Assembly: GCF_000383915.1 (NCBI RefSeq) | Contig: NZ_KB912942.1 | Coordinates: forward strand, 1,710,561 to 1,774,560 | Source of the DNA: Amycolatopsis benzoatilytica AK 16/65 | Lineage (GTDB): Bacteria; Actinomycetota; Actinomycetes; Mycobacteriales; Pseudonocardiaceae | Direction of reading: 5' to 3' | Length of the DNA stretch: 64,000 nucleotides | In this document: in pieces, positions 1-64,000 of the stretch | How the letters are laid out: each line of letters begins with the position of its first letter | Position numbering within the stretch: position 1 is the first letter of the stretch | Translations under genes and position numbers: made by a program | The notes under the pieces: model-generated | The model's input: only the letters and a program-made list of their open reading frames with translations | Databases searched by the model: none | What the model was told of the DNA's origin: nothing

Positions 1-166
1 CGGGCAGCTCGCCGTCGAGGGCGATGTAGGCCGACATCGGCCGGTCGAGGTCGAGCGTGCACGATTCGGGGCCGACCCCCGCCGCGGTGCTCACCGCCTC
101 CAGGTAGGCGCTCATTCCGCAGAGCAGACGGTATTCGTGGTCGGTGTTCATCGGCAGGACTGTCAT
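1..166 (-). CDS. Hypothetical protein, N-terminal fragment (possible DUF6292 family)
   Basis: The gene begins at the ATG complementary to 164-166, after a purine-rich stretch (GAAACGAGAG), and runs off the left edge, so only about 55 residues are visible. They include a short helix-like stretch (EYRLLCGMSAYLEAV) and then DLDRPMSAYIALDGELP. That arrangement, a first helix followed by a strand ending in a Tyr-Ile/Leu-Ala-Leu motif, resembles the small DUF6292 proteins common in Pseudonocardiaceae. The family match is from memory of the pattern and is tentative. A DosR-like box lies about 115 bp upstream, so it is probably co-regulated with the rest of the island. Confidence 0.55.
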   Translation of the reverse strand, partial: MTVLPMNTDHEYRLLCGMSAYLEAVSTAAGVGPESCTLDLDRPMSAYIALDGELP

Positions 167-278
167 CGGCTCTCGTTTCTGCGGGCGCCGCCAGGCGGTG
201 GTCGCGGGTCGGACGGCCGGGCTCCCCGACCGCGCCCGGCCGTCCGGATCCAGACTCGGCCGCGGGCCGGATTGCCGG

Positions 279-295
279 AAGGGTCGAAAGTCACC
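279..295 (-). promoter_or_regulatory. DosR-like box upstream of the leftmost gene
   Basis: On the minus strand it reads GGTGACTTTCGACCCTT, close to the mycobacterial DosR half-site consensus GGGACTTNNGGCCCT. It lies about 113-130 bp upstream of the start at 166. Confidence 0.45.
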
Positions 296-416
296 GCTGC
301 GGCCACCGTGGACGGTTCGGCGATTCCGGTGCCGCCATTGGGTTTTCTCCAGTGGACGATCGACCGGACGGCGGCCCGGCCTGGCAAGGAATCTCCGGAT
401 CCGGCGGCGCTGATCG

Positions 417-872
417 TCATCGCGGCCGCCGCACGGGCCGGCCGGAATTCCGCGGCGACGGGATTGCCTCGAGGTCTTGTCCGCCGGGAAGCCGGGTGCG
501 CGGAGCCGGGCGGCCGTTGTTCCAGGCGAGCGCGGCGGCGAGCTGCTGCGGCGTGAGCCGTGCGTTGCGCGCGATCCGGCTGAGCGGTGCGTCCTGAAGG
601 GACGGGTGCCGGCTGGCCTGGCTGAGCAGCTCGAACCACCATTGCTCGTCGACCCAGCCGGTCCGGGCTTCGCGGACGATTTCGGTCATGTGCTCGTCGC
701 CGCAGGCATAGACCAGGCGCTGTCCGTGCCGGGCCGGTTCGGCGAAGTCCACTGCGGACGAGTCCGGCACCAAAGCGGCCTGCAGCTGCCCGTGCGGGAT
801 CGGCTGCCCGCAGTGTTCGCACCGGCGGCGGCGGCAGGTTTGGGCGGCGGTCGGGAAAATGGGTGGCGACAT
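417..872 (-). CDS. Small zinc-knuckle protein (paralogue of the protein at 63353-63757)
   Basis: This is a 151-residue protein of unknown function. The start at 872 (MSPPIFPTAAQT) was chosen because GGAG sits just before it; the frame is open further upstream but without a ribosome site. A CEHCG knuckle near residue 21 and a YACGDEH motif about 45 residues later form a likely C-x2-C...C-x2-H zinc site. A conserved core WVDEQWWFELLSQAS follows, then a basic helical tail. The right-end paralogue has the same ligands and the same WVDEQWWFELL block, so the fold is real. Zinc binding is inference; a nucleic-acid or protein adaptor role is only a guess. Confidence 0.8.
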   Translation of the reverse strand: MSPPIFPTAAQTCRRRRCEHCGQPIPHGQLQAALVPDSSAVDFAEPARHGQRLVYACGDEHMTEIVREARTGWVDEQWWFELLSQASRHPSLQDAPLSRIARNARLTPQQLAAALAWNNGRPAPRTRLPGGQDLEAIPSPRNSGRPVRRPR

Positions 873-1141
873 CGCATCTCCGGGTAGGGCTGGACCGGTT
901 CGGTGTCGCAGAGTCAGAGCACCGGGGGCTGGGGCGGCAGCGGCGTCTGCGTAGTCCGGCACGGTTCGGCTTGCCGATCTCCGTACGGAAAACCCCACTG
1001 TAGGGGGGCACCCGCAGGTTGCCAATGCGGCCGTTCAGGTGGCCCGGACCGGTTTCTGACGGCCTGGTAAAGGATTTCTCTGGCCTGCGGCCGACTTCCG
1101 GTCACCAGCCGACGCGATCGTCGCCGGTGCGAGTGAAAAAA

Positions 1142-1879
1142 TCAGCGCGGCGAATCCCGCAGCACCTGACCCGGCGGCAGTGCGGCGTGCGCGAGCTCTT
1201 CCGCTACGGCGGTGAGCCGGAGGTTGTGGCGGCGGCTGTACGCGCGCAACCGTTCGAACGCGGTGTCGACCGGGATGCCGCCCGCGTGGGCGAGCACTCC
1301 TTTCGCTTGCTCGATGACCACCCGGCTGTCGAGCGCGTGCTGCAGCTGCCCGGAGAGCTGCTTGCCGCGGCGGACCGCGCTCTCCTGGAGGATGCCGATG
1401 GTCGCGACATCAGCGAGTGCGCGGGCGGCGGCGACTTCGGTCTCGGGCAGCGGCTCGGCACTGAGCAGGACGAGGGAGCCGACGACGTTGTCGCGCAGCC
1501 GCAGCGGAAGAGCGTGCGCGGCGTGGTAGCCCGCCTCCAGCGCCTGGGAGACGAACTCCGGGCTCCGGGCCGAGATCGCGGCGAGATCTGGCACGTGGAC
1601 TGGCTGGCCGGTGCGAACGGTGTCGACGCAGTGCCCCGCTACGTCCCGGAGGGCGTCGAACAACGGGGCGGTGTCACCGGTCGCCGCGATCACCTGGACC
1701 TTGCCGTCCCGGTCAGCGAGGAGGAGGCCCGCCGCGCCGGCGGACAGCAGCGTGACGCAGTATCCGGCGAGCCGGCGGAGCAGGTCGGCCGCGGCGTAGC
1801 CGTCGGCGAGCGTGTCGGCCAAGTCCACGAAGGCCTGGAGCAGGCCCGGTTCCTGAGCTAGAACTTGCCGTTCGCGCAT
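1142..1879 (-). CDS. GAF-ANTAR transcription antitermination regulator
   Basis: This 245-residue protein has an N-terminal GAF domain (about residues 25-160, with LAGYCVTLLSAGAAGLLLAD and a second strand block ending in HALPLRLRDNVVGSL). An ANTAR RNA-binding domain follows at about 178-235, recognised by LDSRVVIEQAKGVLA and FERLRAYSRRHN. Proteins of this layout sense a small molecule or redox state through GAF and bind tandem RNA hairpins to prevent premature termination. GGAGG precedes the ATG at 1879 by about 8 nt. It is closely related to the protein at 62358-63122 at the other end of the window. Ligand and RNA targets cannot be seen here. Confidence 0.88.
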   Translation of the reverse strand: MRERQVLAQEPGLLQAFVDLADTLADGYAAADLLRRLAGYCVTLLSAGAAGLLLADRDGKVQVIAATGDTAPLFDALRDVAGHCVDTVRTGQPVHVPDLAAISARSPEFVSQALEAGYHAAHALPLRLRDNVVGSLVLLSAEPLPETEVAAARALADVATIGILQESAVRRGKQLSGQLQHALDSRVVIEQAKGVLAHAGGIPVDTAFERLRAYSRRHNLRLTAVAEELAHAALPPGQVLRDSPR

Positions 1880-1994
1880 CGTCGGCCTCCGTCGGAGTCA
1901 TGCTGAAGGTGCGCGCGCCGGGCGGCGCGTCGCGGGGCAGGTACCAGGCCGATGGGGACGCCACCCATATCTGTCTCCATTCGGCGGCGTTGCG

Positions 1995-2468
1995 TTACGC
2001 GCACCGCTCGTCGTCGGCCGGCCGGTCGTGCGCCGCGGCGATGCTCGCGCGGCAGGCTCGGGTCAACTGGCGGGCGGCGCGAGTGACCGGGGTGGTCCCG
2101 CATTTGGGGCACGTGAACCGGACGTCGCCGGCGAGCTCGTCGACGGCGACGTCGAGCGGGCGCCCGCACGGACGGCACCAGCGGTGGCCGCTGACCGGCA
2201 CGACGTGATGCGGCGACGAGACGCAGTGGTGCAGCCACCGGCGGTGAGCCCGGCAGGTGATCCGGTCGAACGGGTCGAGGTCGTGCTCCTCGCGGGCGTC
2301 CTCGTCGGACAGCGCGATCGCCAGCCGGAGGTCGGCGAGATCCGCGTACCGGGCGTCGACCCAGTCCCTCGGACGCAGCGCGAGCCGGTCGCGGCGGTTG
2401 CGGCGGGAACCGGCGGGCGCGGTGGCCGCGGGTGCGGGCCGGGCGCCGGGGAGGTCTTGGATGCTCAT
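1995..2468 (-). CDS. Zinc-ribbon hypothetical protein
   Basis: This 157-residue protein starts at MSIQDLPGARPAP, with GAGG about 6 nt before the ATG. The first 35 residues are low-complexity Ala/Pro/Arg. The middle carries an acidic helix (LSDEDAREEHDLDPFDR) and a Cys/His cluster (CRAHRRWLHHC). Two knuckles, CRPCG and CPKCG, lie about 20 residues apart, a classic zinc-ribbon spacing. I do not recognise a named family. It sits 325 bp from ftsH with its own DosR-like box at 2588-2603, so it is probably a separate hypoxia-responsive transcription unit. Confidence 0.75.
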   Translation of the reverse strand: MSIQDLPGARPAPAATAPAGSRRNRRDRLALRPRDWVDARYADLADLRLAIALSDEDAREEHDLDPFDRITCRAHRRWLHHCVSSPHHVVPVSGHRWCRPCGRPLDVAVDELAGDVRFTCPKCGTTPVTRAARQLTRACRASIAAAHDRPADDERCA

Positions 2469-2793
2469 GGTGGCCTCGCTTTCGTTGCGTCTCAGCTTTC
2501 GCTTCGGCGCACCCGGCGACGAGGGCCGCACTGCCTGGGCCGGAGTGCCCGGCGGCCCCTGCTCGCGGGCGCTTTTCCGGGCGGAAAGGTGACTTTGGCC
2601 ACCGTGCTGGCTGCGGTGGCGCGACGGCCGGCGTCCGGCCGAGGCTCCCTGGCGAACCAGGCGGGTCGCGGCGCTGGTTCAGGAGGTGCGTGCGCGGCTC
2701 TCTCGCTGTGCGAGGCCGGCCGTGGGTACGGGTCGGCTGCGGGAGACTGCGTCCAGCGGGCGGCTCGCGCGGGCGTTGGCGGCTGGAGCGGTG
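2469..2793. other. Intergenic stretch between the zinc-ribbon gene and ftsH
   Basis: No convincing gene is seen in these 325 bp: frames open here lack a ribosome site and have shadow-like composition. The stretch holds the putative promoter of the downstream minus-strand gene, including the DosR-like box at 2588-2603, and the 3' trailer of ftsH. No strong terminator hairpin is obvious. Confidence 0.5.
2588..2603 (-). promoter_or_regulatory. DosR-like box upstream of the zinc-ribbon gene
   Basis: GGTGACTTTGGCCACC fits GGGACTTNNGGCC with few changes and is itself a near palindrome. It lies about 120 bp upstream of the ATG at 2468. Confidence 0.5.
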
Positions 2794-4725
2794 TCAGCGC
2801 GCCGCCGCGTCCCGGGTTCCGGCGGCTATTTCCGCCGCGGCCGGGGCAGCGTCCAAGACCGCGCGGACCGCTGCGCCGTCGAGAGTCTCTTCGTCCTTCA
2901 ACCGCGCGGCGAGCCGGTCGAGCGCGGACCGGTGCTGCTCTAAGAGAGCGACCGCGCGGACCTCCGCCTCGCGGACCAGCCGTGCTATCTCCTGGTCCAC
3001 GACGCGTTGCGTCTGCTCCGAGTACGGACGGCCATAGAGTTCGCCACGGTCGTCGGCGACCGTCGGCGCGCCGCCGCGGCTGTAGCCGATCGGGCCGAGA
3101 GCGGGGGAGAGGCCGAATTCGGTGACCATCTTCGTGGCGACCGCGGTGGCACCCGCCAGATCGTCGGCCGCGCCGGTGGACGCCTCGCCGAGCACCACCA
3201 GTTCCGCTGCCCGCCCGCCGAGCCGCACCGCGAGCAGGTCGGAGAGGTAGCTCTCCGGATAAAGCCGCCGCTCGACCTCCGGCAGCTGCTCGGTCGCGCC
3301 CAGTGCCATGCCCGCGGGCAGGATCGTCACCTTCTCCACCGGGTCGGCGTGCTCGCACAGCGCCGCGACGAGCGCGTGCCCCGCCTCGTGCACGGCGACC
3401 GAGCGGCGTTCCTCGGGCAGCAGTGCGTTGGAGGCGTCGCGACGGCCGAGCAGGACGCGGTCTCGGGCCGCCGCGAGGTCGGCCGCGGTGAGCACGGTGC
3501 GGTTGCCGCGCACCGTGTTGATCGCCGCTTCGTTGACCAGATTGGCCAGGTCGGCACCGGAAAAGCCGGGGGTGCCGCGGGCGACCACTGTCAGGTCCAC
3601 GTCCGGGTCCAGGCGCTTGCCGTTGATGTGCACGGCGAGGATCGCCGCCCGCTCGGCCTGGTTCGGCAGCGGGACGGTGACCTGCCGGTCGAACCGGCCG
3701 GGCCGCAGCAGCGCCGGGTCGAGGGTTTCCGGCCGGTTGGTGGCGGCGAGCACGACGGTGCCGGTGCTCTGGTCGAACCCGTCCATTTCGGCCAGCAGCT
3801 GGTTGAGCGTCTGCTCGCGTTCCTCGTGCCCGCCGGTGCCGCCGAGCCCGCGCCGGCTGCCCACCGCGTCGATCTCGTCGATGAAAATGATCGAGGGCGC
3901 CCGGTCTCGGGCTTCGGAGAACAGATCGCGCACCCGGGACGCGCCGACGCCGACGAACATCTCCACGAACGCCGATCCGGTGATCGACAGGAACGGCACG
4001 CTCGCCTCGCCCGCCACCGCGCGGGCCAGCAGCGTCTTGCCGGTGCCCGGCGGCCCGACCATGAGCACCCCGCGCGGTCCCTTCGCGCCGACCGCGGCAT
4101 AACGCGACGGATCGCGCAGGAAGTCGACCACTTCGGCGATTTCCTGCTTCACGCCCTCGTAGCCGGCGACGTCGGAGAATCGCGTGGTCGGCCGCTGCGC
4201 CTCGATGATCTTGGCTTTCGACCGGCCGAACCCGCCGATGCCGCCGAGCCCGCCCGCTCCGCCGGCGAGGGTGCGCTGGGCGCGCCGGCCCGCCCACCAG
4301 AGCAGGCCCAAGATCAGCAGGAATGGCAGGTAGCCCAGCAGCGTGGTGAGCACCGAGCTGCCGCCGCTGGATTTCGCGCCGGTGACGGCGACGTTCTTCT
4401 CCCGCAGTTTGGTGGTGAGCTGCGGGTCGCCGAGCGCGGTGGGCAGCTGGCTGGCGAAGGCACTGCCGTTGCGGTAGGTGCCGGTCACCGCGCCATCGCT
4501 GCCGATGGTCACCGCGGCGACCTGGTTGGTGTCCACTTTGGACAAAAGTTCGGTGTAGGTGAGCTCGGGGGCCGGCGAGGTCCACAATGCCGGGCCGCCG
4601 ATGAGCACCACGGTGACCACCACGGCCGCGACGAGCAGCAAGCCGATCAGCCCGCCGCCGCGGCGCTGTTCGGGCTCGCGAGCGGGCGGAGTCGGCGGCG
4701 GTCCGGAACTTGCTTTGCGCGACAT
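2794..4725 (-). CDS. ftsH: ATP-dependent zinc metalloprotease FtsH
   Basis: This 643-residue membrane AAA+ protease degrades damaged or short-lived membrane and cytosolic proteins. Transmembrane helices lie at about 26-46 and 127-146 with a roughly 80-residue external domain between them. Walker A is GPPGTGKT (224-231), Walker B IIFIDE (279-284), the second region of homology includes RPGRFDRQV, and the zinc site is HEAGH (446-450) with a downstream acidic ligand region ([10 protein letters not shown]). It is somewhat shorter than typical actinobacterial housekeeping FtsH (about 750-800 residues), so it may be a second, stress-dedicated copy; that is inference. It starts 4 nt after the preceding small membrane gene and probably shares its DosR-like promoter. 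Confidence 0.97.
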
Positions 4726-4729
4726 CCGG

Positions 4730-5056
4730 TCAGTCGCCTTTCCCGGCGCGGCGCCGCGCGTAGAACGGGCTGTGGAAGACCCCGGCCCCGATCACCACGC
4801 CGACGACGAACCCGAAGTCGTACATCCGGCCGCTGTTGTGCACCGCGTAGATGCCGACATGATCGTTGAACAACGAGATCAGAAAGGCGATCGGGCAGAT
4901 GAACCCGTGCCAGAGCCCGAGCCAGAAGCCGGGTCCGGCCGCGGGCGCGGCGAGGGCGTTGGCTTGCGCCGCGCAAGCAGCGAGGCCGAGGAGCACGGCC
5001 ACGAGCACGCCGGCCGCCACGAGCCGGCGCCGCGCCGGGCGTGCGGGAGTGGTCAT
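4730..5056 (-). CDS. Small conserved membrane or lipoprotein-like protein
   Basis: This 108-residue protein has a basic N-terminus, a hydrophobic helix at about 12-30 ending in [10 protein letters not shown] (lipobox-like, so a lipoprotein signal is possible), and a conserved C-terminal region with [16 protein letters not shown] and [13 protein letters not shown]. That last block is shared by a widespread but unnamed family of small membrane proteins. The start at 5056 is uncertain because no clear ribosome site precedes it, and an in-frame ATG lies at 5089. The gene is 4 nt upstream of ftsH in the same direction, suggesting an FtsH partner or simple co-regulation. Confidence 0.8.
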
Positions 5057-5091
5057 GGCGCCACTGTGCGGAATGGACCGGCCGGACAAGA

Positions 5092-5107
5092 AGGGTCAAA
5101 CGTCCCC
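5092..5107 (-). promoter_or_regulatory. DosR-like box for the small membrane protein-ftsH operon
   Basis: The minus strand reads GGGGACGTTTGACCCT, an excellent match to the palindromic DosR pattern. It lies about 36-51 bp upstream of the start at 5056. It favours 5056 over 5089 as the start, because 5089 would nearly touch the box. Confidence 0.6.
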
Positions 5108-5165
5108 GGCCGACGGGCCGGGTGGATGTCGTTCGGGCGGCCGGGGACGAGGATCCTTGGCCGGG

Positions 5166-5191
5166 CAGGGACCGTCGCGGACGGTTCCCTG
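5166..5191. repeat. Inverted repeat upstream of alcohol dehydrogenase
   Basis: The arms CAGGGACCGTC and GACGGTTCCCTG flank GCG and differ by one inserted T. The repeat is 52 bp before the dehydrogenase ATG. Its GGGACC arms resemble DosR half-sites, so it could be an operator; a hairpin is the alternative. Confidence 0.45.
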
Positions 5192-5242
5192 CGGAGTGCC
5201 CGGCCGGGCCTGCGCAGGGGACCGCGGCCGGGAGGAGACGCG

Positions 5243-6250
5243 ATGACGGCGGAAATGCTGGCCTGGCGCGTGCGCCGGCCCGGCCCGATGGCGAGCGGAC
5301 CGCTCGTGCGCGAACGGACGCCCGTACCGGTGCCCGGCGACGGAGAGCTGCTGGTGAAAGTGCGGGTTTGCGGGGTGTGCCGCACGGACCTGCACGTGGC
5401 CGAGGGCGACCTGCCGGTGCACCGGCCCGGAGTGGTGCCGGGACACGAGGTGGTCGGCGAGGTCGTGGCGCCCGGCACCGGCGGGTTCCAGCCGGGCGAC
5501 CGGGTCGGCATCGCCTGGCTGCGCGGCACCTGCGGGACCTGCCGGTACTGCCGCGCGGGGAGGGAAAACCTCTGCCCGAATTCGCGGTACACCGGGTGGG
5601 ACGCCGACGGCGGCTACGCTGAGTACGCGGTGGTCCCTGCTGCGTACGCGCATCGACTGCCCGCCGGATACTCCGACGACGAGCTCGCTCCGCTGCTGTG
5701 CGCGGGCGTAATCGGGTATCGCGCGCTGCTGCGGGCAGAGGTCCCGCCGGGCGGACGGCTCGGCATCTACGGATTCGGCGGCAGCGCGCATCTGGCCGCG
5801 CAGGTAGCGCTTGCCCGCGGCGCGACAGTGCACGTCCTGACCCGCAGCCGGCAGGCGCAGGAGCTGGCGCTGGAGCTCGGGGCGGCGTCAGCGGGCGACG
5901 CGGCCGACGAACCGCCCGAACCACTCGACTCGGCGATCCTGTTCGCACCGGCTGGGGAACTCGTACCGGTCGCGCTCGCCGCGCTGGACCGCGGCGGCAC
6001 GCTCGCGATCGCCGGCATCCACCTCTCCGCAGTCCCGGCGCTCGACTACCAGCGGCACCTGTTCCAGGAACGGCAGGTCCGCAGTGTTACGGCGAACACC
6101 CGCAGCGATGCCCGGGAGTTCCTGGACTTCGCGGCACAGCACCGGCTGCGGGTCCAGACCGTGCCATACCCGCTTTCGGCGGCGTCGGTCGCGCTGGCGG
6201 ATCTGGCTGGGGACGCGATTACCGGGGCGGCGGTTCTGCGAGCGGAGTGA
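5243..6250 (+). CDS. Zinc-dependent alcohol dehydrogenase (AdhA-like)
   Basis: This 335-residue medium-chain dehydrogenase/reductase has a catalytic zinc site in GVCRTDLHV and GHEVVG, and a structural zinc cluster C-x2-C-x2-C-x7-C in [18 protein letters not shown]. The nucleotide fold loop [11 protein letters not shown] is GxGGxxH-like rather than GxGxxG. The pattern ([11 protein letters not shown] at the start, CGVCRTDLH) matches the zinc-binding alcohol dehydrogenase subfamily that includes mycobacterial AdhA. It would interconvert an alcohol and aldehyde using NAD(P)H, plausibly for redox balancing in hypoxia. GGAGGAG lies 8 nt before the ATG. Substrate is unknown. Confidence 0.9.
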
Positions 6251-6360
6251 GCCGCTCCGCGACGCGTTCGGGCTTCGTATCGGGCTGCAGGGCGAGGGCT
6301 GGCTGCCGGGCAGCCCGCCGTCGGCGGCGCGGTTCGGCGGCGTGGCCGGGAATGAATCCA

Positions 6361-6480
6361 TGCGGAATCCAAGTCTCTCAGGGGGCCCTTGCGGGAATCC
6401 AAGTCCCTCAGGGGGCCCTTCACGGAATCCAGGTCCGGCAAGGGGCCCTTCACGGAATCCGGTTCCCTCAAGGGGTCCTT
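6361..6480. repeat. Four tandem 30-bp repeats related to one arm of the 55-bp palindromes
   Basis: Units begin at 6361, 6391, 6421 and 6451, each exactly 30 bp. The consensus contains GGAATCCAAGTCCCTC followed by AGGGGCCCTTCAC, which is the right half of the palindromes at 23948, 35197, 44993 and 58240. Units diverge by one to seven bases. They lie between two convergent genes; the last base of the array is the first base of the nitroreductase stop codon. Confidence 0.9.
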
Positions 6481-7451
6481 CACGGACGGCCGGGTGCGGG
6501 CGGCGCAGGTACCGGCGCGGGGCGGGCGGCTTTGCCCAGCGGCTGCGCTACTTCGTCGATCGGGCGTCGGGGGACCGCGGGAAGCGGTGCCTCCGCTGTG
6601 CGGCCGATCCGGATCGCCAGCTGGGGTACCGCACCGCCGTACAGCATGGCTCGGGCGGTCGGGAGTTCCAGCGGTTCGGTGAAAATGCAGGTGGCCAGTC
6701 CCAGCCGGGTCGCCTCCAGCAGCACCGCACTGGCCGCTTCGCCGGCACGGAGGTGGTCGAGGGGAGTGTCGGCCGAGGTGGACAGCACCGCGACGGCTGC
6801 CTGGTCGGTGCCGTCGTCGGCGGCGAGGCCGGGCCAGGAGAAGCGACGCGTGCCGACAGTAGTTCCGTACGGCGGGACTGCGCGGGACGGGATGCCGTCG
6901 GCGGTGTAGCGGCGTCCGCTCCAAGCGGCGAGTTCCTCGGCGTAGGCGGGAGCGGCGGCGCGCAGCAGCCGGGCCTCCGCAAGTGCGTTTCGCAGCGCAT
7001 CTCGTCCGGGGGGACGAAGCTGAACGCCGGAATCGGCAGCGGTGCGGGTCAGCCGCGCGAGTTCGGTGGGAGCGGGCGGCGCGCTGAACTGGCGGCGGTC
7101 GGAACGGCGCCGGGCGATCGCCGACGCCGCGGCGATGTCGTCGTCGGACGGTTCGTGCCGGTTCAGCTCGACAGCGGCGACGAGGTCGGATGTCATCCGG
7201 GTCACCTTGGCGGCCCAGCCCATCGCCGCGGCCGCGACCGTCAAGTGGTGCAGCGCGCAGCCGCAGCTGATGAGCAGCTCGCGCCCCTCCGGGTCGGCGT
7301 AGGCGAGCTTCCGGCGCGGGTCGGCGCGCAGTTGGATCGTGCGTCCGGTGAACCGCCACGTCCACGGCTGCGTGTTGTGCAGCGACGGTGCGCGCAGCGC
7401 GAGCGCGATCGCGGCTCTGAGGGTGTATTCGTCCGGACGGTCGTCGATCAT
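6480..7451 (-). CDS. Acg-family FMN-binding nitroreductase
   Basis: This 323-residue protein carries the family signature APSLHNTQPWTWRF near residue 20 and the core block LLISCGCALHHLTVAAAAMG. It has a C-terminal hydrophobic segment (LDHLRAGEAASAVLLEATRL) typical of Acg (Rv2032) and Rv3131 of M. tuberculosis. These proteins have a nitroreductase-like fold, bind FMN and often lack classical nitroreductase activity; flavin sequestration has been proposed. GAGGAGAAC precedes the ATG at 7451. It is divergent from the P1B ATPase gene. The 3' end touches the tandem repeat array. Confidence 0.92.
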   Translation of the reverse strand: MIDDRPDEYTLRAAIALALRAPSLHNTQPWTWRFTGRTIQLRADPRRKLAYADPEGRELLISCGCALHHLTVAAAAMGWAAKVTRMTSDLVAAVELNRHEPSDDDIAAASAIARRRSDRRQFSAPPAPTELARLTRTAADSGVQLRPPGRDALRNALAEARLLRAAAPAYAEELAAWSGRRYTADGIPSRAVPPYGTTVGTRRFSWPGLAADDGTDQAAVAVLSTSADTPLDHLRAGEAASAVLLEATRLGLATCIFTEPLELPTARAMLYGGAVPQLAIRIGRTAEAPLPAVPRRPIDEVAQPLGKAARPAPVPAPPAPGRP

Positions 7452-7498
7452 CGTCGTTCTCCTCGGGCTTCTAGCGTCACTCCCATGCTGTGTGCCGG

Positions 7499-7516
7499 GA
7501 GAGGACCGTTCCCAGA
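7499..7516 (-). promoter_or_regulatory. Weak DosR-like box in the divergent promoter
   Basis: The minus strand reads TCTGGGAACGGTCCTCTC, a relaxed GGGACnnnGTCC-type site 48-65 bp upstream of the nitroreductase start. It is weaker than most others in the window. Confidence 0.35.
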
Positions 7517-7570
7517 GAAGAAGTTCCGCGCGGGCGGGGCATTGCGGCCCCGCCCGCGCGAGCGCGAGTG

Positions 7571-7585
7571 AGGCCCTTCGGCCCT
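7571..7585 (+). promoter_or_regulatory. DosR-like box upstream of the P1B ATPase
   Basis: AGGCCCTTCGGCCCT matches GGGACTTNNGGCCCT except at three positions in the left half. It is 48-62 bp upstream of the ATPase ATG. Confidence 0.45.
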
Positions 7586-7632
7586 TCCACCGGCGACGCG
7601 GCCGGGCGCATCGTGCGGCCGGGAGGTTACAC

Positions 7633-9906
7633 ATGGCGCGTCTGCGGGTACGGCCGCCGGGCGAAACTGTGCTCCTGACGGTGGTCGCGGTGCTGCTGGC
7701 GGCGGGCGGAATCTTTTGGGCGGCGGCAAGTCCGGGCTCGGCGTGGTGCTGGGCGGCGGCGACCGTGGTCGCGTTGGCACCCGCGATCTGGTGGGCCGCG
7801 GCCGATCTCCGCCACCGGCGCTGGGGTGCGGACACGCTCGCGGTGCTGGCGCTCGCCTCGACGCTCGCGGTCGGCGAGTTCTTCGCCGGCGCGGTGATCG
7901 CGGCGATGGTCGCGACCGGTCGGGTGCTCGAATCGCGGGCGCAGCGGCGAGCGGGCCGGGATCTCACCGCGCTGCTCGAACGGGCGCCGCGGACTGCGCA
8001 TCTGCGCGACGGCGACGACCTGCGCGAGGTCCCCGCCGGGGAGGTCGCCGCCGGCGACGCGGTGGTGGTTTTGCCCGGCGAAGTCGTGCCGGTGGACGGA
8101 GTGCTGGCCGCCGCCGGACTGTTCGACGAGTCCGCGCTGACCGGCGAGCCGCTGCCGGTCAACCGGCCCGCCGGCGACACTGTCCACAGTGGAGTGGTGA
8201 ACGCCGGGGCCGCGGTGGAGCTGACCGCGCGGGCGACCGCGGACGAAAGCACCTACGCCGGCGTGGTGCGGCTGGCGGAATCGGCGGCCGCGCAGACCGC
8301 GCCGGTCGCCCGGCTGGCCGACCAGGCGGCGGCGTGGTTCCTGCCCGCCGCGCTGGTGCTGGCCGGGGCGGCGTGGCTGCTGAGCGGCGACGTGCACCGG
8401 GCGGTCGCGGTGCTGGTGACGGCGACGCCGTGCCCGTTGCTGCTGGCGGTGCCGATCGCGGTCACCGCGGGAATGTCCCGCACCGCGCGGGCCGGCGTCG
8501 TGGTCAAAGACGGTGCGGCGCTGGAATCACTGGGCCGGGCAAAGGTCCTGCTGATGGACAAGACCGGCACGATCACCGCGGGACGGCCGGAAGTGGCGGA
8601 CGTGGTGTGCGCTCCGGGCTGGTCCGCGGAGGACGCGCTCCGGCTGGCCGCGAGCGTCGAGTACTACTCGCCGCACGTCTTGGCCGCCGCGGTGGTCCGG
8701 GCCGCCGAATCGGCCGGGATACAGCGCAGCCGGGCCGAGGACGTCGGGGAGCTGCCCGGGGCCGGCGTGTCCGGACGGGTCGGCGAGCGGATCGTGCGGG
8801 TCGGCCGGCTGCCGACCGGGCGTGTCGTGCCGGCCTGGGCGTGCAGCGCGGAACGGCGCGGACGGCTCGACCTGGCGAGCTTGCTGTGGGTCGACTGCGA
8901 CGGTGAGCCGGTGGCGGCGTTGCTGGCGAAGGACCGCATCCGGCCGGACGCGGCCCGCACGATGCGCCGGCTGCGGACGGCCGGGATCGGCACGATCCGG
9001 CTGCTCACCGGCGACCGGGTGGACAACGCCCGGGAGGTCGCGGCGCTGCTCGGACTCGACGACGTCCAGGCCGAAGTCACCCCCGAGGACAAGCTGGCCG
9101 CCGTCGGCGCCGCCCAGGCAAGCGGGCTGGTCGTGATGACCGGCGACGGCGTGAACGACGCGCCGGCGCTGGCGGCGGCCGACGTCGGGGTGGCGCTCGG
9201 CTCCCGTGGCGCGACCGCCGCGGCGCAGGCCGCCGACGCGGTGATCCTCGACGACCGGCTGGCCCGGCTCGCCGACGCCGCGGAGATCGCTCGCCGGTCG
9301 CGGCGGCTGGCGGTGCAGAGCGCGGTCGTCGGGGTGGCGCTGTCGTTCGCTGCGATGGCGGCCGCCGCGGCGGGGCTCCTGGCCCCGGCCGCGGGCGCAC
9401 TGGTGCAGGAAGCGATCGACGTGGCCGCGATTCTCAACGCGTTGCGGGCCCTGCGGGTCCCGGCGCCGGGCGCGCCCGCGCCGGCTGGGCTGGTCCGCAG
9501 GTTCGAAAGCGAGCACGAACTTCTCCGTCCGGCGCTGCTGGCGATCCGGCAGGCCGCCGACGCGCTTTCCGAGGGGGCCAGCCCGGCCGCCGACGGCGCG
9601 GTCCGGCGCGCTCGCGACGCGCTGCTCGGCCAGGTGCTGCCGCACGAAATGGCCGAGGAAACCGAGCTGTACCCGGCTCTGGCCGGTGCGCTGGGCGGGC
9701 CGGAGAGCACCGTGCCGATGAGCCGTGCACATACCGAGATCGCCCGCCTCGCGCGGCGGCTGGAACGCCATCTGGCGGAGGCGCCGACGGGGATCCAAGG
9801 CGACCAGGTGGACGACCTGCGCGCGACGCTCTATGGGCTGGACGCGGTGCTGACGCTGCATTTCGCGCAGGAAGAGGAAGCCTATTTCACGCTGCCCGCG
9901 TCGTGA
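7633..9906 (+). CDS. P1B-type metal-transport ATPase with C-terminal hemerythrin-like domain
   Basis: This 757-residue protein has a P-type ATPase body: a TGE-type actuator motif (LTGEPLPV), the membrane metal motif TPC within TATPCPLLLAVPI, the phosphorylation site DKTGTI, and the hinge [10 protein letters not shown]. After the last helices, residues about 620-757 form a helical domain with spaced His/Glu pairs (SEHELLRP, LPHEMAEETELYP, SRAHTEIARL, LTLHFAQEEEAYF), the ligand pattern of hemerythrin. TPC plus a C-terminal hemerythrin domain defines the P1B-5 group typified by Nia of Sinorhizobium meliloti, which moves Ni/Fe. The usual HP locus reads SPHVL here. No N-terminal metal domain is seen. 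Likely role: iron or nickel export tuned by O2 or iron. Confidence 0.93.
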   Translation: MARLRVRPPGETVLLTVVAVLLAAGGIFWAAASPGSAWCWAAATVVALAPAIWWAAADLRHRRWGADTLAVLALASTLAVGEFFAGAVIAAMVATGRVLESRAQRRAGRDLTALLERAPRTAHLRDGDDLREVPAGEVAAGDAVVVLPGEVVPVDGVLAAAGLFDESALTGEPLPVNRPAGDTVHSGVVNAGAAVELTARATADESTYAGVVRLAESAAAQTAPVARLADQAAAWFLPAALVLAGAAWLLSGDVHRAVAVLVTATPCPLLLAVPIAVTAGMSRTARAGVVVKDGAALESLGRAKVLLMDKTGTITAGRPEVADVVCAPGWSAEDALRLAASVEYYSPHVLAAAVVRAAESAGIQRSRAEDVGELPGAGVSGRVGERIVRVGRLPTGRVVPAWACSAERRGRLDLASLLWVDCDGEPVAALLAKDRIRPDAARTMRRLRTAGIGTIRLLTGDRVDNAREVAALLGLDDVQAEVTPEDKLAAVGAAQASGLVVMTGDGVNDAPALAAADVGVALGSRGATAAAQAADAVILDDRLARLADAAEIARRSRRLAVQSAVVGVALSFAAMAAAAAGLLAPAAGALVQEAIDVAAILNALRALRVPAPGAPAPAGLVRRFESEHELLRPALLAIRQAADALSEGASPAADGAVRRARDALLGQVLPHEMAEETELYPALAGALGGPESTVPMSRAHTEIARLARRLERHLAEAPTGIQGDQVDDLRATLYGLDAVLTLHFAQEEEAYFTLPAS

Positions 9907-11036
9907 CCCGGCCGCACGCCGAGCGCGGTGAGTTCCAGAACCCGGGCCAGGTCGCCCGGTGCCGCGACCCCGACCAGCACGCCGCGGTCGACGACGAGCA
10001 CTAGATCTTGCCCGGGACGCAGCCGTGCGCGGCTGAACACCTCCGAGAGCGGCGCGTCCGGCGAGGCGACCAGGCAGGCAGGCGGCTTGACACAGATGTC
10101 TTCGATCCGCACCGAGGTGCGCGCGGACGACGGAACCCTGCTCAGTGCGGAAAGACTGACCACGCCGACCGGTGCGCCGCCGAACGACACCACCGGGAAC
10201 GTGCGGAAACGGGTCCGGGCTGCCTGGTCCAGGAACCCTTGCACGGTGTACCAGCCGGGCGCGGTGACCAGGTCGGTGCTCATCACCTCGCGGAGGCGGA
10301 TCCGGGCGAGCACTTCGCGCAACGGCGCGGCGGACATCTCGCCGCGAGCGGCGAGCGCCAGGAACCAGCTCATCCCGATCAGCCAGAACCCGGTGGCGTC
10401 GCCCCGGATGAGCAGCTCCCAAACGCCGAAAGCGGCGACCGCGGCGGCGAGCACCTGGCCGCCGGCTCCGGCGATCCGCCGGGCGCGGTCCCGGCTCCCG
10501 GTCACCCGCCACGCGATGGCTTCGAGGACACGGCCGCCGTCGAGCGGCGTCCCCGGCAGCAGGTTGAAAGCCGCGAGCACCCCGTTCGACCAGCCGAGCC
10601 AGACCAGCGAAACGGACACGACAGCGGGCAGCACCGGGGCGGCGAGCACCGCGCCGCCGAGGAAAATCCCGCCGACGAGCAGGCTCGCGGCCGGTCCGGC
10701 GACAGCGACGAGCAGCTGGGCCCGGGGCGTCGGCGGCTCGTCGGGCAGTTCGGTGGCTCCGCCGAGCAGCCAGAGCGTGATGCGCTCCGCACGAAGGCCG
10801 TAACGCCGGGCGACGAGCGCATGGCACATTTCGTGCGCCAGCAGCGAGGCCAGGAACACCGCCGCGCTGACGATCCCGGCCGCCCAGTTCGCCACGGGCG
10901 TCGAGTCCGGTGCGCCGACCGGGAGCACGGCGGTCGCGAGCAGCCAGGCCAGCAGTCCCAGCACGATCAGCACGGACCAGTGCGCGCCGATGCGGATTCC
11001 GGCGATCCGGCCGAGCGGGAACGTCGCGTACGTCAT
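9882..11036 (-). CDS. Site-2 intramembrane zinc protease with CBS domains (Rip3-like)
   Basis: This 384-residue membrane protein has the metalloprotease site HEMCH (68-72) in a transmembrane helix and the third-ligand motif NLLPGTPLDGG (158-168). About six hydrophobic segments are followed by a tandem CBS region (about 245-375, beginning LREVMSTDLVTAPGWYTV). This is the layout of Rv2625c/Rip3, a DosR-regulon member in M. tuberculosis. The start at 11036 follows GCGGAG by 10 nt. The last 25 bp overlap the convergent 3' end of the ATPase gene. The CBS module probably couples proteolysis to adenylate levels; substrates are unknown. Confidence 0.92.
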   Translation of the reverse strand: MTYATFPLGRIAGIRIGAHWSVLIVLGLLAWLLATAVLPVGAPDSTPVANWAAGIVSAAVFLASLLAHEMCHALVARRYGLRAERITLWLLGGATELPDEPPTPRAQLLVAVAGPAASLLVGGIFLGGAVLAAPVLPAVVSVSLVWLGWSNGVLAAFNLLPGTPLDGGRVLEAIAWRVTGSRDRARRIAGAGGQVLAAAVAAFGVWELLIRGDATGFWLIGMSWFLALAARGEMSAAPLREVLARIRLREVMSTDLVTAPGWYTVQGFLDQAARTRFRTFPVVSFGGAPVGVVSLSALSRVPSSARTSVRIEDICVKPPACLVASPDAPLSEVFSRARLRPGQDLVLVVDRGVLVGVAAPGDLARVLELTALGVRPGHDAGSVK

Positions 11037-11094
11037 CGCCCGAATCTCCGCCTCGCGCCGGGCTCGCCGGGAGGGCCGCAGCGCCTCAGCCGCC

Positions 11095-11109
11095 AGGACC
11101 AAAGACTCC
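11095..11109. promoter_or_regulatory. DosR-like box in the divergent promoter of the protease and stress operon
   Basis: AGGACCAAAGACTCC fits the palindromic form GGGACYWWAGTCCC with small changes. It sits 59 bp from the protease start (11036) and 91 bp from the plus-strand start at 11200, so it could serve both. Confidence 0.55.
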
Positions 11110-11199
11110 GGCGCCGCGGACGTCCGCCAGCAGCGCCGGGCGGCGACGGCGGCTTAGTTTCGGCCGCGAGGGGATGGGTTCCGGCGGAGGAGGCAGGCG

Positions 11200-11370
11200 A
11201 TGGACCCGAAGGAGAAGGCCCGGATCGAGGAGGACGCTCGCCGCGACGTCGCCGAGCGCGGCAGGCACGGCACTGCGATGCGCCGGTATCTGAAGGTGGG
11301 CGAGCGGCGCGAGATCGAGGAGAACGAGCGCGACGTCGTCCCGGACTCGGCTCCTGATCCGCGTCAATGA
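11200..11370 (+). CDS. 56-residue highly charged small protein
   Basis: The ATG at 11200 follows a GGCGGAGGAGGCAGGCG ribosome site at good spacing. The product is dominated by Glu, Arg, Asp and Lys (for example KARIEEDARRDVAERG and GERREIEENERD), predicted mostly helical, with no Cys and no membrane segment. Its stop overlaps the next start (ATGA at 11367-11370), so it is translationally coupled to the USP and is the first gene after the DosR-like box at 11095. I know of no named family. Coupling and clean reading frame make it likely real. Confidence 0.72.
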   Translation: MDPKEKARIEEDARRDVAERGRHGTAMRRYLKVGERREIEENERDVVPDSAPDPRQ

Positions 11371-12173
11371 CCAGGCCGGTGGTCGCCGGGGTCGACGGGT
11401 CCGCGGCCGCGCTGGCCGCGGTCCGGTGGGCGGCGGCCGAGGCGGTGCGGCGCGGGACCGAGCTGGTGGTGTTCCGCGCCGAGCTGGTCGACGGCCCGGA
11501 CTTGCTGCCGCACCGGAAGCCGCTCGGCGACGCCGAGATGCTGCTGGAACCGGGCTACCGCCAGCTCTGCGTCGCCGCGGAGGCGGCGCGTTCAGCGGTG
11601 CCCGCGGTCGCGGTGCGCCGGCGGCTCCGGCTCGGCGCCGCGGCCGAGCAGCTGATCGCGATGTCCGGCGAGACCGAGCTGATCGTGCTCGGCTCGCACG
11701 GGGTCGGCGGCCTGCGGGGCGCGGTGATCGGGTCGGTGGCGCTGCGGACGGCCGCGCTCGCGCGCTGCCCGGTGGCGGTCGTCCGCGGCCGGGCGGAGGC
11801 GGACGGGCCGGTCGTGGTCGGCATCGACGAATCGGACCGGAGCGAACGGGCGCTGGCCGTCGCGTTCGAAGCGGCCGCGGCGCGCGCGGCGGCGGTGGAG
11901 GCGGTGCACGTGTGGCACGACGGCAGCCCGGGCCGCGAAAGCGCGTTGCGGGATCAGGTGGCCGCGTGGTCCCGGAAGCATCCGGAGGTGCCGGTGCGGG
12001 TGCACCTGGTGCGGGCGAGGTCGGCGGCGCGCGCGCTGAGCGGGATGTCGTCCGGCGCGCAGCTGGTCGTGGTGGGCAGCCGGGGCCGGGGACCGGTCGC
12101 CGGGGGCCTGCTCGGCTCGACCGGGAACTGGCTGCTGGCGCACGCGGACTGCCCGGTCGAGGTGGCTCGCTGA
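11367..12173 (+). CDS. Universal stress protein, tandem USP domains
   Basis: This 268-residue protein has two USP domains (about 1-140 and 148-268). Each starts with a short strand ending in G-(V/I)-D-(G/E)-S and ends with an ATP-type loop: GSHGVGGLRGAVIGS in the first, GSRGRGPVAGGLLGST in the second (G-2x-G-9x-G-S/T pattern). ATP-binding tandem USPs such as Rv2623 are core DosR-regulon products that slow growth. The N-domain is cysteine-poor and both loops look intact. It is coupled to the preceding 56-residue gene and is followed 22 bp later by the flavodoxin gene. Confidence 0.93.
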   Translation: MTRPVVAGVDGSAAALAAVRWAAAEAVRRGTELVVFRAELVDGPDLLPHRKPLGDAEMLLEPGYRQLCVAAEAARSAVPAVAVRRRLRLGAAAEQLIAMSGETELIVLGSHGVGGLRGAVIGSVALRTAALARCPVAVVRGRAEADGPVVVGIDESDRSERALAVAFEAAAARAAAVEAVHVWHDGSPGRESALRDQVAAWSRKHPEVPVRVHLVRARSAARALSGMSSGAQLVVVGSRGRGPVAGGLLGSTGNWLLAHADCPVEVAR

Positions 12174-12195
12174 ACCGGAAGAAAGGCGGCGCGGG

Positions 12196-12813
12196 ATGAA
12201 AATCGTGATCGCGGTGGCGACCCGGCACGGGTCGACGCGGGAAATCGCCGAGCAGATCGCGGCATCGCTGAGAGCGGGCCTCGAAGAAGCCGGGACGTCG
12301 GCCGAGGTCGACGTCGCCGACGCAGCGCACGTCGAGTCGTTCGCCGGCTGCGACGCGGCGGTGATCGGCAGTGCCGTCTACTTCGGACACTGGCTCGACC
12401 CGGCGCGGCAGCTGGTCCGCGAGCACCGGGAAGAACTGTCGCGGATCCCGGTCTGGCTGTTCTCCAGCGGGCCGGTCGGGCAGCGGACGCGGCCCGGCGA
12501 GGACCCGGTGGACGCGACCGACGTGCTGGCCTGCTGCGCTGCCCGGGAACATCGGCTGTTCGGCGGCAAGATCGACCGTTCGGTGCTGCATTTTCCGGAG
12601 CGCGCGGTGGTCGCCGCGCTGCGCGCGAAGGACGGCGACAACCGGGACTGGCCGGTCATCCGTGCCTGGGGCCAGGCGATCGCCCGTCAGCTCAGCGACG
12701 CCCGCCGGGGACCTTCGTCCCTCGGCTTCGGGCAGTCCGGCAGCGGTGCGACGGCCGCCGCGCGCGGTTTGCTGAAGGCGCGACCCCGTTCGCGACGAGA
12801 GGAGAGAGCATGA
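12196..12813 (+). CDS. Flavodoxin-domain protein
   Basis: This 205-residue protein begins MKIVIAVATRHGSTREIAEQI, the phosphate-binding loop of flavodoxins (T-x-x-G-S/T), and continues with AAVIGSAVYFGHWLDPA and WLFSSGPVG, typical of the flavodoxin branch that includes HemG-like protoporphyrinogen oxidases and mycobacterial Rv-type flavodoxins. It would bind FMN and pass electrons. The last 40 residues are low-complexity and encode, at the DNA level, the DosR-like box for hsp20. Its stop overlaps the hsp20 ATG (ATGA at 12810-12813). Partner and reaction are unknown. Confidence 0.88.
   Translation: MKIVIAVATRHGSTREIAEQIAASLRAGLEEAGTSAEVDVADAAHVESFAGCDAAVIGSAVYFGHWLDPARQLVREHREELSRIPVWLFSSGPVGQRTRPGEDPVDATDVLACCAAREHRLFGGKIDRSVLHFPERAVVAALRAKDGDNRDWPVIRAWGQAIARQLSDARRGPSSLGFGQSGSGATAAARGLLKARPRSRREERA
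12707..12723 (+). promoter_or_regulatory. DosR-like box inside the flavodoxin 3' end, upstream of hsp20
   Basis: GGGGACCTTCGTCCCTC is one of the strongest palindromic matches in the window and lies 87-103 bp before the hsp20 ATG. It suggests an internal promoter that boosts hsp20 independently of the operon. Confidence 0.6.
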
Positions 12814-13217
12814 CTTCCCTGTTGCCCGGTTCCCGGATGGCGCTGCCCAGCATCGCCGCCTGGATGGAACGCCCGTGGCCGTTCGCCGAGCACAACCCGG
12901 TGCGGATCGAGGAATCCGCGGAGGGCGGCAAGTACACGGTGCGCGCCGAGCTGCCCGGGTTCGACCCGGACAAGCACATCACGGTGACCACGCACGACGG
13001 GCTGCTGACCATCGAAGCCGACCGGGAGGCGAAGAAGAGCACCGACGGCCACAGCGAGTTCTACTACGGCAAGTTCAGCCGCACGGTGACCCTGCCCGCG
13101 GGCGCGGAAGCCGCCAAGGTGACCGCGACCTACGTCGACGGCATCCTCGAGATCTCGATGCCGATCGCCGATCAGCCGCACGAGAAGCAAATCAAGATCC
13201 ACGTCGACAAGGCGTGA
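12810..13217 (+). CDS. Hsp20 / alpha-crystallin small heat-shock protein
   Basis: This 135-residue protein contains the alpha-crystallin domain at about 30-125: VRIEESAEGGKYTVRAELPG, GLLTIEADRE, FSRTVTLP and the closing VDGILEISMPI. It has the short N- and C-terminal arms of the HspX (Acr) type from the mycobacterial DosR regulon. It would form oligomers that hold unfolding proteins and stabilise dormant cells. GAGGAGAGAG lies before the ATG, which overlaps the flavodoxin stop. A GC-rich hairpin follows the stop. Confidence 0.95.
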   Translation: MTSLLPGSRMALPSIAAWMERPWPFAEHNPVRIEESAEGGKYTVRAELPGFDPDKHITVTTHDGLLTIEADREAKKSTDGHSEFYYGKFSRTVTLPAGAEAAKVTATYVDGILEISMPIADQPHEKQIKIHVDKA

Positions 13218-13225
13218 CGTGCGTC

Positions 13226-13253
13226 AGCGGCGGGCGCGGTTGCGCCCGCCGCT
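13226..13253 (+). terminator. GC-rich hairpin after hsp20
   Basis: AGCGGCGGGCGC and GCGCCCGCCGCT form a perfect 12-bp stem around a GGTT loop, 8 bp after the hsp20 stop. There is no U-tract; it may terminate or only attenuate, and could help keep hsp20 transcript levels above those of the next gene. Confidence 0.65.
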
Positions 13254-13271
13254 TCGTGTGAGGAGACGGGG

Positions 13272-15914
13272 ATGAGCGTGGACCTGGCGGTACGAGTCCT
13301 GCTGGCCGACGGCCAGGTAGGTCTGGTGCGCCCGCTCGGGCCGGCCGACGCGGACGCCGTGCTGCGGCTGCACACCGGCCTCGGCGAACGGGACCGCTAC
13401 TTTCGGTTCTTCGGCCCGATGCCGTCCACTGTGGATAAATTGACCGCGAAGATCGCCGAGGCGCCCGGCGTTGGGCACGCGGCGTTCGGCTGCTTCATCG
13501 GCGGCGTGCTGGTCGGCGTCGCGCACTACGAGCGAGCCGGGTCGAGCGCGGACGCGGAGGTCGCGCTCGTCGTCGACGGCACCCAGCGCACCCACGGCAT
13601 CGCCACGCTGCTGCTGGAACATCTCGCCGCGGCCGCGCGGGCGCACGGAATCGACCGCTTCGTCGCGGAAGTGATGGCGGAGAACGCGAAGGTGATCCGG
13701 GTGTTCGCCGAACTCGGGCTGCGCTATCGCATCGACCATCGCGGACCGGAATGGTCGGTCGAAATCGAGCTCGACGGCGAGGACCGCTACCCGGACGCGT
13801 TCGTCCGCCGCGACGAAATCGCCGAGGCGGCGAGCCTGGCGCATCTGCTGCGACCGGCGTCGGTCGCGGTGATCGGCGCGGGCCGGCGCCCCGGCTCGGT
13901 CGGCCGTGCGGTGCTCGCGAACCTGCTGCGGAGCGGATATCCCGGCTCGGTCGAAGCGGTGCACCCGGTGGCGTCGGAAATCCTCGGCGTGCGCTGCGCG
14001 CCGTCGGTGGCGCGGCTGAGCCGGACTCCGGAGCTGGCGGTGATCTGTCTCCCGGCCGAAGCGGCGGCGAACGCGGTGGAGGACTGCGGTGCGCGCGGTG
14101 TGGCCGCGGCGGTGGTGATCTCGTCCGGGCTGACCGGCTCCGAGGCGGGCGCCCGGGTGCGGGAATCGGTGCGCCGGCACGGAATGCGCCTGGTCGGGCC
14201 GAACTGTCTCGGCGTGCTTTCGACCGATCCGTCCTGCCCGCTGGACGCGACTTTCCTCGCCCGCGGGCCGCTGCCCGGGCACATCGGCGTCGCCACCCAG
14301 TCGGGCGGCGTCGGGATCGCCCTCGCCGAAGCGCTGACCGGCCTCGGCCTCGGCGTCTCGGCGCTGGTGTCCACTGGCGACAAGTACGACGTCAGCGGCA
14401 ACGACCTGCTGCTGTGGTGGGCGAGCGACCGGCGCACCGAAATCGTGGCGCTCTATCTGGAATCTTTCGGCAATCCCCGCAAGTTCGGCCGGTTGGCGGC
14501 GCGGCTGGCCCGCACCCGGCCGGTGCTCGCGGTGCGAGCGGGCAGCGGGGGCACTGCCCAGCGCGCGGCCGCGTCGCACACTGCGGCGGCGGCGACTCCG
14601 GCGGTGACCCGCGACGCGCTTTACGCGCAGGCAGGCATCATCGCGGTCGACACGGTCGCCGGGCTGGTGGACGCGCTCGCGGCGATCTCGTGGCAGCCGC
14701 TGCCAGCCGGACGGCGGGTGGCGGTGCTGAGCAACGCCGGCGGGGCGGGCGTGCTCGCCGCGGATGCCTGCGAGCGGGAAGGGCTCACGATGGCGGAGCT
14801 GTCCGCGGAGACCGCGGATCAGCTGCGTGCCGTGCTGCCGGCCCAGGCCGCTGCGCAGAACCCGGTGGACACGACCGCCGCGGTACCGGCCGCGGAATTC
14901 GGGCAGGCGCTTCAGATCGTGCTCGCCGATCCCGGGGTGGACGCGGTGATCGCCGCGACCGTGCCGACCGCGGCGGGCGATCCCTCGGTCGCGCTGGCCG
15001 GAGCGCTGCCCGGGCTCGGCAAGACGGTGCTCGCGGTACGGCCCGGGCAACGGGAGCGGGTCGCCCCGCTGAACGCGGCGGGGCCCGCGGGAACGGCGTG
15101 CTACGACGACCCCGCGACCGCGGCCAGTGTGCTCGCCCGGCTGGCGGAGTACGCGGAGTGGCTGGCCCGGCCGCACGACGAGGAAGCGCCGCCGGAGATG
15201 GACTGCGCCGCGGTACGGGAGTTCGCCGCCGCACGCGCGGAGGAACACGAGGGATGGTTGTCGCCGGCAGCGGCCGCCGAGCTGCTCCGGCTCGCCGAGA
15301 TCCCTTGCGTGGAAACGTATTACGCGCGAAACGAAACCGAAGCGGCCCGCGTCGCGCAGGATTCGTCCGGGCCGTTCGCGGTCAAGGCGGACGCGGCCGG
15401 GCTGCTGCACAAATCGGCGGGCGGCGGGGTGCTGCTCGGGGTCGAGGGCCCGGCCGGAGTGCGCGAAGCGTACCGGCTGCTGCGCGGCCGGTTCGGCCCG
15501 GCGCTGCACGGCGTGACGGTCCAGCCGATGGCCGACCGCGGCCGCGAACTGCTCGTCGGCGTGCGCTCGGACCCGGTGTTCGGCCCGCTGGTGGTGTTCG
15601 GGCTGGGCGGGGTCGACACCGACCTGCTCGCCGACCGGGCCGCCCGGCTCGCGCCGCTCACCGGCGCGGACGCCGATCTGCTGCTCGACGGCCTGCGTTC
15701 GGCGGAGGCGCTGTGGGCGTCCGGGATCGACCGGGCCGCAGTGCGCCGGTTGCTGCTGCGGGTCGGCCGGCTGGCGACGGTCGTGCCCGAGATCGCGGAG
15801 CTGGACCTGAACCCGGTGGCGGCGCGGCCGGACGGGTGCCGGGCGCTCGACGTCCGCATCCGGCTCGAACGGCCCGCGGCCGGCGATCCGTACCTGCGCA
15901 AGCTGTCCGGCTGA
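13272..15914 (+). CDS. GNAT acetyltransferase fused to ADP-forming acyl-CoA synthetase (Pat-like)
   Basis: This 880-residue protein begins with a GNAT domain (about 15-170; VDGTQRTHGIATLLLEHLAA is the acetyl-CoA loop). A CoA-binding Rossmann domain follows (about 190-290; SVAVIGAGRRPGSVGRAVL), then ligase domains with VGPNCLGVLST, TQSGGVGIAL and RAAASHTAAAATPA, and a C-terminal ATP-grasp region (about 660-880; FAVKADAAGLLHKSAGGGV). The same architecture occurs in Streptomyces PatA-type lysine acetyltransferases, where the ligase part is often inactive but binds acetyl-CoA. Here it precedes acetate kinase by 21 bp. It may make acetyl-CoA plus ADP reversibly, acetylate enzymes such as acetyl-CoA synthetase, or both. 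Confidence 0.92.
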   Translation: MSVDLAVRVLLADGQVGLVRPLGPADADAVLRLHTGLGERDRYFRFFGPMPSTVDKLTAKIAEAPGVGHAAFGCFIGGVLVGVAHYERAGSSADAEVALVVDGTQRTHGIATLLLEHLAAAARAHGIDRFVAEVMAENAKVIRVFAELGLRYRIDHRGPEWSVEIELDGEDRYPDAFVRRDEIAEAASLAHLLRPASVAVIGAGRRPGSVGRAVLANLLRSGYPGSVEAVHPVASEILGVRCAPSVARLSRTPELAVICLPAEAAANAVEDCGARGVAAAVVISSGLTGSEAGARVRESVRRHGMRLVGPNCLGVLSTDPSCPLDATFLARGPLPGHIGVATQSGGVGIALAEALTGLGLGVSALVSTGDKYDVSGNDLLLWWASDRRTEIVALYLESFGNPRKFGRLAARLARTRPVLAVRAGSGGTAQRAAASHTAAAATPAVTRDALYAQAGIIAVDTVAGLVDALAAISWQPLPAGRRVAVLSNAGGAGVLAADACEREGLTMAELSAETADQLRAVLPAQAAAQNPVDTTAAVPAAEFGQALQIVLADPGVDAVIAATVPTAAGDPSVALAGALPGLGKTVLAVRPGQRERVAPLNAAGPAGTACYDDPATAASVLARLAEYAEWLARPHDEEAPPEMDCAAVREFAAARAEEHEGWLSPAAAAELLRLAEIPCVETYYARNETEAARVAQDSSGPFAVKADAAGLLHKSAGGGVLLGVEGPAGVREAYRLLRGRFGPALHGVTVQPMADRGRELLVGVRSDPVFGPLVVFGLGGVDTDLLADRAARLAPLTGADADLLLDGLRSAEALWASGIDRAAVRRLLLRVGRLATVVPEIAELDLNPVAARPDGCRALDVRIRLERPAAGDPYLRKLSG

Positions 15915-15935
15915 CCCGGGCACGAGGAGGAGCCA

Positions 15936-17060
15936 GTGCGAGTCCTGACGCTGAACCCCGGTTCGTCCAGCCTGAAGGCGGCGGCCGTGCACGACGGCAC
16001 CGCGGTCGGCTGGACCGCCTGGCCGAGCGACCTGCCCGGCGCGGTGCACGACGCGGTGCGGCGCTGGCCGCGTCCGGACGCGGTGGCGGTGCGCTTCGTC
16101 CACGGCGGCGCGCAGAAGGCGCCGGCGGTGGTGACCGACGGGCTGCTCGCGAATCTCGAACGGCTCGCTCCGCTCGCTCCGATTCACCAGCCGATGTCGC
16201 TCGAGATCACCCGCCAGGTACGGGAGCTGCTGCCGGGGACGCCGGTGGTGGCCTGCTTCGACACCGCATTCCACGCGAACCTGCCGGACGCGGCCGCGCA
16301 CTACCCGTTGCCGCGCGCGTGGACCCGGCAGAACCGGTTGCGCCGCTACGGTTTCCACGGACTGTCGGCGCAGTACGCGGTGCGCCGCACCGCGGAGCTG
16401 CTGGGCCGTCCGGTGGCCGAACTGCAGCTGGTCTGCGCGCACGTCGGCGCGGGGGTGTCGGTCACCGCGGTGCGGGGCGGTCGCAGCGTCGACACGTCGA
16501 TGGGGTTCACCCCGCTGGAGGGCCCGGCGATGGCGACCCGCTCCGGATCGGTCGATCCGGGGCTGCTGCTGCACGTCATGAAGACCGCTCCGATGAGCCC
16601 GGACGAGATGGCGGACGCGCTTTACCACCGGTCCGGGCTCGCCGGAATGAGCGGGACCAGCGGCGACCTGGGCGCGGTGCGCGCGGTGGCGGCGGCCGGC
16701 GATCCGGACGCGGCGCTGGCGGTCGCGGTGTACTCCCACCGGCTGCGCCGGGAGATCGGGGCCGCGGCGACCCGCCTGGGCCGGCTGGACGCGCTCGTGT
16801 TCACCGGCGGTGTCGCGGAATACCAGCCGGAGGCGGTCGCCGCGGTGGCGCGGGACCTGGGAGTGCTCGGCTTGCGCGTCGGGGCGCTGGCGCGCGCCGA
16901 CGCCGATCGCATCGTGAGCCGTCCGGATTCGGCGGCGCCGGTGCTGGTGATCCGGACGCGGGAAGACCTCGAACTCGCGCGCGGCGCGGAGGCCGCGCTG
17001 GCCAGCGGGGAAGGAGGGCCGAGCCGTGCACGGGTCGCCGACCGCAGCGAAGCCCGGTGA
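15936..17060 (+). CDS. ackA: Acetate kinase
   Basis: This 374-residue kinase starts at GTG with GAGGAGG 9 nt upstream. Family motifs are present: VLTLNPGSSSLK at the start, CFDTAFHANLP, YGFHGLSAQYA, CAHVGAGVSVTAV, MGFTPLEG and ATRSGSVDPGLL. It is slightly shorter than usual (about 385-400), with a compact N-terminal domain. It converts acetyl-phosphate and ADP to acetate and ATP. No phosphotransacetylase gene is adjacent; the phosphoketolase at 41135 is the likely source of acetyl-phosphate. Together they give ATP without respiration, apt for hypoxia. Confidence 0.95.
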   Translation: MRVLTLNPGSSSLKAAAVHDGTAVGWTAWPSDLPGAVHDAVRRWPRPDAVAVRFVHGGAQKAPAVVTDGLLANLERLAPLAPIHQPMSLEITRQVRELLPGTPVVACFDTAFHANLPDAAAHYPLPRAWTRQNRLRRYGFHGLSAQYAVRRTAELLGRPVAELQLVCAHVGAGVSVTAVRGGRSVDTSMGFTPLEGPAMATRSGSVDPGLLLHVMKTAPMSPDEMADALYHRSGLAGMSGTSGDLGAVRAVAAAGDPDAALAVAVYSHRLRREIGAAATRLGRLDALVFTGGVAEYQPEAVAAVARDLGVLGLRVGALARADADRIVSRPDSAAPVLVIRTREDLELARGAEAALASGEGGPSRARVADRSEAR

Positions 17061-17075
17061 CGGCGAGGCGGCGCG

Positions 17076-17699
17076 ATGACCACCGCCGTGTTCGCCTGGG
17101 ATCGCCCCGCCCGCGCCGTCCTGGTCGACGCGCTCGCCCGCCTGGACGGACGCCGGTTCGCGGTCGAAACCCGGCCCGGCGAGCTGGTGATCGCCCGCAC
17201 CGGGCGGCTCCGCCACGACGACGGGCGGCTTGTCCTCGCCGGCTGCGGAGCCGCGCTGTCCACCGCGTGGATTGTGCTGCGCGTGCTCGGGGTGCGTCCC
17301 CGGCTGTCGTTGCCGCACGATCCCGAACGGCCCGACGTAGTGGCGGTTGTGACGGCCGGCGGGGACGAACCGGCGCGGGCGCGCGATTGGGACCGGTATC
17401 TCGCGTTGCGGGCGGTCCGCGGTCCGGCGTCCGGGCAGTCGGTGCCGGTCGAGGGCGCGGCCGGGGAACTGTCCCGGGAAAACCACTGGCCGCACACCCG
17501 GGTGCTGCCGCCGCGCCAGGCCGGCAGCTGGGAACTCGCAGTAGTCGCCGATGGGACGGGCGCCGAGGTGCACGTTCTGCTCGGGGCGGCGGTCCATTCG
17601 CTGCGCGTCGCGGCCGCGGTCCGCGGCTGGGCGACCGAGGCCCGTGCCGGGCTGCCGGGCGGGGCTCCGCACGAGGTCCTGCGCGTCTTCGAGAGCTGA
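17076..17699 (+). CDS. Eroded Acg-type nitroreductase homologue
   Basis: This 207-residue protein aligns by eye with the Acg family but is reduced. The block [20 protein letters not shown] matches the LLLSCGAALFNL core, and the C-terminal block [20 protein letters not shown] matches the RAGQAMQRVLLTATAEG helix of the intact copies. The N-terminal APS-x-HNTQPW signature is absent and about 110 residues are missing. The frame is open and flanked by close operon neighbours, so it is a small gene rather than an obvious pseudogene. FMN binding is doubtful; it may act as a partner or decoy subunit. This reading is inference. Confidence 0.75.
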
Positions 17700-17709
17700 A
17701 GGGAGCCCG

Positions 17710-20403
17710 ATGACCACGCATCTGCGTCCGCCGCCCGCTCTCGCGGCGCCCGGGGTGGACGCGCGGGAGCCGATCGGTCTGCTGCTGCGCGATCTCCGGT
17801 CCGCGCCGGGCGGGCTAACCGCGCGGGAGGCGGCCCGGCGGCTGCAGGCCGACGGGCCGAACGAGCTGCCGCACCGGGGCGGCCGCCAGTGGCCGATGGC
17901 CCTGCTGCGCCAGCTGGTGCACCCGCTGGCACTGCTGCTGTGGGCGGCGGCCGGGCTGGCCTGGTTCGCCGGCACGACGAACCTGGCGATCGCGATCGTC
18001 GGCGTGATCGTGCTGAACGGGCTGCTCGCGTTCTTCCAGGAACAGCAGGCGGAACGAGCGGTCGAAGCGCTCGGGAAGTACCTGCCCGAGCGCAGCGCGG
18101 TGCTGCGGGACGGCGCGGTCGTGCACCTCGAATCGACCGGGCTGGTCCGCGGCGACGTGGTGGTGCTCGCCGAGGGCGACCGGATCCCAGCCGACGCGCG
18201 GCTGATCGACGGCATGGTGGACATCGACGCCTCGATGCTCACCGGCGAGTCCGCGCCGGTCACGCACGCGGCGGACACCGCCGACAACGCCGACCGCCCG
18301 CTCGATTCCCCGGTGCTGGTCTTCAGCGGCACGGTCTGCGTCGCGGGTGCGGCGAGGGCGGTGGTGCACGCGACCGGAAGGCATACCGAGATCGGCCGCA
18401 TCGCCTCGCTCTCGGCGCGGATCGGCCGCGACGAGAGCCCGCTGGAACGGCAGGTGCGGCGGGTGGCGTGGCTGATCGCCGGCGTCGCGGTGCTGGTCGG
18501 CGCGGGTTTTCTGCCGCTCGGCGTCGTCGCCGGGCTGTCCTGGCCGGCGGCCTTCGTGTTCGCGATCGGCTTGCTGGTGGCGAACGTGCCGGAGGGCCTG
18601 CTGCCGACGATCACGCTCGCGCTGGCGGCCGGGGTGCGCTCGATGGCGAAGGCGGGCGCGCTCGTGAAACGGCTGTCCGCGGTGGAGACGCTCGGCTCGA
18701 CGACGGTGATCTGCACCGACAAGACCGGCACGTTGACGACGAACTCGATGCGGGTGGAAGAACTGCGCGGCCCGGATGGTGCGGACTCCGCGCATCCGGG
18801 CAAGGCGGCGGCGGTGCTCGCCCGGTGCAGCACCGCGGATCTCGCCGCTGGCTCGGGCGATCCGACCGAACTCGCCTTGCTGCGCTTCGCCGGGGACTAC
18901 GGGGCGGCGCTGTCCGCCGAGGTGCGCGAAGCCGCCCGGGAAGCGCTGTACCCGTTCGATCCCCGCCTCAAGCGGATGTCCACAGTGGACTTCGTGGCCG
19001 GTGGCCTGGTGGTGGCGGTGAAGGGGGCGCCGGAGCAGGTGCTGCCGCTGTGCACCGCGGAACTGGCCGCCGGCGGCGCCGAAGAGGAACTGACGCCGGC
19101 GCGGCGTGCCGCGTTGGCCGCGCTGGTCGACGAAATGGCCAGCCGGGCGCTGCGGGTGCTGGCCGTCGCGCGCCGGGTCGCGGACGCACTGCCGGGCAGC
19201 CGCGCCGAAGCCGAGGACGGCTTGTGCCTGCTGGGGCTCGTCGGCCTGGTCGACCCGCCCCGGCCCGAAGTGGCCGCGGCGGTCGCCGACTGCCATTCGG
19301 CCGGGATCACCGTGCACGTCGTGACCGGTGACAACGGGCTGACCGCGGCCGAGATCGCCCGCCGGGTCGGCATCGGCGCGCACCGGGTGGTGGACGGGGC
19401 GGCGCTCGCCAGCATGCCGGAGCCGGAGCTCGACACCGTTCTGGTCGGCGGTGACGAGGTGGTGTTTTCTCGAGCCGCACCGGAGGACAAGCTGCGCATC
19501 GCGGACGCGCTGCGCGACTGCGGCGAGGTCGTCGCGATGACCGGCGACGGGGTGAACGACGCGCCCGCGCTGCGCCGGGCGGACATCGGAGTCGCGATGG
19601 GCATCGGCGGCACCGACGTCGCCAAGGAAGCCGCGACGGTCGTGCTGACCGACGACAACTTCGCGACCATCGTCGCCGGCGTCCGCGAGGGCCGCCGGGT
19701 TTTCGACAATGTGCGGAAATTCGTGCTCTACATCTTCGCGCACGCGGTGCCGGAAGTGCTGCCGTTCCTGCTCTTCGCGGTCTCCGGCGGCGCGATCCCG
19801 CTGCCGCTGACCGTGCTGCAGATCCTCGCGATCGACCTCGGCACCGAGACGCTGCCCGCGCTGGCGCTCGGCCGGGAGCCAGCCGAACCCGGGCTGATGG
19901 GACGTCCGCCGCGGTCGCGCCGCGAAGGCGTGGTGACCGGCCGGATGCTCCTGCGGGCGTGGGGGATCATGGGGCTGGTTTCGGCCGTGCTGGTGCTCGG
20001 CGCCTACTTCGCGGTCCTGTACGCGGCGGGCTGGCACCCCGGTGCCGACGTCTCCGCGGGCACCCCGCTGCACCACGCGTATCTCCAAGCCACCACTGCG
20101 AGTTTCGCCGCGATCGTGTTCTGCCAGATCGGCACCGCGTTCGCCGCCCGCACCGAGCGCGTGTCGTTGCGGGCGATCGGTGTCGGCACCAACAAGCTGC
20201 TGCTCGGCGGCATCGCGTTCGAGGTGCTGTTCGCCGCCGCGCTCGTCTACCTGCCTTGGCTGCAGGACGTTTTCGGCACCGCCGCCCTGCCGCTGTGGGT
20301 GTATGCGGTGCTGCTGCCGATGCCGGTGCTGGTCTGGGGCTCCGACGAGCTGTTCCGCCTGATGACCCGCGCCCCGCGCGGTACCCGAGGAGGATTGTCA
20401 TGA
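17710..20403 (+). CDS. P2-type cation-transporting ATPase (CtpF-like)
   Basis: This 897-residue P-type ATPase has an N-terminal cation-ATPase segment, the actuator LTGESAPV, the membrane motif [11 protein letters not shown] (calcium or Na/K class, not the CPx class), the phosphorylation site CTDKTGTLT, the nucleotide site KGAPEQV and the hinge [10 protein letters not shown]. The C-terminal six-helix cation-ATPase domain is complete. It resembles CtpF (Rv1997), a DosR-regulon calcium-type pump. No clear ribosome site is visible beyond GGGAGCC. Its stop overlaps the start of the PEP synthase gene (ATGA). Likely role: ion homeostasis at low membrane potential. Confidence 0.95.
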
Positions 20404-22643
20404 CAGAGGTGCGAAAACTGGCCGATGTGCGGCTCTCGGACGCCGAGACCGTCGGCGGCAAGGGAGCGAACCTCGGCGAGCTGATCGCCGCCGGCTACCC
20501 GGTGCCGGACGGGTTCGTCGTCCCCCGGGACGCGTACTGGTCCGCGCTGGAGGCCGCCGGGGTGCGCGCCGAAGTCGCCGACCTGCACGCGAAGGCGCTG
20601 ACCGCGGTGGACGACGCGGCCGGGCTCGCCGCCTCGTGCGAGCGGATGCGGGAGCTGGTCCGGTCGGCCGGGCTGCCCGAGACCTTGGCGGCCGAGGTGA
20701 CCGCGGCCTACCGGGCGCTCGGCGATCAGCCGGTCGTGGCGGTGCGCTCGTCGGCGACCGGGGAAGACGGCAGCGAAGCGTCCTTCGCGGGCATGAACGC
20801 CAGCTACACCAATGTCGTGGACGAACAGGCGCTGGCCGCGCGGGTGGTCGACTGCTGGACTTCGCTGTTCTCGCCGCGAGTGGTCAGCTATCGGGCGACC
20901 CGCGGGTTCACCGCCGAGCCGGCGATCGCGGTAGTCGTGCAGCGGATGATCCCGGCCGAGCGGTCCGGGGTGATCTTCACCGCCGACCCGCGCACCGGCG
21001 ACCGCGACCGGGTCGTCGTGGAGGCCGTGCTGGGGCAAGGCGAAGCGATCGTCAGCGGCGCAGTGGACCCGGACACCTACGTGGTGGCCAAAGAGGATCT
21101 GCGCGTGCTCAGCGCGCGGGTCGGCACCCAGACGCACAAGATCATCCCCGAAGTGGGCGGGGGAGACGTGAAGGTGGCGCTGACCGCGCAGGTCGGCGGA
21201 CGCCGGGTGCTGGACGACGCCACCGTGCTGGAGCTGGCCCGGCTCGCGTCGCGGGTCGAGGACCACTACGGCGTCCCGCAGGATCTCGAGTTCGCCATCG
21301 CGGAGCACAAGACCTGGCTCGTGCAGTCGCGGCCGATCACCACGCTGCCGCCGGTCCGGGAAAGCGGCACCGGCGTGCTGGTGACCGGTCTCGCCGCTTC
21401 TCCGGGCGAGGGCAGCGGCGCGGTTCGCGTGCTGCGCGACCCTTCGGAAGCGCGGCTGCTGCGCGACGGCGAGGTGCTGGTCGCGCCGATGACCACGCCG
21501 GACTGGGTGCCGGCGATCCGGCGCGCGGCCGCGTTGGTGACCGACGGCGGCGGCATGACCTGCCACGCCGCGGTGGTCGCCCGCGAGCTGGGCGTGCCGT
21601 GCGTAGTCGGGACCGGCGACGCGACTCGCGTACTGGCGGACCGGGCCTTGGTCACCGTCGACGGCACGAAAGGCGAGGTGCGGGCCGGTGCGACGGCGCC
21701 TACCCGGACGAAACCGGTCGCGGCGCCAGCGGCACCGGCGACCGAAGCGATCGGGACGCGGTTGTACGTCAACCTCGCGATGCCGGACCACGCCGCCGAG
21801 GTCGCCGCCCAAGCGGTGGACGGCGTCGGCCTGCTGCGGGCCGAATTCCTGCTCACCACCGCGCTCGGCGGACGGCATCCGCGCGACCTGATCGCCCGCG
21901 GCGAAGAAGAGTCCTTTGTGGACTCTATGGCCGCGTCGCTGGTGCAGATCACCTCCGCGTTCGGCAACCGGCCGGTCGTCTACCGCGCGACCGACCTGCG
22001 CAGCAACGAGTTCCGCGGACTGGCCGGCGGCGACAAGTACGAGCCGGTCGAGAACAACCCGATGATCGGCTACCGCGGCTGCTACCGCTACGTGCGCCAG
22101 CCCGACCTGTTCGCCCTGGAGCTGCGGATGCTGGCGCGGGTGCGGGAGCAGACCCCGAACCTGCACCTGATGATCCCGTTCGTGCGCACCAAATGGGAAC
22201 TCGAAGCGTGCCTGGAGGCGGTGGACGCCAGCCCGCTCGGCAAGCAGCGCGGGCTGCACCGGTGGATCATGGCCGAGGTCCCGTCGGTGGTCTACTGGCT
22301 GCGCGAGTACGCCGGGCTCGGCATCGACGGGGTGTCCATCGGCAGCAACGACCTCACCCAGCTGATGCTGGGCGTCGACCGCGATTCGGCGGAGTGCGCC
22401 GAACTGTTCGACGAAGCCGATCCCGCGGTGCTGGACGCGATCACGAAGATCGTGCGCGCGGCCGATTCGCGCGGCCTGACCACATCGCTGTGCGGCCAGG
22501 CGCCTTCGACGAATCCGGCGTTCGCCGAGCACCTGGTGCGGGCCGGCATCACGTCGATCTCCGTCAACCCGGACGCGATCGGAGCGGCGCGCAGTGCGAT
22601 CGCCGCGGCCGAACGGCGCGTCCTGCTGGAAAAAGCCCGGTGA
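20400..22643 (+). CDS. ppsA: Phosphoenolpyruvate synthase
   Basis: This 747-residue protein has the N-terminal PEP/pyruvate-binding ATP-grasp domain ([36 protein letters not shown]), the swivelling phosphohistidine domain ([18 protein letters not shown], catalytic His389) and a C-terminal TIM barrel ending with the SLCGQAPS motif that carries the catalytic Cys. It converts pyruvate, ATP and water to PEP, AMP and phosphate. It is a little shorter than the E. coli enzyme (792) but complete. AGGAGG precedes the ATG, which overlaps the ATPase stop. In the island it would allow gluconeogenic recycling of C3 units. Confidence 0.96.
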
Positions 22644-22683
22644 GCGGCCCGGAGCCGCTTCGCCCCAACCCGAGGAGAAGCCC

Positions 22684-23193
22684 ATGACCACAGCGAACGA
22701 AGACGAGATCGTCGTCGGCGTCGACGGATCGGCGGGCAGCGCGGCGGCGCTGCGCTGGGCGCTGGGCGAAGCGCGCGCCAGCGGCCGGACGGTCACCGCG
22801 TTGCGGGCCTGGACGTTCGACCCGCTCGCCGACCTGGAGTCGGCGGTGAGCCGTTCGGCCGACGAGATCGCCGCCCGGTACCAGCACGAGCTGGACGAGG
22901 CGGTGGCGCAGGCGCGCGCCGGCGGGCAGCCGGGCGCGCCGGTGCGGACCGGCACGGTCGACGGAGCGCCCGGCCCGGCACTGGTCCGCGCGTCGGCCGG
23001 CGCGGCGATGCTGGTGCTCGGCAGCCACGGGCACAGCCGGGTGCTGCGGATGCTGGTCGGCTCGGTCTCGGAGTACTGCCTGCGCCAGTCCCGCTGCCCG
23101 GTCGTCATCGTCCCGGCCCGCACGGCGGAGGAGCGCGAACCGCTGCCCGAAGAGGAAGCCGCGCCCGCCTATTTCCCCGGCCCGCTGTTGTGA
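22684..23193 (+). CDS. Universal stress protein, single domain
   Basis: This 169-residue single USP domain starts DEIVVGVDGSAGSAAALRWA and ends with the nucleotide loop GSHGHSRVLRMLVGSVS, followed by CPVVIVPA. The acidic, Pro-rich tail (about 20 residues) is unusual. GAGGAG lies 8 nt upstream of the ATG. It is followed 10 bp later by a CBS-BON gene, a pairing repeated several times in the window. It resembles the USPs at 59535 and 60817 more than the tandem ones (DGxPGPxLVxAS motif shared with 59535). Confidence 0.9.
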   Translation: MTTANEDEIVVGVDGSAGSAAALRWALGEARASGRTVTALRAWTFDPLADLESAVSRSADEIAARYQHELDEAVAQARAGGQPGAPVRTGTVDGAPGPALVRASAGAAMLVLGSHGHSRVLRMLVGSVSEYCLRQSRCPVVIVPARTAEEREPLPEEEAAPAYFPGPLL

Positions 23194-23203
23194 GGAGCAG
23201 AAA

Positions 23204-23905
23204 ATGAAGAGGACACACCAGATCCGCTCGGTCATGACCACCGACGTCGCCCAGGCTTCGCCGGACCTGCCGTTCAAAGCCGTCGCCGCGCTCCTGGAGG
23301 AACGCGGCGTGGGCGGCGCCCCGGTGGTGGACGAGCACGGCCGGGTGCTCGGCGTCGTTTCCCGGGGCGACCTGCTGGAGCGCGACGTCGAACACCACGG
23401 CATCGGCCCGCAGGCGCGGCGCGGGCGGCGGAAGGCGGAAGGGCTGTTCGCCGCCGACCTGATGAGCGCCCCGGCGATCACCGTCAGCGTGGACGACGAC
23501 CTGCGCCACGCTGCTCAGCTGATGGAAACCCACCGGGTGCACCGGCTGCCGGTGCTCGGCGAGGACGGCACGCTGGCCGGCGTGGTTTCGCGCGCCGACC
23601 TGGTGCGGGTGTTCCTGCGGCCGGACAACGAGATCCGCGCCGAGGTGCGGGACGAGGTGCTGGAGCGCGAGATGTGCATCGACCCGGCGTCGCTGTACGT
23701 CGCGGTCCAGGACGGCGTGGTGACGCTGAGCGGCAGAGTCGAGCGCTACAGCATGATCCCGGTGATCGCCGCGCTGGTCGGCAGGGTCGACGGCGTGGTC
23801 GAGGTCAAGGAGCAGCTGCGCGCGGAGCTGGACGACCGGAGCCTCCGGCCGGACGAGCCTCCGGCGAGCGGATTGTTCGGGGACCGGTCGATCCACCACC
23901 CGTGA
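23204..23905 (+). CDS. CBS-pair protein with C-terminal BON domain
   Basis: This 233-residue protein has two CBS motifs (about 8-65 with IRSVMTTDVAQASPDLPFKA, and about 85-145 with DLMSAPAITVSVDDDL). A BON-like domain at about 155-210 (LYVAVQDGVVTLSGRVERYS) follows. Related CBS proteins (HRP1/Rv2626c) are strong DosR-regulon products; CBS pairs bind adenine nucleotides, BON domains bind membranes or phospholipid. It is the last gene of the plus-strand run that begins at 11200. A 55-bp palindrome follows 42 bp after the stop. Confidence 0.92.
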   Translation: MKRTHQIRSVMTTDVAQASPDLPFKAVAALLEERGVGGAPVVDEHGRVLGVVSRGDLLERDVEHHGIGPQARRGRRKAEGLFAADLMSAPAITVSVDDDLRHAAQLMETHRVHRLPVLGEDGTLAGVVSRADLVRVFLRPDNEIRAEVRDEVLEREMCIDPASLYVAVQDGVVTLSGRVERYSMIPVIAALVGRVDGVVEVKEQLRAELDDRSLRPDEPPASGLFGDRSIHHP

Positions 23906-23947
23906 CGGCGGGCGGGGAAAGAACCGCCCGTGGGCGCGGCAGCCCGG

Positions 23948-24002
23948 GTCCGTGAGGGACCCCTTGAGGGAATCAGATTCCCTCAAGAGGCCCCTCACGG
24001 AC
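23948..24002. repeat. 55-bp palindrome, copy 1
   Basis: The left arm starts GTCCGTGAGGGACCCCTTGA and the right arm ends with its near-complement, around a centre GGGAATCAGATTCCC. It has a few arm mismatches compared with the other copies. It lies between the CBS-BON gene and the hydrolase gene, both on the plus strand. Possibilities are a terminator or a repetitive extragenic palindrome. Confidence 0.93.
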
Positions 24003-24055
24003 GCTCCGCCCGGGCCGATGCCGGTCCGGAGGAAGGTGCTCGCTTGTCCGGTGTC

Positions 24056-24070
24056 AGGGCCGCTGGTCCT
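24056..24070 (+). promoter_or_regulatory. DosR-like box upstream of dienelactone hydrolase
   Basis: AGGGCCGCTGGTCCT (complement AGGACCAGCGGCCCT) is close to GGGACTTNNGGCCCT. It is 59-73 bp before the ATG at 24129. Confidence 0.55.
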
Positions 24071-24077
24071 CGGGAGA

Positions 24078-24094
24078 AGGGACGTTCGGGTCCC
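24078..24094 (+). promoter_or_regulatory. Second DosR-like box upstream of dienelactone hydrolase
   Basis: AGGGACGTTCGGGTCCC is palindromic in its GGGAC/GTCCC ends and lies 35-51 bp before the ATG, 7 bp after the first box. Paired boxes are typical of strong DosR promoters. Confidence 0.5.
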
Positions 24095-24128
24095 GCGGAG
24101 AGGGGAGTCCGAGGGACAGACTGCCGTG

Positions 24129-24815
24129 ATGCGGACCGAAACGCTCGGCAGTGCTTTCCTGGCCCTTCCCGACGGCACCGGGCCGTTTCCGGGGATTGTC
24201 GTCGTGCACGAGGCCTTCGGCTTGAACGACAACATCCGGGACGTCTGCCGGAGGTTCGCCGCCGAGGAGTACGCCGCGCTCGGAGTCGATCTGTTCGAGG
24301 GGCGCAACCGCGCCGTGTGCATGGCTCGGATGTTCGTCGGTGCGATGGCCGGGAATCTCGACCACTACGGGGTTCCGGCGCTGAAGGCCGCGCTCGGCCG
24401 GCTGGCCGGTCTTCCTGAAGTCGATGCCGCGCGGATCGGCGCGATCGGATTCTGCCTCGGCGGTTCGATCGTTCTGACGTGGGGATGCAGCGATGTGCGG
24501 TTGACCGCGATCGCGCCGTTCTACGGCGCCGCGCCCAAACCGCGCGAAGCGATCCGCCGGCTGTGCCCAGTCGTGGGATCGTGGCCGGGAAAGGACTTCA
24601 CGACCAAGGCGGCCGGAATATTGGAGGCCGACTTGACCGCGGCGGGCATCCCGCACGACCTGAAGGTGTATCCGGGGGCCAAGCACTCCTTTTTCAACGA
24701 TCAATGGCGCGCTTACGACGCCGTCGCGGCGGAGGACGCGTGGCGACGGGTGCTCGCGTTCTTCGCGGAGCACGTCAAAGGCAGTCCGGCCGGACCGGCT
24801 GAGCCCGGGCCGTGA
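24129..24815 (+). CDS. Dienelactone hydrolase family protein
   Basis: This 228-residue alpha/beta hydrolase begins MRTETLGSAFLALPDG. It has the nucleophile elbow GFCLGGS with Cys in place of Ser, an acid in GSWPGKDFT, and the catalytic His in GAKHSFFND: the Cys-Asp-His triad of the dienelactone hydrolase family. It would hydrolyse lactone or ester bonds in small molecules; the natural substrate is unknown. The start could also be the GTG immediately before the ATG. Longer in-frame starts would run through the palindrome and both DosR-like boxes and are not credible. Confidence 0.88.
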   Translation: MRTETLGSAFLALPDGTGPFPGIVVVHEAFGLNDNIRDVCRRFAAEEYAALGVDLFEGRNRAVCMARMFVGAMAGNLDHYGVPALKAALGRLAGLPEVDAARIGAIGFCLGGSIVLTWGCSDVRLTAIAPFYGAAPKPREAIRRLCPVVGSWPGKDFTTKAAGILEADLTAAGIPHDLKVYPGAKHSFFNDQWRAYDAVAAEDAWRRVLAFFAEHVKGSPAGPAEPGP

Positions 24816-24885
24816 TCGGCAGACGGTTCTCCGTCGGCGCTGCCGGGTGTCCGGAGAAGCCGCACCGGACCCGGCCGTCGCGAGG

Positions 24886-24927
24886 CTGGCGGTCGCGCCG
24901 ATCCCGCAGGACCGGCGCGACCGCCAG
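24886..24927. terminator. Bidirectional hairpin between convergent genes
   Basis: CTGGCGGTCGCGCCG and CGGCGCGACCGCCAG form a perfect 15-bp stem with a 12-nt loop in the gap between the hydrolase and the minus-strand dehydrogenase. It is well placed to end transcripts from both sides. Confidence 0.75.
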
Positions 24928-24984
24928 ACAATGAGTGCGGACGATCGGCGGCACCGGCCGCGTTGAGGCCGGCACCGCATCGGC

Positions 24985-26022
24985 TCACTCGCGGAACAGC
25001 ACGACCTTCAGCGCGCCGCTGTCCTGCGGGTGGGCGAAGACGTCGTACGCCTCGTCCATCTCGTGCAGGCCGAACCGGTGGGTGACCAGCCGGCCGGTGT
25101 CGAGCCGCCCGGCGGCGACCATCCGCAGCAGCATCGGCGTGCTGGACGTGTCGACCAGCCCGGTGGTGATGGTGACGTTGCGGATCCAGAGCCGTTCCAG
25201 GTGCAGCGTGGCCGGTTTGCCGTGCACGCCGATGTTGGCGACGTGCCCGCCGGGGCGGACGAGTTCGGCGCACAGCTCGAAGGTCTCCGGGACGCCGACG
25301 GCTTCGAGCGCGACGTCCGCGCCGAGCCCGCCGCCAGCCTCGCGCACTACGGCTTCGGCTTCTTCCGGCAGAACGGTCAGGTCCGCCCCGGCGTCTTTCG
25401 CGGCGGCGAGCCGGGAGGGCTCCTTGTCGACGACGATGATCGACGCGGGGCTGTAGAGCCGCGCAGTCGCGACCGCGGCGAGACCGATCGGCCCGGCCCC
25501 GACGATCGCGACGACGTCGCCCGGGCCGATCTGCCCGTTGCGGACGCCGACCTCGTAGGACGTCGGGATGATGTCGGCGAGCAGCACCGCGGATTCGTCG
25601 GACACCGCGGCCGGCAACGGGTAGAGCGACGTGTCGGCGAACGGGATCCGGGCGAGCTCGGCCTGTACGCCGTCGACGAGGTGGCCCAGAACCCAGCCGC
25701 CACCGCCGAGGCATTGCCCGTAGCTGCCGCGGCGGCAGTACTCGCACCGGCCGCACGCACTGATGCAGGACGCGAGCACCCGGTCGCCGGGTCGCACGGA
25801 CGTGACCGCGTCGCCGGTGCGCAGCACGGTGCCGACCGCCTCGTGGCCGAGGATCCTTCCTCGTTCGACCTCGGGCACGTCGCCCTTCAGGATGTGCAGG
25901 TCGGTGCCGCAGATGGTGACGGCGTCGACCCGGATGACCGCGTCGGTCGGCGCGGTGATCTCCGGGTCGGGACAATCGGTCCAGGAACGTCGCCCGGGAC
26001 CGTCGTACACGAGAGCTTTCAC
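24985..26022 (-). CDS. Zinc-dependent alcohol dehydrogenase
   Basis: This 345-residue medium-chain dehydrogenase starts at GTG with AAGGAG 6 nt upstream. The catalytic zinc region is TICGTDLHILKGDVP and GHEAVGTV; the structural zinc cluster is CISACGRCEYCRRGSYGQC. The coenzyme fold is IVGAGPIGLAAVATARLY (GxGxxG) followed by VDKEPSRLAAAKDAGAD, indicating NAD preference. The set of motifs fits the sorbitol/threonine dehydrogenase-like alcohol dehydrogenases. It could oxidise or reduce short alcohols or aldehydes to rebalance NADH. It lies 58 bp downstream of the DoxX gene, separated by a hairpin. Confidence 0.93.
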   Translation of the reverse strand: MKALVYDGPGRRSWTDCPDPEITAPTDAVIRVDAVTICGTDLHILKGDVPEVERGRILGHEAVGTVLRTGDAVTSVRPGDRVLASCISACGRCEYCRRGSYGQCLGGGGWVLGHLVDGVQAELARIPFADTSLYPLPAAVSDESAVLLADIIPTSYEVGVRNGQIGPGDVVAIVGAGPIGLAAVATARLYSPASIIVVDKEPSRLAAAKDAGADLTVLPEEAEAVVREAGGGLGADVALEAVGVPETFELCAELVRPGGHVANIGVHGKPATLHLERLWIRNVTITTGLVDTSSTPMLLRMVAAGRLDTGRLVTHRFGLHEMDEAYDVFAHPQDSGALKVVLFRE

Positions 26023-26043
26023 GGTTGCTCCTTCCTCGACGAA

Positions 26044-26071
26044 GGGCGCCCGCTCGGATGAACGGGCGCCC
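26044..26071 (-). terminator. Hairpin between DoxX and dehydrogenase genes
   Basis: GGGCGCCCG and CGGGCGCCC form a 9-bp stem with a 10-nt loop just after the DoxX stop on the minus strand. It may reduce read-through into the dehydrogenase gene. Confidence 0.5.
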
Positions 26072-26080
26072 GGAAGCGGC

Positions 26081-26683
26081 TCAGCGCAGCCAGGTCCGCG
26101 TACCGATGAGAGCGGCCCAGCGGCGGCCGAGACCCCAGGTGTCGCCGGCGAACGCCGCGGCGAGCCCGATCAGGACCAGCGCGAAGACCAAGTGGTAGTC
26201 GAAGATCGGGTTGCTGGAGTGGGTCGCCGTGCCGGCGCCGGTGGTGCGGGCGGGCGGCCATTCCGCGGCCCACATCAGCAGCATCAACACGGTCCCGGCG
26301 ACCGCGGCGATCCGCAGCCCGGCTCCGGCGATCACCGCCACGCCGACGCCGAGCAGGCTCAGCATGAACAGCCAGTCGGCCCACCAGGTGCCCGCCCACG
26401 CGTGGAACATCGAGGCGAACGGGCCGACATCGACCGTGCTCAGGAAACCGCGGGTGGGCGAGCCACCGCGGATCCAGGCGCCGGCCGAGGGCGTGGAATA
26501 GCCCAAGCCGAACAGCTTGTCGGCGAACGGCCACAGGAAAACCAGCCCCATGACGATCCGCAGGACGGCGAGCGAGCGGGCGCCGTAGCCGACCCGCAGC
26601 GGCCGCGCGAATTCGGTTTCGGGCCGCTGCTGGGCGGGAATCCGGCTCGCGACGTGGTTCTCGCGCTTCGGTTTGATTGACAT
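26081..26683 (-). CDS. DoxX/TQO-like membrane protein
   Basis: This 200-residue membrane protein has about four transmembrane helices (around 40-58, 100-118, 122-142 and 160-180). The conserved start of the fold is RSLAVLRIVMGLVFLWPFAD, and extracytoplasmic loop motifs include SPTRGF-like and WWADWLFM. It belongs to the DoxX/DoxD group; relatives act as the membrane partner of thiosulfate:quinone oxidoreductase or in thiol-redox complexes. The start at 26683 was chosen for GGAGG 6 nt upstream. Two DosR-like boxes lie in the divergent promoter shared with the next USP. Enzymatic role unproven. Confidence 0.88.
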   Translation of the reverse strand: MSIKPKRENHVASRIPAQQRPETEFARPLRVGYGARSLAVLRIVMGLVFLWPFADKLFGLGYSTPSAGAWIRGGSPTRGFLSTVDVGPFASMFHAWAGTWWADWLFMLSLLGVGVAVIAGAGLRIAAVAGTVLMLLMWAAEWPPARTTGAGTATHSSNPIFDYHLVFALVLIGLAAAFAGDTWGLGRRWAALIGTRTWLR

Positions 26684-26744
26684 GGGGACCTCCATTCCCT
26701 CTGCGCCGCCGAGTCTGGCGCGCCGGGCCGCCGGGGCTCTGGAG

Positions 26745-26759
26745 CAGAAAGTCCCCGTG
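26745..26759 (-). promoter_or_regulatory. DosR-like box upstream of the DoxX gene
   Basis: The minus strand reads CACGGGGACTTTCTG, with a perfect GGGACTT left half and a weak right half. It is 62-76 bp before the DoxX start. Confidence 0.45.
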
Positions 26760-26791
26760 CCGCGGGCCGTTGGCCGCCGCCGGTCGGCACC

Positions 26792-26808
26792 GGGGCCGAA
26801 GGTCCTCC
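26792..26808 (+). promoter_or_regulatory. DosR-like box upstream of a USP gene
   Basis: GGGGCCGAAGGTCCTCC (complement GGAGGACCTTCGGCCCC) matches GGGACTTNNGGCCC with two differences. It is 88-104 bp before the USP ATG at 26896. Confidence 0.6.
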
Positions 26809-26895
26809 CGGGCAGGGGCCGAAGCCGCTGCCGTGCGCGCCGGACGGCGCCTACCGTCCGGAGGGCGCACCCGGCCGGAAAGGAAGGCGGAACCG

Positions 26896-27813
26896 ATGAC
26901 CGAACCCGCACTCGTCGTAGCGACCGACGGTTCTCTCGCGTCCCGGAACGCGGTCGCCTGGGCCGCCCGGGCCGCGGCGGCGCGCGGTCTGCCGTTGCGG
27001 ATCGTGCACGTGCTCGACGACCCGGCGCTGGCGTATCCGCGGCCGCTGCCGACCCGGGAGAACCTGGACACGGTCCTGGAGGTGCGCGGCCGCCGGATTC
27101 TGCGGATGGCGCGCGAGACCGCGGAGGAGACCGCCCCGGAACTGACCCCGGAATTGGTGCTGCGGCGCGGAATCGTGGCGAAGTGCCTGACCTCGCAGTC
27201 GCGCGGGGCGGCGATGCTGGTGCTCGGCACGCCCGGGCTGCGCCCGCTGGGGAGGATCCTGCTCGGTTCCACGTCGGTCGCGCTGGCCGCGCACGCGGAA
27301 TGCCCGGTCGCGCTGGTTCGCCCGCACGTAGGCGACGACGAGCCGCCGAGCGCCGGTCCGGTGGTGGTCGGCGTGGACGGCTCTCCGTCGAGCGAACAGG
27401 CGGTGGCAGTGGCGTTCGAGGAAGCCTCGTGGCGGAAAGCACCGCTGACCGCGGTGCACTGCTGGGACGACCGGCTGCTTTCCGCCGTGTTCCGGGAGAA
27501 CGACTGGAAGTTCGACGGCAGCTACGAGCAGGAAGCGGCCGAGGTGCTCGCCGAGCGGATCGCCGGCTGGGAAGGACGGTATCCGGAGGTGGAGGTGCGG
27601 CAGGTGGTGGTCCGCGGCCGTCCGTCCGAGCAGTTGCTCGACCTCGCCGACCGGGCCCAGCTGCTGGTCGTCGGCAGCCGGGGCCGCGGCGGGCTGACCG
27701 GGTTGCTGCTCGGGTCCACGAGCCAGGCGGTGATGTCGTACGCGCTGTGCCCGGTCATCGTCGCGCGCGAGGACCAGTCCGGCCCCAGCGGAAGTACGCC
27801 AGCGGACCGATGA
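26896..27813 (+). CDS. Universal stress protein, tandem USP domains
   Basis: This 305-residue protein has two USP domains (about 1-145 and 152-295). The second has a full nucleotide loop (GSRGRGGLTGLLLGSTS). The first has GTPGLRPLGRILLGSTS, where GSRG is replaced by GTPG, so ATP binding there may be weaker. Conserved intron-like linkers (ECPVALVRP; VEVRQVVVRGRPSEQLLD) match the Rv2005c/Rv1996 type. AAAGGAAGG precedes the ATG. The 3' end overlaps a convergent small membrane gene by 59 bp. Confidence 0.93.
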   Translation: MTEPALVVATDGSLASRNAVAWAARAAAARGLPLRIVHVLDDPALAYPRPLPTRENLDTVLEVRGRRILRMARETAEETAPELTPELVLRRGIVAKCLTSQSRGAAMLVLGTPGLRPLGRILLGSTSVALAAHAECPVALVRPHVGDDEPPSAGPVVVGVDGSPSSEQAVAVAFEEASWRKAPLTAVHCWDDRLLSAVFRENDWKFDGSYEQEAAEVLAERIAGWEGRYPEVEVRQVVVRGRPSEQLLDLADRAQLLVVGSRGRGGLTGLLLGSTSQAVMSYALCPVIVAREDQSGPSGSTPADR

Positions 27814-27988
27814 AGTTGATCGCGATCACCGCCGCCCAGGCGCGTTTCGGCCCGTTGACGCTGTCCTCGGGACGGCGGGCGAGATCCCACCAGGCCGCGC
27901 CGGCCAGCAGCAGCTGCACCGTGGCGGCGACCACGACCGCCCGGCGGCGCGCCGGAGGCAGATCGGCGAATTTCCGATGTGTGCGCAT
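27755..27988 (-). CDS. Small two-helix membrane protein (PLDc_N-like)
   Basis: This 77-residue protein starts at ATG 27988 with GAGGAGG at ideal spacing. It has a basic N-terminus, two hydrophobic helices (about 17-35 and 48-66) and the ending INFIGPLAYFRWGR, matching the phospholipase D N-terminal (PLDc_N) small membrane family. Its last 59 bp lie antisense to the end of the USP gene. Function is unknown; it is divergent from the CBS-BON gene at 28133 and may share its DosR-like boxes. Confidence 0.82.
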   Translation of the reverse strand: MRTHRKFADLPPARRRAVVVAATVQLLLAGAAWWDLARRPEDSVNGPKRAWAAVIAINFIGPLAYFRWGRTGPRARR

Positions 27989-28041
27989 TGCGCCTCCTCG
28001 TCTCGTGCGGCCAGCCAACGCTTCGCCCCCGGCGGCGGTCA

Positions 28042-28057
28042 AGGGACGAACGGCTCC
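28042..28057. promoter_or_regulatory. DosR-like box in a divergent promoter
   Basis: AGGGACGAACGGCTCC is a relaxed match to GGGACTTNNGGCCC. It lies 54 bp from the small membrane gene start and 76-91 bp from the CBS-BON start. Confidence 0.45.
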
Positions 28058-28063
28058 GCGGGC

Positions 28064-28081
28064 GAGGACCGGCGGCCCCGG
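28064..28081 (+). promoter_or_regulatory. Second DosR-like box upstream of CBS-BON
   Basis: GAGGACCGGCGGCCCCGG resembles the AGGACCnnnGGCCC form seen at other promoters here. It is 52-69 bp before the ATG at 28133. Confidence 0.45.
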
Positions 28082-28132
28082 TGCCGCGCGGCGAAAAATC
28101 CTACTGTGCAGGGAAAACTGGGAGGAGCAGCG

Positions 28133-28810
28133 ATGAGCGGACTGCTGGTGTCGGACCTGATGAGCTGGCCGGTCGTGACCGCCGCTCCGGACCTGTCGTT
28201 CAAGGAGCTGGCCGATGTGCTGGCGAAGAACGGGATCGCGGCGGTGCCGGTGGTCGACTCGGCGCGCCGGCCGATCGGCGTGGTCACCGAGAGCGCACTG
28301 CTCGCCCGGTACGACCGCCGATCCGCCGGACCCGAGCCGAGCGTGTTCGCCAGCCGCGCGCACCGCCGGTTGTGGGCGCAGGCGCACGGCCGCACCGCTG
28401 TCGACGTGATGGAAACCCCGGTGCACACGGTGCGCCGGGACGAACCGCTCGCCGCCGCGGCCCGGTGGATGGTCGAGGCGAAGCTGCGCCGCTTGTTCGT
28501 GGTGGACGGTTTCGGTGCGCTGGTCGGGGTGCTGGCCCGGCGGGACGTGCTCGCGGTGTTCCTGCGGCCGGACGCGAAGATCAAGGAGATGGTCGAGCGC
28601 AGCGTGCTGCAGCAGGCGCTGTGGGCGAACCCGGCGAAGACTTCGGTCCGGGTGGACGACGGAGTCGTCACCTTGGCCGGCACGGTGGACAGCCGCAGCG
28701 AAGCGCTGCGCGCGGAACAGCTGACCGAGGTGCTGCCGGGAGTGGTGGGAGTGCGGAACCGACTGGACTACGCGCGAGACGGGCAGGAAGAGGCCGGAGT
28801 TCGGCGGTAG
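28133..28810 (+). CDS. CBS-pair protein with C-terminal BON domain
   Basis: This 225-residue protein starts after GGGAGGAGCAGCG. CBS motifs are at about 3-60 (VSDLMSWPVVTAAPDLSFKE) and 85-145 (AVDVMETPVHTVRRDEPLAA; RRLFVVDGFGALVGVLARRD). A BON domain follows at about 160-215 (SVRVDDGVVTLAGTVDSRSE). It is very close in layout to the proteins at 23204 and 33707, including the hinge RRDVLAVFLRPDAKIKEMV. It is probably an adenylate-sensing membrane-associated regulator. It is transcribed alone. Confidence 0.92.
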   Translation: MSGLLVSDLMSWPVVTAAPDLSFKELADVLAKNGIAAVPVVDSARRPIGVVTESALLARYDRRSAGPEPSVFASRAHRRLWAQAHGRTAVDVMETPVHTVRRDEPLAAAARWMVEAKLRRLFVVDGFGALVGVLARRDVLAVFLRPDAKIKEMVERSVLQQALWANPAKTSVRVDDGVVTLAGTVDSRSEALRAEQLTEVLPGVVGVRNRLDYARDGQEEAGVRR

Positions 28811-28834
28811 CCGGAGAACGGGGCCAGGCCCTCG

Positions 28835-30070
28835 TCAGTGCCGCGCCCGCAGCACCGGCATCCGGTGCGTCCGCTCGGGAACGCCGTGCCCCAAGACCGC
28901 CGGAAACGGCAGCCCCCTCCGGAACCGCGCGGCGAGCAGGATCCCGGCCGTCCGTGCGGCGACCCGCCAGCCCAGTCCGGCGCCGACGCGCGAGCGGCCG
29001 GAAGCCTCGTCGGGCCGCCCGCCCGCGAGCGGCACCTGTGCGAAAGCGGCGTAGTCCAGCATGTCCACCGCATACCGGACCATCGGCGCAGCCGGCTCCG
29101 GTGCCGGCGTCCCGCGCACCTGCGCCGCGATCGCGCCGGCGACCGCGTCGGCTTGCTGCAGAGCCAGCAATCCCAGCTTCAGCGGAAAGTCCCCGGCGTC
29201 GCCGGGTGCGTAGATCTCCGGCCGCCCGAGCACCGCCCGCGTCCCTGGCTCGCACCGCAGGAACTCGCGATCGGCAAGCGGCAGCCCGGCATAGCCGACC
29301 GCCGCGACCTGGGGCGGGAACACGGCGAGCACGTCGAATTCGCGCACCGAGCCGTCGGCGAAAACGGCCTCCCGCTCGGTTGCTTCGACGAGCGCCGCCG
29401 AAGTGCGGGTGTCGATCCCGCACGCCTCGAACTCGTGCGTCACCAGGTGGCGCATTTTGCTGCCGAGCGCGGCTACCAAGGTCTCTTCGCTGGTGTCGAA
29501 GGCGATATCGACGCTCTCGCGGACCTGCTTGCGGCGCAGCCAGGTGTCGAACATCAACGCGATCTCATACAGCGGCGGCGAACAGAGATTCCCCGGCGGC
29601 ACGGCGAAAAGCACGCGTTGCGGGCGGCCGTGGCGGGCATTCTGGGCGACCCAGCGGAGGTCCTCGCCCAGCCGGTGCAGCGCGGCTGGCGCCGCGATCG
29701 AGTGGGCGTATTCGGCGAGCCCGGGGATTTCCTCCGGCCTGGTCGCGGCCCCGGTCGCGACCACCAGCCGGTCGTAGGGCACCCGCCCGCGCGAGGTGTG
29801 CACCTGTCCGCGGTCGAGTTCGATCCCTTCCACGGTGGCGATCACGGCGTCGATCTCGCGCCGGCGGAACGCGCCGCCGAGCGGAACGTGCAGGTGTGCC
29901 TCCGCCGCACCGAACGGCAGCCGGACGGTCTCGGGCCGGTACAGGAAATCGTCGGTCTCGGAGACCACGGTGATCCGGACCTGCTCCGCCTTCGCCCGGG
30001 CACGGAGCCGGAAAGCCGTTTCCAGCCCAGCGAATCCGCTGCCGAGGACGGTGACCTGCGTCGGTGTCAT
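28835..30070 (-). CDS. FAD-dependent pyridine nucleotide-disulphide / sulfide:quinone-type oxidoreductase
   Basis: This 411-residue flavoprotein starts TPTQVTVLGSGFAGLETAFR, the N-terminal FAD dinucleotide fold (GxGxxG). It has RVPYDRLVVATGAATRP (the ATG motif before the second fold) and the C-terminal FAD motif IYAPGDAGDFPLKLGLLALQ. A hydrophobic C-terminal region without clear transmembrane helices fits the type II NADH dehydrogenase/sulfide:quinone reductase group, probably membrane-peripheral. No conserved CxxC redox pair is seen; Cys in FAVPPGNLCSPPLYEIAL is at the SQR-typical place. GGAGGAGGG precedes the ATG. Donor is uncertain. Confidence 0.88.
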   Translation of the reverse strand: MTPTQVTVLGSGFAGLETAFRLRARAKAEQVRITVVSETDDFLYRPETVRLPFGAAEAHLHVPLGGAFRRREIDAVIATVEGIELDRGQVHTSRGRVPYDRLVVATGAATRPEEIPGLAEYAHSIAAPAALHRLGEDLRWVAQNARHGRPQRVLFAVPPGNLCSPPLYEIALMFDTWLRRKQVRESVDIAFDTSEETLVAALGSKMRHLVTHEFEACGIDTRTSAALVEATEREAVFADGSVREFDVLAVFPPQVAAVGYAGLPLADREFLRCEPGTRAVLGRPEIYAPGDAGDFPLKLGLLALQQADAVAGAIAAQVRGTPAPEPAAPMVRYAVDMLDYAAFAQVPLAGGRPDEASGRSRVGAGLGWRVAARTAGILLAARFRRGLPFPAVLGHGVPERTHRMPVLRARH

Positions 30071-30088
30071 GGGGCCCTCCTCCGGTGC

Positions 30089-30104
30089 GGGGCCCACCGT
30101 CCTC
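30089..30104 (-). promoter_or_regulatory. DosR-like box close to the FAD oxidoreductase start
   Basis: The minus strand reads GAGGACGGTGGGCCCC, similar to AGGACnnnGGCCC. At 19-34 bp before the ATG it is unusually close, so it may be incidental. Confidence 0.3.
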
Positions 30105-30146
30105 CGCGGACCGGAGCGGGCGGCAGGGACGTTCGCACACTGGCGC

Positions 30147-30162
30147 GGGGACCTCCGTCCCC
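30147..30162 (-). promoter_or_regulatory. Palindromic DosR-like box for the FAD oxidoreductase
   Basis: GGGGACCTCCGTCCCC has near-perfect GGGGAC/GTCCCC symmetry and lies 77-92 bp before the start at 30070. It is one of the best palindromic matches. Confidence 0.55.
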
Positions 30163-30164
30163 GG

Positions 30165-31619
30165 TCATCCCGCTGTCACGTGCGCCAGCGCGAGGGCGAG
30201 CGTGTCGTCGAGGCCGCCGGTGGTGTCGAGCGGGAACGCGGCCGGCCACGGGTCCCCGTCGCGCGCCATCTCGCGCGCGATGGCCGGGCCCGCGTCGGAA
30301 AGCGATCCGGTCCGCACCGCCAGCCGGTGCTCGCGCACCTGATCCGGCGCCAGGCACTGCACGGAGAAGAGCCGGCTGTTCGTCCGGTGTGCGACGCGCG
30401 CGATCGTTTCCCGTTCCTGCGCGGAGGTCCACGACGCGTCGAGGATCACCGTTTCGCCGAGGGCGAGCAGGTCCGCCGCCCGCCGGGCCAGTTCGTGGTA
30501 GGTCCGCGCGGTCTGCTCCCGGGTGTAGATGCCTTGCTGGTACGACGAAGGCGCGTGCCGTATCGGGTCGATTCCGGCAAGTTCCTTGCGGACTCGGTCG
30601 CTCTGCACGAGCGTCGCGCCGAGCCGGTCCGCCAGCCCGGCGGCCACGGTGGACTTCCCCGCCCCGGGCAGCCCGCCGACGAGGACGAGCCGGACTTCGC
30701 CGGCGCGGAGGTGCCGCACGGTGAGCTCCGCGTACTCGCGGGCGAGCGCCGCGGCTTCGGGATCTCCTTGTGCGTGCCGCAGGCAGGCGACCTTCACCCG
30801 GACGAAGGCACGGTAGGCGAGATAGTGCTCGCGCAGTGCCGGGGGAGCGTTGTCGCCGGAGAATTCCGTGTACGCGGCGAGGAACTCGGCACCGAGCGCG
30901 GGCGCGCCGAGGCGTTCGAGATCCATCGCGAGGAACGCGACGTCGTCCAGGCCGTCGAGGTGCCGGAGCCGATCGTCGAACTCCAGGCAGTCCAGCACGC
31001 GCGGGCCGTCGTCGAGGCAGAAGATGTCGTCCGCGATGAGGTCGCCGTGCCCGTCGAGCACGCGCCGGTCGGCGAGGCGCCGGGCGAACAGCGGCTGGCG
31101 GCCGGCGAGGAACCGCTCGGTCCGCTCCTCGATCTCTTGCGCCGTCGCAGCATCCAGCACCACCCCTCGAAACGGCCGGACCTGATCGAAGCTCGCGCGC
31201 CAGCGGAGCCGGACCGCGTCGCGCGTCCCGTCGGCGTCGACCGCGGGGCCGCGCTCCGCGCCGGAGTGGAACGCAGCCATCCGGCGAGCCAGCGCGCGGA
31301 GCACCGGACCGACCGGCTTGCCCTGCCGGACCAGCGTCGAAAGCCGGCGTTGCGCGGGCATCCGGCGCATCGCCACGAGATGATCGCAGACGTTCCCGTC
31401 CGGACCGGTCACCGCCGCGACGCCGAGGTAGACGTCCGGGGCGAGCCTGCGGTTGAGTTCGACCTCCCGCCGGCAGACCCGCTCCCGCACCCCCGCGTCG
31501 GTGAAGTCCAGGAATCCGAGGTCGACCGGCTTCTTCAGCTTCCACGCGCGGTCCCCGGCGAAGAAGACCGCGCCGCTGTGCGTTTCCCGCACGGCGGCCC
31601 ACGGTTCGGTTGCGGTCAT
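30165..31619 (-). CDS. Two-domain kinase-like protein (Rv2004c-type): phosphotransferase-like plus P-loop kinase
   Basis: This 484-residue protein joins an aminoglycoside phosphotransferase-like domain (about 20-310) to a P-loop kinase domain (about 320-484). The first shows VFFAGDRAWKLKKPVDLGFL and the HGDL-type catalytic loop RVLDGHGDLIADDIFCLDD with CLEFDDRLRHLDGLDD. The second has LVLVGGLPGAGKSTVAAGLA (Walker A) and a downstream Asp in VILDASWTSAQER. This is the architecture of Rv2004c, a DosR-regulon gene. The substrate is unknown; the second domain resembles small-molecule kinases. Divergent from the nitroreductase at 31804. Confidence 0.93.
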   Translation of the reverse strand: MTATEPWAAVRETHSGAVFFAGDRAWKLKKPVDLGFLDFTDAGVRERVCRREVELNRRLAPDVYLGVAAVTGPDGNVCDHLVAMRRMPAQRRLSTLVRQGKPVGPVLRALARRMAAFHSGAERGPAVDADGTRDAVRLRWRASFDQVRPFRGVVLDAATAQEIEERTERFLAGRQPLFARRLADRRVLDGHGDLIADDIFCLDDGPRVLDCLEFDDRLRHLDGLDDVAFLAMDLERLGAPALGAEFLAAYTEFSGDNAPPALREHYLAYRAFVRVKVACLRHAQGDPEAAALAREYAELTVRHLRAGEVRLVLVGGLPGAGKSTVAAGLADRLGATLVQSDRVRKELAGIDPIRHAPSSYQQGIYTREQTARTYHELARRAADLLALGETVILDASWTSAQERETIARVAHRTNSRLFSVQCLAPDQVREHRLAVRTGSLSDAGPAIAREMARDGDPWPAAFPLDTTGGLDDTLALALAHVTAG

Positions 31620-31653
31620 GCGCCCCACTCTCGCCGCGCGGGCACGGGCGAGA

Positions 31654-31670
31654 AAGGGTTCTTGGTCCTC
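31654..31670 (-). promoter_or_regulatory. DosR-like box upstream of the Rv2004c-like gene
   Basis: The minus strand reads GAGGACCAAGAACCCTT, the AGGACCAAnnnCCCT form. It is 35-51 bp before the start at 31619. Confidence 0.5.
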
Positions 31671-31703
31671 GCGGCGGTGTCGTTGGACCTGCCGGGCGGG
31701 CCC

Positions 31704-31721
31704 GGTGACGTTGGTCCCTGC
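31704..31721 (+). promoter_or_regulatory. DosR-like box upstream of the nitroreductase-USP-CBS operon
   Basis: GGTGACGTTGGTCCCTGC (complement GCAGGGACCAACGTCACC) has a perfect GGGACCAAC half. It is 83-100 bp before the ATG at 31804. Confidence 0.6.
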
Positions 31722-31803
31722 GTCCGATGGCTTGTGGCCGAAGCGCCCGACCGGCCCGCGGCGGTTCGCTCGGAAGCGTCCGCCAGCGACGGGAGAGAGC
31801 GCG

Positions 31804-32817
31804 ATGGAAAAGACAGCCACGGCAGCCGGCCGCCGGGCCGGCGAATGGACGCTCGCCGAAGCCGAGGTGCTCGGCCGGACCGTGCTGCGCGCCCCTTCGG
31901 TGCACAACACCCAGCCGTGGCACCTCGAGCTGGCCGACGGCGCGGTGCTGCTGCGCGAACGTGCCGATATCGCGCTGCCGCACCACGACCCGCGCCGGCA
32001 GGACCTGGCGATGTCCTGCGGGACCGCGCTCGCGAACCTCGAACTGGCGGTGCGCGTGCTCGGCAGGCGGGCGGCGATCTCGGTGCTGCCGGATCCGGAG
32101 GACCCGGAGCTGATCGCCCGGATCGACGCCGACCAGATGCAGCCGCCGACCGACGAGGAGATGCACCGCTACGGCGCGATCGTGGTCCGGCGCAGCCACC
32201 GCGCCGAGTTCACCGGCCTGCCGGTCGGTTCGGCCGAGATCGAGCGCGTGACCCGGGCCGCGGCGACCGACCGGGTGGAGGCGCTGCCCCTGCACGGGCT
32301 GGACCGGCTCGCGAAATTCCTCGACCACGCCGCCCGCGCCGTCCAGGACGACATCGGCTACCAGCGCGAGCTGGCGCTGTGGACCATCCGGGACGAAGCC
32401 GCGCACCGGCACGGCGCGGGCCTCTCGTTCTCCGCGCTGCCGCCTGGCGAACTGCCCTGGGCGGGGCTGGTGCGGCGCGCGACCGTTCTGCCTGACCTGC
32501 CGGAACTGCGGCGGCGGCTCGCCGGCGAAACCGTGCTGGTGTTCTTGACCGTGGACGACGCGCGGATCGACCACATCCGGGCCGGCTACGCGCTGGAGCG
32601 TTGCTGGCTGGAGGCGGTGACCCGGGGGCTGGCCGGCGCGGTGCTGACGCAGCCGTTGCACGTCCCCGAGGTCCGCGCCGCGCTGTGCGAGGACTACCGG
32701 CTGGCCGGCTTCCCGCAGGCGTTGCTGCGGCTGGGCCGCACGACCCGGATCCCGCCGGCGAGCCTTCGCCGCGGCGTCGCCGAGATCCTCGGCTCGGACT
32801 GGGAGCAGCGGCGATGA
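31804..32817 (+). CDS. Acg-family FMN-binding nitroreductase
   Basis: This 337-residue protein has the signature [17 protein letters not shown] near residue 30, LAMSCGTALANLELAVRVLG, and the C-terminal helix IDHIRAGYALERCWLEAVTR. Compared with the copy at 6480 it is slightly longer at the N-terminus. The glycine-poor FMN region otherwise looks intact. Its stop overlaps the USP start (ATGA), so nitroreductase, USP and CBS-BON form one operon, perhaps extending to ppk2. Equivalent gene pairing (Rv3131 and neighbours) is seen in M. tuberculosis. Confidence 0.92.
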   Translation: MEKTATAAGRRAGEWTLAEAEVLGRTVLRAPSVHNTQPWHLELADGAVLLRERADIALPHHDPRRQDLAMSCGTALANLELAVRVLGRRAAISVLPDPEDPELIARIDADQMQPPTDEEMHRYGAIVVRRSHRAEFTGLPVGSAEIERVTRAAATDRVEALPLHGLDRLAKFLDHAARAVQDDIGYQRELALWTIRDEAAHRHGAGLSFSALPPGELPWAGLVRRATVLPDLPELRRRLAGETVLVFLTVDDARIDHIRAGYALERCWLEAVTRGLAGAVLTQPLHVPEVRAALCEDYRLAGFPQALLRLGRTTRIPPASLRRGVAEILGSDWEQRR

Positions 32818-33710
32818 ACAGCGGCGGGGTGGTCGTCGGCGTGGACGGCAGCGAATCGGCCGCGGCGGCGGCCCGGTGGGCAGCGCACGAGGCGGCGGTG
32901 CGAAATGTGCCGCTGACCGTGCTCACCGCGTACGGATTCTCCGACGGCGACTTCACGACCAGGCGGTATCCGCCGTCGGAGTGGCTGGCCGCCAAGGAAA
33001 ACAGTGCGGAAGAACTGCTGCGGGAGGTCCGCGCCGAGCTGGCCGATGCCGAACCGGAAGCGCGGATCGACACCGCGACCAGCTCGTCCGGCGCGGACAC
33101 CGCGCTGCGCGAGGCGTCGGCGGACGCCCGGATGCTGGTGCTGGGCAAACCGACCGGCACGCTGTCCGGGCTGCTGGCCGGCTCGCCGGACATCGACCTC
33201 GCGGCGCACGCGCGCTGCCCGGTGGCCGTGGTGCGCGGTTCGGTTCATCCCGGCGGCCCGGTCGTGGTGGGCGTCGACGGGAGCGAGCTGAGCGAGGCCG
33301 CGATCGGCTGGGCCTTCGAGGAGGCGTCCCTGCACGGCGTGCCGCTGGTCGCCGTGCACACCTGGCACGACGCGGACAGCTCGCGGCTGTTCGGCGACAT
33401 CGCCCGGTCCTTCCCCTACGAACTGCGCGAAGCCGAGCGGCGGCTGCTGGCGGAGCGGCTGTCCGGGTACTGCGAGCGGTACCCGGACGTGCCGGTCGAG
33501 CAGGTCGTCGAGCCGGACCGCCCGCGCGACCGGCTGATCGAGCGCAGCGCCCACGCTTCGCTGGTGGTGCTCGGCAGCCGGGGCCGGGGCGGGTTCACCG
33601 GGATGGTGCTGGGGTCCACCAGCCACGCGTTGCTGCACCACGCCGGGTGTCCGGTGCTGATCGTCCGGGCCACACAGGCCGCGGGATTCCCGACGACGGA
33701 GGAACGATGA
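32814..33710 (+). CDS. Universal stress protein, tandem USP domains
   Basis: This 298-residue protein has two USP domains. The N-domain begins GVVVGVDGSESAAAAARWAA; its nucleotide loop is LGKPTGTLSGLLAGSPDI, where the usual GS(R/H)G is lost, so ATP binding there is doubtful. The C-domain begins VVVGVDGSELSEAAIGWAF and keeps GSRGRGGFTGMVLGSTS. It is translationally coupled at both ends, overlapping the nitroreductase stop and the CBS-BON start by ATGA. Function is likely stress-linked ATP sensing. Confidence 0.93.
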   Translation: MNSGGVVVGVDGSESAAAAARWAAHEAAVRNVPLTVLTAYGFSDGDFTTRRYPPSEWLAAKENSAEELLREVRAELADAEPEARIDTATSSSGADTALREASADARMLVLGKPTGTLSGLLAGSPDIDLAAHARCPVAVVRGSVHPGGPVVVGVDGSELSEAAIGWAFEEASLHGVPLVAVHTWHDADSSRLFGDIARSFPYELREAERRLLAERLSGYCERYPDVPVEQVVEPDRPRDRLIERSAHASLVVLGSRGRGGFTGMVLGSTSHALLHHAGCPVLIVRATQAAGFPTTEER

Positions 33711-34342
33711 ACACGAGCACGACGCCGGTGTCCGCGGTGATGACCGCCAGCCCGGTCTGCGTACGGCCGGAAACGCCGGTCAAGGACATCGCCCAGGTGC
33801 TGACCAGCGAAGGGATCAGCGCGGTCGCCGTGGTCGGCCACGACGGGCTGCTGATCGGCGTAGTGTCCGAAATGGACTTGCTGCCGCTGCTGTCCGAGCC
33901 GGCTCGCTGGCCGCATCGCAAGGCCGCGCGGAAAGCGTCGGGCCGGACCGCGCGCGACGTGATGACCAGCCCGGTCGTCACCGTCGGGGCAGGCGAACCG
34001 GTGTCCGCGGCCGCGGCGCGGATGGAGAAGACCCGGCTGCGCCGGCTGTTCGTGGTGGACGGCGGCCGCCCGGTCGGCGTGGTGGCGCGCCGCGACGTGC
34101 TCGGCGTGCTGACCCGCCCGGACCCGGAGATCGAACAGGACGTGGTGACCGGGGTGCTGCTGGAGACGCTGCAGCTGGGCCCGGACCGCGCCCGGGTCGC
34201 GGTGCACGCCGGCGTGGTCACGGTCGCCGGCCGGGTGGAACGGCGCAGCGAGATCGGGCCGGTCACCCGGCTGATCGAGGAGGTTCCCGGCGTGGTCGCG
34301 GTCTGCAACGGCCTCGATTACGTCTGGGACGACGTCGCCTGA
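33707..34342 (+). CDS. CBS-pair protein with C-terminal BON domain
   Basis: This 211-residue protein has CBS motifs at about 5-60 (VSAVMTASPVCVRPETPVKD) and 80-140 (ARDVMTSPVVTVGAGEPVSA; RRLFVVDGGRPVGVVARRD) and a BON domain at about 155-205 (RVAVHAGVVTVAGRVERRSE). The ATG overlaps the USP stop. It is the third copy of the same design in the window. A GTG start for ppk2 follows 5 bp after its stop. Confidence 0.92.
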   Translation: MNTSTTPVSAVMTASPVCVRPETPVKDIAQVLTSEGISAVAVVGHDGLLIGVVSEMDLLPLLSEPARWPHRKAARKASGRTARDVMTSPVVTVGAGEPVSAAAARMEKTRLRRLFVVDGGRPVGVVARRDVLGVLTRPDPEIEQDVVTGVLLETLQLGPDRARVAVHAGVVTVAGRVERRSEIGPVTRLIEEVPGVVAVCNGLDYVWDDVA

Positions 34343-34347
34343 TCCCG

Positions 34348-35157
34348 GTGGCCCCGAAGCGCGCTCCCGCCCGGCTGTCGCGGGCGGTCTACGAACGGGA
34401 ACTGGCCCGGCTGCAGATCGAGCTGGTGAAACTGCAGGAATGGGTGCGCCACGAAGGCGCCCGGCTCGTCGTGGTGTTCGAGGGACGGGACGCGGCGGGC
34501 AAGGGCAGCACGATCAAACGGCTCACCGCGCACCTGAACCCCCGCGCGGTCCGGATCGCCGCGCTGCCCCAGCCTACCGATCGGGAACGGACCGAGTGGT
34601 ACTTCCAGCGCTACGTCGCGGAGCTGCCGGCGGCCGGGGAGATCGTGCTGTTCGACCGCAGCTGGTATAACCGCGCCGGGGTGGAGCGGGTACTCGGATT
34701 CTGCACGCCCGATCAGTACCGGCGGTTCCTCCAGCAGTGCCCGGTCTTCGAGCGGCTGCTGGTGGACGACGGAGTGCTGTTGCGCAAGTACTGGTTCTCG
34801 GTGAGCCGGGACGAACAGGAACGGCGGTTCCGCACCCGGATCGAGGATCCGCTGCGCCGCTGGAAGCTGTCCACAGTGGACCTGGAATCGGTTTCGCGGT
34901 GGGACGACTACTCGCGCGCCAAGGACGACATGTTCGTGCACACCGACATCCCCGAATCGCCGTGGTACGTGGTCAACGGCGACGAGAAGCGCCGCGGCCG
35001 GATCAACATGATGGCGCACCTGCTGGCGAGCGTCCCGTACCGGGAAGTCCAGTTCCCTCCGGTGACGTTGCCGCCGCGGCCGAAGGGATCCGGCTACGCG
35101 CGGACAGACCGGCGGCTGCTGCGGGAGGTGCCGGACCACGCAGCCACGCTGAAGTGA
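34348..35157 (+). CDS. ppk2: Polyphosphate kinase 2
   Basis: This 269-residue PPK2-family kinase has Walker A in FEGRDAAGKGSTIKRL (46-53 core), Walker B in EIVLFDRSWYNRAGVERVLG, and the lid region RIEDPLRRWKLSTVDLES. It has the length and motifs of the one-domain class that moves phosphate between polyphosphate and nucleoside diphosphates. It would make ATP or GTP from stored polyphosphate, or the reverse. GTG start chosen for position directly after the CBS-BON gene, although no strong ribosome site is visible. A 55-bp palindrome lies 39 bp downstream. Confidence 0.95.
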   Translation: MAPKRAPARLSRAVYERELARLQIELVKLQEWVRHEGARLVVVFEGRDAAGKGSTIKRLTAHLNPRAVRIAALPQPTDRERTEWYFQRYVAELPAAGEIVLFDRSWYNRAGVERVLGFCTPDQYRRFLQQCPVFERLLVDDGVLLRKYWFSVSRDEQERRFRTRIEDPLRRWKLSTVDLESVSRWDDYSRAKDDMFVHTDIPESPWYVVNGDEKRRGRINMMAHLLASVPYREVQFPPVTLPPRPKGSGYARTDRRLLREVPDHAATLK

Positions 35158-35196
35158 CGCTGAGACAAGCCCCTGCCGTCCGTGAAAGCCCCTGCC

Positions 35197-35251
35197 GTCC
35201 GTGAAGGGCCCCTTGAGGGAATCCAAGTCCCTCAAGGGGCCCTTCACGGAC
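35197..35251. repeat. 55-bp palindrome, copy 2
   Basis: The arms start GTCCGTGAAGGGCCCCTTGA and end with the complement ...CACGGAC, around GGGAATCCAAGTCCC. Partial direct copies of the outer sequence (CCTGCCGTCCGTGAA) precede it at 35172 and 35191. It follows ppk2 and precedes a USP gene, both plus strand. Confidence 0.95.
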
Positions 35252-35318
35252 GCACGGGAGCGGTAGGAGGGGCGGGTGTGTCCTCGCCACGAGGGACTCC
35301 GCTTTCGTCCCCGAGGCC

Positions 35319-35336
35319 GAGGACTTCGGGCCCTGA
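35319..35336 (+). promoter_or_regulatory. DosR-like box upstream of a USP-CBS operon
   Basis: GAGGACTTCGGGCCCTGA fits GGGACTTNNGGCCCT at 14 of 15 positions. It is 71-88 bp before the GTG at 35407 and is one of the best matches. Confidence 0.65.
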
Positions 35337-35406
35337 CCGGCACCGCCCCCGGTGCGCGACGGTGAGATCGGCCGCCGGGAATCGGCGGCGGGACAGGAGG
35401 CACGCG

Positions 35407-36231
35407 GTGACCGGGAAAGAGCCCAGCGGCACGGTGCTCGTCGGGATCGACGAGTCGGAGGCCGCGCTGTCGGCGGTGCGTTGGGCGGCCGCGGAGGCGG
35501 TGCGCCGGGATGTGCCCCTGCAGCTGTACCAGGCCGGGATCGGCGACGCGGTCGACGCATTCGGGGAGGTGCCCGAAACTCAGCGGCGGTTGCTGTCCGA
35601 GCGCGGGCACCGCTGGCTGCGCCGGGCGGTCGAAGTCGCCGAGGAAGCCGCACCCGGAGTGCGGACCTGGCCGGTGTTCCGCGTCGGATTCGCCGCCGAT
35701 CTGCTGATCGCGGTGTCGCGTTCGGTGTCTCTGATCGTGCTGGGCTCGCATGGGCTCGGCGGAGTGCGCGGAGCGGTGATCGGTTCGGTCGCGCTGCGCG
35801 TCGCGGCGAGCGCGCATTGCCCAGTCGTGGTGGTGCGCGGGCGCGCCACGGCCGGTGCGCCGGTAGCGGTCGGCGTCGACGGCGACGACCGCGTCCTGGA
35901 ATTCGCGTTCGAAGCGGCCGAGAGCAGGAAGGTGCCGCTCGTCGTGGTGCACGCGTGGCACGAGGGACTGGTCGAACGGCCGGAGCGGGCCGGAGAGGAA
36001 GAACGCGTGCTGCGGCAGCGGATCGCCGGCTGGGCGGAGAAATTCCCGACGGTCCCGACGCGCGGCAGCGCGATGCGGGAGCGTTCGGCCGCGCGGGCGC
36101 TGATGGCGGCGGAAGCACAGCTGGTCGTGATCGGCAGCCGCGGTCGCGGACCGGTCGCGGCCGGGCTGCTGGGCTCGACCGGGAACCGGCTGCTCGCGCA
36201 CTCGGCCTGCCCGGTCGCGGTCGTGCACTGA
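35407..36231 (+). CDS. Universal stress protein, tandem USP domains
   Basis: This 274-residue protein starts at GTG after ACAGGAGGCACGCG. Two USP domains carry intact nucleotide loops: GSHGLGGVRGAVIGSVA and GSRGRGPVAAGLLGSTG. The two loops closely match those of the USP at 11367, so these two are recent paralogues. It is followed 26 bp later by a CBS-BON gene, then DUF1918, another USP, a membrane protein and CHAD in a tight operon. Confidence 0.93.
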   Translation: MTGKEPSGTVLVGIDESEAALSAVRWAAAEAVRRDVPLQLYQAGIGDAVDAFGEVPETQRRLLSERGHRWLRRAVEVAEEAAPGVRTWPVFRVGFAADLLIAVSRSVSLIVLGSHGLGGVRGAVIGSVALRVAASAHCPVVVVRGRATAGAPVAVGVDGDDRVLEFAFEAAESRKVPLVVVHAWHEGLVERPERAGEEERVLRQRIAGWAEKFPTVPTRGSAMRERSAARALMAAEAQLVVIGSRGRGPVAAGLLGSTGNRLLAHSACPVAVVH

Positions 36232-36257
36232 ACCGGCTGCGGAGAAAGGAGAAAGCC

Positions 36258-36827
36258 GTGCGAGCACGGGACATCATGACCCGGCCGGTGATACGGGTCG
36301 GAGCGGACACCACGGTCCGGGAGGCGATCGCGCTGCTGACCGAGAACTGCGTCGCGGCGCTGCCGGTGGTCGACGACGCGAACCAGGTCATCGGCATCTT
36401 CACCGAAGCGGACGCGTTGGCCGGCGTGCTGACCGGCGAACCGGTCGGCGCGGACCAGCAGGTGCGCGCGGTGATGACCGCGCCGGTCGAGGCGGTCGGC
36501 CTCGACGCCGACGTGAGCGACATCGCCGCCCGGATGCTGGTCGACCGGCTCCGCAGCGTGCCGGTGGTCGACGAGGGCGGGCTGGCCGGGATCGTGAGCC
36601 GCCGCGATCTGCTGCGGCCGCTGGTCCGGCACGACGACGCGATCGCGTCCCGGCTGCGGTTGCTGCTCAGCGATTACGACGGCCACCGCGACCGCTGGCA
36701 GGTGTCGGTGGCCGGCGGCGCCGTGACGATCCGCGGCACATTCGCCGACGAGGCGGAACAGCGCTTGGTCACCGCGCTCGCCCGGATCGTCGAAGGCGTC
36801 TCTTCTGTCGAGCTTTGCCCGCAGTGA
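36258..36827 (+). CDS. CBS-pair protein with short BON-like tail
   Basis: This 189-residue protein starts at GTG with AAGGAG upstream. CBS motifs are at about 1-55 (ARDIMTRPVIRVGADTTVRE) and 72-125 (VRAVMTAPVEAVGLDADVSD). The tail RWQVSVAGGAVTIRGTFADE keeps the strand pattern of BON but is short. It is more like the protein at 39634 than those at 23204, 28133 and 33707. Probably an adenylate-responsive regulator. Confidence 0.9.
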   Translation: MRARDIMTRPVIRVGADTTVREAIALLTENCVAALPVVDDANQVIGIFTEADALAGVLTGEPVGADQQVRAVMTAPVEAVGLDADVSDIAARMLVDRLRSVPVVDEGGLAGIVSRRDLLRPLVRHDDAIASRLRLLLSDYDGHRDRWQVSVAGGAVTIRGTFADEAEQRLVTALARIVEGVSSVELCPQ

Positions 36828-36846
36828 CCGGACCCGAGGAGGAGCA

Positions 36847-37122
36847 ATGCACGCACATGCTGGCGACTGGCTGGTGGTGAAAGGGGTCAGGGTGGACCTG
36901 CCCGAGCAGCGCGGCCGGATCGTCTCGGTCGGCGGGCCGGAGGGCGGGCCGCCGTTCACGGTGCGCTGGCTCGCCGACGACCACGTCTCGACGATCTTCC
37001 CCGGACCGGACGCGCTGGTGCTCACCGAGGCCGAGCTGACCGAGCAGGACGAGCACGACCGGGAGCGCTTCGAGCGGCTCCGCGCGCTGCGGCACACCGG
37101 AGAAGGCGTGCGCCATGCCTGA
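36847..37122 (+). CDS. DUF1918 small protein
   Basis: This 91-residue protein starts MHAHAGDWLVVKG and has the DUF1918 pattern: a small beta-barrel (GDWLVV, RGRIVSVGGPEGGPPFTVRW, DDHVSTIFPGPDALV) and an added charged helix (TEAELTEQDEHDRERFERLR). GAGGAGGAG lies before the ATG. The family is frequent in actinobacterial stress clusters; its function is unknown. The last 8 bp overlap the next USP. Confidence 0.88.
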   Translation: MHAHAGDWLVVKGVRVDLPEQRGRIVSVGGPEGGPPFTVRWLADDHVSTIFPGPDALVLTEAELTEQDEHDRERFERLRALRHTGEGVRHA

Positions 37123-38005
37123 TCGCGCGAAGCCCGTGGTGCTGGCGGGGATCGACGGCTCGACCTCGGCGCGGCACGCCGCGGTCTGGGCGGCCGGGCT
37201 CGCCGCCCGCCGGGGCGCGGTGCTGCGGCTGGCGCAGGTCTACTTGATCCCGCAGCCGGGCATCACCGGACCGGCGGTGCGCGGCGTGCGGGCCGGATTC
37301 GCCGGACGGGCGGAAGACTGGCTCGCCGAAGCCGAAGCGGACGTGCTGCGGCTCTGGCCGTCGCTGCCGATCGAGCGGGTGGTCGAAGAGGGCAACCCGG
37401 TCGCCGTCCTGCTGCGGGAAAGCGCGGACGCCGAACTGGCGGTTCTCGGCTCGCGCGGGCTGGGCGGATTCACCGGCCTGCTGGTGGGATCGACCGCGGT
37501 CGCGCTGGCCGCGCACGCGCTCTGCCCGGTCGTCGTGGTGCGCGGCCGCCGGCCCGCGGACCCGCCGCCGGAAACCGGCCCGGTAGTGGTCGGGCTGGAC
37601 GGCTCGGCCGACAGCGACGACGCGCTCGGGTTCGCCTGTGTGGAAGCGGCTGCCCGCGGCGGCGTCCTGCTGGCCGTGCACACCTGGAACGAGATCCGCC
37701 CGGACGGTTCGGCCCGCGGGCTCGAGCTGGATCCGCGCGAGGTCGACGCGGCCGAGCGGAGCCGGATCGAGAGCCAGGTCGCGCCCTGGCGCGAGAAGTT
37801 CCCGCAGCTGCGGATCGACGTCGAAGTGGTGCGCGGCCGCCCGGTGCGCAGCCTGCTCGAGTACGGCGAGGAAGCGCAGCTGGTCGTGGTCGGCAGCCGG
37901 GGCCGCGGCGGATTCAAGGGCATGCTGCTGGGCTCCACCAGCCAGGCGCTGCTCGTGCACTCGACCTGCCCGGTGGCGGTCGTCCGGCCGAGGAGCGAAC
38001 CGTGA
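37115..38005 (+). CDS. Universal stress protein, tandem USP domains
   Basis: This 296-residue protein has domain 1 with GSRGLGGFTGLLVGSTA and domain 2 with [17 protein letters not shown], both complete ATP-type loops. The start ATG overlaps the DUF1918 end; GGAGAAGG is about 10 nt upstream. Its stop overlaps the GTG of the next membrane protein. It resembles the USP at 40239 in loop and strand detail. Confidence 0.93.
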   Translation: MPDRAKPVVLAGIDGSTSARHAAVWAAGLAARRGAVLRLAQVYLIPQPGITGPAVRGVRAGFAGRAEDWLAEAEADVLRLWPSLPIERVVEEGNPVAVLLRESADAELAVLGSRGLGGFTGLLVGSTAVALAAHALCPVVVVRGRRPADPPPETGPVVVGLDGSADSDDALGFACVEAAARGGVLLAVHTWNEIRPDGSARGLELDPREVDAAERSRIESQVAPWREKFPQLRIDVEVVRGRPVRSLLEYGEEAQLVVVGSRGRGGFKGMLLGSTSQALLVHSTCPVAVVRPRSEP

Positions 38006-38406
38006 CCACCTTCCGCGCGCGAACCGCGCAACGAGTGCTCGCCGCCTACGAGACCATCTTCGCGACGAGCGCGCTGGTCGGTGGCGTCTGCCTGATCGCG
38101 GGCGCGCCCGGGTTCCAGCTCCCGACCGACGTGCTCGCCCCGTTCGGGCTCTCGACCTGGGTCCTGCCCGGCGCGGCGCTGATCGTCGCGATCGGCGGCA
38201 GCCTCGCCTGGGCCGCGTCCGCGGCGTGGCGCGGCGACCGGAACGCACCGGGATTCGGGTACGCCGCGAGCGTGGTGCTCGCCGGCTGGCTCGCGATCCA
38301 GTTCGCCGTGCTCGGCTTCCGGGAGCCGGTGCAGTGGCTGACGCTGGGTCTGCTCTGCGTGCTGGTGCTGCTGACCCGGTTCGTGCAGCGGGCGGTGCGG
38401 CGATGA
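38002..38406 (+). CDS. Four-helix membrane protein of unknown function
   Basis: This 134-residue protein has hydrophobic helices at about 18-36, 48-70, 84-104 and 112-128, with basic ends. No cysteine or charged active-site motif stands out, apart from Cys in VGGVCLIAGAP. The GTG start overlaps the USP stop and its own stop overlaps the CHAD start, so it is surely expressed in this operon. I recognise no family. Confidence 0.8.
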   Translation: MTTFRARTAQRVLAAYETIFATSALVGGVCLIAGAPGFQLPTDVLAPFGLSTWVLPGAALIVAIGGSLAWAASAAWRGDRNAPGFGYAASVVLAGWLAIQFAVLGFREPVQWLTLGLLCVLVLLTRFVQRAVRR

Positions 38407-39539
38407 CCCGGGCAGCGCTGCCGGTGACGTACTACGACACCAGCGGGTTCCGGCTCCGCAGGCACGGGCTGGCGATCAGCAGGGCGGGCAGCGAATGGCA
38501 GCTCGACCTCGGCGACGGCCGCGGCTGCCGGGTCGAGGCGCCCGGACTGGAGCAGGTGCCGCACGAACTGTCCCGGCTGGTCCGGGCCTACAGCCGGGAT
38601 CTGGAACTGGTGCCGATGCCCGGCCCGGCGGACGGGCGGACCGGTGCCGCCGGATATCCCGGCACCGCGCGGGAAACGGTGCTCGGCTATCTGGAACGGC
38701 AAGTCGAAGCGCTCGCCCGCGCGGATCTGGCGGTGCGGATGGAGGAACCCGAGGGCGTGCACGACCTTCGGGTCGCCGCCCGGCGGATCCGGGCGACGCT
38801 GCGCACCTTCTCGCCGGTGCTGGGCGGGCGGCTGGCCGGCCGGTTCGGCAGCGCGCTGCGCTGGCTCGGGGCGGGCGTCGGCCGCGCACGGGACACCGAG
38901 GTGCAGCGCGGACGGCTCTTCGCGGCGCTCGGGAAGCTTCCGCCGGACGCCGCAGCCGACCAGGTCCGCGCCAGCGCCGAACAGGTTTTCACCACCCTGG
39001 CCGAGGAAGCGGCTGCCGAATGCGCGGTCGTGCTCGACTCGCCGAGGTACCTGCAACTGCTGAACGCGCTGGATGTCCTCCTGGTCGTGCTGCGCGAACA
39101 AGGCCCTGGTGCGCAAGGAAAGCGGGCTCGCAAGCCAGCGCGGAAGACGCTGCCGAAGCTGGTCTGGAAGGTCGTCGCGGAAGCCGACGCACGCGTCGGT
39201 GCGGTGTCCGCGCAGAGCGGTCCGGACGCGGCGCACGCGGTGCGCAAAAGCGTGAAGCGCCTCCGCTATGCCGTCGAGGCGGCCGCGCCGGCGCTGCCGG
39301 TGGACTCGGAGCAGGTGCTGAAGAGCTTGCGGGACCTGCAAGATCTGCTCGGCGAATATCAGGACGCGGTGGTCGCGCAAAGCAAGATCCAGCTGCTGGC
39401 CGACTCTTCCGGCAGCGCCGGGACCAGAGTCTGCGATCTGCTCTTGACGGCCGAGCTAGCCGCGGCGGAAGCCTGCCTGAACGCGCTCCCGGCGGCGTGG
39501 CAGACGACGTATCGCGAGCTTTCCCCGATTCGGCCCTGA
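38403..39539 (+). CDS. CHAD domain protein with degenerate CYTH-like N-terminus
   Basis: This 378-residue protein has a short N-terminal beta region like the start of a CYTH (triphosphate tunnel) domain: YYDTSGFRLRRHGLAI and WQLDLGDGRGCRVEAPG. Only the first part is present, so catalytic tunnel residues are mostly missing. A full CHAD domain follows (about 90-370; VHDLRVAARRIRATLRTF and AHAVRKSVKRLRYAVEA are its two basic helix motifs). CHAD domains bind polyphosphate. Its operon is the neighbour of ppk2, supporting a polyphosphate role. The stop overlaps a DosR-like box for the next operon. Confidence 0.92.
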   Translation: MTRAALPVTYYDTSGFRLRRHGLAISRAGSEWQLDLGDGRGCRVEAPGLEQVPHELSRLVRAYSRDLELVPMPGPADGRTGAAGYPGTARETVLGYLERQVEALARADLAVRMEEPEGVHDLRVAARRIRATLRTFSPVLGGRLAGRFGSALRWLGAGVGRARDTEVQRGRLFAALGKLPPDAAADQVRASAEQVFTTLAEEAAAECAVVLDSPRYLQLLNALDVLLVVLREQGPGAQGKRARKPARKTLPKLVWKVVAEADARVGAVSAQSGPDAAHAVRKSVKRLRYAVEAAAPALPVDSEQVLKSLRDLQDLLGEYQDAVVAQSKIQLLADSSGSAGTRVCDLLLTAELAAAEACLNALPAAWQTTYRELSPIRP

Positions 39540-39555
39540 GGACGTTGGTCCCTCC
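39538..39555 (+). promoter_or_regulatory. DosR-like box upstream of the CBS-USP-phosphoketolase operon
   Basis: GAGGACGTTGGTCCCTCC (complement GGAGGGACCAACGTCCTC) is strongly palindromic. It is 79-96 bp before the ATG at 39634 and overlaps the CHAD stop codon. Confidence 0.6.
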
Positions 39556-39633
39556 GGGCGGTGACTCCGGACCGATGTGCGCGAGTGGGCCGGTTGCTTA
39601 GTTTCACAGCAGCAAAAGGAAAGGACGAGTGCG

Positions 39634-40242
39634 ATGCGTGCCCGCGATCTGATGTCCGCACCGGTGGTGACGGTGCATCCGTGGACGCCTGCCAAGGTGG
39701 CCGCGGAAATCTTGTCCGACCACGGCTACACCGCGCTGCCGGTGGTGGACGACGACGACCAGCTGGTCGGCATCGTCACCGAGGCCGACCTGATCCGCGG
39801 CCGGATCCCGGCGGACGCGCGTTCGGAGCACTTGCACCCCTACCACCCGGGTGCGATCGAGACCACCGTCGGCGCGGTGATGACCACGCCGGCCACCGGC
39901 ATGTCGTCCGGCACCGACGTCTCCGACCTGTGCCAGGCGCTGGTGGACGGCCGGATCCGGGCGATGCCGATCGTCGACGGCAGCCGGGTGGTCGGCATCG
40001 TCACCCGCGGCGACGTGGTGCGCGTCCTCGCTCGCGAGGACCACGCGATCGCCGCGGACGTCCGGCACCGGCTGGAAATCTACGGCGGCGCCGGCCGCTG
40101 GAAGGTCGAGGTGCACGACGGGATCGTGCGCATCGTCGACCGTTTTGACGACGAAACCGATCGCCACGTCGCGACCCTGCTGGCACTGGCAGTGCCCGGA
40201 GTGGTCGGAGCGGACACCGAGTCCGAGAAGGAGGGGCAATGA
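39634..40242 (+). CDS. CBS-pair protein with BON-like tail
   Basis: This 202-residue protein starts [20 protein letters not shown] 1 is at about 1-60 and CBS 2 at about 80-140 ([39 protein letters not shown]). The tail [20 protein letters not shown] is BON-like but short. AAAGGAAAGGACGAG precedes the ATG. Its stop overlaps the USP start (ATGA). First gene of an operon ending in phosphoketolase. Confidence 0.9.
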
Positions 40243-41138
40243 CCGACCGGAATCGCACAGTGCTTGTCGGGATCGACGGCTCGGAGGGGGCCGACGAAGC
40301 GGTCCGCTGGGCTGCGCGGCTGGCCGAGGGACGCGATCTAGAGCTGGAACTGGTGCACTGCCTGCAGGTGGCCGGGCTGGCCTACGGCGGCGGACTCGCC
40401 GGCAGCGACGTGCTCTTCGAAGGGATGCAGAAGGACGGCGAGCGGATCGCGGCCGAGGCGCGCGAACTCGCCCTCTCGATCGACCCTTCGCTCGAAGTTC
40501 GCACCAACGTGTACACCGACTCGGCGGCGGCGCTGCTGATCGACCGGTCGCGGAAGGCCCGGATGGTCGTGGTCGGCCGCACCGGGACCGGCGGGTTCAC
40601 CGGGATGCTGGTGGGCGCGACGACGTCGGCGGTCGCCAGTCACGCCCGGTGCCCGGTCGCGGTGGTCCGCGGCCGGCACGGAGACGGCCCGGTGCCGCTG
40701 GACGGCCCGGTGGCGGTCGGCATCGACGGCAGCCCCAACAGCGAGGCCGCGATCGCGACGGCGTTCGAGGAGGCCAGTTTCCGGGGCGTCCCGCTGGTGG
40801 CGGTGCACGCTTGGGTCGACGTGGTCTACGACTCGACGGCGAGCACCGCGCGGCTCATGCCGCAGTGGGAAACGTTGCAGCCGAACGAGGAACGGCTGCT
40901 GGCCGAGCGTCTTGCCGGCTGGCAGGAGAAGTACCCGGACGTCGAGGTACAGCGGAGGCTGGTCCGGGACCGGCCGCGGCACGCGCTGCTGGACGAGTCC
41001 GACCGGGCGCAGCTGGTGGTCGTCGGCAGCCACGGCAGGGGAGGCTTCGCCGGGATGCTGCTCGGGTCGACCAGCCAGGCGATGATCCACCACGCCTCCT
41101 GCCCGGTCTTGGTCGTGCGGCCGGAACCGCAGCGGTGA
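40239..41138 (+). CDS. Universal stress protein, tandem USP domains
   Basis: This 299-residue protein has domain 1 with [19 protein letters not shown], where GS(R/H)G is changed to GRTG, and domain 2 with the standard [17 protein letters not shown]. Other USP landmarks ([37 protein letters not shown]) are intact. The stop overlaps the GTG of phosphoketolase, tying stress sensing and the carbon route in one transcript. Confidence 0.93.
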
Positions 41139-43498
41139 CGGCGGTCTCGTCGCCGGCGGCGACGCTGACCGAGACGGAACTGGCCCAGGTCGACGCGCAA
41201 TGGCGGGCCGCGAACTACCTCGCGGCCGGCCAGATCTACCTGATGGCCAATCCGTTGCTGCGCGAACCGCTGGCGCCCGAGCAGATCAAGCCCCGGCTGC
41301 TCGGGCACTGGGGAACCTCGCCCGGCTTGAACTTCGTCTACGCCCACCTGAACCGGGCGATCCTGGCGCACGGCCTGGACGCGCTGTTCGTGACCGGGCC
41401 TGGCCACGGGGCCCCGGCGCTGCGTGCGCAAACCTGGCTGGAGGGCAGCTATTCCGAGGTGTGGCCGGAGGTTTCCCGCGACGCGGAGGGGATGGCCCGG
41501 CTCTTTCGGCAGTTCTCCTTTCCCGGCGGCGTGCCCAGCCACGCTTCGCCGCACGTCCCGGGGTCGATCCACGAGGGCGGCGAGCTGGGCTACTCGCTCG
41601 CGCACGCTTGCGGCGCGGCATTCGACAATCCGGGCCTGCTCGTCGCGTGCGTCGTCGGCGACGGCGAGGCGGAGACCGGCCCGCTCTCCACGAGCTGGCA
41701 GTCCAGCCGGTTCCTGGACCCGCGCCGGGACGGCGCGGTGCTGCCGATCCTGCACCTGAACGGTTACAAGATCGCCAATCCGACCGTGCTGTCCCGGATC
41801 CCGCCGTCCGAATTGGACGCGTTGCTGCGCGGCGCGGGCTGGGCCCCGGTGTACGTGGAAGGCGACGAGCCCGCGGCGATGCACCAGGAAATGGCTGCCG
41901 CGCTGGACGCCGCGGTCGCCGACCTGGCCGTGCTGCGGCGGGGCGGGCCGGCCCGGCCGCGGCCGATGATCGTGCTCCGGTCGCCGAAAGGCTGGACCGG
42001 TCCGGCCACAGTGGACGGTCAGCGGATCGAGGGGACCTGGCGGGCGCACCAGATCCCGCTGGCGCGGGTCCGGGAGGACCCGGCGCATCTGCGGCAGCTG
42101 GAAGCCTGGCTGCGTTCCTACCGGCCGGAAGAACTGTTCGACGCGGCCGGCCGCCCGACCGGCGAGGTGACCGCGCTGATTCCGCGCGGCGAGCGGCGGA
42201 TGGGCGCCACCCCGCACGCGAACGGCGGCGTGCTGCTGCGCCCGCTCGATCTTCCGCCGGTCGCCGACCACTCGGCGCCGGTGCCCGTGCCCGGCGCGAG
42301 CGCCGCGGAACCGACCCGGGCGCTCGGCCGGTTTCTGCGGGAAGTGTTCCGGCGCAATGCCGAGCGGGCGAACTTCCGGTTGTTCGGCCCGGACGAGACC
42401 GCGTCCAACCGGCTCGACGCGGTGTACGAGGTCACCGGCAAGACCTGGCAGCTGCCGCCCGGCCCGCCGGAAGACCGGCTCGCGCCGGACGGGCGGGTCA
42501 TGGAGGTGCTCTCCGAGCATCTGTGCCAAGGCTGGCTCGAGGGCTACCTGCTCAGCGGCCGGCACGGCCTGTTCTCCTGCTACGAGGCGTTCGCGCACGT
42601 CGTCGACTCGATGGTCAACCAGCACGCCAAGTGGCTGCGGGTGCACCGGGAGATCCCGTGGCGGCGGCCGGTCGCGTCGCTGAACTACCTGCTGACCTCG
42701 CACGTGTGGCGCCAAGATCACAACGGGTTCTCCCATCAGGACCCGGGTTTCGTGGACCACGTGGCGAACAAGGCCCCGGAGATCGTGCGGGTGTACTTCC
42801 CGCCGGACACGAACACGCTGCTGGAGGTGGCCGCGCATTGCCTGCGCAGCCGCGACCTGGTGAACGTGGTGGTGGCGGGCAAGAACGAGACGCCGGACTG
42901 GCTGGACGCGGAGGAAGCGGCGCTGCACTGCGCGCGCGGCGTGAGCATCTGGGAGTGGGCGAGCACGGGAACGGACCGCGAACCGGACGTGGTGCTCGCC
43001 TGCGCGGGCGACGCGCCGACGCTGGAAGTGCTTGCCGCCGCGTCGATCTTGCGCGCCGAGCTGCCAGAGCTGGCGGTGCGGGTCGTGAATGTGGTGGACC
43101 TGATGCGGCTGCAGCCCGAGACGGAGCACCCGCACGGGCTGAGCGACCGCGAGTTCGACGCACTGTTCACCCCGGACCGTCCGGTGCTTTTCGCCTATCA
43201 CGGCTATCCGTGGCTGATCCACCGGCTGGCCTACCGCCGGACGAACCACGCGGAACTGCACGTGCGCGGCTACACCGAACACGGCACCACGACCACGCCG
43301 TTCGACATGCTGGTGCTCAACCGGATGGACCGGTTTCAGCTGGTGATCGACGTGCTCGACCGGGTGCCCGGCCTGCTCGCCACGACCGGCCCGCTGCGCC
43401 AGCGGATGACCCGCGCGCAGGAACGGCACCGGCGGTGGATCGCCGAACACGGCACCGATCTGCCGGAGGTGCGGGAGTGGCGCTGGCCGGGGCGGTGA
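41135..43498 (+). CDS. xfp: Phosphoketolase
   Basis: This 787-residue TPP enzyme splits xylulose 5-phosphate or fructose 6-phosphate with phosphate to acetyl-phosphate and a sugar phosphate. Landmarks: [47 protein letters not shown], the TPP-Mg motif [20 protein letters not shown] with [11 protein letters not shown], and the C-terminal [12 protein letters not shown] and [18 protein letters not shown]. The GTG start overlaps the USP stop. With the acetate kinase at 15936 it would give one ATP per acetyl-phosphate without electron transport. Confidence 0.96.
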
Positions 43499-43500
43499 CT

Positions 43501-43600
43501 GGCGCCGGACCGGGGGTAGGGACCGGCGCCAGGCAGGGGGTGGGAACCGGCACCGGGCCGGGGTGGGAACCGGCACCGGTGCCGGGCCGGGGGTGGGAAC
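43501..43600. repeat. Four imperfect tandem repeats of about 24 bp
   Basis: Units start at 43501, 43525, 43549 and 43572 and share GGCGCCGG...GGGGGTGGGAACC. The last unit has an internal 5-bp expansion. They fill almost the whole gap between phosphoketolase and the convergent SDR gene. No start, stop or hairpin function is evident, though GGNGCC ends are self-complementary. Confidence 0.85.
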
Positions 43601-43610
43601 GGACTGCCGA

Positions 43611-44309
43611 TCACCAGTTGACGGTCTTGCCCTCGCGGTCGAGGTAGTGCAGTCCGCCCTTGCCCGCGTACGCCTCGATCGTGTCGGCGACCCCGGGAAT
43701 GCTCTCGTCGATGGTCAGCCGTGCGCCGGGGCCGCCCAGTTCGGTCTTCACCCAGCCGGGCGCCATCAGCAGCAGCGTGCGCGGATCGTCGGCGTGCCGT
43801 GCGGCGAAGCTGCGCATGAGCTGGTTCAGCGCGGACTTGCTCGCCCGGTAGACCTCGAAGCCGCCCTTCGTGTTGTCGGCGATGCTGCCCTGGCCGGACG
43901 ACATCACCCCGATCGTGCCGGTCGCGCGCACCAGGTCCTGCAGGGTCTCGATCACGCGCAGCGGGCTGAGCACGTTGGTCACCATGACCCGGGCGAAGTC
44001 TTCGGTGGACACGTCGGCGACGGTCGCCGAAGGGTCGGTCGTGTAGTTGGTGCCGGCGTTGACGTACAGCAGGTCGAAGGCCGACCGGGCCAGTCGCTCT
44101 CGCAGCGCCGCGACTTGTTCGGGCACGGTGATGTCGACCGTCTCCACGGTCAACCGGCCCTCGGCCGACTCGGCCAGCTCGTGCAGTGCCGACGGCGTGC
44201 GCTCGGTCGCGGTGACCCGCCAGCCGCGGCTGAGGAACTCGGCGGTCAGCGCGTAGCCCAGTCCTCGCGACGCTCCCACGATCAGTGCGGTCTTGCCAGT
44301 GTCGTTCAT
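43611..44309 (-). CDS. Short-chain dehydrogenase/reductase
   Basis: This 232-residue SDR begins KTALIVGASRGLGYALTAEF (TGxxxGxG-type cofactor loop written GASRGLG). It has VNAGTNYT (NAG motif), the active-site Ser in GVMSSGQGS and the YRASKSALN Tyr-x3-Lys pair. A lipid or carbonyl substrate and NADP use are possible; substrate unknown. AAGGAGC precedes the ATG at 44309. It is divergent from a MarR regulator with two operator-like palindromes between them, so it is probably the MarR target. Lower link to DosR. Confidence 0.93.
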   Translation of the reverse strand: MNDTGKTALIVGASRGLGYALTAEFLSRGWRVTATERTPSALHELAESAEGRLTVETVDITVPEQVAALRERLARSAFDLLYVNAGTNYTTDPSATVADVSTEDFARVMVTNVLSPLRVIETLQDLVRATGTIGVMSSGQGSIADNTKGGFEVYRASKSALNQLMRSFAARHADDPRTLLLMAPGWVKTELGGPGARLTIDESIPGVADTIEAYAGKGGLHYLDREGKTVNW

Positions 44310-44380
44310 GCGGGCTCCTTGCCAGGTTCTGGCGCCGGGGTTCGTCGGAACCCGGACAGGCGGGGCGCCTTCCGAAATGC

Positions 44381-44394
44381 CTATCAACTGATAG
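44381..44394. promoter_or_regulatory. MarR-type operator 1
   Basis: CTATCAACTGATAG is a 6-bp inverted repeat with AC centre. It overlaps an AT-rich promoter candidate (TATATT on the minus strand at 44397-44402) in the SDR-MarR gap. Confidence 0.6.
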
Positions 44395-44417
44395 CTAATA
44401 TAGGCGAGGAGAAAATA

Positions 44418-44433
44418 CCTGTCAAACGATAGG
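44418..44433. promoter_or_regulatory. MarR-type operator 2
   Basis: CCTGTCAAACGATAGG repeats the pattern of operator 1 with one arm change. It is about 38 bp from operator 1 centre to centre, near the MarR start. Confidence 0.55.
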
Positions 44434-44465
44434 CATTGGCGGAGTCCCGAAGCTACGCTGACCCG

Positions 44466-44909
44466 GTGGACGACGAACAGCGCTCGCAGCTCTTCGAGCT
44501 GGCCGACCTGATCCTGGCGGTCGCCCGCCACCTCAACGCCGCCAAGGAGGCCGACGCCGAGTCGGGGTCGCCGTTGGAAGGAGCGGTGATGCGGTTCGTC
44601 GACCGGCACCCCGGCGCGACGGTCAGCGAGGCGGCCGAGGCCACCCAGATGATCTCCAGCAACGTCAGCCGGGCGGTGCGAGGCTTGGCGCAGAAGGGGC
44701 TGCTGCGCCGGGAAACAGATCCCGGCGACGCCCGGCGAGCGCGGCTCTATCCCACCCCGAAGGCGGCGGAGAATCTGCGGCGGCTGCGCGACAGCTGGTC
44801 CGGTCTGCTCGACGGAACCGTCCCGGATCCCGGCGAGACCGGCGCCCTGATCGCGACACTGCACAACATCGAGACCCGGCTCGTCGCCCGATCCCGGGAC
44901 ACCGCCTGA
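44466..44909 (+). CDS. MarR-family transcriptional regulator
   Basis: This 147-residue winged-helix protein has the recognition region TVSEAAEATQMISSNVSRAV and the wing RRETDPGDARRARLYPTPKA, matching MarR. The GTG at 44466 was chosen because the alternative TTG at 44436 would overlap operator 2; neither has a strong ribosome site. It is probably an autoregulated repressor of the SDR, released by an unknown ligand or oxidant. It has no Cys, so direct thiol sensing is unlikely. Confidence 0.9.
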   Translation: MDDEQRSQLFELADLILAVARHLNAAKEADAESGSPLEGAVMRFVDRHPGATVSEAAEATQMISSNVSRAVRGLAQKGLLRRETDPGDARRARLYPTPKAAENLRRLRDSWSGLLDGTVPDPGETGALIATLHNIETRLVARSRDTA

Positions 44910-44992
44910 AAGCTGGTGCTTCTTCAGCGGTCGGCTGCGAACCAAGCCGGATCAGCTGCAGCCTGCTGATAGTCAAATGTCCGTTTGCGCTA

Positions 44993-45047
44993 GTCCGTGA
45001 AGGGCCCCTTGAGGGAATCTGATTCCCTCAAGGGGCCCTTCACGGAC
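44993..45047. repeat. 55-bp palindrome, copy 3
   Basis: This is a perfect palindrome: arms of 27 bp beginning GTCCGTGAAGGGCCCCTTGA about a single central base (GGGAATCTGATTCCC). It sits between the convergent MarR and DsbA-like genes. A bidirectional terminator role is possible. Confidence 0.96.
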
Positions 45048-45095
45048 CTGACGAACCGGCCAGACGATGGTCAGGCTGGCGTTAAGGACGAGCCG

Positions 45096-45827
45096 CTACC
45101 GGTACTGCCACCCCGCGTACAGCCACCGTCCGCCGCTGTCGCGCGCCCACCACGCGGGCGCGCGAACCGGTGGCGCCGGATACCGTTCCGGCTCAGCGAA
45201 GTTCGGCGAAGGCTCGGCCCCTGCTCGCGAAATCGCCTTCCCCAGCTGCTGCACGGCTTCCGCGCCGAAAACCGGCAGGCCGTTCTCCACGAGCACCGGC
45301 AAGGCCCCGGCGCCGAACCCAGCCCACTCTTCCTGCCAGGCACGCATCCGCCGCCACGCACCGGTGGTGACCGGTCCTCGGCCGAGGCTTACCGCGTAGC
45401 CGGACAAGCGGATCGGGTCGGAGCCGGAGTGGCCGCGCAGCATCGGCCCGGCGAGCCGCGTGCGCAGCGCCTCCGGGTTGCCGATGTCCACGCCTTCGTA
45501 CCAGTAGTCCCGAAACAGCAGGCGCCGCACATCGTCGGCTACCCCCGCGCCGTACGCCTCGGCGTAGCCGGCGATCGCCGCACTGGTGTTGGGGACGAAG
45601 GCGGGCATCGTCGGCGCCGGCGGCTCGCCCGGCTGTCGCAGTTCCACAGCTTCCGCGTATTCGGCCTCGAAAGCGGCGTCGGGCCGTTCGCCGGTCACCT
45701 CGGGCCGCGGCGCGCGCTCGACGGCCCGCCAGTCCACGCCGATCCCGGCCGCTCGCAGCGCATCGGCCCGGCAGTTGGCGAGCCAGCACAGCGGGCTGGC
45801 GAAATCCGCGTACACGACGAGGTCCAT
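45096..45827 (-). CDS. DsbA-fold (FrnE/HCCA-isomerase-like) oxidoreductase
   Basis: This 243-residue protein starts MDLVVYADFASPLCWLAN. In DsbA-fold proteins the active site sits here: FrnE has CxxC, HCCA isomerases and kappa GSTs have SPx(S/C). Here it is SPLC, with the first Cys replaced by Ser. An all-helical insert and the cis-Pro region GALPVLVENGLPVFG follow. It may therefore be a glutathione-like or mycothiol transferase/isomerase rather than a dithiol oxidase. GGAGG precedes the ATG. A very good DosR-like box lies 67-83 bp upstream. Confidence 0.88.
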   Translation of the reverse strand: MDLVVYADFASPLCWLANCRADALRAAGIGVDWRAVERAPRPEVTGERPDAAFEAEYAEAVELRQPGEPPAPTMPAFVPNTSAAIAGYAEAYGAGVADDVRRLLFRDYWYEGVDIGNPEALRTRLAGPMLRGHSGSDPIRLSGYAVSLGRGPVTTGAWRRMRAWQEEWAGFGAGALPVLVENGLPVFGAEAVQQLGKAISRAGAEPSPNFAEPERYPAPPVRAPAWWARDSGGRWLYAGWQYR

Positions 45828-45893
45828 CGCGCCTCCAAGGCATCGCAGGAGCGGTTGATTCCGTTCTACGGCACGGTCCGGCCACGGCGCGGC

Positions 45894-45910
45894 GACCGAA
45901 AGTCCCCGAG
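45894..45910. promoter_or_regulatory. DosR-like box between the DsbA-like and first kinase genes
   Basis: The minus strand reads CTCGGGGACTTTCGGTC, matching GGGACTTNNGG exactly in its left part. It is 67-83 bp upstream of the DsbA-like gene and 114-130 bp upstream of the kinase on the other strand. Confidence 0.62.
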
Positions 45911-46023
45911 GCCGCGCCGAACGTCACCGTTGCGGGCCGTTCTTGACGGTGCTCGCCTTGACCGGCAAAACTGAATAGTTCGCAGCGCAGCCAAACGCAG
46001 CAGCCGACGGGTGGGGAGCCGAG

Positions 46024-47724
46024 GTGACCGAGCGGGACGCGCCGGAGAGGGCCGGGCTGACCTTTCCCGACGAGCCGAGACTGGAACTGGACCAGTTGCT
46101 GGGTCAGCTGATCGACCGTGCCCAGGAGGTGATGGGCACGCAAGGACGGCTGCGCGGGCTGCTGCGCGCGACCCAGGCGATCACCGGCGCGCTGGACCTG
46201 CCCGCCTTGCTGCGCCGCATCGTCGACGCGTCCCGGGAACTGGTCGGCGCCCGGTATGCGGCGCTGGGGGTGATCGGGCCGGACGGGCGGCTGCTGGAGT
46301 TCGTGCACGCCGGGATGGACGACCAGGCGGTGGCCCGGATCGGACATCTGCCGGAGGGCAAGGGACTGCTGGGCGCGGTGATCGAGGACCCGCGGCCGAT
46401 CCGGCTGGCCCGTCTGCAGGACGACCCTCGCTCGACCGGCTTCCCGGACGGGCACCCGCCGATGACCAGCTTCCTTGGCGTGCCGGTTCGCGCGCGCGGC
46501 TCGGTGTTCGGCAACCTCTACCTGGCCGACGGCGTGCACGGGCCGTTCACCGAGGAGGACGAACAGCTCGCCCTCGCGCTGGCTGCCGCGGCGGGCAGCG
46601 CGATCGAGAACGCCCGGCTGTACGAGACGGCGCGCACCCGCCAGGAATGGCTCCGCGCGTCGGCGGCGATCACTCGCGAGCTGCTGTCCGCGGAGTCCGG
46701 CGATCCGCTCGACCGGGTGCTGGACAACGTGCGCGGCCTGGCGGAGGCCGGCCTGGTCTGCGTGCTCCGCCCGGCCGACGGCGGCGCGGTCCGGATCGAG
46801 CGCGCGATCGGCACGGTCTCCGACGGGCTGGCCGGGACGGTGCTGGCGGAGGGCGCCCCGGCGGCCGGCTCGATGCTGGCGAACGGGAAACCGGGCATCC
46901 GGTCGTGGCCGGGCGAGCGGACGCGGCTGCCGGTCGTGGCCGCGTCGGCGCTGAATCTGGACACGGTCCTGGCAGTCCCGCTGACCGGCCAGGACGGCGT
47001 GCTGATCGCCGCCCGCGTCGCCGGCCGCCCCGCGTTCACCGACGAGGACCTGGAGATGGCGGCCTGGTTCGTCGACCAGGCGGCGGTGGCCACCGAGCTG
47101 GCGCAGGCCCGCACCGAACGGGAACTCGCCGCGTTGCACGACGAGCGGGACCGGATCGCCGCCCAGCTGCACAGCGAGCTCCTGCAACGGCTCTACTCGG
47201 CCGGGCTGTCCCTGCACACCACCGTCGGTCTGGCCCGGTCGTCGGTCGTCGGCGCCCGGATCCGGGAGACGATCACGGAGCTGGACGACATCATCGAGCG
47301 CGTGCAGGGCACGGTGTTCGCGCTGGAAGATCCGCCTGCGCCGGCGCCCGCGCCGGTCCGCGCCGAAGTGCTGCGCGTACTGGCGGACGCGGGCGAAACG
47401 CTCGGGTTCGCGGTGTCCACGCAGCTGACCGGGAAACTGGACGAGATCCCGGCGGAGGCGGTGGTCCCGTTCCTCGACGAGGCATTGCGGCTGGTCGCCC
47501 GGCACGGCGCGGCCCAGGCGGCGGAAGCCGAGATCACGGCGGAACCGGAGCGGGCGACGGCGGTCGTCAGCTACGACGGGGCGGGCGACCTCGTGCGGAC
47601 CGCCGGGCCGGAGCTGGCCTCGCTCGCCGAACAGGCGACCCGGCGGGGCGGCGTGTTCGCCGTCGACGGGCACCGGATGAGCTGGACCGTGCCGACCGGC
47701 ACGGGACCTCCTGCGCGGAGATGA
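46024..47724 (+). CDS. DevS/DosT-like heme-GAF sensor with degenerate ATP-binding domain
   Basis: This 566-residue protein has GAF-A (about 55-200), GAF-B (about 220-360), a HisKA_3 region (about 368-440) and a reduced HATPase region. GAF-A keeps [20 protein letters not shown]; the His of HPPM (H144) equals the proximal heme ligand H149 of M. tuberculosis DevS. The H-box His is present ([15 protein letters not shown]383). The ATP domain is eroded: the N-box is [10 protein letters not shown] (no Asn), the first G-box is YDGAG, and the GLGNL box is ELASL. It is probably a heme sensor that cannot bind ATP well, acting through a heterodimer or as phosphatase or antagonist. It lies just upstream of devR. 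Confidence 0.92.
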
Positions 47725-47739
47725 TGACTTTGGTCCTCC
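47723..47739 (+). promoter_or_regulatory. DosR-like box 1 upstream of devR
   Basis: GATGACTTTGGTCCTCC overlaps the kinase stop codon and lies 80-96 bp before the devR ATG. Its position suggests autoregulation, as in M. tuberculosis. Confidence 0.55.
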
Positions 47740-47745
47740 CCCCGG

Positions 47746-47760
47746 GGGGACCTTCCCGTC
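47746..47760 (+). promoter_or_regulatory. DosR-like box 2 upstream of devR
   Basis: GGGGACCTTCCCGTC lies 59-73 bp before devR, 7 bp after box 1 in the same promoter. The left half is perfect and the right half weaker. Confidence 0.5.
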
Positions 47761-47818
47761 GTACGCTCGTTGCCTGACCGCACGGCGCAGCGCCGTGCCC
47801 GAAATGGGAGAAGAACGG

Positions 47819-48460
47819 ATGCTGCGGGTTTTCCTGGTCGATGATCACGAGGTGGTTCGTCGCGGTGTGGCGGACCTGCTGGAAGAGTCGGAGGAGCTGA
47901 CGGTTGTCGGCCAGGCCGGCAATGTTTCGCAGGCGCTGGCCCGGATTCCGGCGCTGCGCCCGGATGTGGCGGTGCTGGACGTGCGGCTGCCGGACGGCAA
48001 CGGGATCGAGCTGGCTCGTGAGCTGCGGTCGCGGCTGCCGGAGCTGATGTGCCTGATGCTCACCTCCTACACCGACGAGCAGGCAATGCTGGACGCGGTC
48101 ATGGCCGGGGCTAGCGGTTACGTGATCAAGGACATCAAGGGTCTTGACCTGGTTTCGGCGGTGCTGGAGGTGGGGGCGGGCAAGTCGCTGCTGGATGCGC
48201 ACGCGGCGGCTGCGTTGATGTCGAAGCTTCGCGACAGTGCGGAGAAGAAGCGCGGTCCGTTGGCTCAGCTGTCGGATCAGGAACGCACGCTGCTGGAGCT
48301 GATCGGCGAGGGGCTGACGAACCGGCAGATTTCCGAGCGCATGTTCCTGGCCGAGAAGACGGTGAAGAACTACGTTTCGCGGCTGTTGACCAAGCTCGGC
48401 ATGGAGCGGCGCACGCAGGCTGCCGTGCTGGCCACCGAACTGCGGGGCCAGCGGCAGTAA
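47819..48460 (+). CDS. devR: DevR/DosR-type response regulator (NarL/FixJ family)
   Basis: This 213-residue regulator has a receiver domain ([13 protein letters not shown] with the DD acidic pair; phosphoacceptor Asp54 in [11 protein letters not shown]; Thr/Ser in LMLTSY; Lys in YVIKDI). A LuxR/NarL-type HTH follows ([25 protein letters not shown]). Asp54 falls at the same number as in M. tuberculosis DosR, and [11 protein letters not shown] matches the DosR recognition helix. GGGAGAAG precedes the ATG; a longer GTG start at 47795 exists but is less likely. Two DosR-like boxes upstream suggest positive autoregulation. It should control most genes in this window. Confidence 0.96.
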
Positions 48461-48467
48461 CCGCCTC

Positions 48468-49448
48468 TCAGGCGATCAGCGGCGACGGCTCGACGAGCAC
48501 GTCGTCCAGCGTCCGTCGCGGTGTCCAGGAAACCGGGGAGCCGTAGCCGAGCCGCAGCACGATCTGCGGCCACAGGCCGCCGCCGAGCAGGTCGCGCAGC
48601 TGGGCGCGGACGGCGGGCACCTCGACCGGCTGCGAGACGAACGACGCGTCGATGCCTTCCGCGGTGGCGGTCAGCAAAACTCGCTGCATCGCTTGCCCGG
48701 CGCGCAACCGGTCGGTCGGGGTGTCGCCGAACGTCCCGATCACCACTACCAGCGGGCCGGCGGAAGGCGCCCGCGAACTAGTGCCGTAGTCGCGCAGGAC
48801 CCAGGTGTCGTCGGCCGCGACGGTGCCGCCGGCGGCGAACGGGACTCCGTCGCGGTTGCCTTGGCCACGGCCGGTCCAGCGCTGCCATTCGGCGACGAAC
48901 GCCGGGTCGGCCATCTGGACCCGGTGGCTTTTCCGCACCAGGTCCCGGAGACCGGCGACCTGGCCGGCGTCCAGCTGCGGCATCCAGGCGTGCTCGACCT
49001 CCGCGGCGTGCCGCAGCCGGCCGATCGCGGCCGCGGGCACCGGTTCGGCGGCGAACGGGGTCCGGTTGGTGTGCCGTTTCGGGATGGCGGTGGCCAGTAC
49101 CGCGAGCCGGCGGTCGATCGGCGCGGTGGCTTGCGGGAGCACGAGGGCGAGCAAGTCCGGGTCGTCGCGGCGGGGCATCAGGGAGGTCGCCGGGTGCACG
49201 CCCATCGCGTGGATCGCGGTGCGCAGGTTGAACAGGGCCGCGCCGCAGGACAGCAGCAGCTCGCGCCGGTCCGCGTCGACGACCGGCAGAGTCCGGTCGG
49301 CGTCCGCGTACAGCTCGATTCCGTCCGGCCCGCTCGCGAACAGCCAGGGCTGGGTGTTGTGCGTGGACGGGGCGAGGGTGGCGGCGCGCAGGGCGGAGGC
49401 CACCTGATCGGTGCTGAGTTGGCCCGCCGGGGCCACGTGGAGCGTCAT
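48468..49448 (-). CDS. Acg-family FMN-binding nitroreductase
   Basis: This 326-residue protein has LAPSTHNTQPWLFASGPDG near residue 30, LLLSCGAALFNLRTAIHAMG, and the helix DRLRAGQAMQRVLLTATAEG, all in good order. Its closest relative in the window is at 57122. GGGGAGAAC precedes the ATG at 49448. It is convergent with devR (7 bp between stops) and divergent from devS. Confidence 0.93.
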   Translation of the reverse strand: MTLHVAPAGQLSTDQVASALRAATLAPSTHNTQPWLFASGPDGIELYADADRTLPVVDADRRELLLSCGAALFNLRTAIHAMGVHPATSLMPRRDDPDLLALVLPQATAPIDRRLAVLATAIPKRHTNRTPFAAEPVPAAAIGRLRHAAEVEHAWMPQLDAGQVAGLRDLVRKSHRVQMADPAFVAEWQRWTGRGQGNRDGVPFAAGGTVAADDTWVLRDYGTSSRAPSAGPLVVVIGTFGDTPTDRLRAGQAMQRVLLTATAEGIDASFVSQPVEVPAVRAQLRDLLGGGLWPQIVLRLGYGSPVSWTPRRTLDDVLVEPSPLIA

Positions 49449-49494
49449 AGTTCTCCCCAGGCCGTGAAACACGGCACACTGTGGTCGTACCTAG

Positions 49495-51562
<2,068 letters not shown>

Positions 51563-51612
51563 GTCTCTGCTCCGTTCCGGCTACACAGTCACAGCCGAGC
51601 GAGGGAGGGCGA

Positions 51613-51630
51613 CAGGGCCGGAAGTCCTCG
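51613..51630 (-). promoter_or_regulatory. DosR-like box upstream of the DUF1876 gene
   Basis: The minus strand reads CGAGGACTTCCGGCCCTG: GGACTTCCGGCCCT matches the mycobacterial consensus at all but one position. It is among the best two or three sites in the window. Confidence 0.68.
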
Positions 51631-51678
51631 TCGTAGGGAGGCCTGAACTGCGGAAAGGTTGCATTGTCCGGACGCGCC

Positions 51679-52146
51679 TCACCCGGCCGGCGCGGGCGTC
51701 AGCCGCCGCGCCGCCTCCGGCGTGATGACTACCACCGGGCATCGCGAATACCGCACGCATTCCCGCGAAACGCTGCCCAGCAGCAATTCCCGCGCCAGCC
51801 CGGTGCCGTGCGCGCCCACCACGAGCAGGTCCGCCTCGGTCGACGCGGTCACCAGTTCGGTGGCCGGGTCCCCGTGCGGGGTGCGGATCTCGATGTCCGG
51901 GGCGTCCGGGAACTCCTGGCGGATCGCGACTATGTCGTCGTGCGGGCGATGTTCGGCGCTCGGGTGGCGCCCGTGCGGCTGGATGGCGTACGAGGTCCCG
52001 GGAAGCAACGCGTCCGCCGGGCGCACGACGACAGCGCGGATCCGGTCGCCGGGCTGGGCAGCGACGCCCAGTGTCCAGCGCAGCGCGGCGTCGCCGTGCG
52101 GTGAGCCGTCGAATCCGACGACGAGGAGACGGCCAGGAGCGGTCAT
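51679..52146 (-). CDS. Universal stress protein, single domain
   Basis: This 155-residue USP starts MTAPGRLLVVGFDGSPHGDA. The nucleotide loop is GAHGTGLARELLLGSVS, followed by CPVVVIT; GS is GA here but the pattern is kept. AAAGGAG lies before the ATG. It is divergent from the nitroreductase at 52326 and has its own DosR-like box at 52206. Confidence 0.9.
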   Translation of the reverse strand: MTAPGRLLVVGFDGSPHGDAALRWTLGVAAQPGDRIRAVVVRPADALLPGTSYAIQPHGRHPSAEHRPHDDIVAIRQEFPDAPDIEIRTPHGDPATELVTASTEADLLVVGAHGTGLARELLLGSVSRECVRYSRCPVVVITPEAARRLTPAPAG

Positions 52147-52205
52147 CGGATGCTCCTTTCTCGGAAGGTCGGGCCGATCGTGGCGCCGGTCCGGCGCGGC
52201 GGGCT

Positions 52206-52220
52206 AGGGCCGGAGGTCAT
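52206..52220 (-). promoter_or_regulatory. DosR-like box upstream of the USP
   Basis: The minus strand reads ATGACCTCCGGCCCT, with a near-consensus right half. It is 60-74 bp before the start at 52146. Confidence 0.55.
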
Positions 52221-52251
52221 CGGCGAACCCGGGGACGTCTGCGCCGGGCCC

Positions 52252-52269
52252 GATGACTTTCGGCCTCAG
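52252..52269 (+). promoter_or_regulatory. DosR-like box upstream of the nitroreductase-ABC-MBL operon
   Basis: GATGACTTTCGGCCTCAG matches GGGACTTNNGGCCCT at most positions. It is 57-74 bp before the ATG at 52326. Confidence 0.6.
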
Positions 52270-52325
52270 CGGGCGCGGGAGGCCCGGTGCGAGCCTGGGG
52301 CGGTTCCCGCATCCAGGAGTGATCG

Positions 52326-53321
52326 ATGACGAGTTCGGCGACCGCAGCATTCGCCCCGCCGGAAATCGGCGTGCTCGCCCGCGCGGTGAGCCGTGCGCCG
52401 TCGGTGCACAACACCCAGCCGTGGCGGTTGCGCGTCCGCGGCGGCGACGTCGATCTTCTCGAGCGGCGCACGGTTTCGTTGCCCCGGCACGATCCGGAAG
52501 GGCGGGACCGGCTGCTCTCCTGCGGCGCCGCGGTCGCGAACCTCGAGATCGCCGCGCGGGCGCTCGGCCGCGACACGACGACCTCGATCCCGCCGGACGG
52601 CGAGGTCGCCGCGACTGTCCACACCAGACCGGGCCGGGCGCCGAGCGCGGCGGAGCTGGCTCTGCGCCGGGCGATCGACCAACGGCGGAGCTACCGGCGG
52701 CCCTTCTCCCCGGCCGCGGTCAGCGACATCGAGCTGGCCGGGATCGTCGCCGCGGCCGGCGATCCGGCGGTGCGCGTCGTGCTGCCGCGCGACCTGCGGC
52801 CGCTCGGCGAGCTGCTCGGCTTCGCGACCCGGGTCTTCCGAGACGATCCGGCGTATCAGCGCGAACTGGACATCTGGACCGCGCACACTTTCGGCAGCCG
52901 CGCACTGGGCGCGGTGGACGGGGTGCCGGAAGCGGCGATGGGCGAGGGTCCGTTGCCGTCGGCCGGGCTGGTCCGCCGGACGACGCCGGTCCCGGACGAT
53001 CCGCATCTGGCCGCCCGCCTTGCGGCGGAAACGTTTCTGGTGGTCTGCACCGAAGCCGACGGCAAGGCGGAGCACCTGGCGGCCGGGGCGGCGCTGGAGC
53101 GGATCTGGCTCGCCGCGACGGTGCGCGGCCTGGCCGGGTCGGTCCTGACCCAGCCGCTGCATCTGACCGGCTTCCGGGAACGGATGGTCAGCCGGCTCGG
53201 CTTGCCCGGCCTTCCGCAAGCGCTGTTCCGCTGCGGCCGGCCGGACTGCGCGGTCCCGCCTTCCCCGCGGCTGCCGCTCGGCGAGCTGCTCTCGGACGAT
53301 TCCCTGGGAGGCCCGCAATGA
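52326..53321 (+). CDS. Acg-family FMN-binding nitroreductase
   Basis: This 331-residue protein has [19 protein letters not shown] near residue 23, [19 protein letters not shown], and [21 protein letters not shown] C-terminal helix. CAGGAGTG precedes the ATG. Its stop overlaps the start of the ABC ATPase (ATGA), making it the first gene of a four-gene coupled operon. Close to the copy at 31804 (shared [14 protein letters not shown] block). Confidence 0.92.
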
Positions 53322-54214
53322 CCCCGGTCATCGAAATCTCCGGACTGCGCAAGAACTTCGGCGGTACCCGCGCGCTGGCCGGGCTGGAGCTGATCGTCGA
53401 GCCCGGCACGGTGCACGGTTTCCTCGGCCCGAACGGCGCGGGCAAGACGACCACGCTGCGGCTGCTGCTCGGCTTGCTGCGCGCGGATTCGGGCCGGATG
53501 CGCGTGCTGGGCGGAGATCCCTGGCGTGACGCGGTGGCACTGCACCGGCGGCTGGCCTACGTGCCGGGCGATGTCTCGCTGTGGCCGAACCTGACCGGCG
53601 GCGAGACGATCGACCTGCTGGGGCGGCTGCGCGGCGGCGTCGATCCGGTGCGCCGGGCCCGCTACCTGGAACTGTTCGAACTGGACCCGGCTACCCGGGT
53701 GCGTGCCTATTCCAAGGGCAACCGGCAGAAGGTGGCGGTGGTCGCGGCACTCGCGGCGGACGCGGAACTGCTGCTGCTCGACGAACCCACCGCGGGGCTC
53801 GACCCGTTGATGGCCGAGCAGTTCCGGCAGTGCGTGCGGGAGGAACGCTCGCGCGGCCGGACCGTGCTGCTGTCCAGCCACATCCTCGCCGAGGCGGAAG
53901 CGCTGTGCGACGAGGTCAGCATCGTGCGGGCAGGGAAGGTCGTCGACAGCGGGACCCTGGACCAGCTGCGCCATCTGACCCGGACGTCGCTCACCGTGCG
54001 GACCGCTGCCTCGGCCGGTCTCGCGGAACTGCCCGGCGTCCACGACGTGGCCGCCGAGGACGGACTGGTGCAGTTGACGGTCGACAACGGCGAGCTGAGC
54101 GAGGTGCTTGCGGAGCTGGGACGGCGCGGCGTGCAGAGCCTCGTCAGCCGTCCTCCGACGTTGGAAGAGCTGTTCCTGCGGCACTACCGCGAGCCGGAAG
54201 CGGTGTCGGCGTGA
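53318..54214 (+). CDS. ABC transporter ATP-binding protein
   Basis: This 298-residue protein has Walker A in [19 protein letters not shown], a Q-loop region, the signature YSKGNRQKV (in place of LSGGQ), Walker B in [14 protein letters not shown] and the switch His in [22 protein letters not shown] is characteristic of the DrrA-like exporter group. It pairs with the permease at 54211 (GTGA overlap). Drug-, lipid- or antibiotic-export is typical of the group; substrate here unknown. Confidence 0.94.
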
Positions 54215-55785
54215 ACGCCCTCGCGGGCGTGGGCACGCTGATCCGCCTCGACCTCCGCAAGGACCGCGTGCGGCTCACCGCGTGGATGCTGGTGGCGGCC
54301 GCGATGACCGCATCGGCAGCTGCGGCCACAGTGGACGTCTACCCCTCCGAAGAAGCTCGCCGGGCCGCGGTGGCCAGCATCAACTCTGTGCCCGCGCTCG
54401 TGGCGCTCTACGGGCCGATCGCCGAACCGACGACGGGCGCCACCGCGGTGTTCAAGCTGACCGCGTCCGGCGCGGCCCTGGTGGCGGTGCTGACCATCCT
54501 CACGGTGGTCCGGCATACCCGCGCGGAAGAGGAAACCGGACGCTGGGAGTTGCTGCGCGGCGAGGCGACCGGCCGGTATGCCGGTCTGGCCGCGGCGGGA
54601 ATGCTGCTGGTGCTGACCGCCTTCGGGCTCGGCACCGGCGCTGCCGCCGGTCTCGTCGCGGTGGGGCTGCCGCTGAGCGGGTCGCTGGTGTTCGGCTTGG
54701 GCTGGGCCGGCGCGGGGCTCGCGTTCGGCGCCCTGGCCGCGATCGCTGCCCAGCTCACCCGGAGCGCGCGGGCGGCGTCGGAGATCGGGTTGCTGGTCCT
54801 GGTCGTCGCCTACCTGCTGCGTGCGGTCGGCGACTCGTCCGGGCCGCGGTGGCTGTCGTGGCTTTCGCCGGTCGGCTGGGCCGGGCAGCTGCGGCCGTAC
54901 GCGGGCGACCGATGGTGGGTGCTGGTGCTGCCGACCGCGACCGCAGTGGTTTTCGGCGCGGTGGCGTTCGCGTTGTCCCGGCGTCGGGATCTTGGCGCCG
55001 GGCTGTTCGCGGTGCGGCACGGCGCGGCGTCGGCCGGGCGCGCCTTGTCCGGCCCGGTCGGGCTGGCCTGGCGGCTCGACCGCAGCGCGGTGCTCTCCTG
55101 GACGCTCGCGTTCGCGGTGCTGGGCCTGGTCGCCGGAAACCTGTCCACCTCGCTCGGCTCGTTCTTCTCGACCCCGCAGGCGCGGCAGATGATCGCCGCG
55201 CTCGGCGGGCAGCAGGCGCTCACCGACGCGTTCCTGGCGGCCGAGTTCGGCGTCTCCGGGATCCTCGTGTCCGCGCTCGCGATCGTCCTCATCGGACGGT
55301 TGCGCACCGAGGAGGCGGCTGGCCGGGCGGAGGCGGTGCTGGCCGGCCCGGTCTCCCGGTGGCGGCTCGCCGCCAGTGCGGTCGCGGTCGTCCTTGCCGG
55401 GACCGCGGTCCCGCTGCTCGCCGCCGGCTTGGCCGCCGGGCTCGTCCGCGGTTCGGGTGACATGCTGCCGCTGGCCGGTGCCGCGCTCGTGCAGCTGCCC
55501 GCGGTGTGGGTGCTGACCGGGATCGCGCTCGTCGTGTTCGGCATGGCGCCGCGGGCCGGCTGGATCTGCTGGGCCGCGCTGGCCGCGTTCCTGGTCGTGG
55601 GCGAGTTCGGGCCGCTGTTCCACGCGCCCGGCTGGGTGCTGGGCAGCTCGCCGTTCGCGCACCTGCCGCACTTGCCGGGCGAAGTGGTCGACGCCGGGCC
55701 GCTGCTGTGGCTGACCGCCGCGGCGGTGCTCCTCGGCGGGGCCGGGCTGACCGCTTTCCGCCGTCGCGACTTGGCCGCGTCATGA
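54211..55785 (+). CDS. ABC exporter permease
   Basis: This 524-residue membrane protein has about 12 helices in two similar halves, each beginning with a membrane-proximal arginine-rich stretch ([29 protein letters not shown]). The fused double-length design with [17 protein letters not shown] and [19 protein letters not shown] fits the tetronasin/polyketide-export permease type. The GTG start overlaps the ATPase stop and its stop overlaps the MBL-like gene. A periplasmic-binding partner is absent, so it exports. Confidence 0.9.
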
Positions 55786-57020
55786 CCGGCTCGCTGCTGA
55801 CCTTCCGAGGCACCGCCGGGGAAAGCTTCCAGCTGGACGTCGCCATGCCCGGGAGCCGGATTCTCGTCGGCTGCGGCGCGGCGGGTGAAGGGCCCGCGCC
55901 GGACGCGGTGGTGCTCCTGGACGCCACGCTCGACCAGTGCGGCCAGCTGCCGCGACTGGTCGCCGACGGCTGGGCGGGACCGGTATACGCGACGCCGACG
56001 ACCGCGGCCCGGGTCCCGCTGGTGCTCGCCGACGCGGCGCAGCTGCTGGCGGAGGAGGCCGAGTGCGCGGCCGCGGCCGGCTGGCCGGAACCGGCTTCGC
56101 CAGGAAAGCTGGATGTCGCCGGGGTGGCGGCGCTGCTCAAGCCGCTCGCGCTGGGAACGCCGCACCGGATCGAGGGCGGTGCCGTCCTCCGCTTCGGCGC
56201 GGCCGGGCGGGCGCCGGGAGCCAGCTGGGCGGAACTTTCGCTCGGCGCGAGGCGGCTGGCGGTCGTACCGGCGGTGGGCAGCATGCACCACCCCCTGCTC
56301 GCGCTGCCGCAGCCGCGGCCGGCGTGCGACACGCTCGTGCTGACCAGCCCGCCCTGCCACGGCGGCAGCGAGCACTACGTCGGCCGGTTCGCGGCGGCGG
56401 TGCACCGGGCGGTGAGCCGCAACGGCAGCCTGCTGATCCCGGTCTCCGCGGCCGGGCTGACCGACGTTGTCCTGACCGTCTTGCGGGACCTCACCGACGC
56501 GCGGGAGATCCCGCCGCTTCCGGTGCTTCTCGACAGCCCGATCGGGCTGGACCTGGTCGCGCAGCAAAGCGGGGTCCGCCTGCCGGAGACGCTCGTCGAA
56601 CACCGGGAGGCCGGGGATGCGCGGCTGCCGCGCGGTCCGGCGATCGTGCTGGCCGGGACCGAGACGGCGGAGTACGGCCGCGTGCGCAGCCACCTGGAGC
56701 GGATGCTGCCGGACCCGAGTCACGGCGTGCTGCTGGCCGGGCCGGTCCCGCCCGGCACGCCGGCCGCGCGGCTCGGCGCGGGGGAGCGGCAGGTCTCGGT
56801 GCGCGGCCGGTACCTGCCGGTGCGGGCGGAGATCACCCGGACCGGCGACTTCGCCACCACCGCGCGGGACGCGGAGTTCCGCGTCTGGGCGGAATCCGGC
56901 CCGCCGCCGGAAACGGCGTTCCTGCTGCGCGCGGGCGCGGACCGGACCGCCCGTACGCTCCGCGCCGACAACGGATGGTGCACGGTCGTTCCCGCCGACG
57001 GCGAGCAGGTGCTGTGGTGA
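55782..57020 (+). CDS. Metallo-beta-lactamase/beta-CASP-fold protein lacking metal ligands
   Basis: This 412-residue protein keeps the plan of MBL/beta-CASP RNA-processing hydrolases. The stretch GQLPRLVADGWAGPVYATP matches the sequence after the metal motif in active relatives; GSLLIPVSAAGLTDVVLTVL and PVLLDSPIGLDLV are beta-CASP landmarks; QVSVRGRYLPVRAEI matches the C-terminal motif. But the HxHxDH site is DATLDQ (47-52), the GDLG aspartate site reads PAVGS, and the usual ESTYGDR is TSPPCHG. Catalysis by zinc is therefore unlikely. It is translationally coupled to the ABC exporter, so a structural or RNA-binding role is possible. Confidence 0.85.
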   Translation: MTGSLLTFRGTAGESFQLDVAMPGSRILVGCGAAGEGPAPDAVVLLDATLDQCGQLPRLVADGWAGPVYATPTTAARVPLVLADAAQLLAEEAECAAAAGWPEPASPGKLDVAGVAALLKPLALGTPHRIEGGAVLRFGAAGRAPGASWAELSLGARRLAVVPAVGSMHHPLLALPQPRPACDTLVLTSPPCHGGSEHYVGRFAAAVHRAVSRNGSLLIPVSAAGLTDVVLTVLRDLTDAREIPPLPVLLDSPIGLDLVAQQSGVRLPETLVEHREAGDARLPRGPAIVLAGTETAEYGRVRSHLERMLPDPSHGVLLAGPVPPGTPAARLGAGERQVSVRGRYLPVRAEITRTGDFATTARDAEFRVWAESGPPPETAFLLRAGADRTARTLRADNGWCTVVPADGEQVLW

Positions 57021-57036
57021 GGGCCGTTGGTCCTCC
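57019..57036 (+). promoter_or_regulatory. DosR-like box upstream of a nitroreductase
   Basis: GAGGGCCGTTGGTCCTCC (complement GGAGGACCAACGGCCCTC) matches AGGACnnnnGGCCCT well. It is 86-103 bp before the ATG at 57122 and overlaps the previous stop. Confidence 0.62.
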
Positions 57037-57121
57037 GATGTCGGGTCAGCCGCCGCTATCCGGAAAGGACCGCCGGGCCCGACGCTGAACCGGTAGCCCA
57101 CGGAACCGCCCGGAGACCGCG

Positions 57122-58096
57122 ATGAACGCATCCCTGCCCCAAGCCCTCGACCAAGCGCTGGCCGCGGCTGTCCGCGCGCCGTCGCCGCAGAACACCCAGC
57201 CGTGGCAGTTCGTCGTGGACGGGCCGCGGATCGAGGTGTGGCTGGACCGCGAGCGCGTCCTCGCGGTCGCCGACCCGATCGCCCGGGAAGCGCGGCTGTC
57301 CTGCGGCGCGGCGGTGTACAACCTGGTGCTCACCTTGCGGGTCAACGGAATCCGCGCGCGGGTCCGGGTGCTGCCGGATCCCGCGGAGCGGGACCTGCTG
57401 GCCGTGATTTCGATCGAGGGCAACACTCGTTCGTCCACTATGGACCGCCGGCTGGCCGAGGCGGTGCACCGCAGGCAGACGAACCGCCGCCCGATGTTCG
57501 ACCGGCCGGTCCCGGTGTCCGCGCGGGCGCAGCTGCGCTCGGCCGCGCTGGCCGAGGGCGGCCAGCTGGAATTCCTGGACGGCTCGGGCCGCTACGCCCA
57601 GGTCGCCGCGCTGGTCCGGCGCGCGGAGACCGCGCAGAGCACCGACGAGGAGTACCTGGCCGAGGCAGCATCCTGGACCGGCCGCGCGGCGGACAGCCCG
57701 GACGGCGTGCCCATCGTCGCGTTCGGACCGCCCGCCGAGGGACCCGGCACGGTTTCGCTGCGCTCGTCGCACCAGAACCCGTCGATCGCGCCGCGACCGT
57801 TCGAACAGGACCCGGTCCTGGCCGCGGTGCTGACCCGGGACCGGGGCACCGCGGCCGAGGTCCGCGCCGGGATGATCATGCAACGGGTCCTGCTGACCGC
57901 GACCGCCGAAGGCTTGGCGACTTCGTTCCTTTCCCAGCCGTTCGAGGCGCGGGAAACCCGCACGCACCTGCTGGAGGTGTTCCATCGGCTGGGCGACGTG
58001 CACACGCTGCTGCGGATCGGGTACGGCCTGCCGACCCGGATGACCGCCCGCCGCCCGGCGGCGGAGGTGACGACGGTGCGAACCCCGGCGCGCTGA
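57122..58096 (+). CDS. Acg-family FMN-binding nitroreductase
   Basis: This 324-residue protein has RAPSPQNTQPWQFVVDGPR near residue 18, where the usual H of HNTQPW is Q. It continues with RLSCGAAVYNLVLTLRVNG, and the helix RAGMIMQRVLLTATAEGLA. The His-to-Gln change at the signature might alter FMN contact or chemistry. It has its own DosR-like box. A 55-bp palindrome follows 143 bp after the stop. Confidence 0.92.
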   Translation: MNASLPQALDQALAAAVRAPSPQNTQPWQFVVDGPRIEVWLDRERVLAVADPIAREARLSCGAAVYNLVLTLRVNGIRARVRVLPDPAERDLLAVISIEGNTRSSTMDRRLAEAVHRRQTNRRPMFDRPVPVSARAQLRSAALAEGGQLEFLDGSGRYAQVAALVRRAETAQSTDEEYLAEAASWTGRAADSPDGVPIVAFGPPAEGPGTVSLRSSHQNPSIAPRPFEQDPVLAAVLTRDRGTAAEVRAGMIMQRVLLTATAEGLATSFLSQPFEARETRTHLLEVFHRLGDVHTLLRIGYGLPTRMTARRPAAEVTTVRTPAR

Positions 58097-58239
58097 ACGC
58101 TGCTCCCGCGCTTCGGTCCGCGAGCTGGGCCGCGCGCCGCTCCGCGCTGCCGCTCCCGCGTGACGCGCCGCGCGCCGCTGCGCTGAGCGCCGCCGCTCCC
58201 CGCGCGGCGCTCCGCTCCGTGCGCCGCGCGGACTTGACT

Positions 58240-58294
58240 GTCCGTGAAGGGCCCCTTGAGGGACTTGGATTCCCTCAAGGGGCCCTTCACGGAC
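58240..58294. repeat. 55-bp palindrome, copy 4
   Basis: Arms begin GTCCGTGAAGGGCCCCTTGA and end with the complement, with the centre GGGACTTGGATTCCC, which is the reverse complement of the copy-2 centre. It lies between a convergent nitroreductase and CBS gene. The 140 bp to its left are rich in GCGCCGC words. Confidence 0.95.
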
Positions 58295-58332
58295 AGCTTG
58301 CCGGCGCGGACCGGGCCCGGGCCGGCGCGCGC

Positions 58333-58755
58333 TTACGGTCGTCCCGCGGCGGGCACCACCCGCAGCACGTCCTGGAACGTCACGATGCCCACCAGGACTC
58401 CCGAATCCACCACCGGGATCGAGCGCAGCCGTGCCGCGGCCATCCGGTGAGCCAGCTCCGTCACCTCGAGGTCCGCCGCCGCGGCCATGCCGGGAGTGCG
58501 CATGACGGTGCCCGCGGTGCGGTGCCCGCTGAGCAGCACGCCGCCGTCCGGGTCCGCTTCATCCGGTCGTTCCGGGTCCGGAAAGCCTTCTCGCACCAGG
58601 TCTTCCTCGCTCACCACGCCCAGCAGCCGGCCCCCTTCGTCGACCACCGGCAGCGTGGTGAACCCGTGCTGGGTCATCAGCCGCGACGCTTCGCCGAGGG
58701 TGGCCGAGGGGGTCACCGCGATCACCGGGGTGGTCATGATTTCTCGCGCCTGCAT
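58333..58755 (-). CDS. CBS-pair protein (no BON)
   Basis: This 140-residue protein has two CBS motifs only: REIMTTPVIAVTPSATLGEA with LPVVDEGGRLLGVVSEEDLV, and AGTVMRTPGMAAAADLEVTE with IPVVDSGVLVGIVTFQDVL. It is the shortest of six CBS proteins here and is close to HRP1 (Rv2626c) in design. GGAGG precedes the ATG. The linker (DPERPDEADPDGG) is acidic. Confidence 0.92.
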   Translation of the reverse strand: MQAREIMTTPVIAVTPSATLGEASRLMTQHGFTTLPVVDEGGRLLGVVSEEDLVREGFPDPERPDEADPDGGVLLSGHRTAGTVMRTPGMAAAADLEVTELAHRMAAARLRSIPVVDSGVLVGIVTFQDVLRVVPAAGRP

Positions 58756-58815
58756 GGCAGCCTCCGTTCGCCGCGGGAGTGCTTCGACGATCTCGCCGCG
58801 TCCCCAAGCGGGCCA

Positions 58816-58830
58816 AGGGTCTTTGGTCCT
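58816..58830. promoter_or_regulatory. DosR-like box upstream of the CBS protein
   Basis: The minus strand reads AGGACCAAAGACCCT, the palindromic GGGACYWWAGTCCC form. It is 61-75 bp before the start at 58755; it is also 124-138 bp before the Rv1733c-like gene on the other strand. Confidence 0.62.
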
Positions 58831-58953
58831 TGCCGCAATGCCCTCCGAACCGGGTACCGCGTCCCGTCCACCCCGGGGACAACGCCTCTTCGGCCAGCCG
58901 GTCGCCGGGACGATTCTGAGGGCGGAATCACCGTACGGCGAAAGGTGCGAGAG

Positions 58954-59538
58954 ATGAATGCGTTGCGGTGGCGGCATCTGCTCTTCCCCGGGCGCCGTTC
59001 GGTCGCCCGGGTATCGGATCGCGTGCAGAGCGGACTGCTTCTGCTCTCCGTTCTCGTCGCGCTGGCGGCGGTCCCGTTCTCGGCCGCCGCGGGCTCGATG
59101 CTCTACGCTCACCAGGCGCCGATTTCGGCCGAGCAAGTCGCCTCGCGCACCGAGACGACCGCGGTGCTGCTGGCCGACGGCCCGGCGACGTCGGTCACCG
59201 GGCGCAGTGGGGTCGTCGCGAACTCGGCTCCCACCGCCGCGACCTGGCAGGCGCCCGACGGATCGCGCCGGGCCGGCAACGTGGACGCGGACGAGGGCAC
59301 CCGCCGCGGCGATCCGGTCTCGATCTGGGTCGACCGCGCGGGCAACGTGACCAGTCCGCCGCTGACCGCCGCGGCGGTCCTGGTCGACGCGGTGTGCGCG
59401 GGGATCGGCCTGTGGGTCTCGGTGTGCCTGCTGCTCGCCGGCCTGTACGGCGGCACCGTGCTGGTGATGAACCGCCACCGGCTGGCCGAATGGCAGCGCG
59501 AATGGGACATCGAGCAGTCGAAGCGGGCGCACTCGTGA
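58954..59538 (+). CDS. Rv1733c-like transmembrane protein
   Basis: This 194-residue protein has two transmembrane helices (about 25-48 and 143-167) around an extracytoplasmic domain of about 95 residues. The order RRHLLFPGRRSVARVSDRVQ-type start, the helix, the domain with SVTGRSGVV and WQAPDGSRRAGNV, and the tail ending NRHRLAEWQREWDIEQ match Rv1733c and its paralogues. That protein is a strong DosR-regulon antigen. AAAGGTGCGAGAG precedes the ATG. The stop overlaps the USP start. Confidence 0.9.
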   Translation: MNALRWRHLLFPGRRSVARVSDRVQSGLLLLSVLVALAAVPFSAAAGSMLYAHQAPISAEQVASRTETTAVLLADGPATSVTGRSGVVANSAPTAATWQAPDGSRRAGNVDADEGTRRGDPVSIWVDRAGNVTSPPLTAAAVLVDAVCAGIGLWVSVCLLLAGLYGGTVLVMNRHRLAEWQREWDIEQSKRAHS

Positions 59539-59936
59539 CCGGGGGGAGCGCGGACATCGTCGTCGGCGTCGACGGTTCCGCGGCCAGCCTCGCGGCTCGG
59601 CAGTGGACACTGACCGAAGCGCGGCAGAGCGGGCGTACGGCGAAAGCCGTGCACGCCCGCCCGGCCGGCATCGCGACGTCGTGCTGGGAACCGGCCGCGC
59701 TGGCGGCGGCCGCCGGGGCTCCGTTCGGCACTGAGACCGTCGACGGCCTGCCCGGACCGACGTTGGTGGAGGCGTCGGCGGGCGCGGAGATGCTGGTACT
59801 GGGCAGCCACGGGCAACACGGGCTGTTGCGGCAGCTGGTCGGCTCGGTCTCGGCTTACTGCCTGCGCGAGGCCGCCTGCCCGGTGGTCGTCATCCCCGCT
59901 CGCACGGTCGGCACGCTCGCGCCGCCGCGATGCTGA
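59535..59936 (+). CDS. Universal stress protein, short single domain
   Basis: This 133-residue USP begins at GTG with SADIVVGVDGSAASLAARQW. The nucleotide loop is GSHGQHGLLRQLVGSVS. It lacks part of the central helix region found in the 169-residue USP at 22684, to which it is related (DGLPGPTLVEASAGAEMLVL against DGAPGPALVRASAGAAMLVL). It overlaps the Rv1733c-like gene by GTGA and ends exactly where the convergent gene ends. Confidence 0.88.
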   Translation: MTGGSADIVVGVDGSAASLAARQWTLTEARQSGRTAKAVHARPAGIATSCWEPAALAAAAGAPFGTETVDGLPGPTLVEASAGAEMLVLGSHGQHGLLRQLVGSVSAYCLREAACPVVVIPARTVGTLAPPRC

Positions 59937-60581
59937 TTATTCGGCGGGGCGCAGGAATCGGCGCGGATCGCCGGCCGCGCGGGCCCCGCTGTCGAGCCAC
60001 TTCGTGAATCCCCGGCGGTCACGGCGTTCCAGCTCGTCGAGGTACGCCTGGCGGGCGGCGATGACGGCCTGCCGGCCCTGCTCGTCGCTGGCGCGTTGCA
60101 GCAGCAGGAAACTCCGCCGCCACGCGAGGCACAGCTCGTCGGTCGAAAGCGAAGCGGCCGTGACCGGCGGCACCGGAGGGACCGGCACCGGACGGACCGG
60201 CAGCGGCGGGCGGCGGGTTCGAACCGGGCGCTGGGGGGCGGTCCGGATCTGCCACTGCGCCCAGAGAGCCGCGCCGAGGAGAAGTCCAGTGCTCGCCAGC
60301 GCGAGCGACGGTCCGGCCAGCACGCCGACGGTGACCGCGAACAAGCCGGTGACCACCAGCAGCGCCGCGAGCGCCGCGCTGGCCCGTCCCACGGCGTGCC
60401 GTGGGCCGAACTGTCGTTCCACCCACGGGACGTCTTCGAAACAGAGCGACACGAACGCCACCACCACCGCGACCGCCGCCACGATCCCGAGCAGTGCCGC
60501 CAGCGGAACCAGGACCACGCTGAAGGCGCACACCAAGACCGCGCACCAGAGAGTCGCGGACCACACCGCTCGAGCGAACAT
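59937..60581 (-). CDS. Membrane protein with YLDELERR C-terminal domain
   Basis: This 214-residue protein has four hydrophobic segments in the first 120 residues (for example TLWCAVLVCAFSVVLVPLAA), a Pro/Arg-rich linker, and a C-terminal helical domain of about 75 residues: LCLAWRRSFLLLQRASDEQG, AYLDELERRDRRGFTKWLD, GDPRRFLRP. The same C-domain forms the visible part of the gene at 63767-64000. ATG at 60581 chosen for GAGG 8 nt upstream; longer upstream starts would run through the DosR-like box. Function unknown. Confidence 0.8.
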   Translation of the reverse strand: MFARAVWSATLWCAVLVCAFSVVLVPLAALLGIVAAVAVVVAFVSLCFEDVPWVERQFGPRHAVGRASAALAALLVVTGLFAVTVGVLAGPSLALASTGLLLGAALWAQWQIRTAPQRPVRTRRPPLPVRPVPVPPVPPVTAASLSTDELCLAWRRSFLLLQRASDEQGRQAVIAARQAYLDELERRDRRGFTKWLDSGARAAGDPRRFLRPAE

Positions 60582-60664
60582 GGGCCACCTCGATCGTCTG
60601 CTCGGCGCGGAATTTCCCGCCCCGCCCGCGGATCCAGCCTGCGGACGGGCGTCCGGGCCGGGAT

Positions 60665-60680
60665 AGGGCCCAAGGTCGCC
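60665..60680 (-). promoter_or_regulatory. DosR-like box upstream of the membrane gene
   Basis: The minus strand reads GGCGACCTTGGGCCCT, a good match to GGGACTTNNGGCCCT. It is 84-99 bp upstream of 60581 and 137-152 bp upstream of the USP at 60817. Confidence 0.55.
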
Positions 60681-60816
60681 GCGACGGGGCCCTACGGCCA
60701 TGCGGCCGCCGGCCGGGCCTTTCGTCACCCGCCGCCGGGCCGGGTGGCTCTTCCCGGTCCCGGCCGGACCGGCTGTGCTGGAGCCGGAAAGCGGGCGCGG
60801 CGGAAGGGGACGGGCG

Positions 60817-61317
60817 ATGACCGGGGACAACGATCGGGTAGTGGTCGGCGTGGACGGATCGGACGCGAGCCTGGGCGCGCTGGCCTGGGCGCTCGACTGG
60901 GCCGAAGCCGCGGGCGCGGAAGTGACGGCCGTGAGTGTGTGGACCTACGACCCGATGCTCGACGAAGACTCGCAGCGGCACTCCCGCACCGAGGCCCAGG
61001 AAGCTCACTTGCGAGAGCTGAAAAAGCAGACCGCCGCGGTGCGCGCGGGCTCGCGAATGCCGGTGCGGTTCGCCGCCCCGGACGGCGATCCGGCGGACGT
61101 GCTGGTCGAGTTGTCCGAGCAGGCCCGGATGCTGGCGGTCGGCAGCCACGGCCGGGGAAAGTGGCGCGATGCGCTCGTCGGCTCGGTGAGCGGGGCGTGT
61201 CTGCGGCACGCGCACTGCCCGGTCGCGGTCATCCCGCCGCGGGCGTGGATGGCCGGCGGCCGGGTGGGCCGGATGCTCGCCGGGGCGGCGGAATCGGCCG
61301 GTCCGGATTCGGCCTGA
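60817..61317 (+). CDS. Universal stress protein, single domain
   Basis: This 166-residue USP starts TGDNDRVVVGVDGSDASLGA. The nucleotide loop is GSHGRGKWRDALVGSVSGA, then CPVAVIPP. The tail has Gly/Ala-rich VGRMLAGAAESAG. GGAAGGGGACGGG lies before the ATG. It stands alone between the membrane gene and the GAF-ANTAR gene. Confidence 0.9.
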   Translation: MTGDNDRVVVGVDGSDASLGALAWALDWAEAAGAEVTAVSVWTYDPMLDEDSQRHSRTEAQEAHLRELKKQTAAVRAGSRMPVRFAAPDGDPADVLVELSEQARMLAVGSHGRGKWRDALVGSVSGACLRHAHCPVAVIPPRAWMAGGRVGRMLAGAAESAGPDSA

Positions 61318-61552
61318 GCGTCGCGGAGGAATCGTTGCCAGCGAACAGGCCCGTGGAGCGCAGGCGAGCACCGATCCGCATTCGCCGCCGTGGCGACCGA
61401 CCGGCGGTCGCCGGATCGGGTGATAGTCGGCCATCGCGGCACGGCCGACGCACCGCGCCCGCGGTTCCCGGCTCGACCTGCTTCGCCGGGGTACACTGGC
61501 GGAGCCGTCCACGTTTCCGCGGAACTCGGCTGGGCACATCGGTCGAGAGGCG

Positions 61553-62287
61553 GTGACATCGGACGTGGCGGGAATCGGAGATTTCTCCGCGGCGATGCCG
61601 GAATCGGTCGCCGAGCTGCTGGCCGCGCTGCGCGAGGGCCGGGACACCGCGCCGCCGCTGGCGGAGGTCTGCCGCGCGGCGACGGAGCGGCTGCCGGTGG
61701 ACGGCGCATCGGTCGCGTTGATGACCGACACCCGCGATCGGACCCTGGTGTACGCCAGCGACGAGGTGATCAAGCACCTGGACTCGGTGCAGTTCAGCCT
61801 GGGCGAAGGCCCGTGTTTCGAGGCGGTGTCGACCGGTCGGCCGGTGCTGGCCCCGGATCTGGCCCACGACCCGCAAGAGGCGTGGCCCACGTTCGCGAAC
61901 GAAGCCGGGCTCGCCGGGGTCGGCGCGATCTTCGCGTTCCCGTTGCGCCATGGCGCGGCGATGCTCGGAGCGATGGACGCCTACCGCCGCGACCCGGGCT
62001 GGCTTTCCGAGGCGGAGCTGGCGAGCGTCCTGAACGCGGCGGATTGGGTCACCAGCGCCCTGCTTGCGGTCGCGGCCGCGGCGGGCGACGAGATGCCCGT
62101 CGGGATCGGCCCGGACCGCGCGGTGGTCCACCAGGCGACCGGGATGGTGATCGCGGAGTTCACCGTCCCGGCGGCGCAGGCTCTTGCGCGGCTGCGCGGG
62201 TACGCGTACGCCAGAGGAAGACTTCTCGAAGACGTCGCCGGCGATCTGGTCGCCCGGCGTCTGCACCCGCGGGAGATCGAAACATGA
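61553..62287 (+). CDS. GAF-ANTAR regulator, type 2
   Basis: This 244-residue protein has a GAF domain at about 20-165 (CRAATERLPVDGASVALMTD, SLGEGPCFEAVSTGRPVLAP, GAIFAFPLRHGAAMLGAMD). An ANTAR domain at about 180-235 follows (VVHQATGMVIAEFTVPAAQALARLRGYA region). It is a different subtype from the copies at 1142 and 62358. The GTG start follows GAGAGG; a later GTG at 61565 is possible. Likely an RNA antiterminator. Confidence 0.85.
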   Translation: MTSDVAGIGDFSAAMPESVAELLAALREGRDTAPPLAEVCRAATERLPVDGASVALMTDTRDRTLVYASDEVIKHLDSVQFSLGEGPCFEAVSTGRPVLAPDLAHDPQEAWPTFANEAGLAGVGAIFAFPLRHGAAMLGAMDAYRRDPGWLSEAELASVLNAADWVTSALLAVAAAAGDEMPVGIGPDRAVVHQATGMVIAEFTVPAAQALARLRGYAYARGRLLEDVAGDLVARRLHPREIET

Positions 62288-62357
62288 TTCCGGACGGACC
62301 GCCGGGATCCCCGGCGAGGCGCGCGCTCGGACGTCTTTGGAGGGAAGGAGAGGCACC

Positions 62358-63122
62358 ATGAGTGACGAGCTCGCGACCGCGGTGACACCGTCCAGCGAGA
62401 ACCTGCTGCTGCGCGCGTTCGTGGACATGGCCGACACGCTGGTGGACGACTACGACGTGGCGGACATGCTGCACCGGCTCGCGGGGTACTGCGTCGAGCT
62501 GCTCGGCGCTTCGGCGGCCGGGTTGCTGCTGGCCGACCAGCGAGGCGGCCTCCAGGTGGCGGCGTCGTCCCACGAAAGCAGCCGCCTGCTCGAATTGCTG
62601 CAGCTGCAGACCGAGCAAGGCCCGTGCCTGGACGCTTACCGGGCAGGGGAGCCGGTGCAAGTGGACGACCTGACCGCGGCGGTGGACCAGTGGCCGCTGT
62701 TCTCCCCGGCCGCGCTCGCCGAGGGCTTCCGCTCGGTGCACGCGCTGCCGTTGCGGCTGCGCAGGCAGGTGATCGGCACGCTGAACCTGTTCGGCCGGGA
62801 AACCGGTCCGCTGGGCGAGCAGCAGCTCCGAACCGCCCGCGCGCTGGCCGACATCGCCACGATCGGGATCCTGCAGGAGCGCGCGATTCGCCGCGGCGAG
62901 CAGCTGACCGAGCAGCTGCAGCATGCGCTGACCAGCCGGGTCGTCATCGAGCAGGCCAAAGGCGTGGTCGCGCACGCCGGCGGGCTGGCGATGGAGGATG
63001 CGTTCGAGCAGCTGCGGGCCTACAGCCGCCAGCACAACGAGCGGCTCAGCGAGGTGGCCGAAGCGGTGGCGCGCACCGAGTTGTCGCCGTGGCGGGTTCT
63101 CGACAGCGAACCGGCCGGCTGA
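62358..63122 (+). CDS. GAF-ANTAR regulator, type 1
   Basis: This 254-residue protein is a close homologue of the left-end copy at 1142: RAFVDMADTLVDDYDVADML, LAGYCVELLGASAAGLLLAD, then ALTSRVVIEQAKGVVAHAGG and QLRAYSRQHNERLSEVAEAV in the ANTAR part. GGAAGGAGAGG precedes the ATG. It probably controls RNA elongation in response to a GAF ligand. Together with the zinc-knuckle gene that follows it mirrors the left end of the window. Confidence 0.9.
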   Translation: MSDELATAVTPSSENLLLRAFVDMADTLVDDYDVADMLHRLAGYCVELLGASAAGLLLADQRGGLQVAASSHESSRLLELLQLQTEQGPCLDAYRAGEPVQVDDLTAAVDQWPLFSPAALAEGFRSVHALPLRLRRQVIGTLNLFGRETGPLGEQQLRTARALADIATIGILQERAIRRGEQLTEQLQHALTSRVVIEQAKGVVAHAGGLAMEDAFEQLRAYSRQHNERLSEVAEAVARTELSPWRVLDSEPAG

Positions 63123-63352
63123 GCCGGCCGCGGTGCACGGCGCGACCAGGTGGCCTCCGGTTGTGACCGAGGTCGCCGGTTAGCCCGAACGGACGTCTTG
63201 GCACGGCCTGGCGGCCGACGCTAGCGTAAAGGGCAGCCCGGTAACCGGACCGCCTCCGCGGCCTGCCCGAGCTTGTGCAGATGCCGCTTGTGCCCGTGCC
63301 CCCGGCTTTCTGACATCTGCGACATAGAGCCTGCTGCCTTCCTGGAGTGCTG

Positions 63353-63757
63353 ATGTCGCGTCCTTCCCCCGAAGTCGTTTTTCATGCCCGCCGTACGAGA
63401 GTGTGCGGAAGCTGCGGCGATCCGGTGCCGCCCGGAAAGCTGCAGACCGCGTTGGTTCCGGACTCGTCCAGCGTCGAGTTCGTGGATTCCGCCCGGCGCG
63501 GGCAGCGCCTCGTCTACGCCTGCTGCGACGAGCACATGAGCCTGCTGGTGCAGCAGGCCCGGCGCGACTGGGTCGACGAGCAGTGGTGGTTCGAGCTGTT
63601 GTGCCAGGCCAGCCTGGTGCCGAGGATGGCGCACGCGTCGTTGCCGGAGGTGGCGCGGCGGGCGCGGTTGTCCGGCGGGAAGCTCGAAGCCGCATTGAAA
63701 TGGAATGCCGGGTGCGAGCACCCGGTGCAGCGGTTGCCCGGCGGGCAGCCCTGCTGA
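63353..63757 (+). CDS. Small zinc-knuckle protein (paralogue of 417-872)
   Basis: This 134-residue protein starts MSRPSPEVVFHARR with GGAG 6 nt upstream (a GTG two codons earlier is also possible). CGSCG and YACCDEH supply a likely Cys3-His zinc site; WVDEQWWFELLCQASLVP and a basic helical tail follow. It is about half identical by eye to the left-end paralogue. Function is unknown. Confidence 0.82.
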   Translation: MSRPSPEVVFHARRTRVCGSCGDPVPPGKLQTALVPDSSSVEFVDSARRGQRLVYACCDEHMSLLVQQARRDWVDEQWWFELLCQASLVPRMAHASLPEVARRARLSGGKLEAALKWNAGCEHPVQRLPGGQPC

Positions 63758-63766
63758 CCGCGCCGG

Positions 63767-64000
63767 TCACGGAGTGCGCGGCCGAGTTCCGCCTCCGGCG
63801 TCGGCGGAGCGGAGATACCGGAACGGATCGCTCGAGGGACGTGCGCCGTTGTCCAGCCAACGCGCGAAGCCCGCCGGGTTGCGGCGTTCCAGCTCGTCGA
63901 GATAGCCCCGACGGGCGGTGACGACCGAGGCGTGCGCGTCTCCGTGGGTCCGCAGCAGCTGCAGGTAGCTGCGCTGCCAGAGCCGGCACAATTCCTCCAG
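63767..64000 (-). CDS. Partial gene with YLDELERR C-terminal domain
   Basis: Only the last 77 codons are in the window; the start lies beyond the right edge. LCRLWQRSYLQLLRTHGDAH, GYLDELERRNPAGFARWLDN and DPFRYLRS match the C-domain of the membrane protein at 59937, so the missing part may contain transmembrane helices. It is convergent with the zinc-knuckle gene, 9 bp between stops. Confidence 0.75.
   Translation of the reverse strand: MEELCRLWQRSYLQLLRTHGDAHASVVTARRGYLDELERRNPAGFARWLDNGARPSSDPFRYLRSADAGGGTRPRTP

Follow-up and report, generated by a model that had tools for sequence, protein, structure and literature searches.

Two described systems stand closest to the locus analysed here. 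According to its published account (PMC5069765), the core regulon of OsdR/OsdK in S. coelicolor is contiguous from SCO0167 to SCO0219, includes nitrate reductase and transporter genes at SCO0213-0219, and has several listed OsdR sites that were tested by EMSA. For M. tuberculosis, published accounts give Asp54 as the phospho-acceptor of DevR and cooperative binding to tandem sites (PMC4973870), name His149 and Tyr171 as heme-GAF residues, and describe DosS and DosT both as autophosphorylating kinases (PMC4082495). We analysed a stretch of 64,000 nucleotides (the window) from Amycolatopsis benzoatilytica AK 16/65 (GCF_000383915.1, NZ_KB912942.1, positions 1,710,561-1,774,560, forward strand), a soil bacterium of a genus that makes antibiotics. 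Its gene content and predicted boxes make it very probably the left-hand, densely boxed portion of an island formed by a DevR/OsdR (dormancy) regulon. Among the literature matches listed, no title or abstract start mentioned this island, and our search for literature on box spacing found none.

Boxes upstream of genes in the window

Gene and transcription-unit starts were taken from our own simple caller, and 60 window proteins (58 of the 61 called genes and two other ORFs) were scanned with Pfam. An initial search for the motif by EM spread to almost every gap (gamma 0.99), and a matrix seeded by the listed OsdR sites was used in its place. This window matrix describes a 20-base palindromic box (.cGgGGaCg..cGtCCcCg.), and its matches in the 5.2 kb of upstream DNA of the window were compared with those in 39 stretches of the same genome (0.78 Mb, containing 72.2 kb of upstream DNA). 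When the matrix was built from one half of the window and scored on the other at a cut-off of at least 9, one test half yielded 10 upstream boxes over 2.5 kb (17 in the 72.2 kb of background; p = 9e-9) and the other 13 over 2.7 kb (20 in the background; p = 5e-11). Cross-validated boxes were 17-30-fold denser than in this background, about 17-fold at the cut-off of at least 9. A box scoring at least 10 precedes 28 of the 36 called unit starts in the window against 20 of 448 in the background when scored in-sample, and 20 of 36 against 10 of 448 when cross-validated, bearing out the claim of an earlier note on this DNA that a DosR/DevR-like box stands before most transcription units. Palindromic boxes upstream of most units, above genome background, are what a DevR/OsdR regulon island should contain.

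With a suitable motif, the window sites are real and well above chance. A matrix made from the 26 site sequences listed for S. coelicolor, with nothing from the window, finds 11 upstream matches of at least 9 in the 5.2 kb of the window and only 7 in the 72.2 kb of background (p 3e-9), an enrichment of about 20-fold. The M. tuberculosis 20-base consensus with equal weights gives no enrichment at scores of at least 6 (3 upstream matches in 5.2 kb against 38 in 72.2 kb); nor does the literal consensus put forward earlier, GGGACTTNNGGCCCT, which at up to three mismatches has 30 matches against 24.95 +/- 5.12 in shuffles.

The window matrix places 39 upstream sites at scores of at least 6.5 and 26 at scores of at least 10, one of the latter (20385) being doubtful at 5 bp ahead of a start; box-to-start distances are mostly 27-130 bp. 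Anywhere in the window there are 30 matches of at least 11, with 24 upstream of a called gene and six elsewhere, three of which are intragenic without an obvious target. Good intragenic scores occur at 43966 (13.4), 46459 (13.3) and 9509 (12.3). The starts at 4641(-), 44309(-) and 44466(+) lie within the island and are unboxed. Boxes, with window-matrix scores in brackets, and the principal genes are as follows.

2586..2605: predicted DevR box (13.2) before 2468(-), the leftmost box with a called gene downstream
5090..5160: two boxes (14.2, 12.3) in the divergent gap 5020(-)/5243(+)
7512..7587: three boxes (9.3, 8.1, 12.8) in the divergent gap between nitroreductase-like 7451(-) and P-type ATPase-hemerythrin 7633(+)
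11092..11111: box (12.2) in the divergent gap between M50 peptidase-CBS 11036(-) and the start 11200(+) of a Usp run
11379..23905, + strand: run of Usp, flavodoxin, Hsp20, ATP-grasp/CoA-ligase, acetate kinase, cation ATPase, PPDK, Usp and CBS-BON genes (Pfam)
12705..12724: box (16.3) within the flavodoxin gene, some 95 bp ahead of hsp20 (12810-13217)
24054..24095: tandem boxes (11.5, 9.5), 22 bp apart, before 24126(+)
26739..26809: boxes (11.7, 14.6) in the divergent gap 26695(-)/Usp 26896(+)
28040..28081: tandem boxes (14.5, 9.4), 22 bp apart, before CBS-BON 28133(+)
30087..30164: boxes (11.2, 7.9, 14.5), two of them 22 bp apart, before 30070(-)
31653..31721: three boxes (12.7, 9.9, 17.8) at 21 and 28 bp in the divergent gap between 31619(-) and the nitroreductase-Usp-CBS-PPK2 operon 31804(+)
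35317..35336: box (11.3) before the Usp operon 35407(+)
39536..39555: box (16.1) before the CBS-Usp-phosphoketolase operon 39634(+)
45890..45930: tandem boxes (6.7, 10.4), 21 bp apart, in the divergent gap 45827(-)/46024(+)
46024..47724, + strand: DevS/DosT-like protein with a heme-type GAF and a degenerate ATPase domain, probable pseudokinase (sequence comparison)
47721..47740: box (16.3) before devR, also matching the strict pattern defined below
47795..48460, + strand: devR/osdR-like response regulator, with the ATG at 47819 equivalent to residue 1 of M. tuberculosis DevR
49528..49547: box (13.0) in the divergent gap nitroreductase 49448(-)/kinase 49588(+)
49588..51309, + strand: DevS/DosT-like sensor kinase with HisKA_3 and HATPase domains (domains and alignment)
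51612..51631: box (13.5) between two convergent genes, no called gene downstream
52204..52269: boxes (11.9, 15.9) in the divergent gap between Usp 52146(-) and the nitroreductase operon 52326(+)
57018..57037: box (11.8) before nitroreductase 57122(+)
58814..58833: box (15.6) in the divergent gap CBS 58755(-)/58954(+)
60663..60731: three boxes (11.1, 11.1, 11.8) at 21 and 28 bp in the divergent gap 60581(-)/Usp 60817(+)

Seven of the eight sites that the earlier note ranked best (12707, 35319, 39538, 51613, 52252, 57019 and 58816) score 11.3-16.3, whereas 45894 is weak (6.7) and it is its tandem neighbour at 45911 that reaches 10.4. Of these, 51613 precedes no called gene and 12707 lies inside a gene. 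The note credited devR with two boxes; it has one strong box of its own, and the supposed second is the weak pair before the upstream sensor gene.

Extent of the island and recurrence in other genomes

Out-of-sample boxes remain enriched to the right as far as about 2.035 Mb, some 320 kb in all, so the extent of about 60 kb first proposed is too small and the island does not end at 60.7 kb. The matrix was also scanned over 0.8 Mb around the islands, and a strict pattern derived from the window matrix (RRKGMCBWWVGKCMYY) over the whole 8.70 Mb genome; across these scans and the 0.78 Mb background, the proposal that boxes are denser here than in the rest of the genome was not refuted. The strict pattern has 33 sites, with 8 in the window (a circular count, given the derivation), 8 in 1.775-2.035 Mb and 17 elsewhere. 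The 8 of 25 outside the window that fall in 1.775-2.035 Mb are not circular (p 5e-7). Because the genome-wide total is barely above the 25 of a reversed control, the signal lies in the clustering. For one analysis 29 of the 37 right-hand sites were picked by hand; those dropped were mostly tandem neighbours, and also 1800623 and 2015018.

Usp domains, whose clustering around devR is a further mark of a DevR/OsdR regulon island, have 24 matches in the genome, 16 of them in the window and 4 more in 1.775-2.035 Mb. Genes for cytochrome bd and HypF are among the island genes further right of the window. Nitrate reductase and transporter genes like SCO0213-0219, which would mark an OsdR-type island, were absent from the 60 window proteins scanned.

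In other genomes we counted upstream matches of at least 11 to the window matrix around devR and compared them with those of 25 scrambled matrices, using 79 of 80 loci (L210, from a MAG titled Bifidobacterium breve, was left out). Mycobacteriaceae had 84 boxes in 30 of 35 loci (scrambled mean 5.6, maximum 18), Nocardia 54 in 22 of 23 (4.0, 13), Amycolatopsis 16 in 6 of 6 (1.2, 4), Geodermatophilaceae 9 in 3 of 4 (0.3, 2) and the remaining loci 20 in 7 of 9 (1.5, 4); the two Haloechinothrix loci had none.

The wide spread of boxes is not general among relatives. In one relative, G012, 3 boxes lie within the 20 kb that surround devR; the wider 460 kb show no enrichment (about 36 kb of upstream DNA hold 7 boxes, compared with 4 in 24.7 kb), and the OsdR matrix finds no boxes there. 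A large box archipelago was looked for in G012 and is absent. Genome G004 has few strict sites (29 against 19 in the control), and its three closest devR copies each have one or two of them nearby. In genome G003 (37 strict sites against 28 for the reversed control), 11 of the 37 fall within a single 83-kb interval, chosen post hoc, together with 11 of the genome's 25 Usp matches.

The regulator, its second copy and the sensors

The window regulator has a receiver and a LuxR-type HTH and resembles M. tuberculosis DevR (3c3w) over nearly its full length (E 1.9e-94, residues 9-220 of 221 on 1-211 of 225), as a DevR/DosR protein should. Two stretches are identical between the proteins, one of 11 residues around Asp54, which was placed by counting, and one of 13 residues, which we take to be the DNA-recognition helix. 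This alignment, the matrix boxes and the devR loci of other genomes back the earlier note's pairing of a DevR-type box with a DevR orthologue.

Four close DevR-like regulators are encoded in the genome: the window's own, one 99% identical to it, and two at 57% (2.93 and 6.82 Mb). The coding unit at 47808-48455 matches the second copy, at 2.90 Mb, in 645 of 648 positions. The second copy lies behind an arginine deiminase operon, and the flanks of the two copies are unlike, with no flank-to-flank match. An insertion element was considered as its carrier and rejected on this lack of a flank match and on the absence of five short words of a 55-bp repeat within 4 kb around the second devR. In two of three same-genus genomes with two close devR copies, each copy has the other as its nearest neighbour among the devR genes of the tree; with pairs so alike, homogenisation of a regulator becomes a measurable trait.

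Both sensors beside devR align with the heme-GAF domains of DosT/DevS and keep the HPPM histidine. The protein at 49588-51309 combines the heme-GAF His and Tyr with HisKA and HATPase domains, as a sensor kinase should. That at 46024-47724 also has the His and Tyr (His149/Tyr171 placed by counting in the alignment), but its N-box Asn is replaced (EALRLVARH vs EAVSNAVRH) and its HATPase domain has no Pfam match. Because the heme histidine is kept and the N-box Asn lost, we read this DevS-like gene directly before devR as a conserved, probable pseudokinase, which probably acts as a modulator. No such DevS/DosT pseudokinase appeared in the titles and abstract starts of the literature matches listed; one paper, PMC12189002, contains both the terms 'DevS' and 'pseudokinase'. 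It poses the question of what an oxygen-binding, non-phosphorylating DevS does, one that M. tuberculosis with its two active kinases does not raise.

A broader scenario, which we offer tentatively and consider rather doubtful, is that of a self-copying, spread-out dormancy circuit. In this lineage, copying or overwriting of a promoter-less devR unit (ribosome site and gene) from one locus to another might put the same regulator into separate hypoxia operons, in this genome behind arginine deiminase; an oxygen-binding but catalytically dead DevS paralogue beside devR might tune the output, and the boxes might be kept over ~320 kb as a hypoxia archipelago.

Proposed regulation and comparison with known systems

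From the boxes and homologies we infer the following course of events. At low oxygen, the heme-GAF sensor kinase 49588-51309 would phosphorylate the DevR orthologue 47795-48460, which would then bind the 20-bp palindromic boxes, often in tandem, in 18 window gaps. Binding would switch on genes for stress, redox balance and fermentation (Usp, Hsp20, CBS, nitroreductases, phosphoketolase, acetate kinase and PPDK) and, further right, cytochrome bd and HypF likewise. The own box of devR would provide positive feedback, and the second sensor, its heme pocket kept and its ATPase residues lost, would probably modulate the response.

Whether one regulator serves all boxes, as first proposed, is not settled, since four DevR-like regulators could share them. 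It is quite possible, if short of probable, that the boxes are real DevR-family sites divided among a paralogue network of the second copy at 2.90 Mb and the 57% regulators. The number of such regulators, the near identity of the two devR copies and boxes beside two paralogues, at 2907993 (10.8, before the arginine deiminase operon), 2903272 (12.6) and 2931528 (14.7), are consistent with this; both 57% regulators are, however, distant in sequence, and the one at 6.82 Mb is nearly boxless (1 upstream match of at least 10 in 3.6 kb).

It is improbable that another stress regulator with a similar GGGAC..GTCCC palindrome binds the sites and DevR is a mere neighbour. The densest box island of G003, 1.1 Mb from its devR, would fit such a regulator, but the motif matches the S. 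coelicolor OsdR sites, several of them EMSA-tested, and marks devR loci in Mycobacteriaceae and Nocardia, and devR carries its own 16.3 box. Least credible by far is a by-product of repeats or GC-rich composition, inflated by 55-bp palindromic repeats with GGGCCCTT: the loose consensus alone is not above chance and half-site matches of the repeat number 297 on one strand and 278 on the other, but repeats are rejected as the box source because none of the 39 sites overlaps an identified repeat copy, and the cross-validated density and the recurrence around devR in other genera, well in excess of what scrambled matrices give, also stand against it.

A DevR/OsdR island is the best reading because the boxes occur at mycobacterial devR loci and the DevR match runs nearly end to end. 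It offers a testable mycobacterial-type dormancy regulon in a soil actinomycete with many targets side by side, which lets one follow the promoter logic, from tandem boxes and spacing to divergent sharing, over many units together.

The M. tuberculosis DevR/DosR system shares with this locus an orthologous regulator, heme-GAF sensors, Hsp20 and Usp targets, the box core GGGAC..GTCCC and tandem sites. Its regulon also includes nitroreductase-type targets. In contrast, the AT-rich ends of its consensus are not conserved in the Amycolatopsis boxes, and the Amycolatopsis target genes lie side by side. DosS and DosT are both described as active kinases (PMC4082495), whereas one of the two Amycolatopsis sensors beside devR is degenerate.

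The earlier note called the layout far more contiguous than that of M. tuberculosis. The sites bear this out. S. coelicolor, though, already offers a contiguous core regulon, that of OsdR, and the layout is therefore of a known kind. By the published account (PMC5069765), the two islands share contiguous Usp, nitroreductase, pyruvate phosphate dikinase, zinc dehydrogenase and hemerythrin genes and palindromic boxes before most units around two-component genes, and the 26 listed OsdR sites alone recover boxes in the Amycolatopsis window; nitrate reductase is present in the S. coelicolor island and absent from the 60 window proteins. The ~320 kb box spread, the near-identical second devR and the probable pseudokinase may set Amycolatopsis apart. 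What may go beyond the islands known from Streptomyces is the near-identical second devR elsewhere in the genome, together with a probably inactive oxygen sensor beside devR.

Distribution of predicted DevR boxes

The source genome is a single contig of 8.70 Mb, of which the window covers bases 1,710,561-1,774,560; our own codon-based script called 61 genes in the window, 58 of which were scanned with Pfam together with two additional ORFs. Predicted DevR sites (boxes) were scored with a 20-base palindromic matrix built from window upstream DNA (at most 250 bp 5′ of a called start, excluding the called genes themselves) and seeded with 26 sites of OsdR, the S. coelicolor counterpart of M. tuberculosis DevR; these seeds (Table 1, PMC5069765) are predominantly predictions, several of them EMSA-tested. 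Background upstream DNA (72.2 kb) was taken from 39 other parts of the same genome, each 20 kb long.

The earlier note held that a DevR-like box precedes most transcription units. The literal consensus that it gave is not enriched in the window, but the observation itself is confirmed by cross-validation and by the OsdR matrix. At scores ≥9, a matrix trained on the left half found 10 sites in the right half (2.5 kb of upstream DNA) versus 17 in the 72.2-kb background (p 9e-9), the right-half matrix found 13 sites in the left half (2.7 kb) versus 20 in the same background (p 5e-11), and the OsdR-only matrix found 11 sites in the 5.2 kb of window upstream DNA versus 7 in 72.2 kb. Counted by called transcription-unit starts, a box ≥10 precedes 28 of 36 with the full matrix, an in-sample figure (background 20/448), and 20 of 36 after cross-validation (background 10/448); with the OsdR matrix at ≥9 the count is 15/36 (background 9/448). 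The 28 boxed starts are served by 18 gaps, boxes being common to divergent pairs, and all lie among the 31 starts between 2,468 and 60,817, where 4641(-) and the divergent pair 44309(-)/44466(+) are unboxed. Starts at the window ends (770 and 1879 on the left; 61565, 62358 and 63425 on the right) are also unboxed. Boxes with no called target in the window include:

278-297, box (score 15.3) at the left edge of the window, preceding no called gene there
51612-51631, box (score 13.5) where two genes converge, in the 369 bp separating them

Boxes tend to be arrayed. In the neighbourhood of strong sites (36 in the island, 50 in 20 relatives' loci), secondary boxes numbered 48 at all distances versus 10.9 for scrambled matrices, and 8 at 21–22 bp versus 0.55 (maximum 5 in 60); a second frequent spacing is 28–30 bp (13 cases). 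M. tuberculosis DevR binds tandem sites cooperatively (PMC4973870).

The gaps also hold a 55-bp palindromic repeat (6373-6499, 23948-24014, 35197-35263, 44993-45059, 58240-58306). Its half-site, allowing ≤2 mismatches, has 297 (+) and 278 (-) matches genome-wide; the exact matches listed lie almost exclusively on the + strand, apart from those around 6.0–6.4 Mb.

Probable assignment to DevR and extent of the island

The window matrix was run unchanged on devR loci of other genomes, counting upstream matches ≥11 against 25 scrambled matrices.

Upstream matches at devR loci (group; loci with matches; total matches; scrambled mean; scrambled maximum)
Mycobacteriaceae; 30/35; 84; 5.6; 18
Nocardia; 22/23; 54; 4.0; 13
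Amycolatopsis; 6/6; 16; 1.2; 4
Geodermatophilaceae; 3/4; 9; 0.3; 2
Other groups; 7/9; 20; 1.5; 4

Neither of two Haloechinothrix devR loci had an upstream match ≥11. Almost the whole length of the window regulator aligns with M. tuberculosis DevR (3c3w, E 1.9e-94). The named records closest to the window devR are from Amycolatopsis (86–89% identity), which makes this almost certainly the genus of the genome. At the level of sequence there is good support for a probable DevR regulon in the window.

The ~60 kb proposed for the island proved an underestimate. To the right (1.775–2.10 Mb), 29.3 kb of upstream DNA holds 37 boxes ≥10, counted out of sample (p 2e-11). The most distant of them is at 2.033 Mb, and 36 of 168 units are boxed (21%). 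To the left (1.50–1.71 Mb) the density, 5 such boxes over 16.3 kb, is close to that of the background (12 over 72.2 kb); because two of the five fall in the final 10 kb before the window, the left edge is inexact. A strict pattern derived from the window matrix has 33 genome-wide sites: 8 in the window, which are circular, 8 in 1.775–2.035 Mb and 17 in the remainder. Since the reversed pattern gives 25, the evidence lies in clustering and not in the total.

Downstream of 29 of the 37 right-flank sites lie 39 genes, 30 of them scanned, and 26 of the 30 have a Pfam family. These include trehalose synthase, nicotinate phosphoribosyltransferase, cytochrome bd subunit I, HypF, cytochrome b, Usp (universal-stress-type), CHAD, VIT1, PRPP synthetase and GH65 hydrolase; a P-type ATPase with hemerythrin resembles that of the window. 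The genome has 24 Usp domains, 16 in the window and 4 further in 1.775–2.035 Mb. GAF-ANTAR proteins stand, without a box, at both island ends in the window (1142-1879, 61565-63122).

In one relative (G003), 11 of 37 strict sites (genome-wide reversed control 28) fall within 83 kb (6.972–7.055 Mb), a stretch that also has 11 of the genome's 25 Usp matches. The interval was selected after the sites were seen; the Usp matches were found independently, which gives an out-of-sample indication that islands of this kind are marked by the box and may have devR outside them. The closest devR is 1.1 Mb away (5.848 Mb); a 56% regulator lies at 7.369 Mb. In G012, 3 boxes occur within 20 kb around devR, the surrounding 460 kb is at background density and the OsdR matrix finds no upstream site in the region examined; G004 has few strict sites. 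Wide box spread therefore characterises some genomes.

Second devR copy and DevS-like sensors

Window devR (47795-48460, +) has a near-identical copy:

2,901,614-2,902,255 (L038:1614-2255), (-), second devR, regulator 99% identical to window DevR

The match (645/648 bases) starts 11 bases 5′ of the ATG, taking in the likely ribosome site, and stops ~5 bases short of the gene end; there is none between the flanks. The copy follows an arginine deiminase operon with permease, deiminase, ornithine carbamoyltransferase and carbamate kinase genes; a box scoring 10.8 lies in the promoter gap of this operon. A GAF-ANTAR protein adjoins the devR copy (L038:585-1364). G010, with the most similar devR among relatives searched (94%), carries the same operon (DNA 86% identical) with no devR in 8.8 kb downstream; G007 and G019 have a 62–63% devR alongside the operon. 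Three same-genus genomes (this one, G004 and G010) have two devR copies ≥86% identical to the query. Those of G004 are 97.1% identical; their shared block spans 670 bases, and the flanks show nothing comparable. In the devR tree our pair and the G004 pair each cluster by genome (support 100/100); the G010 copies do not group together. For our genome, recent copying or conversion of the devR coding unit is thus well supported; the data no more than suggest recurrent homogenisation.

Two DevS-like genes flank window devR, a probable pseudokinase (46024-47724) immediately 5′ and

49588-51309, (+), DevS-like sensor kinase with HisKA_3 and HATPase domains (Pfam)

Both proteins retain the HPPM histidine. 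Counted along the DevS chain, this residue is His149, which ligates the heme of DosS (PMC4082495); on this numbering Tyr171 coincides with a conserved tyrosine in both. The upstream protein has no Pfam HATPase match and keeps the acceptor histidine, and its N-box Asn is gone (EALRLVARH versus EAVSNAVRH), which suggests an oxygen-binding pseudokinase. Homologues from G001, from G012 and from the two G010 clusters lack the Asn as well, and one G010 copy also lacks the acceptor histidine; at 65–69% identity with that residue pattern, this looks like a maintained gene. At 2908329-2910002, transcribed divergently from the arginine deiminase operon, a further kinase-like gene is likewise degenerate. 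Within the locus DNA examined, none of six named Amycolatopsis loci has the pseudokinase, and four have one kinase with the Asn present. Because DevS-like kinases at two Nocardia loci (L229, L235) have an N-box without Asn, its loss may have happened more than once.

Comparison with known systems

No literature title or abstract opening among those listed describes the Amycolatopsis island, its near-identical devR pair or the pseudokinase conserved in relatives. The contiguous layout remarked on in the earlier note is real in the window; as a type of regulon organization it was already published for S. coelicolor (PMC5069765).
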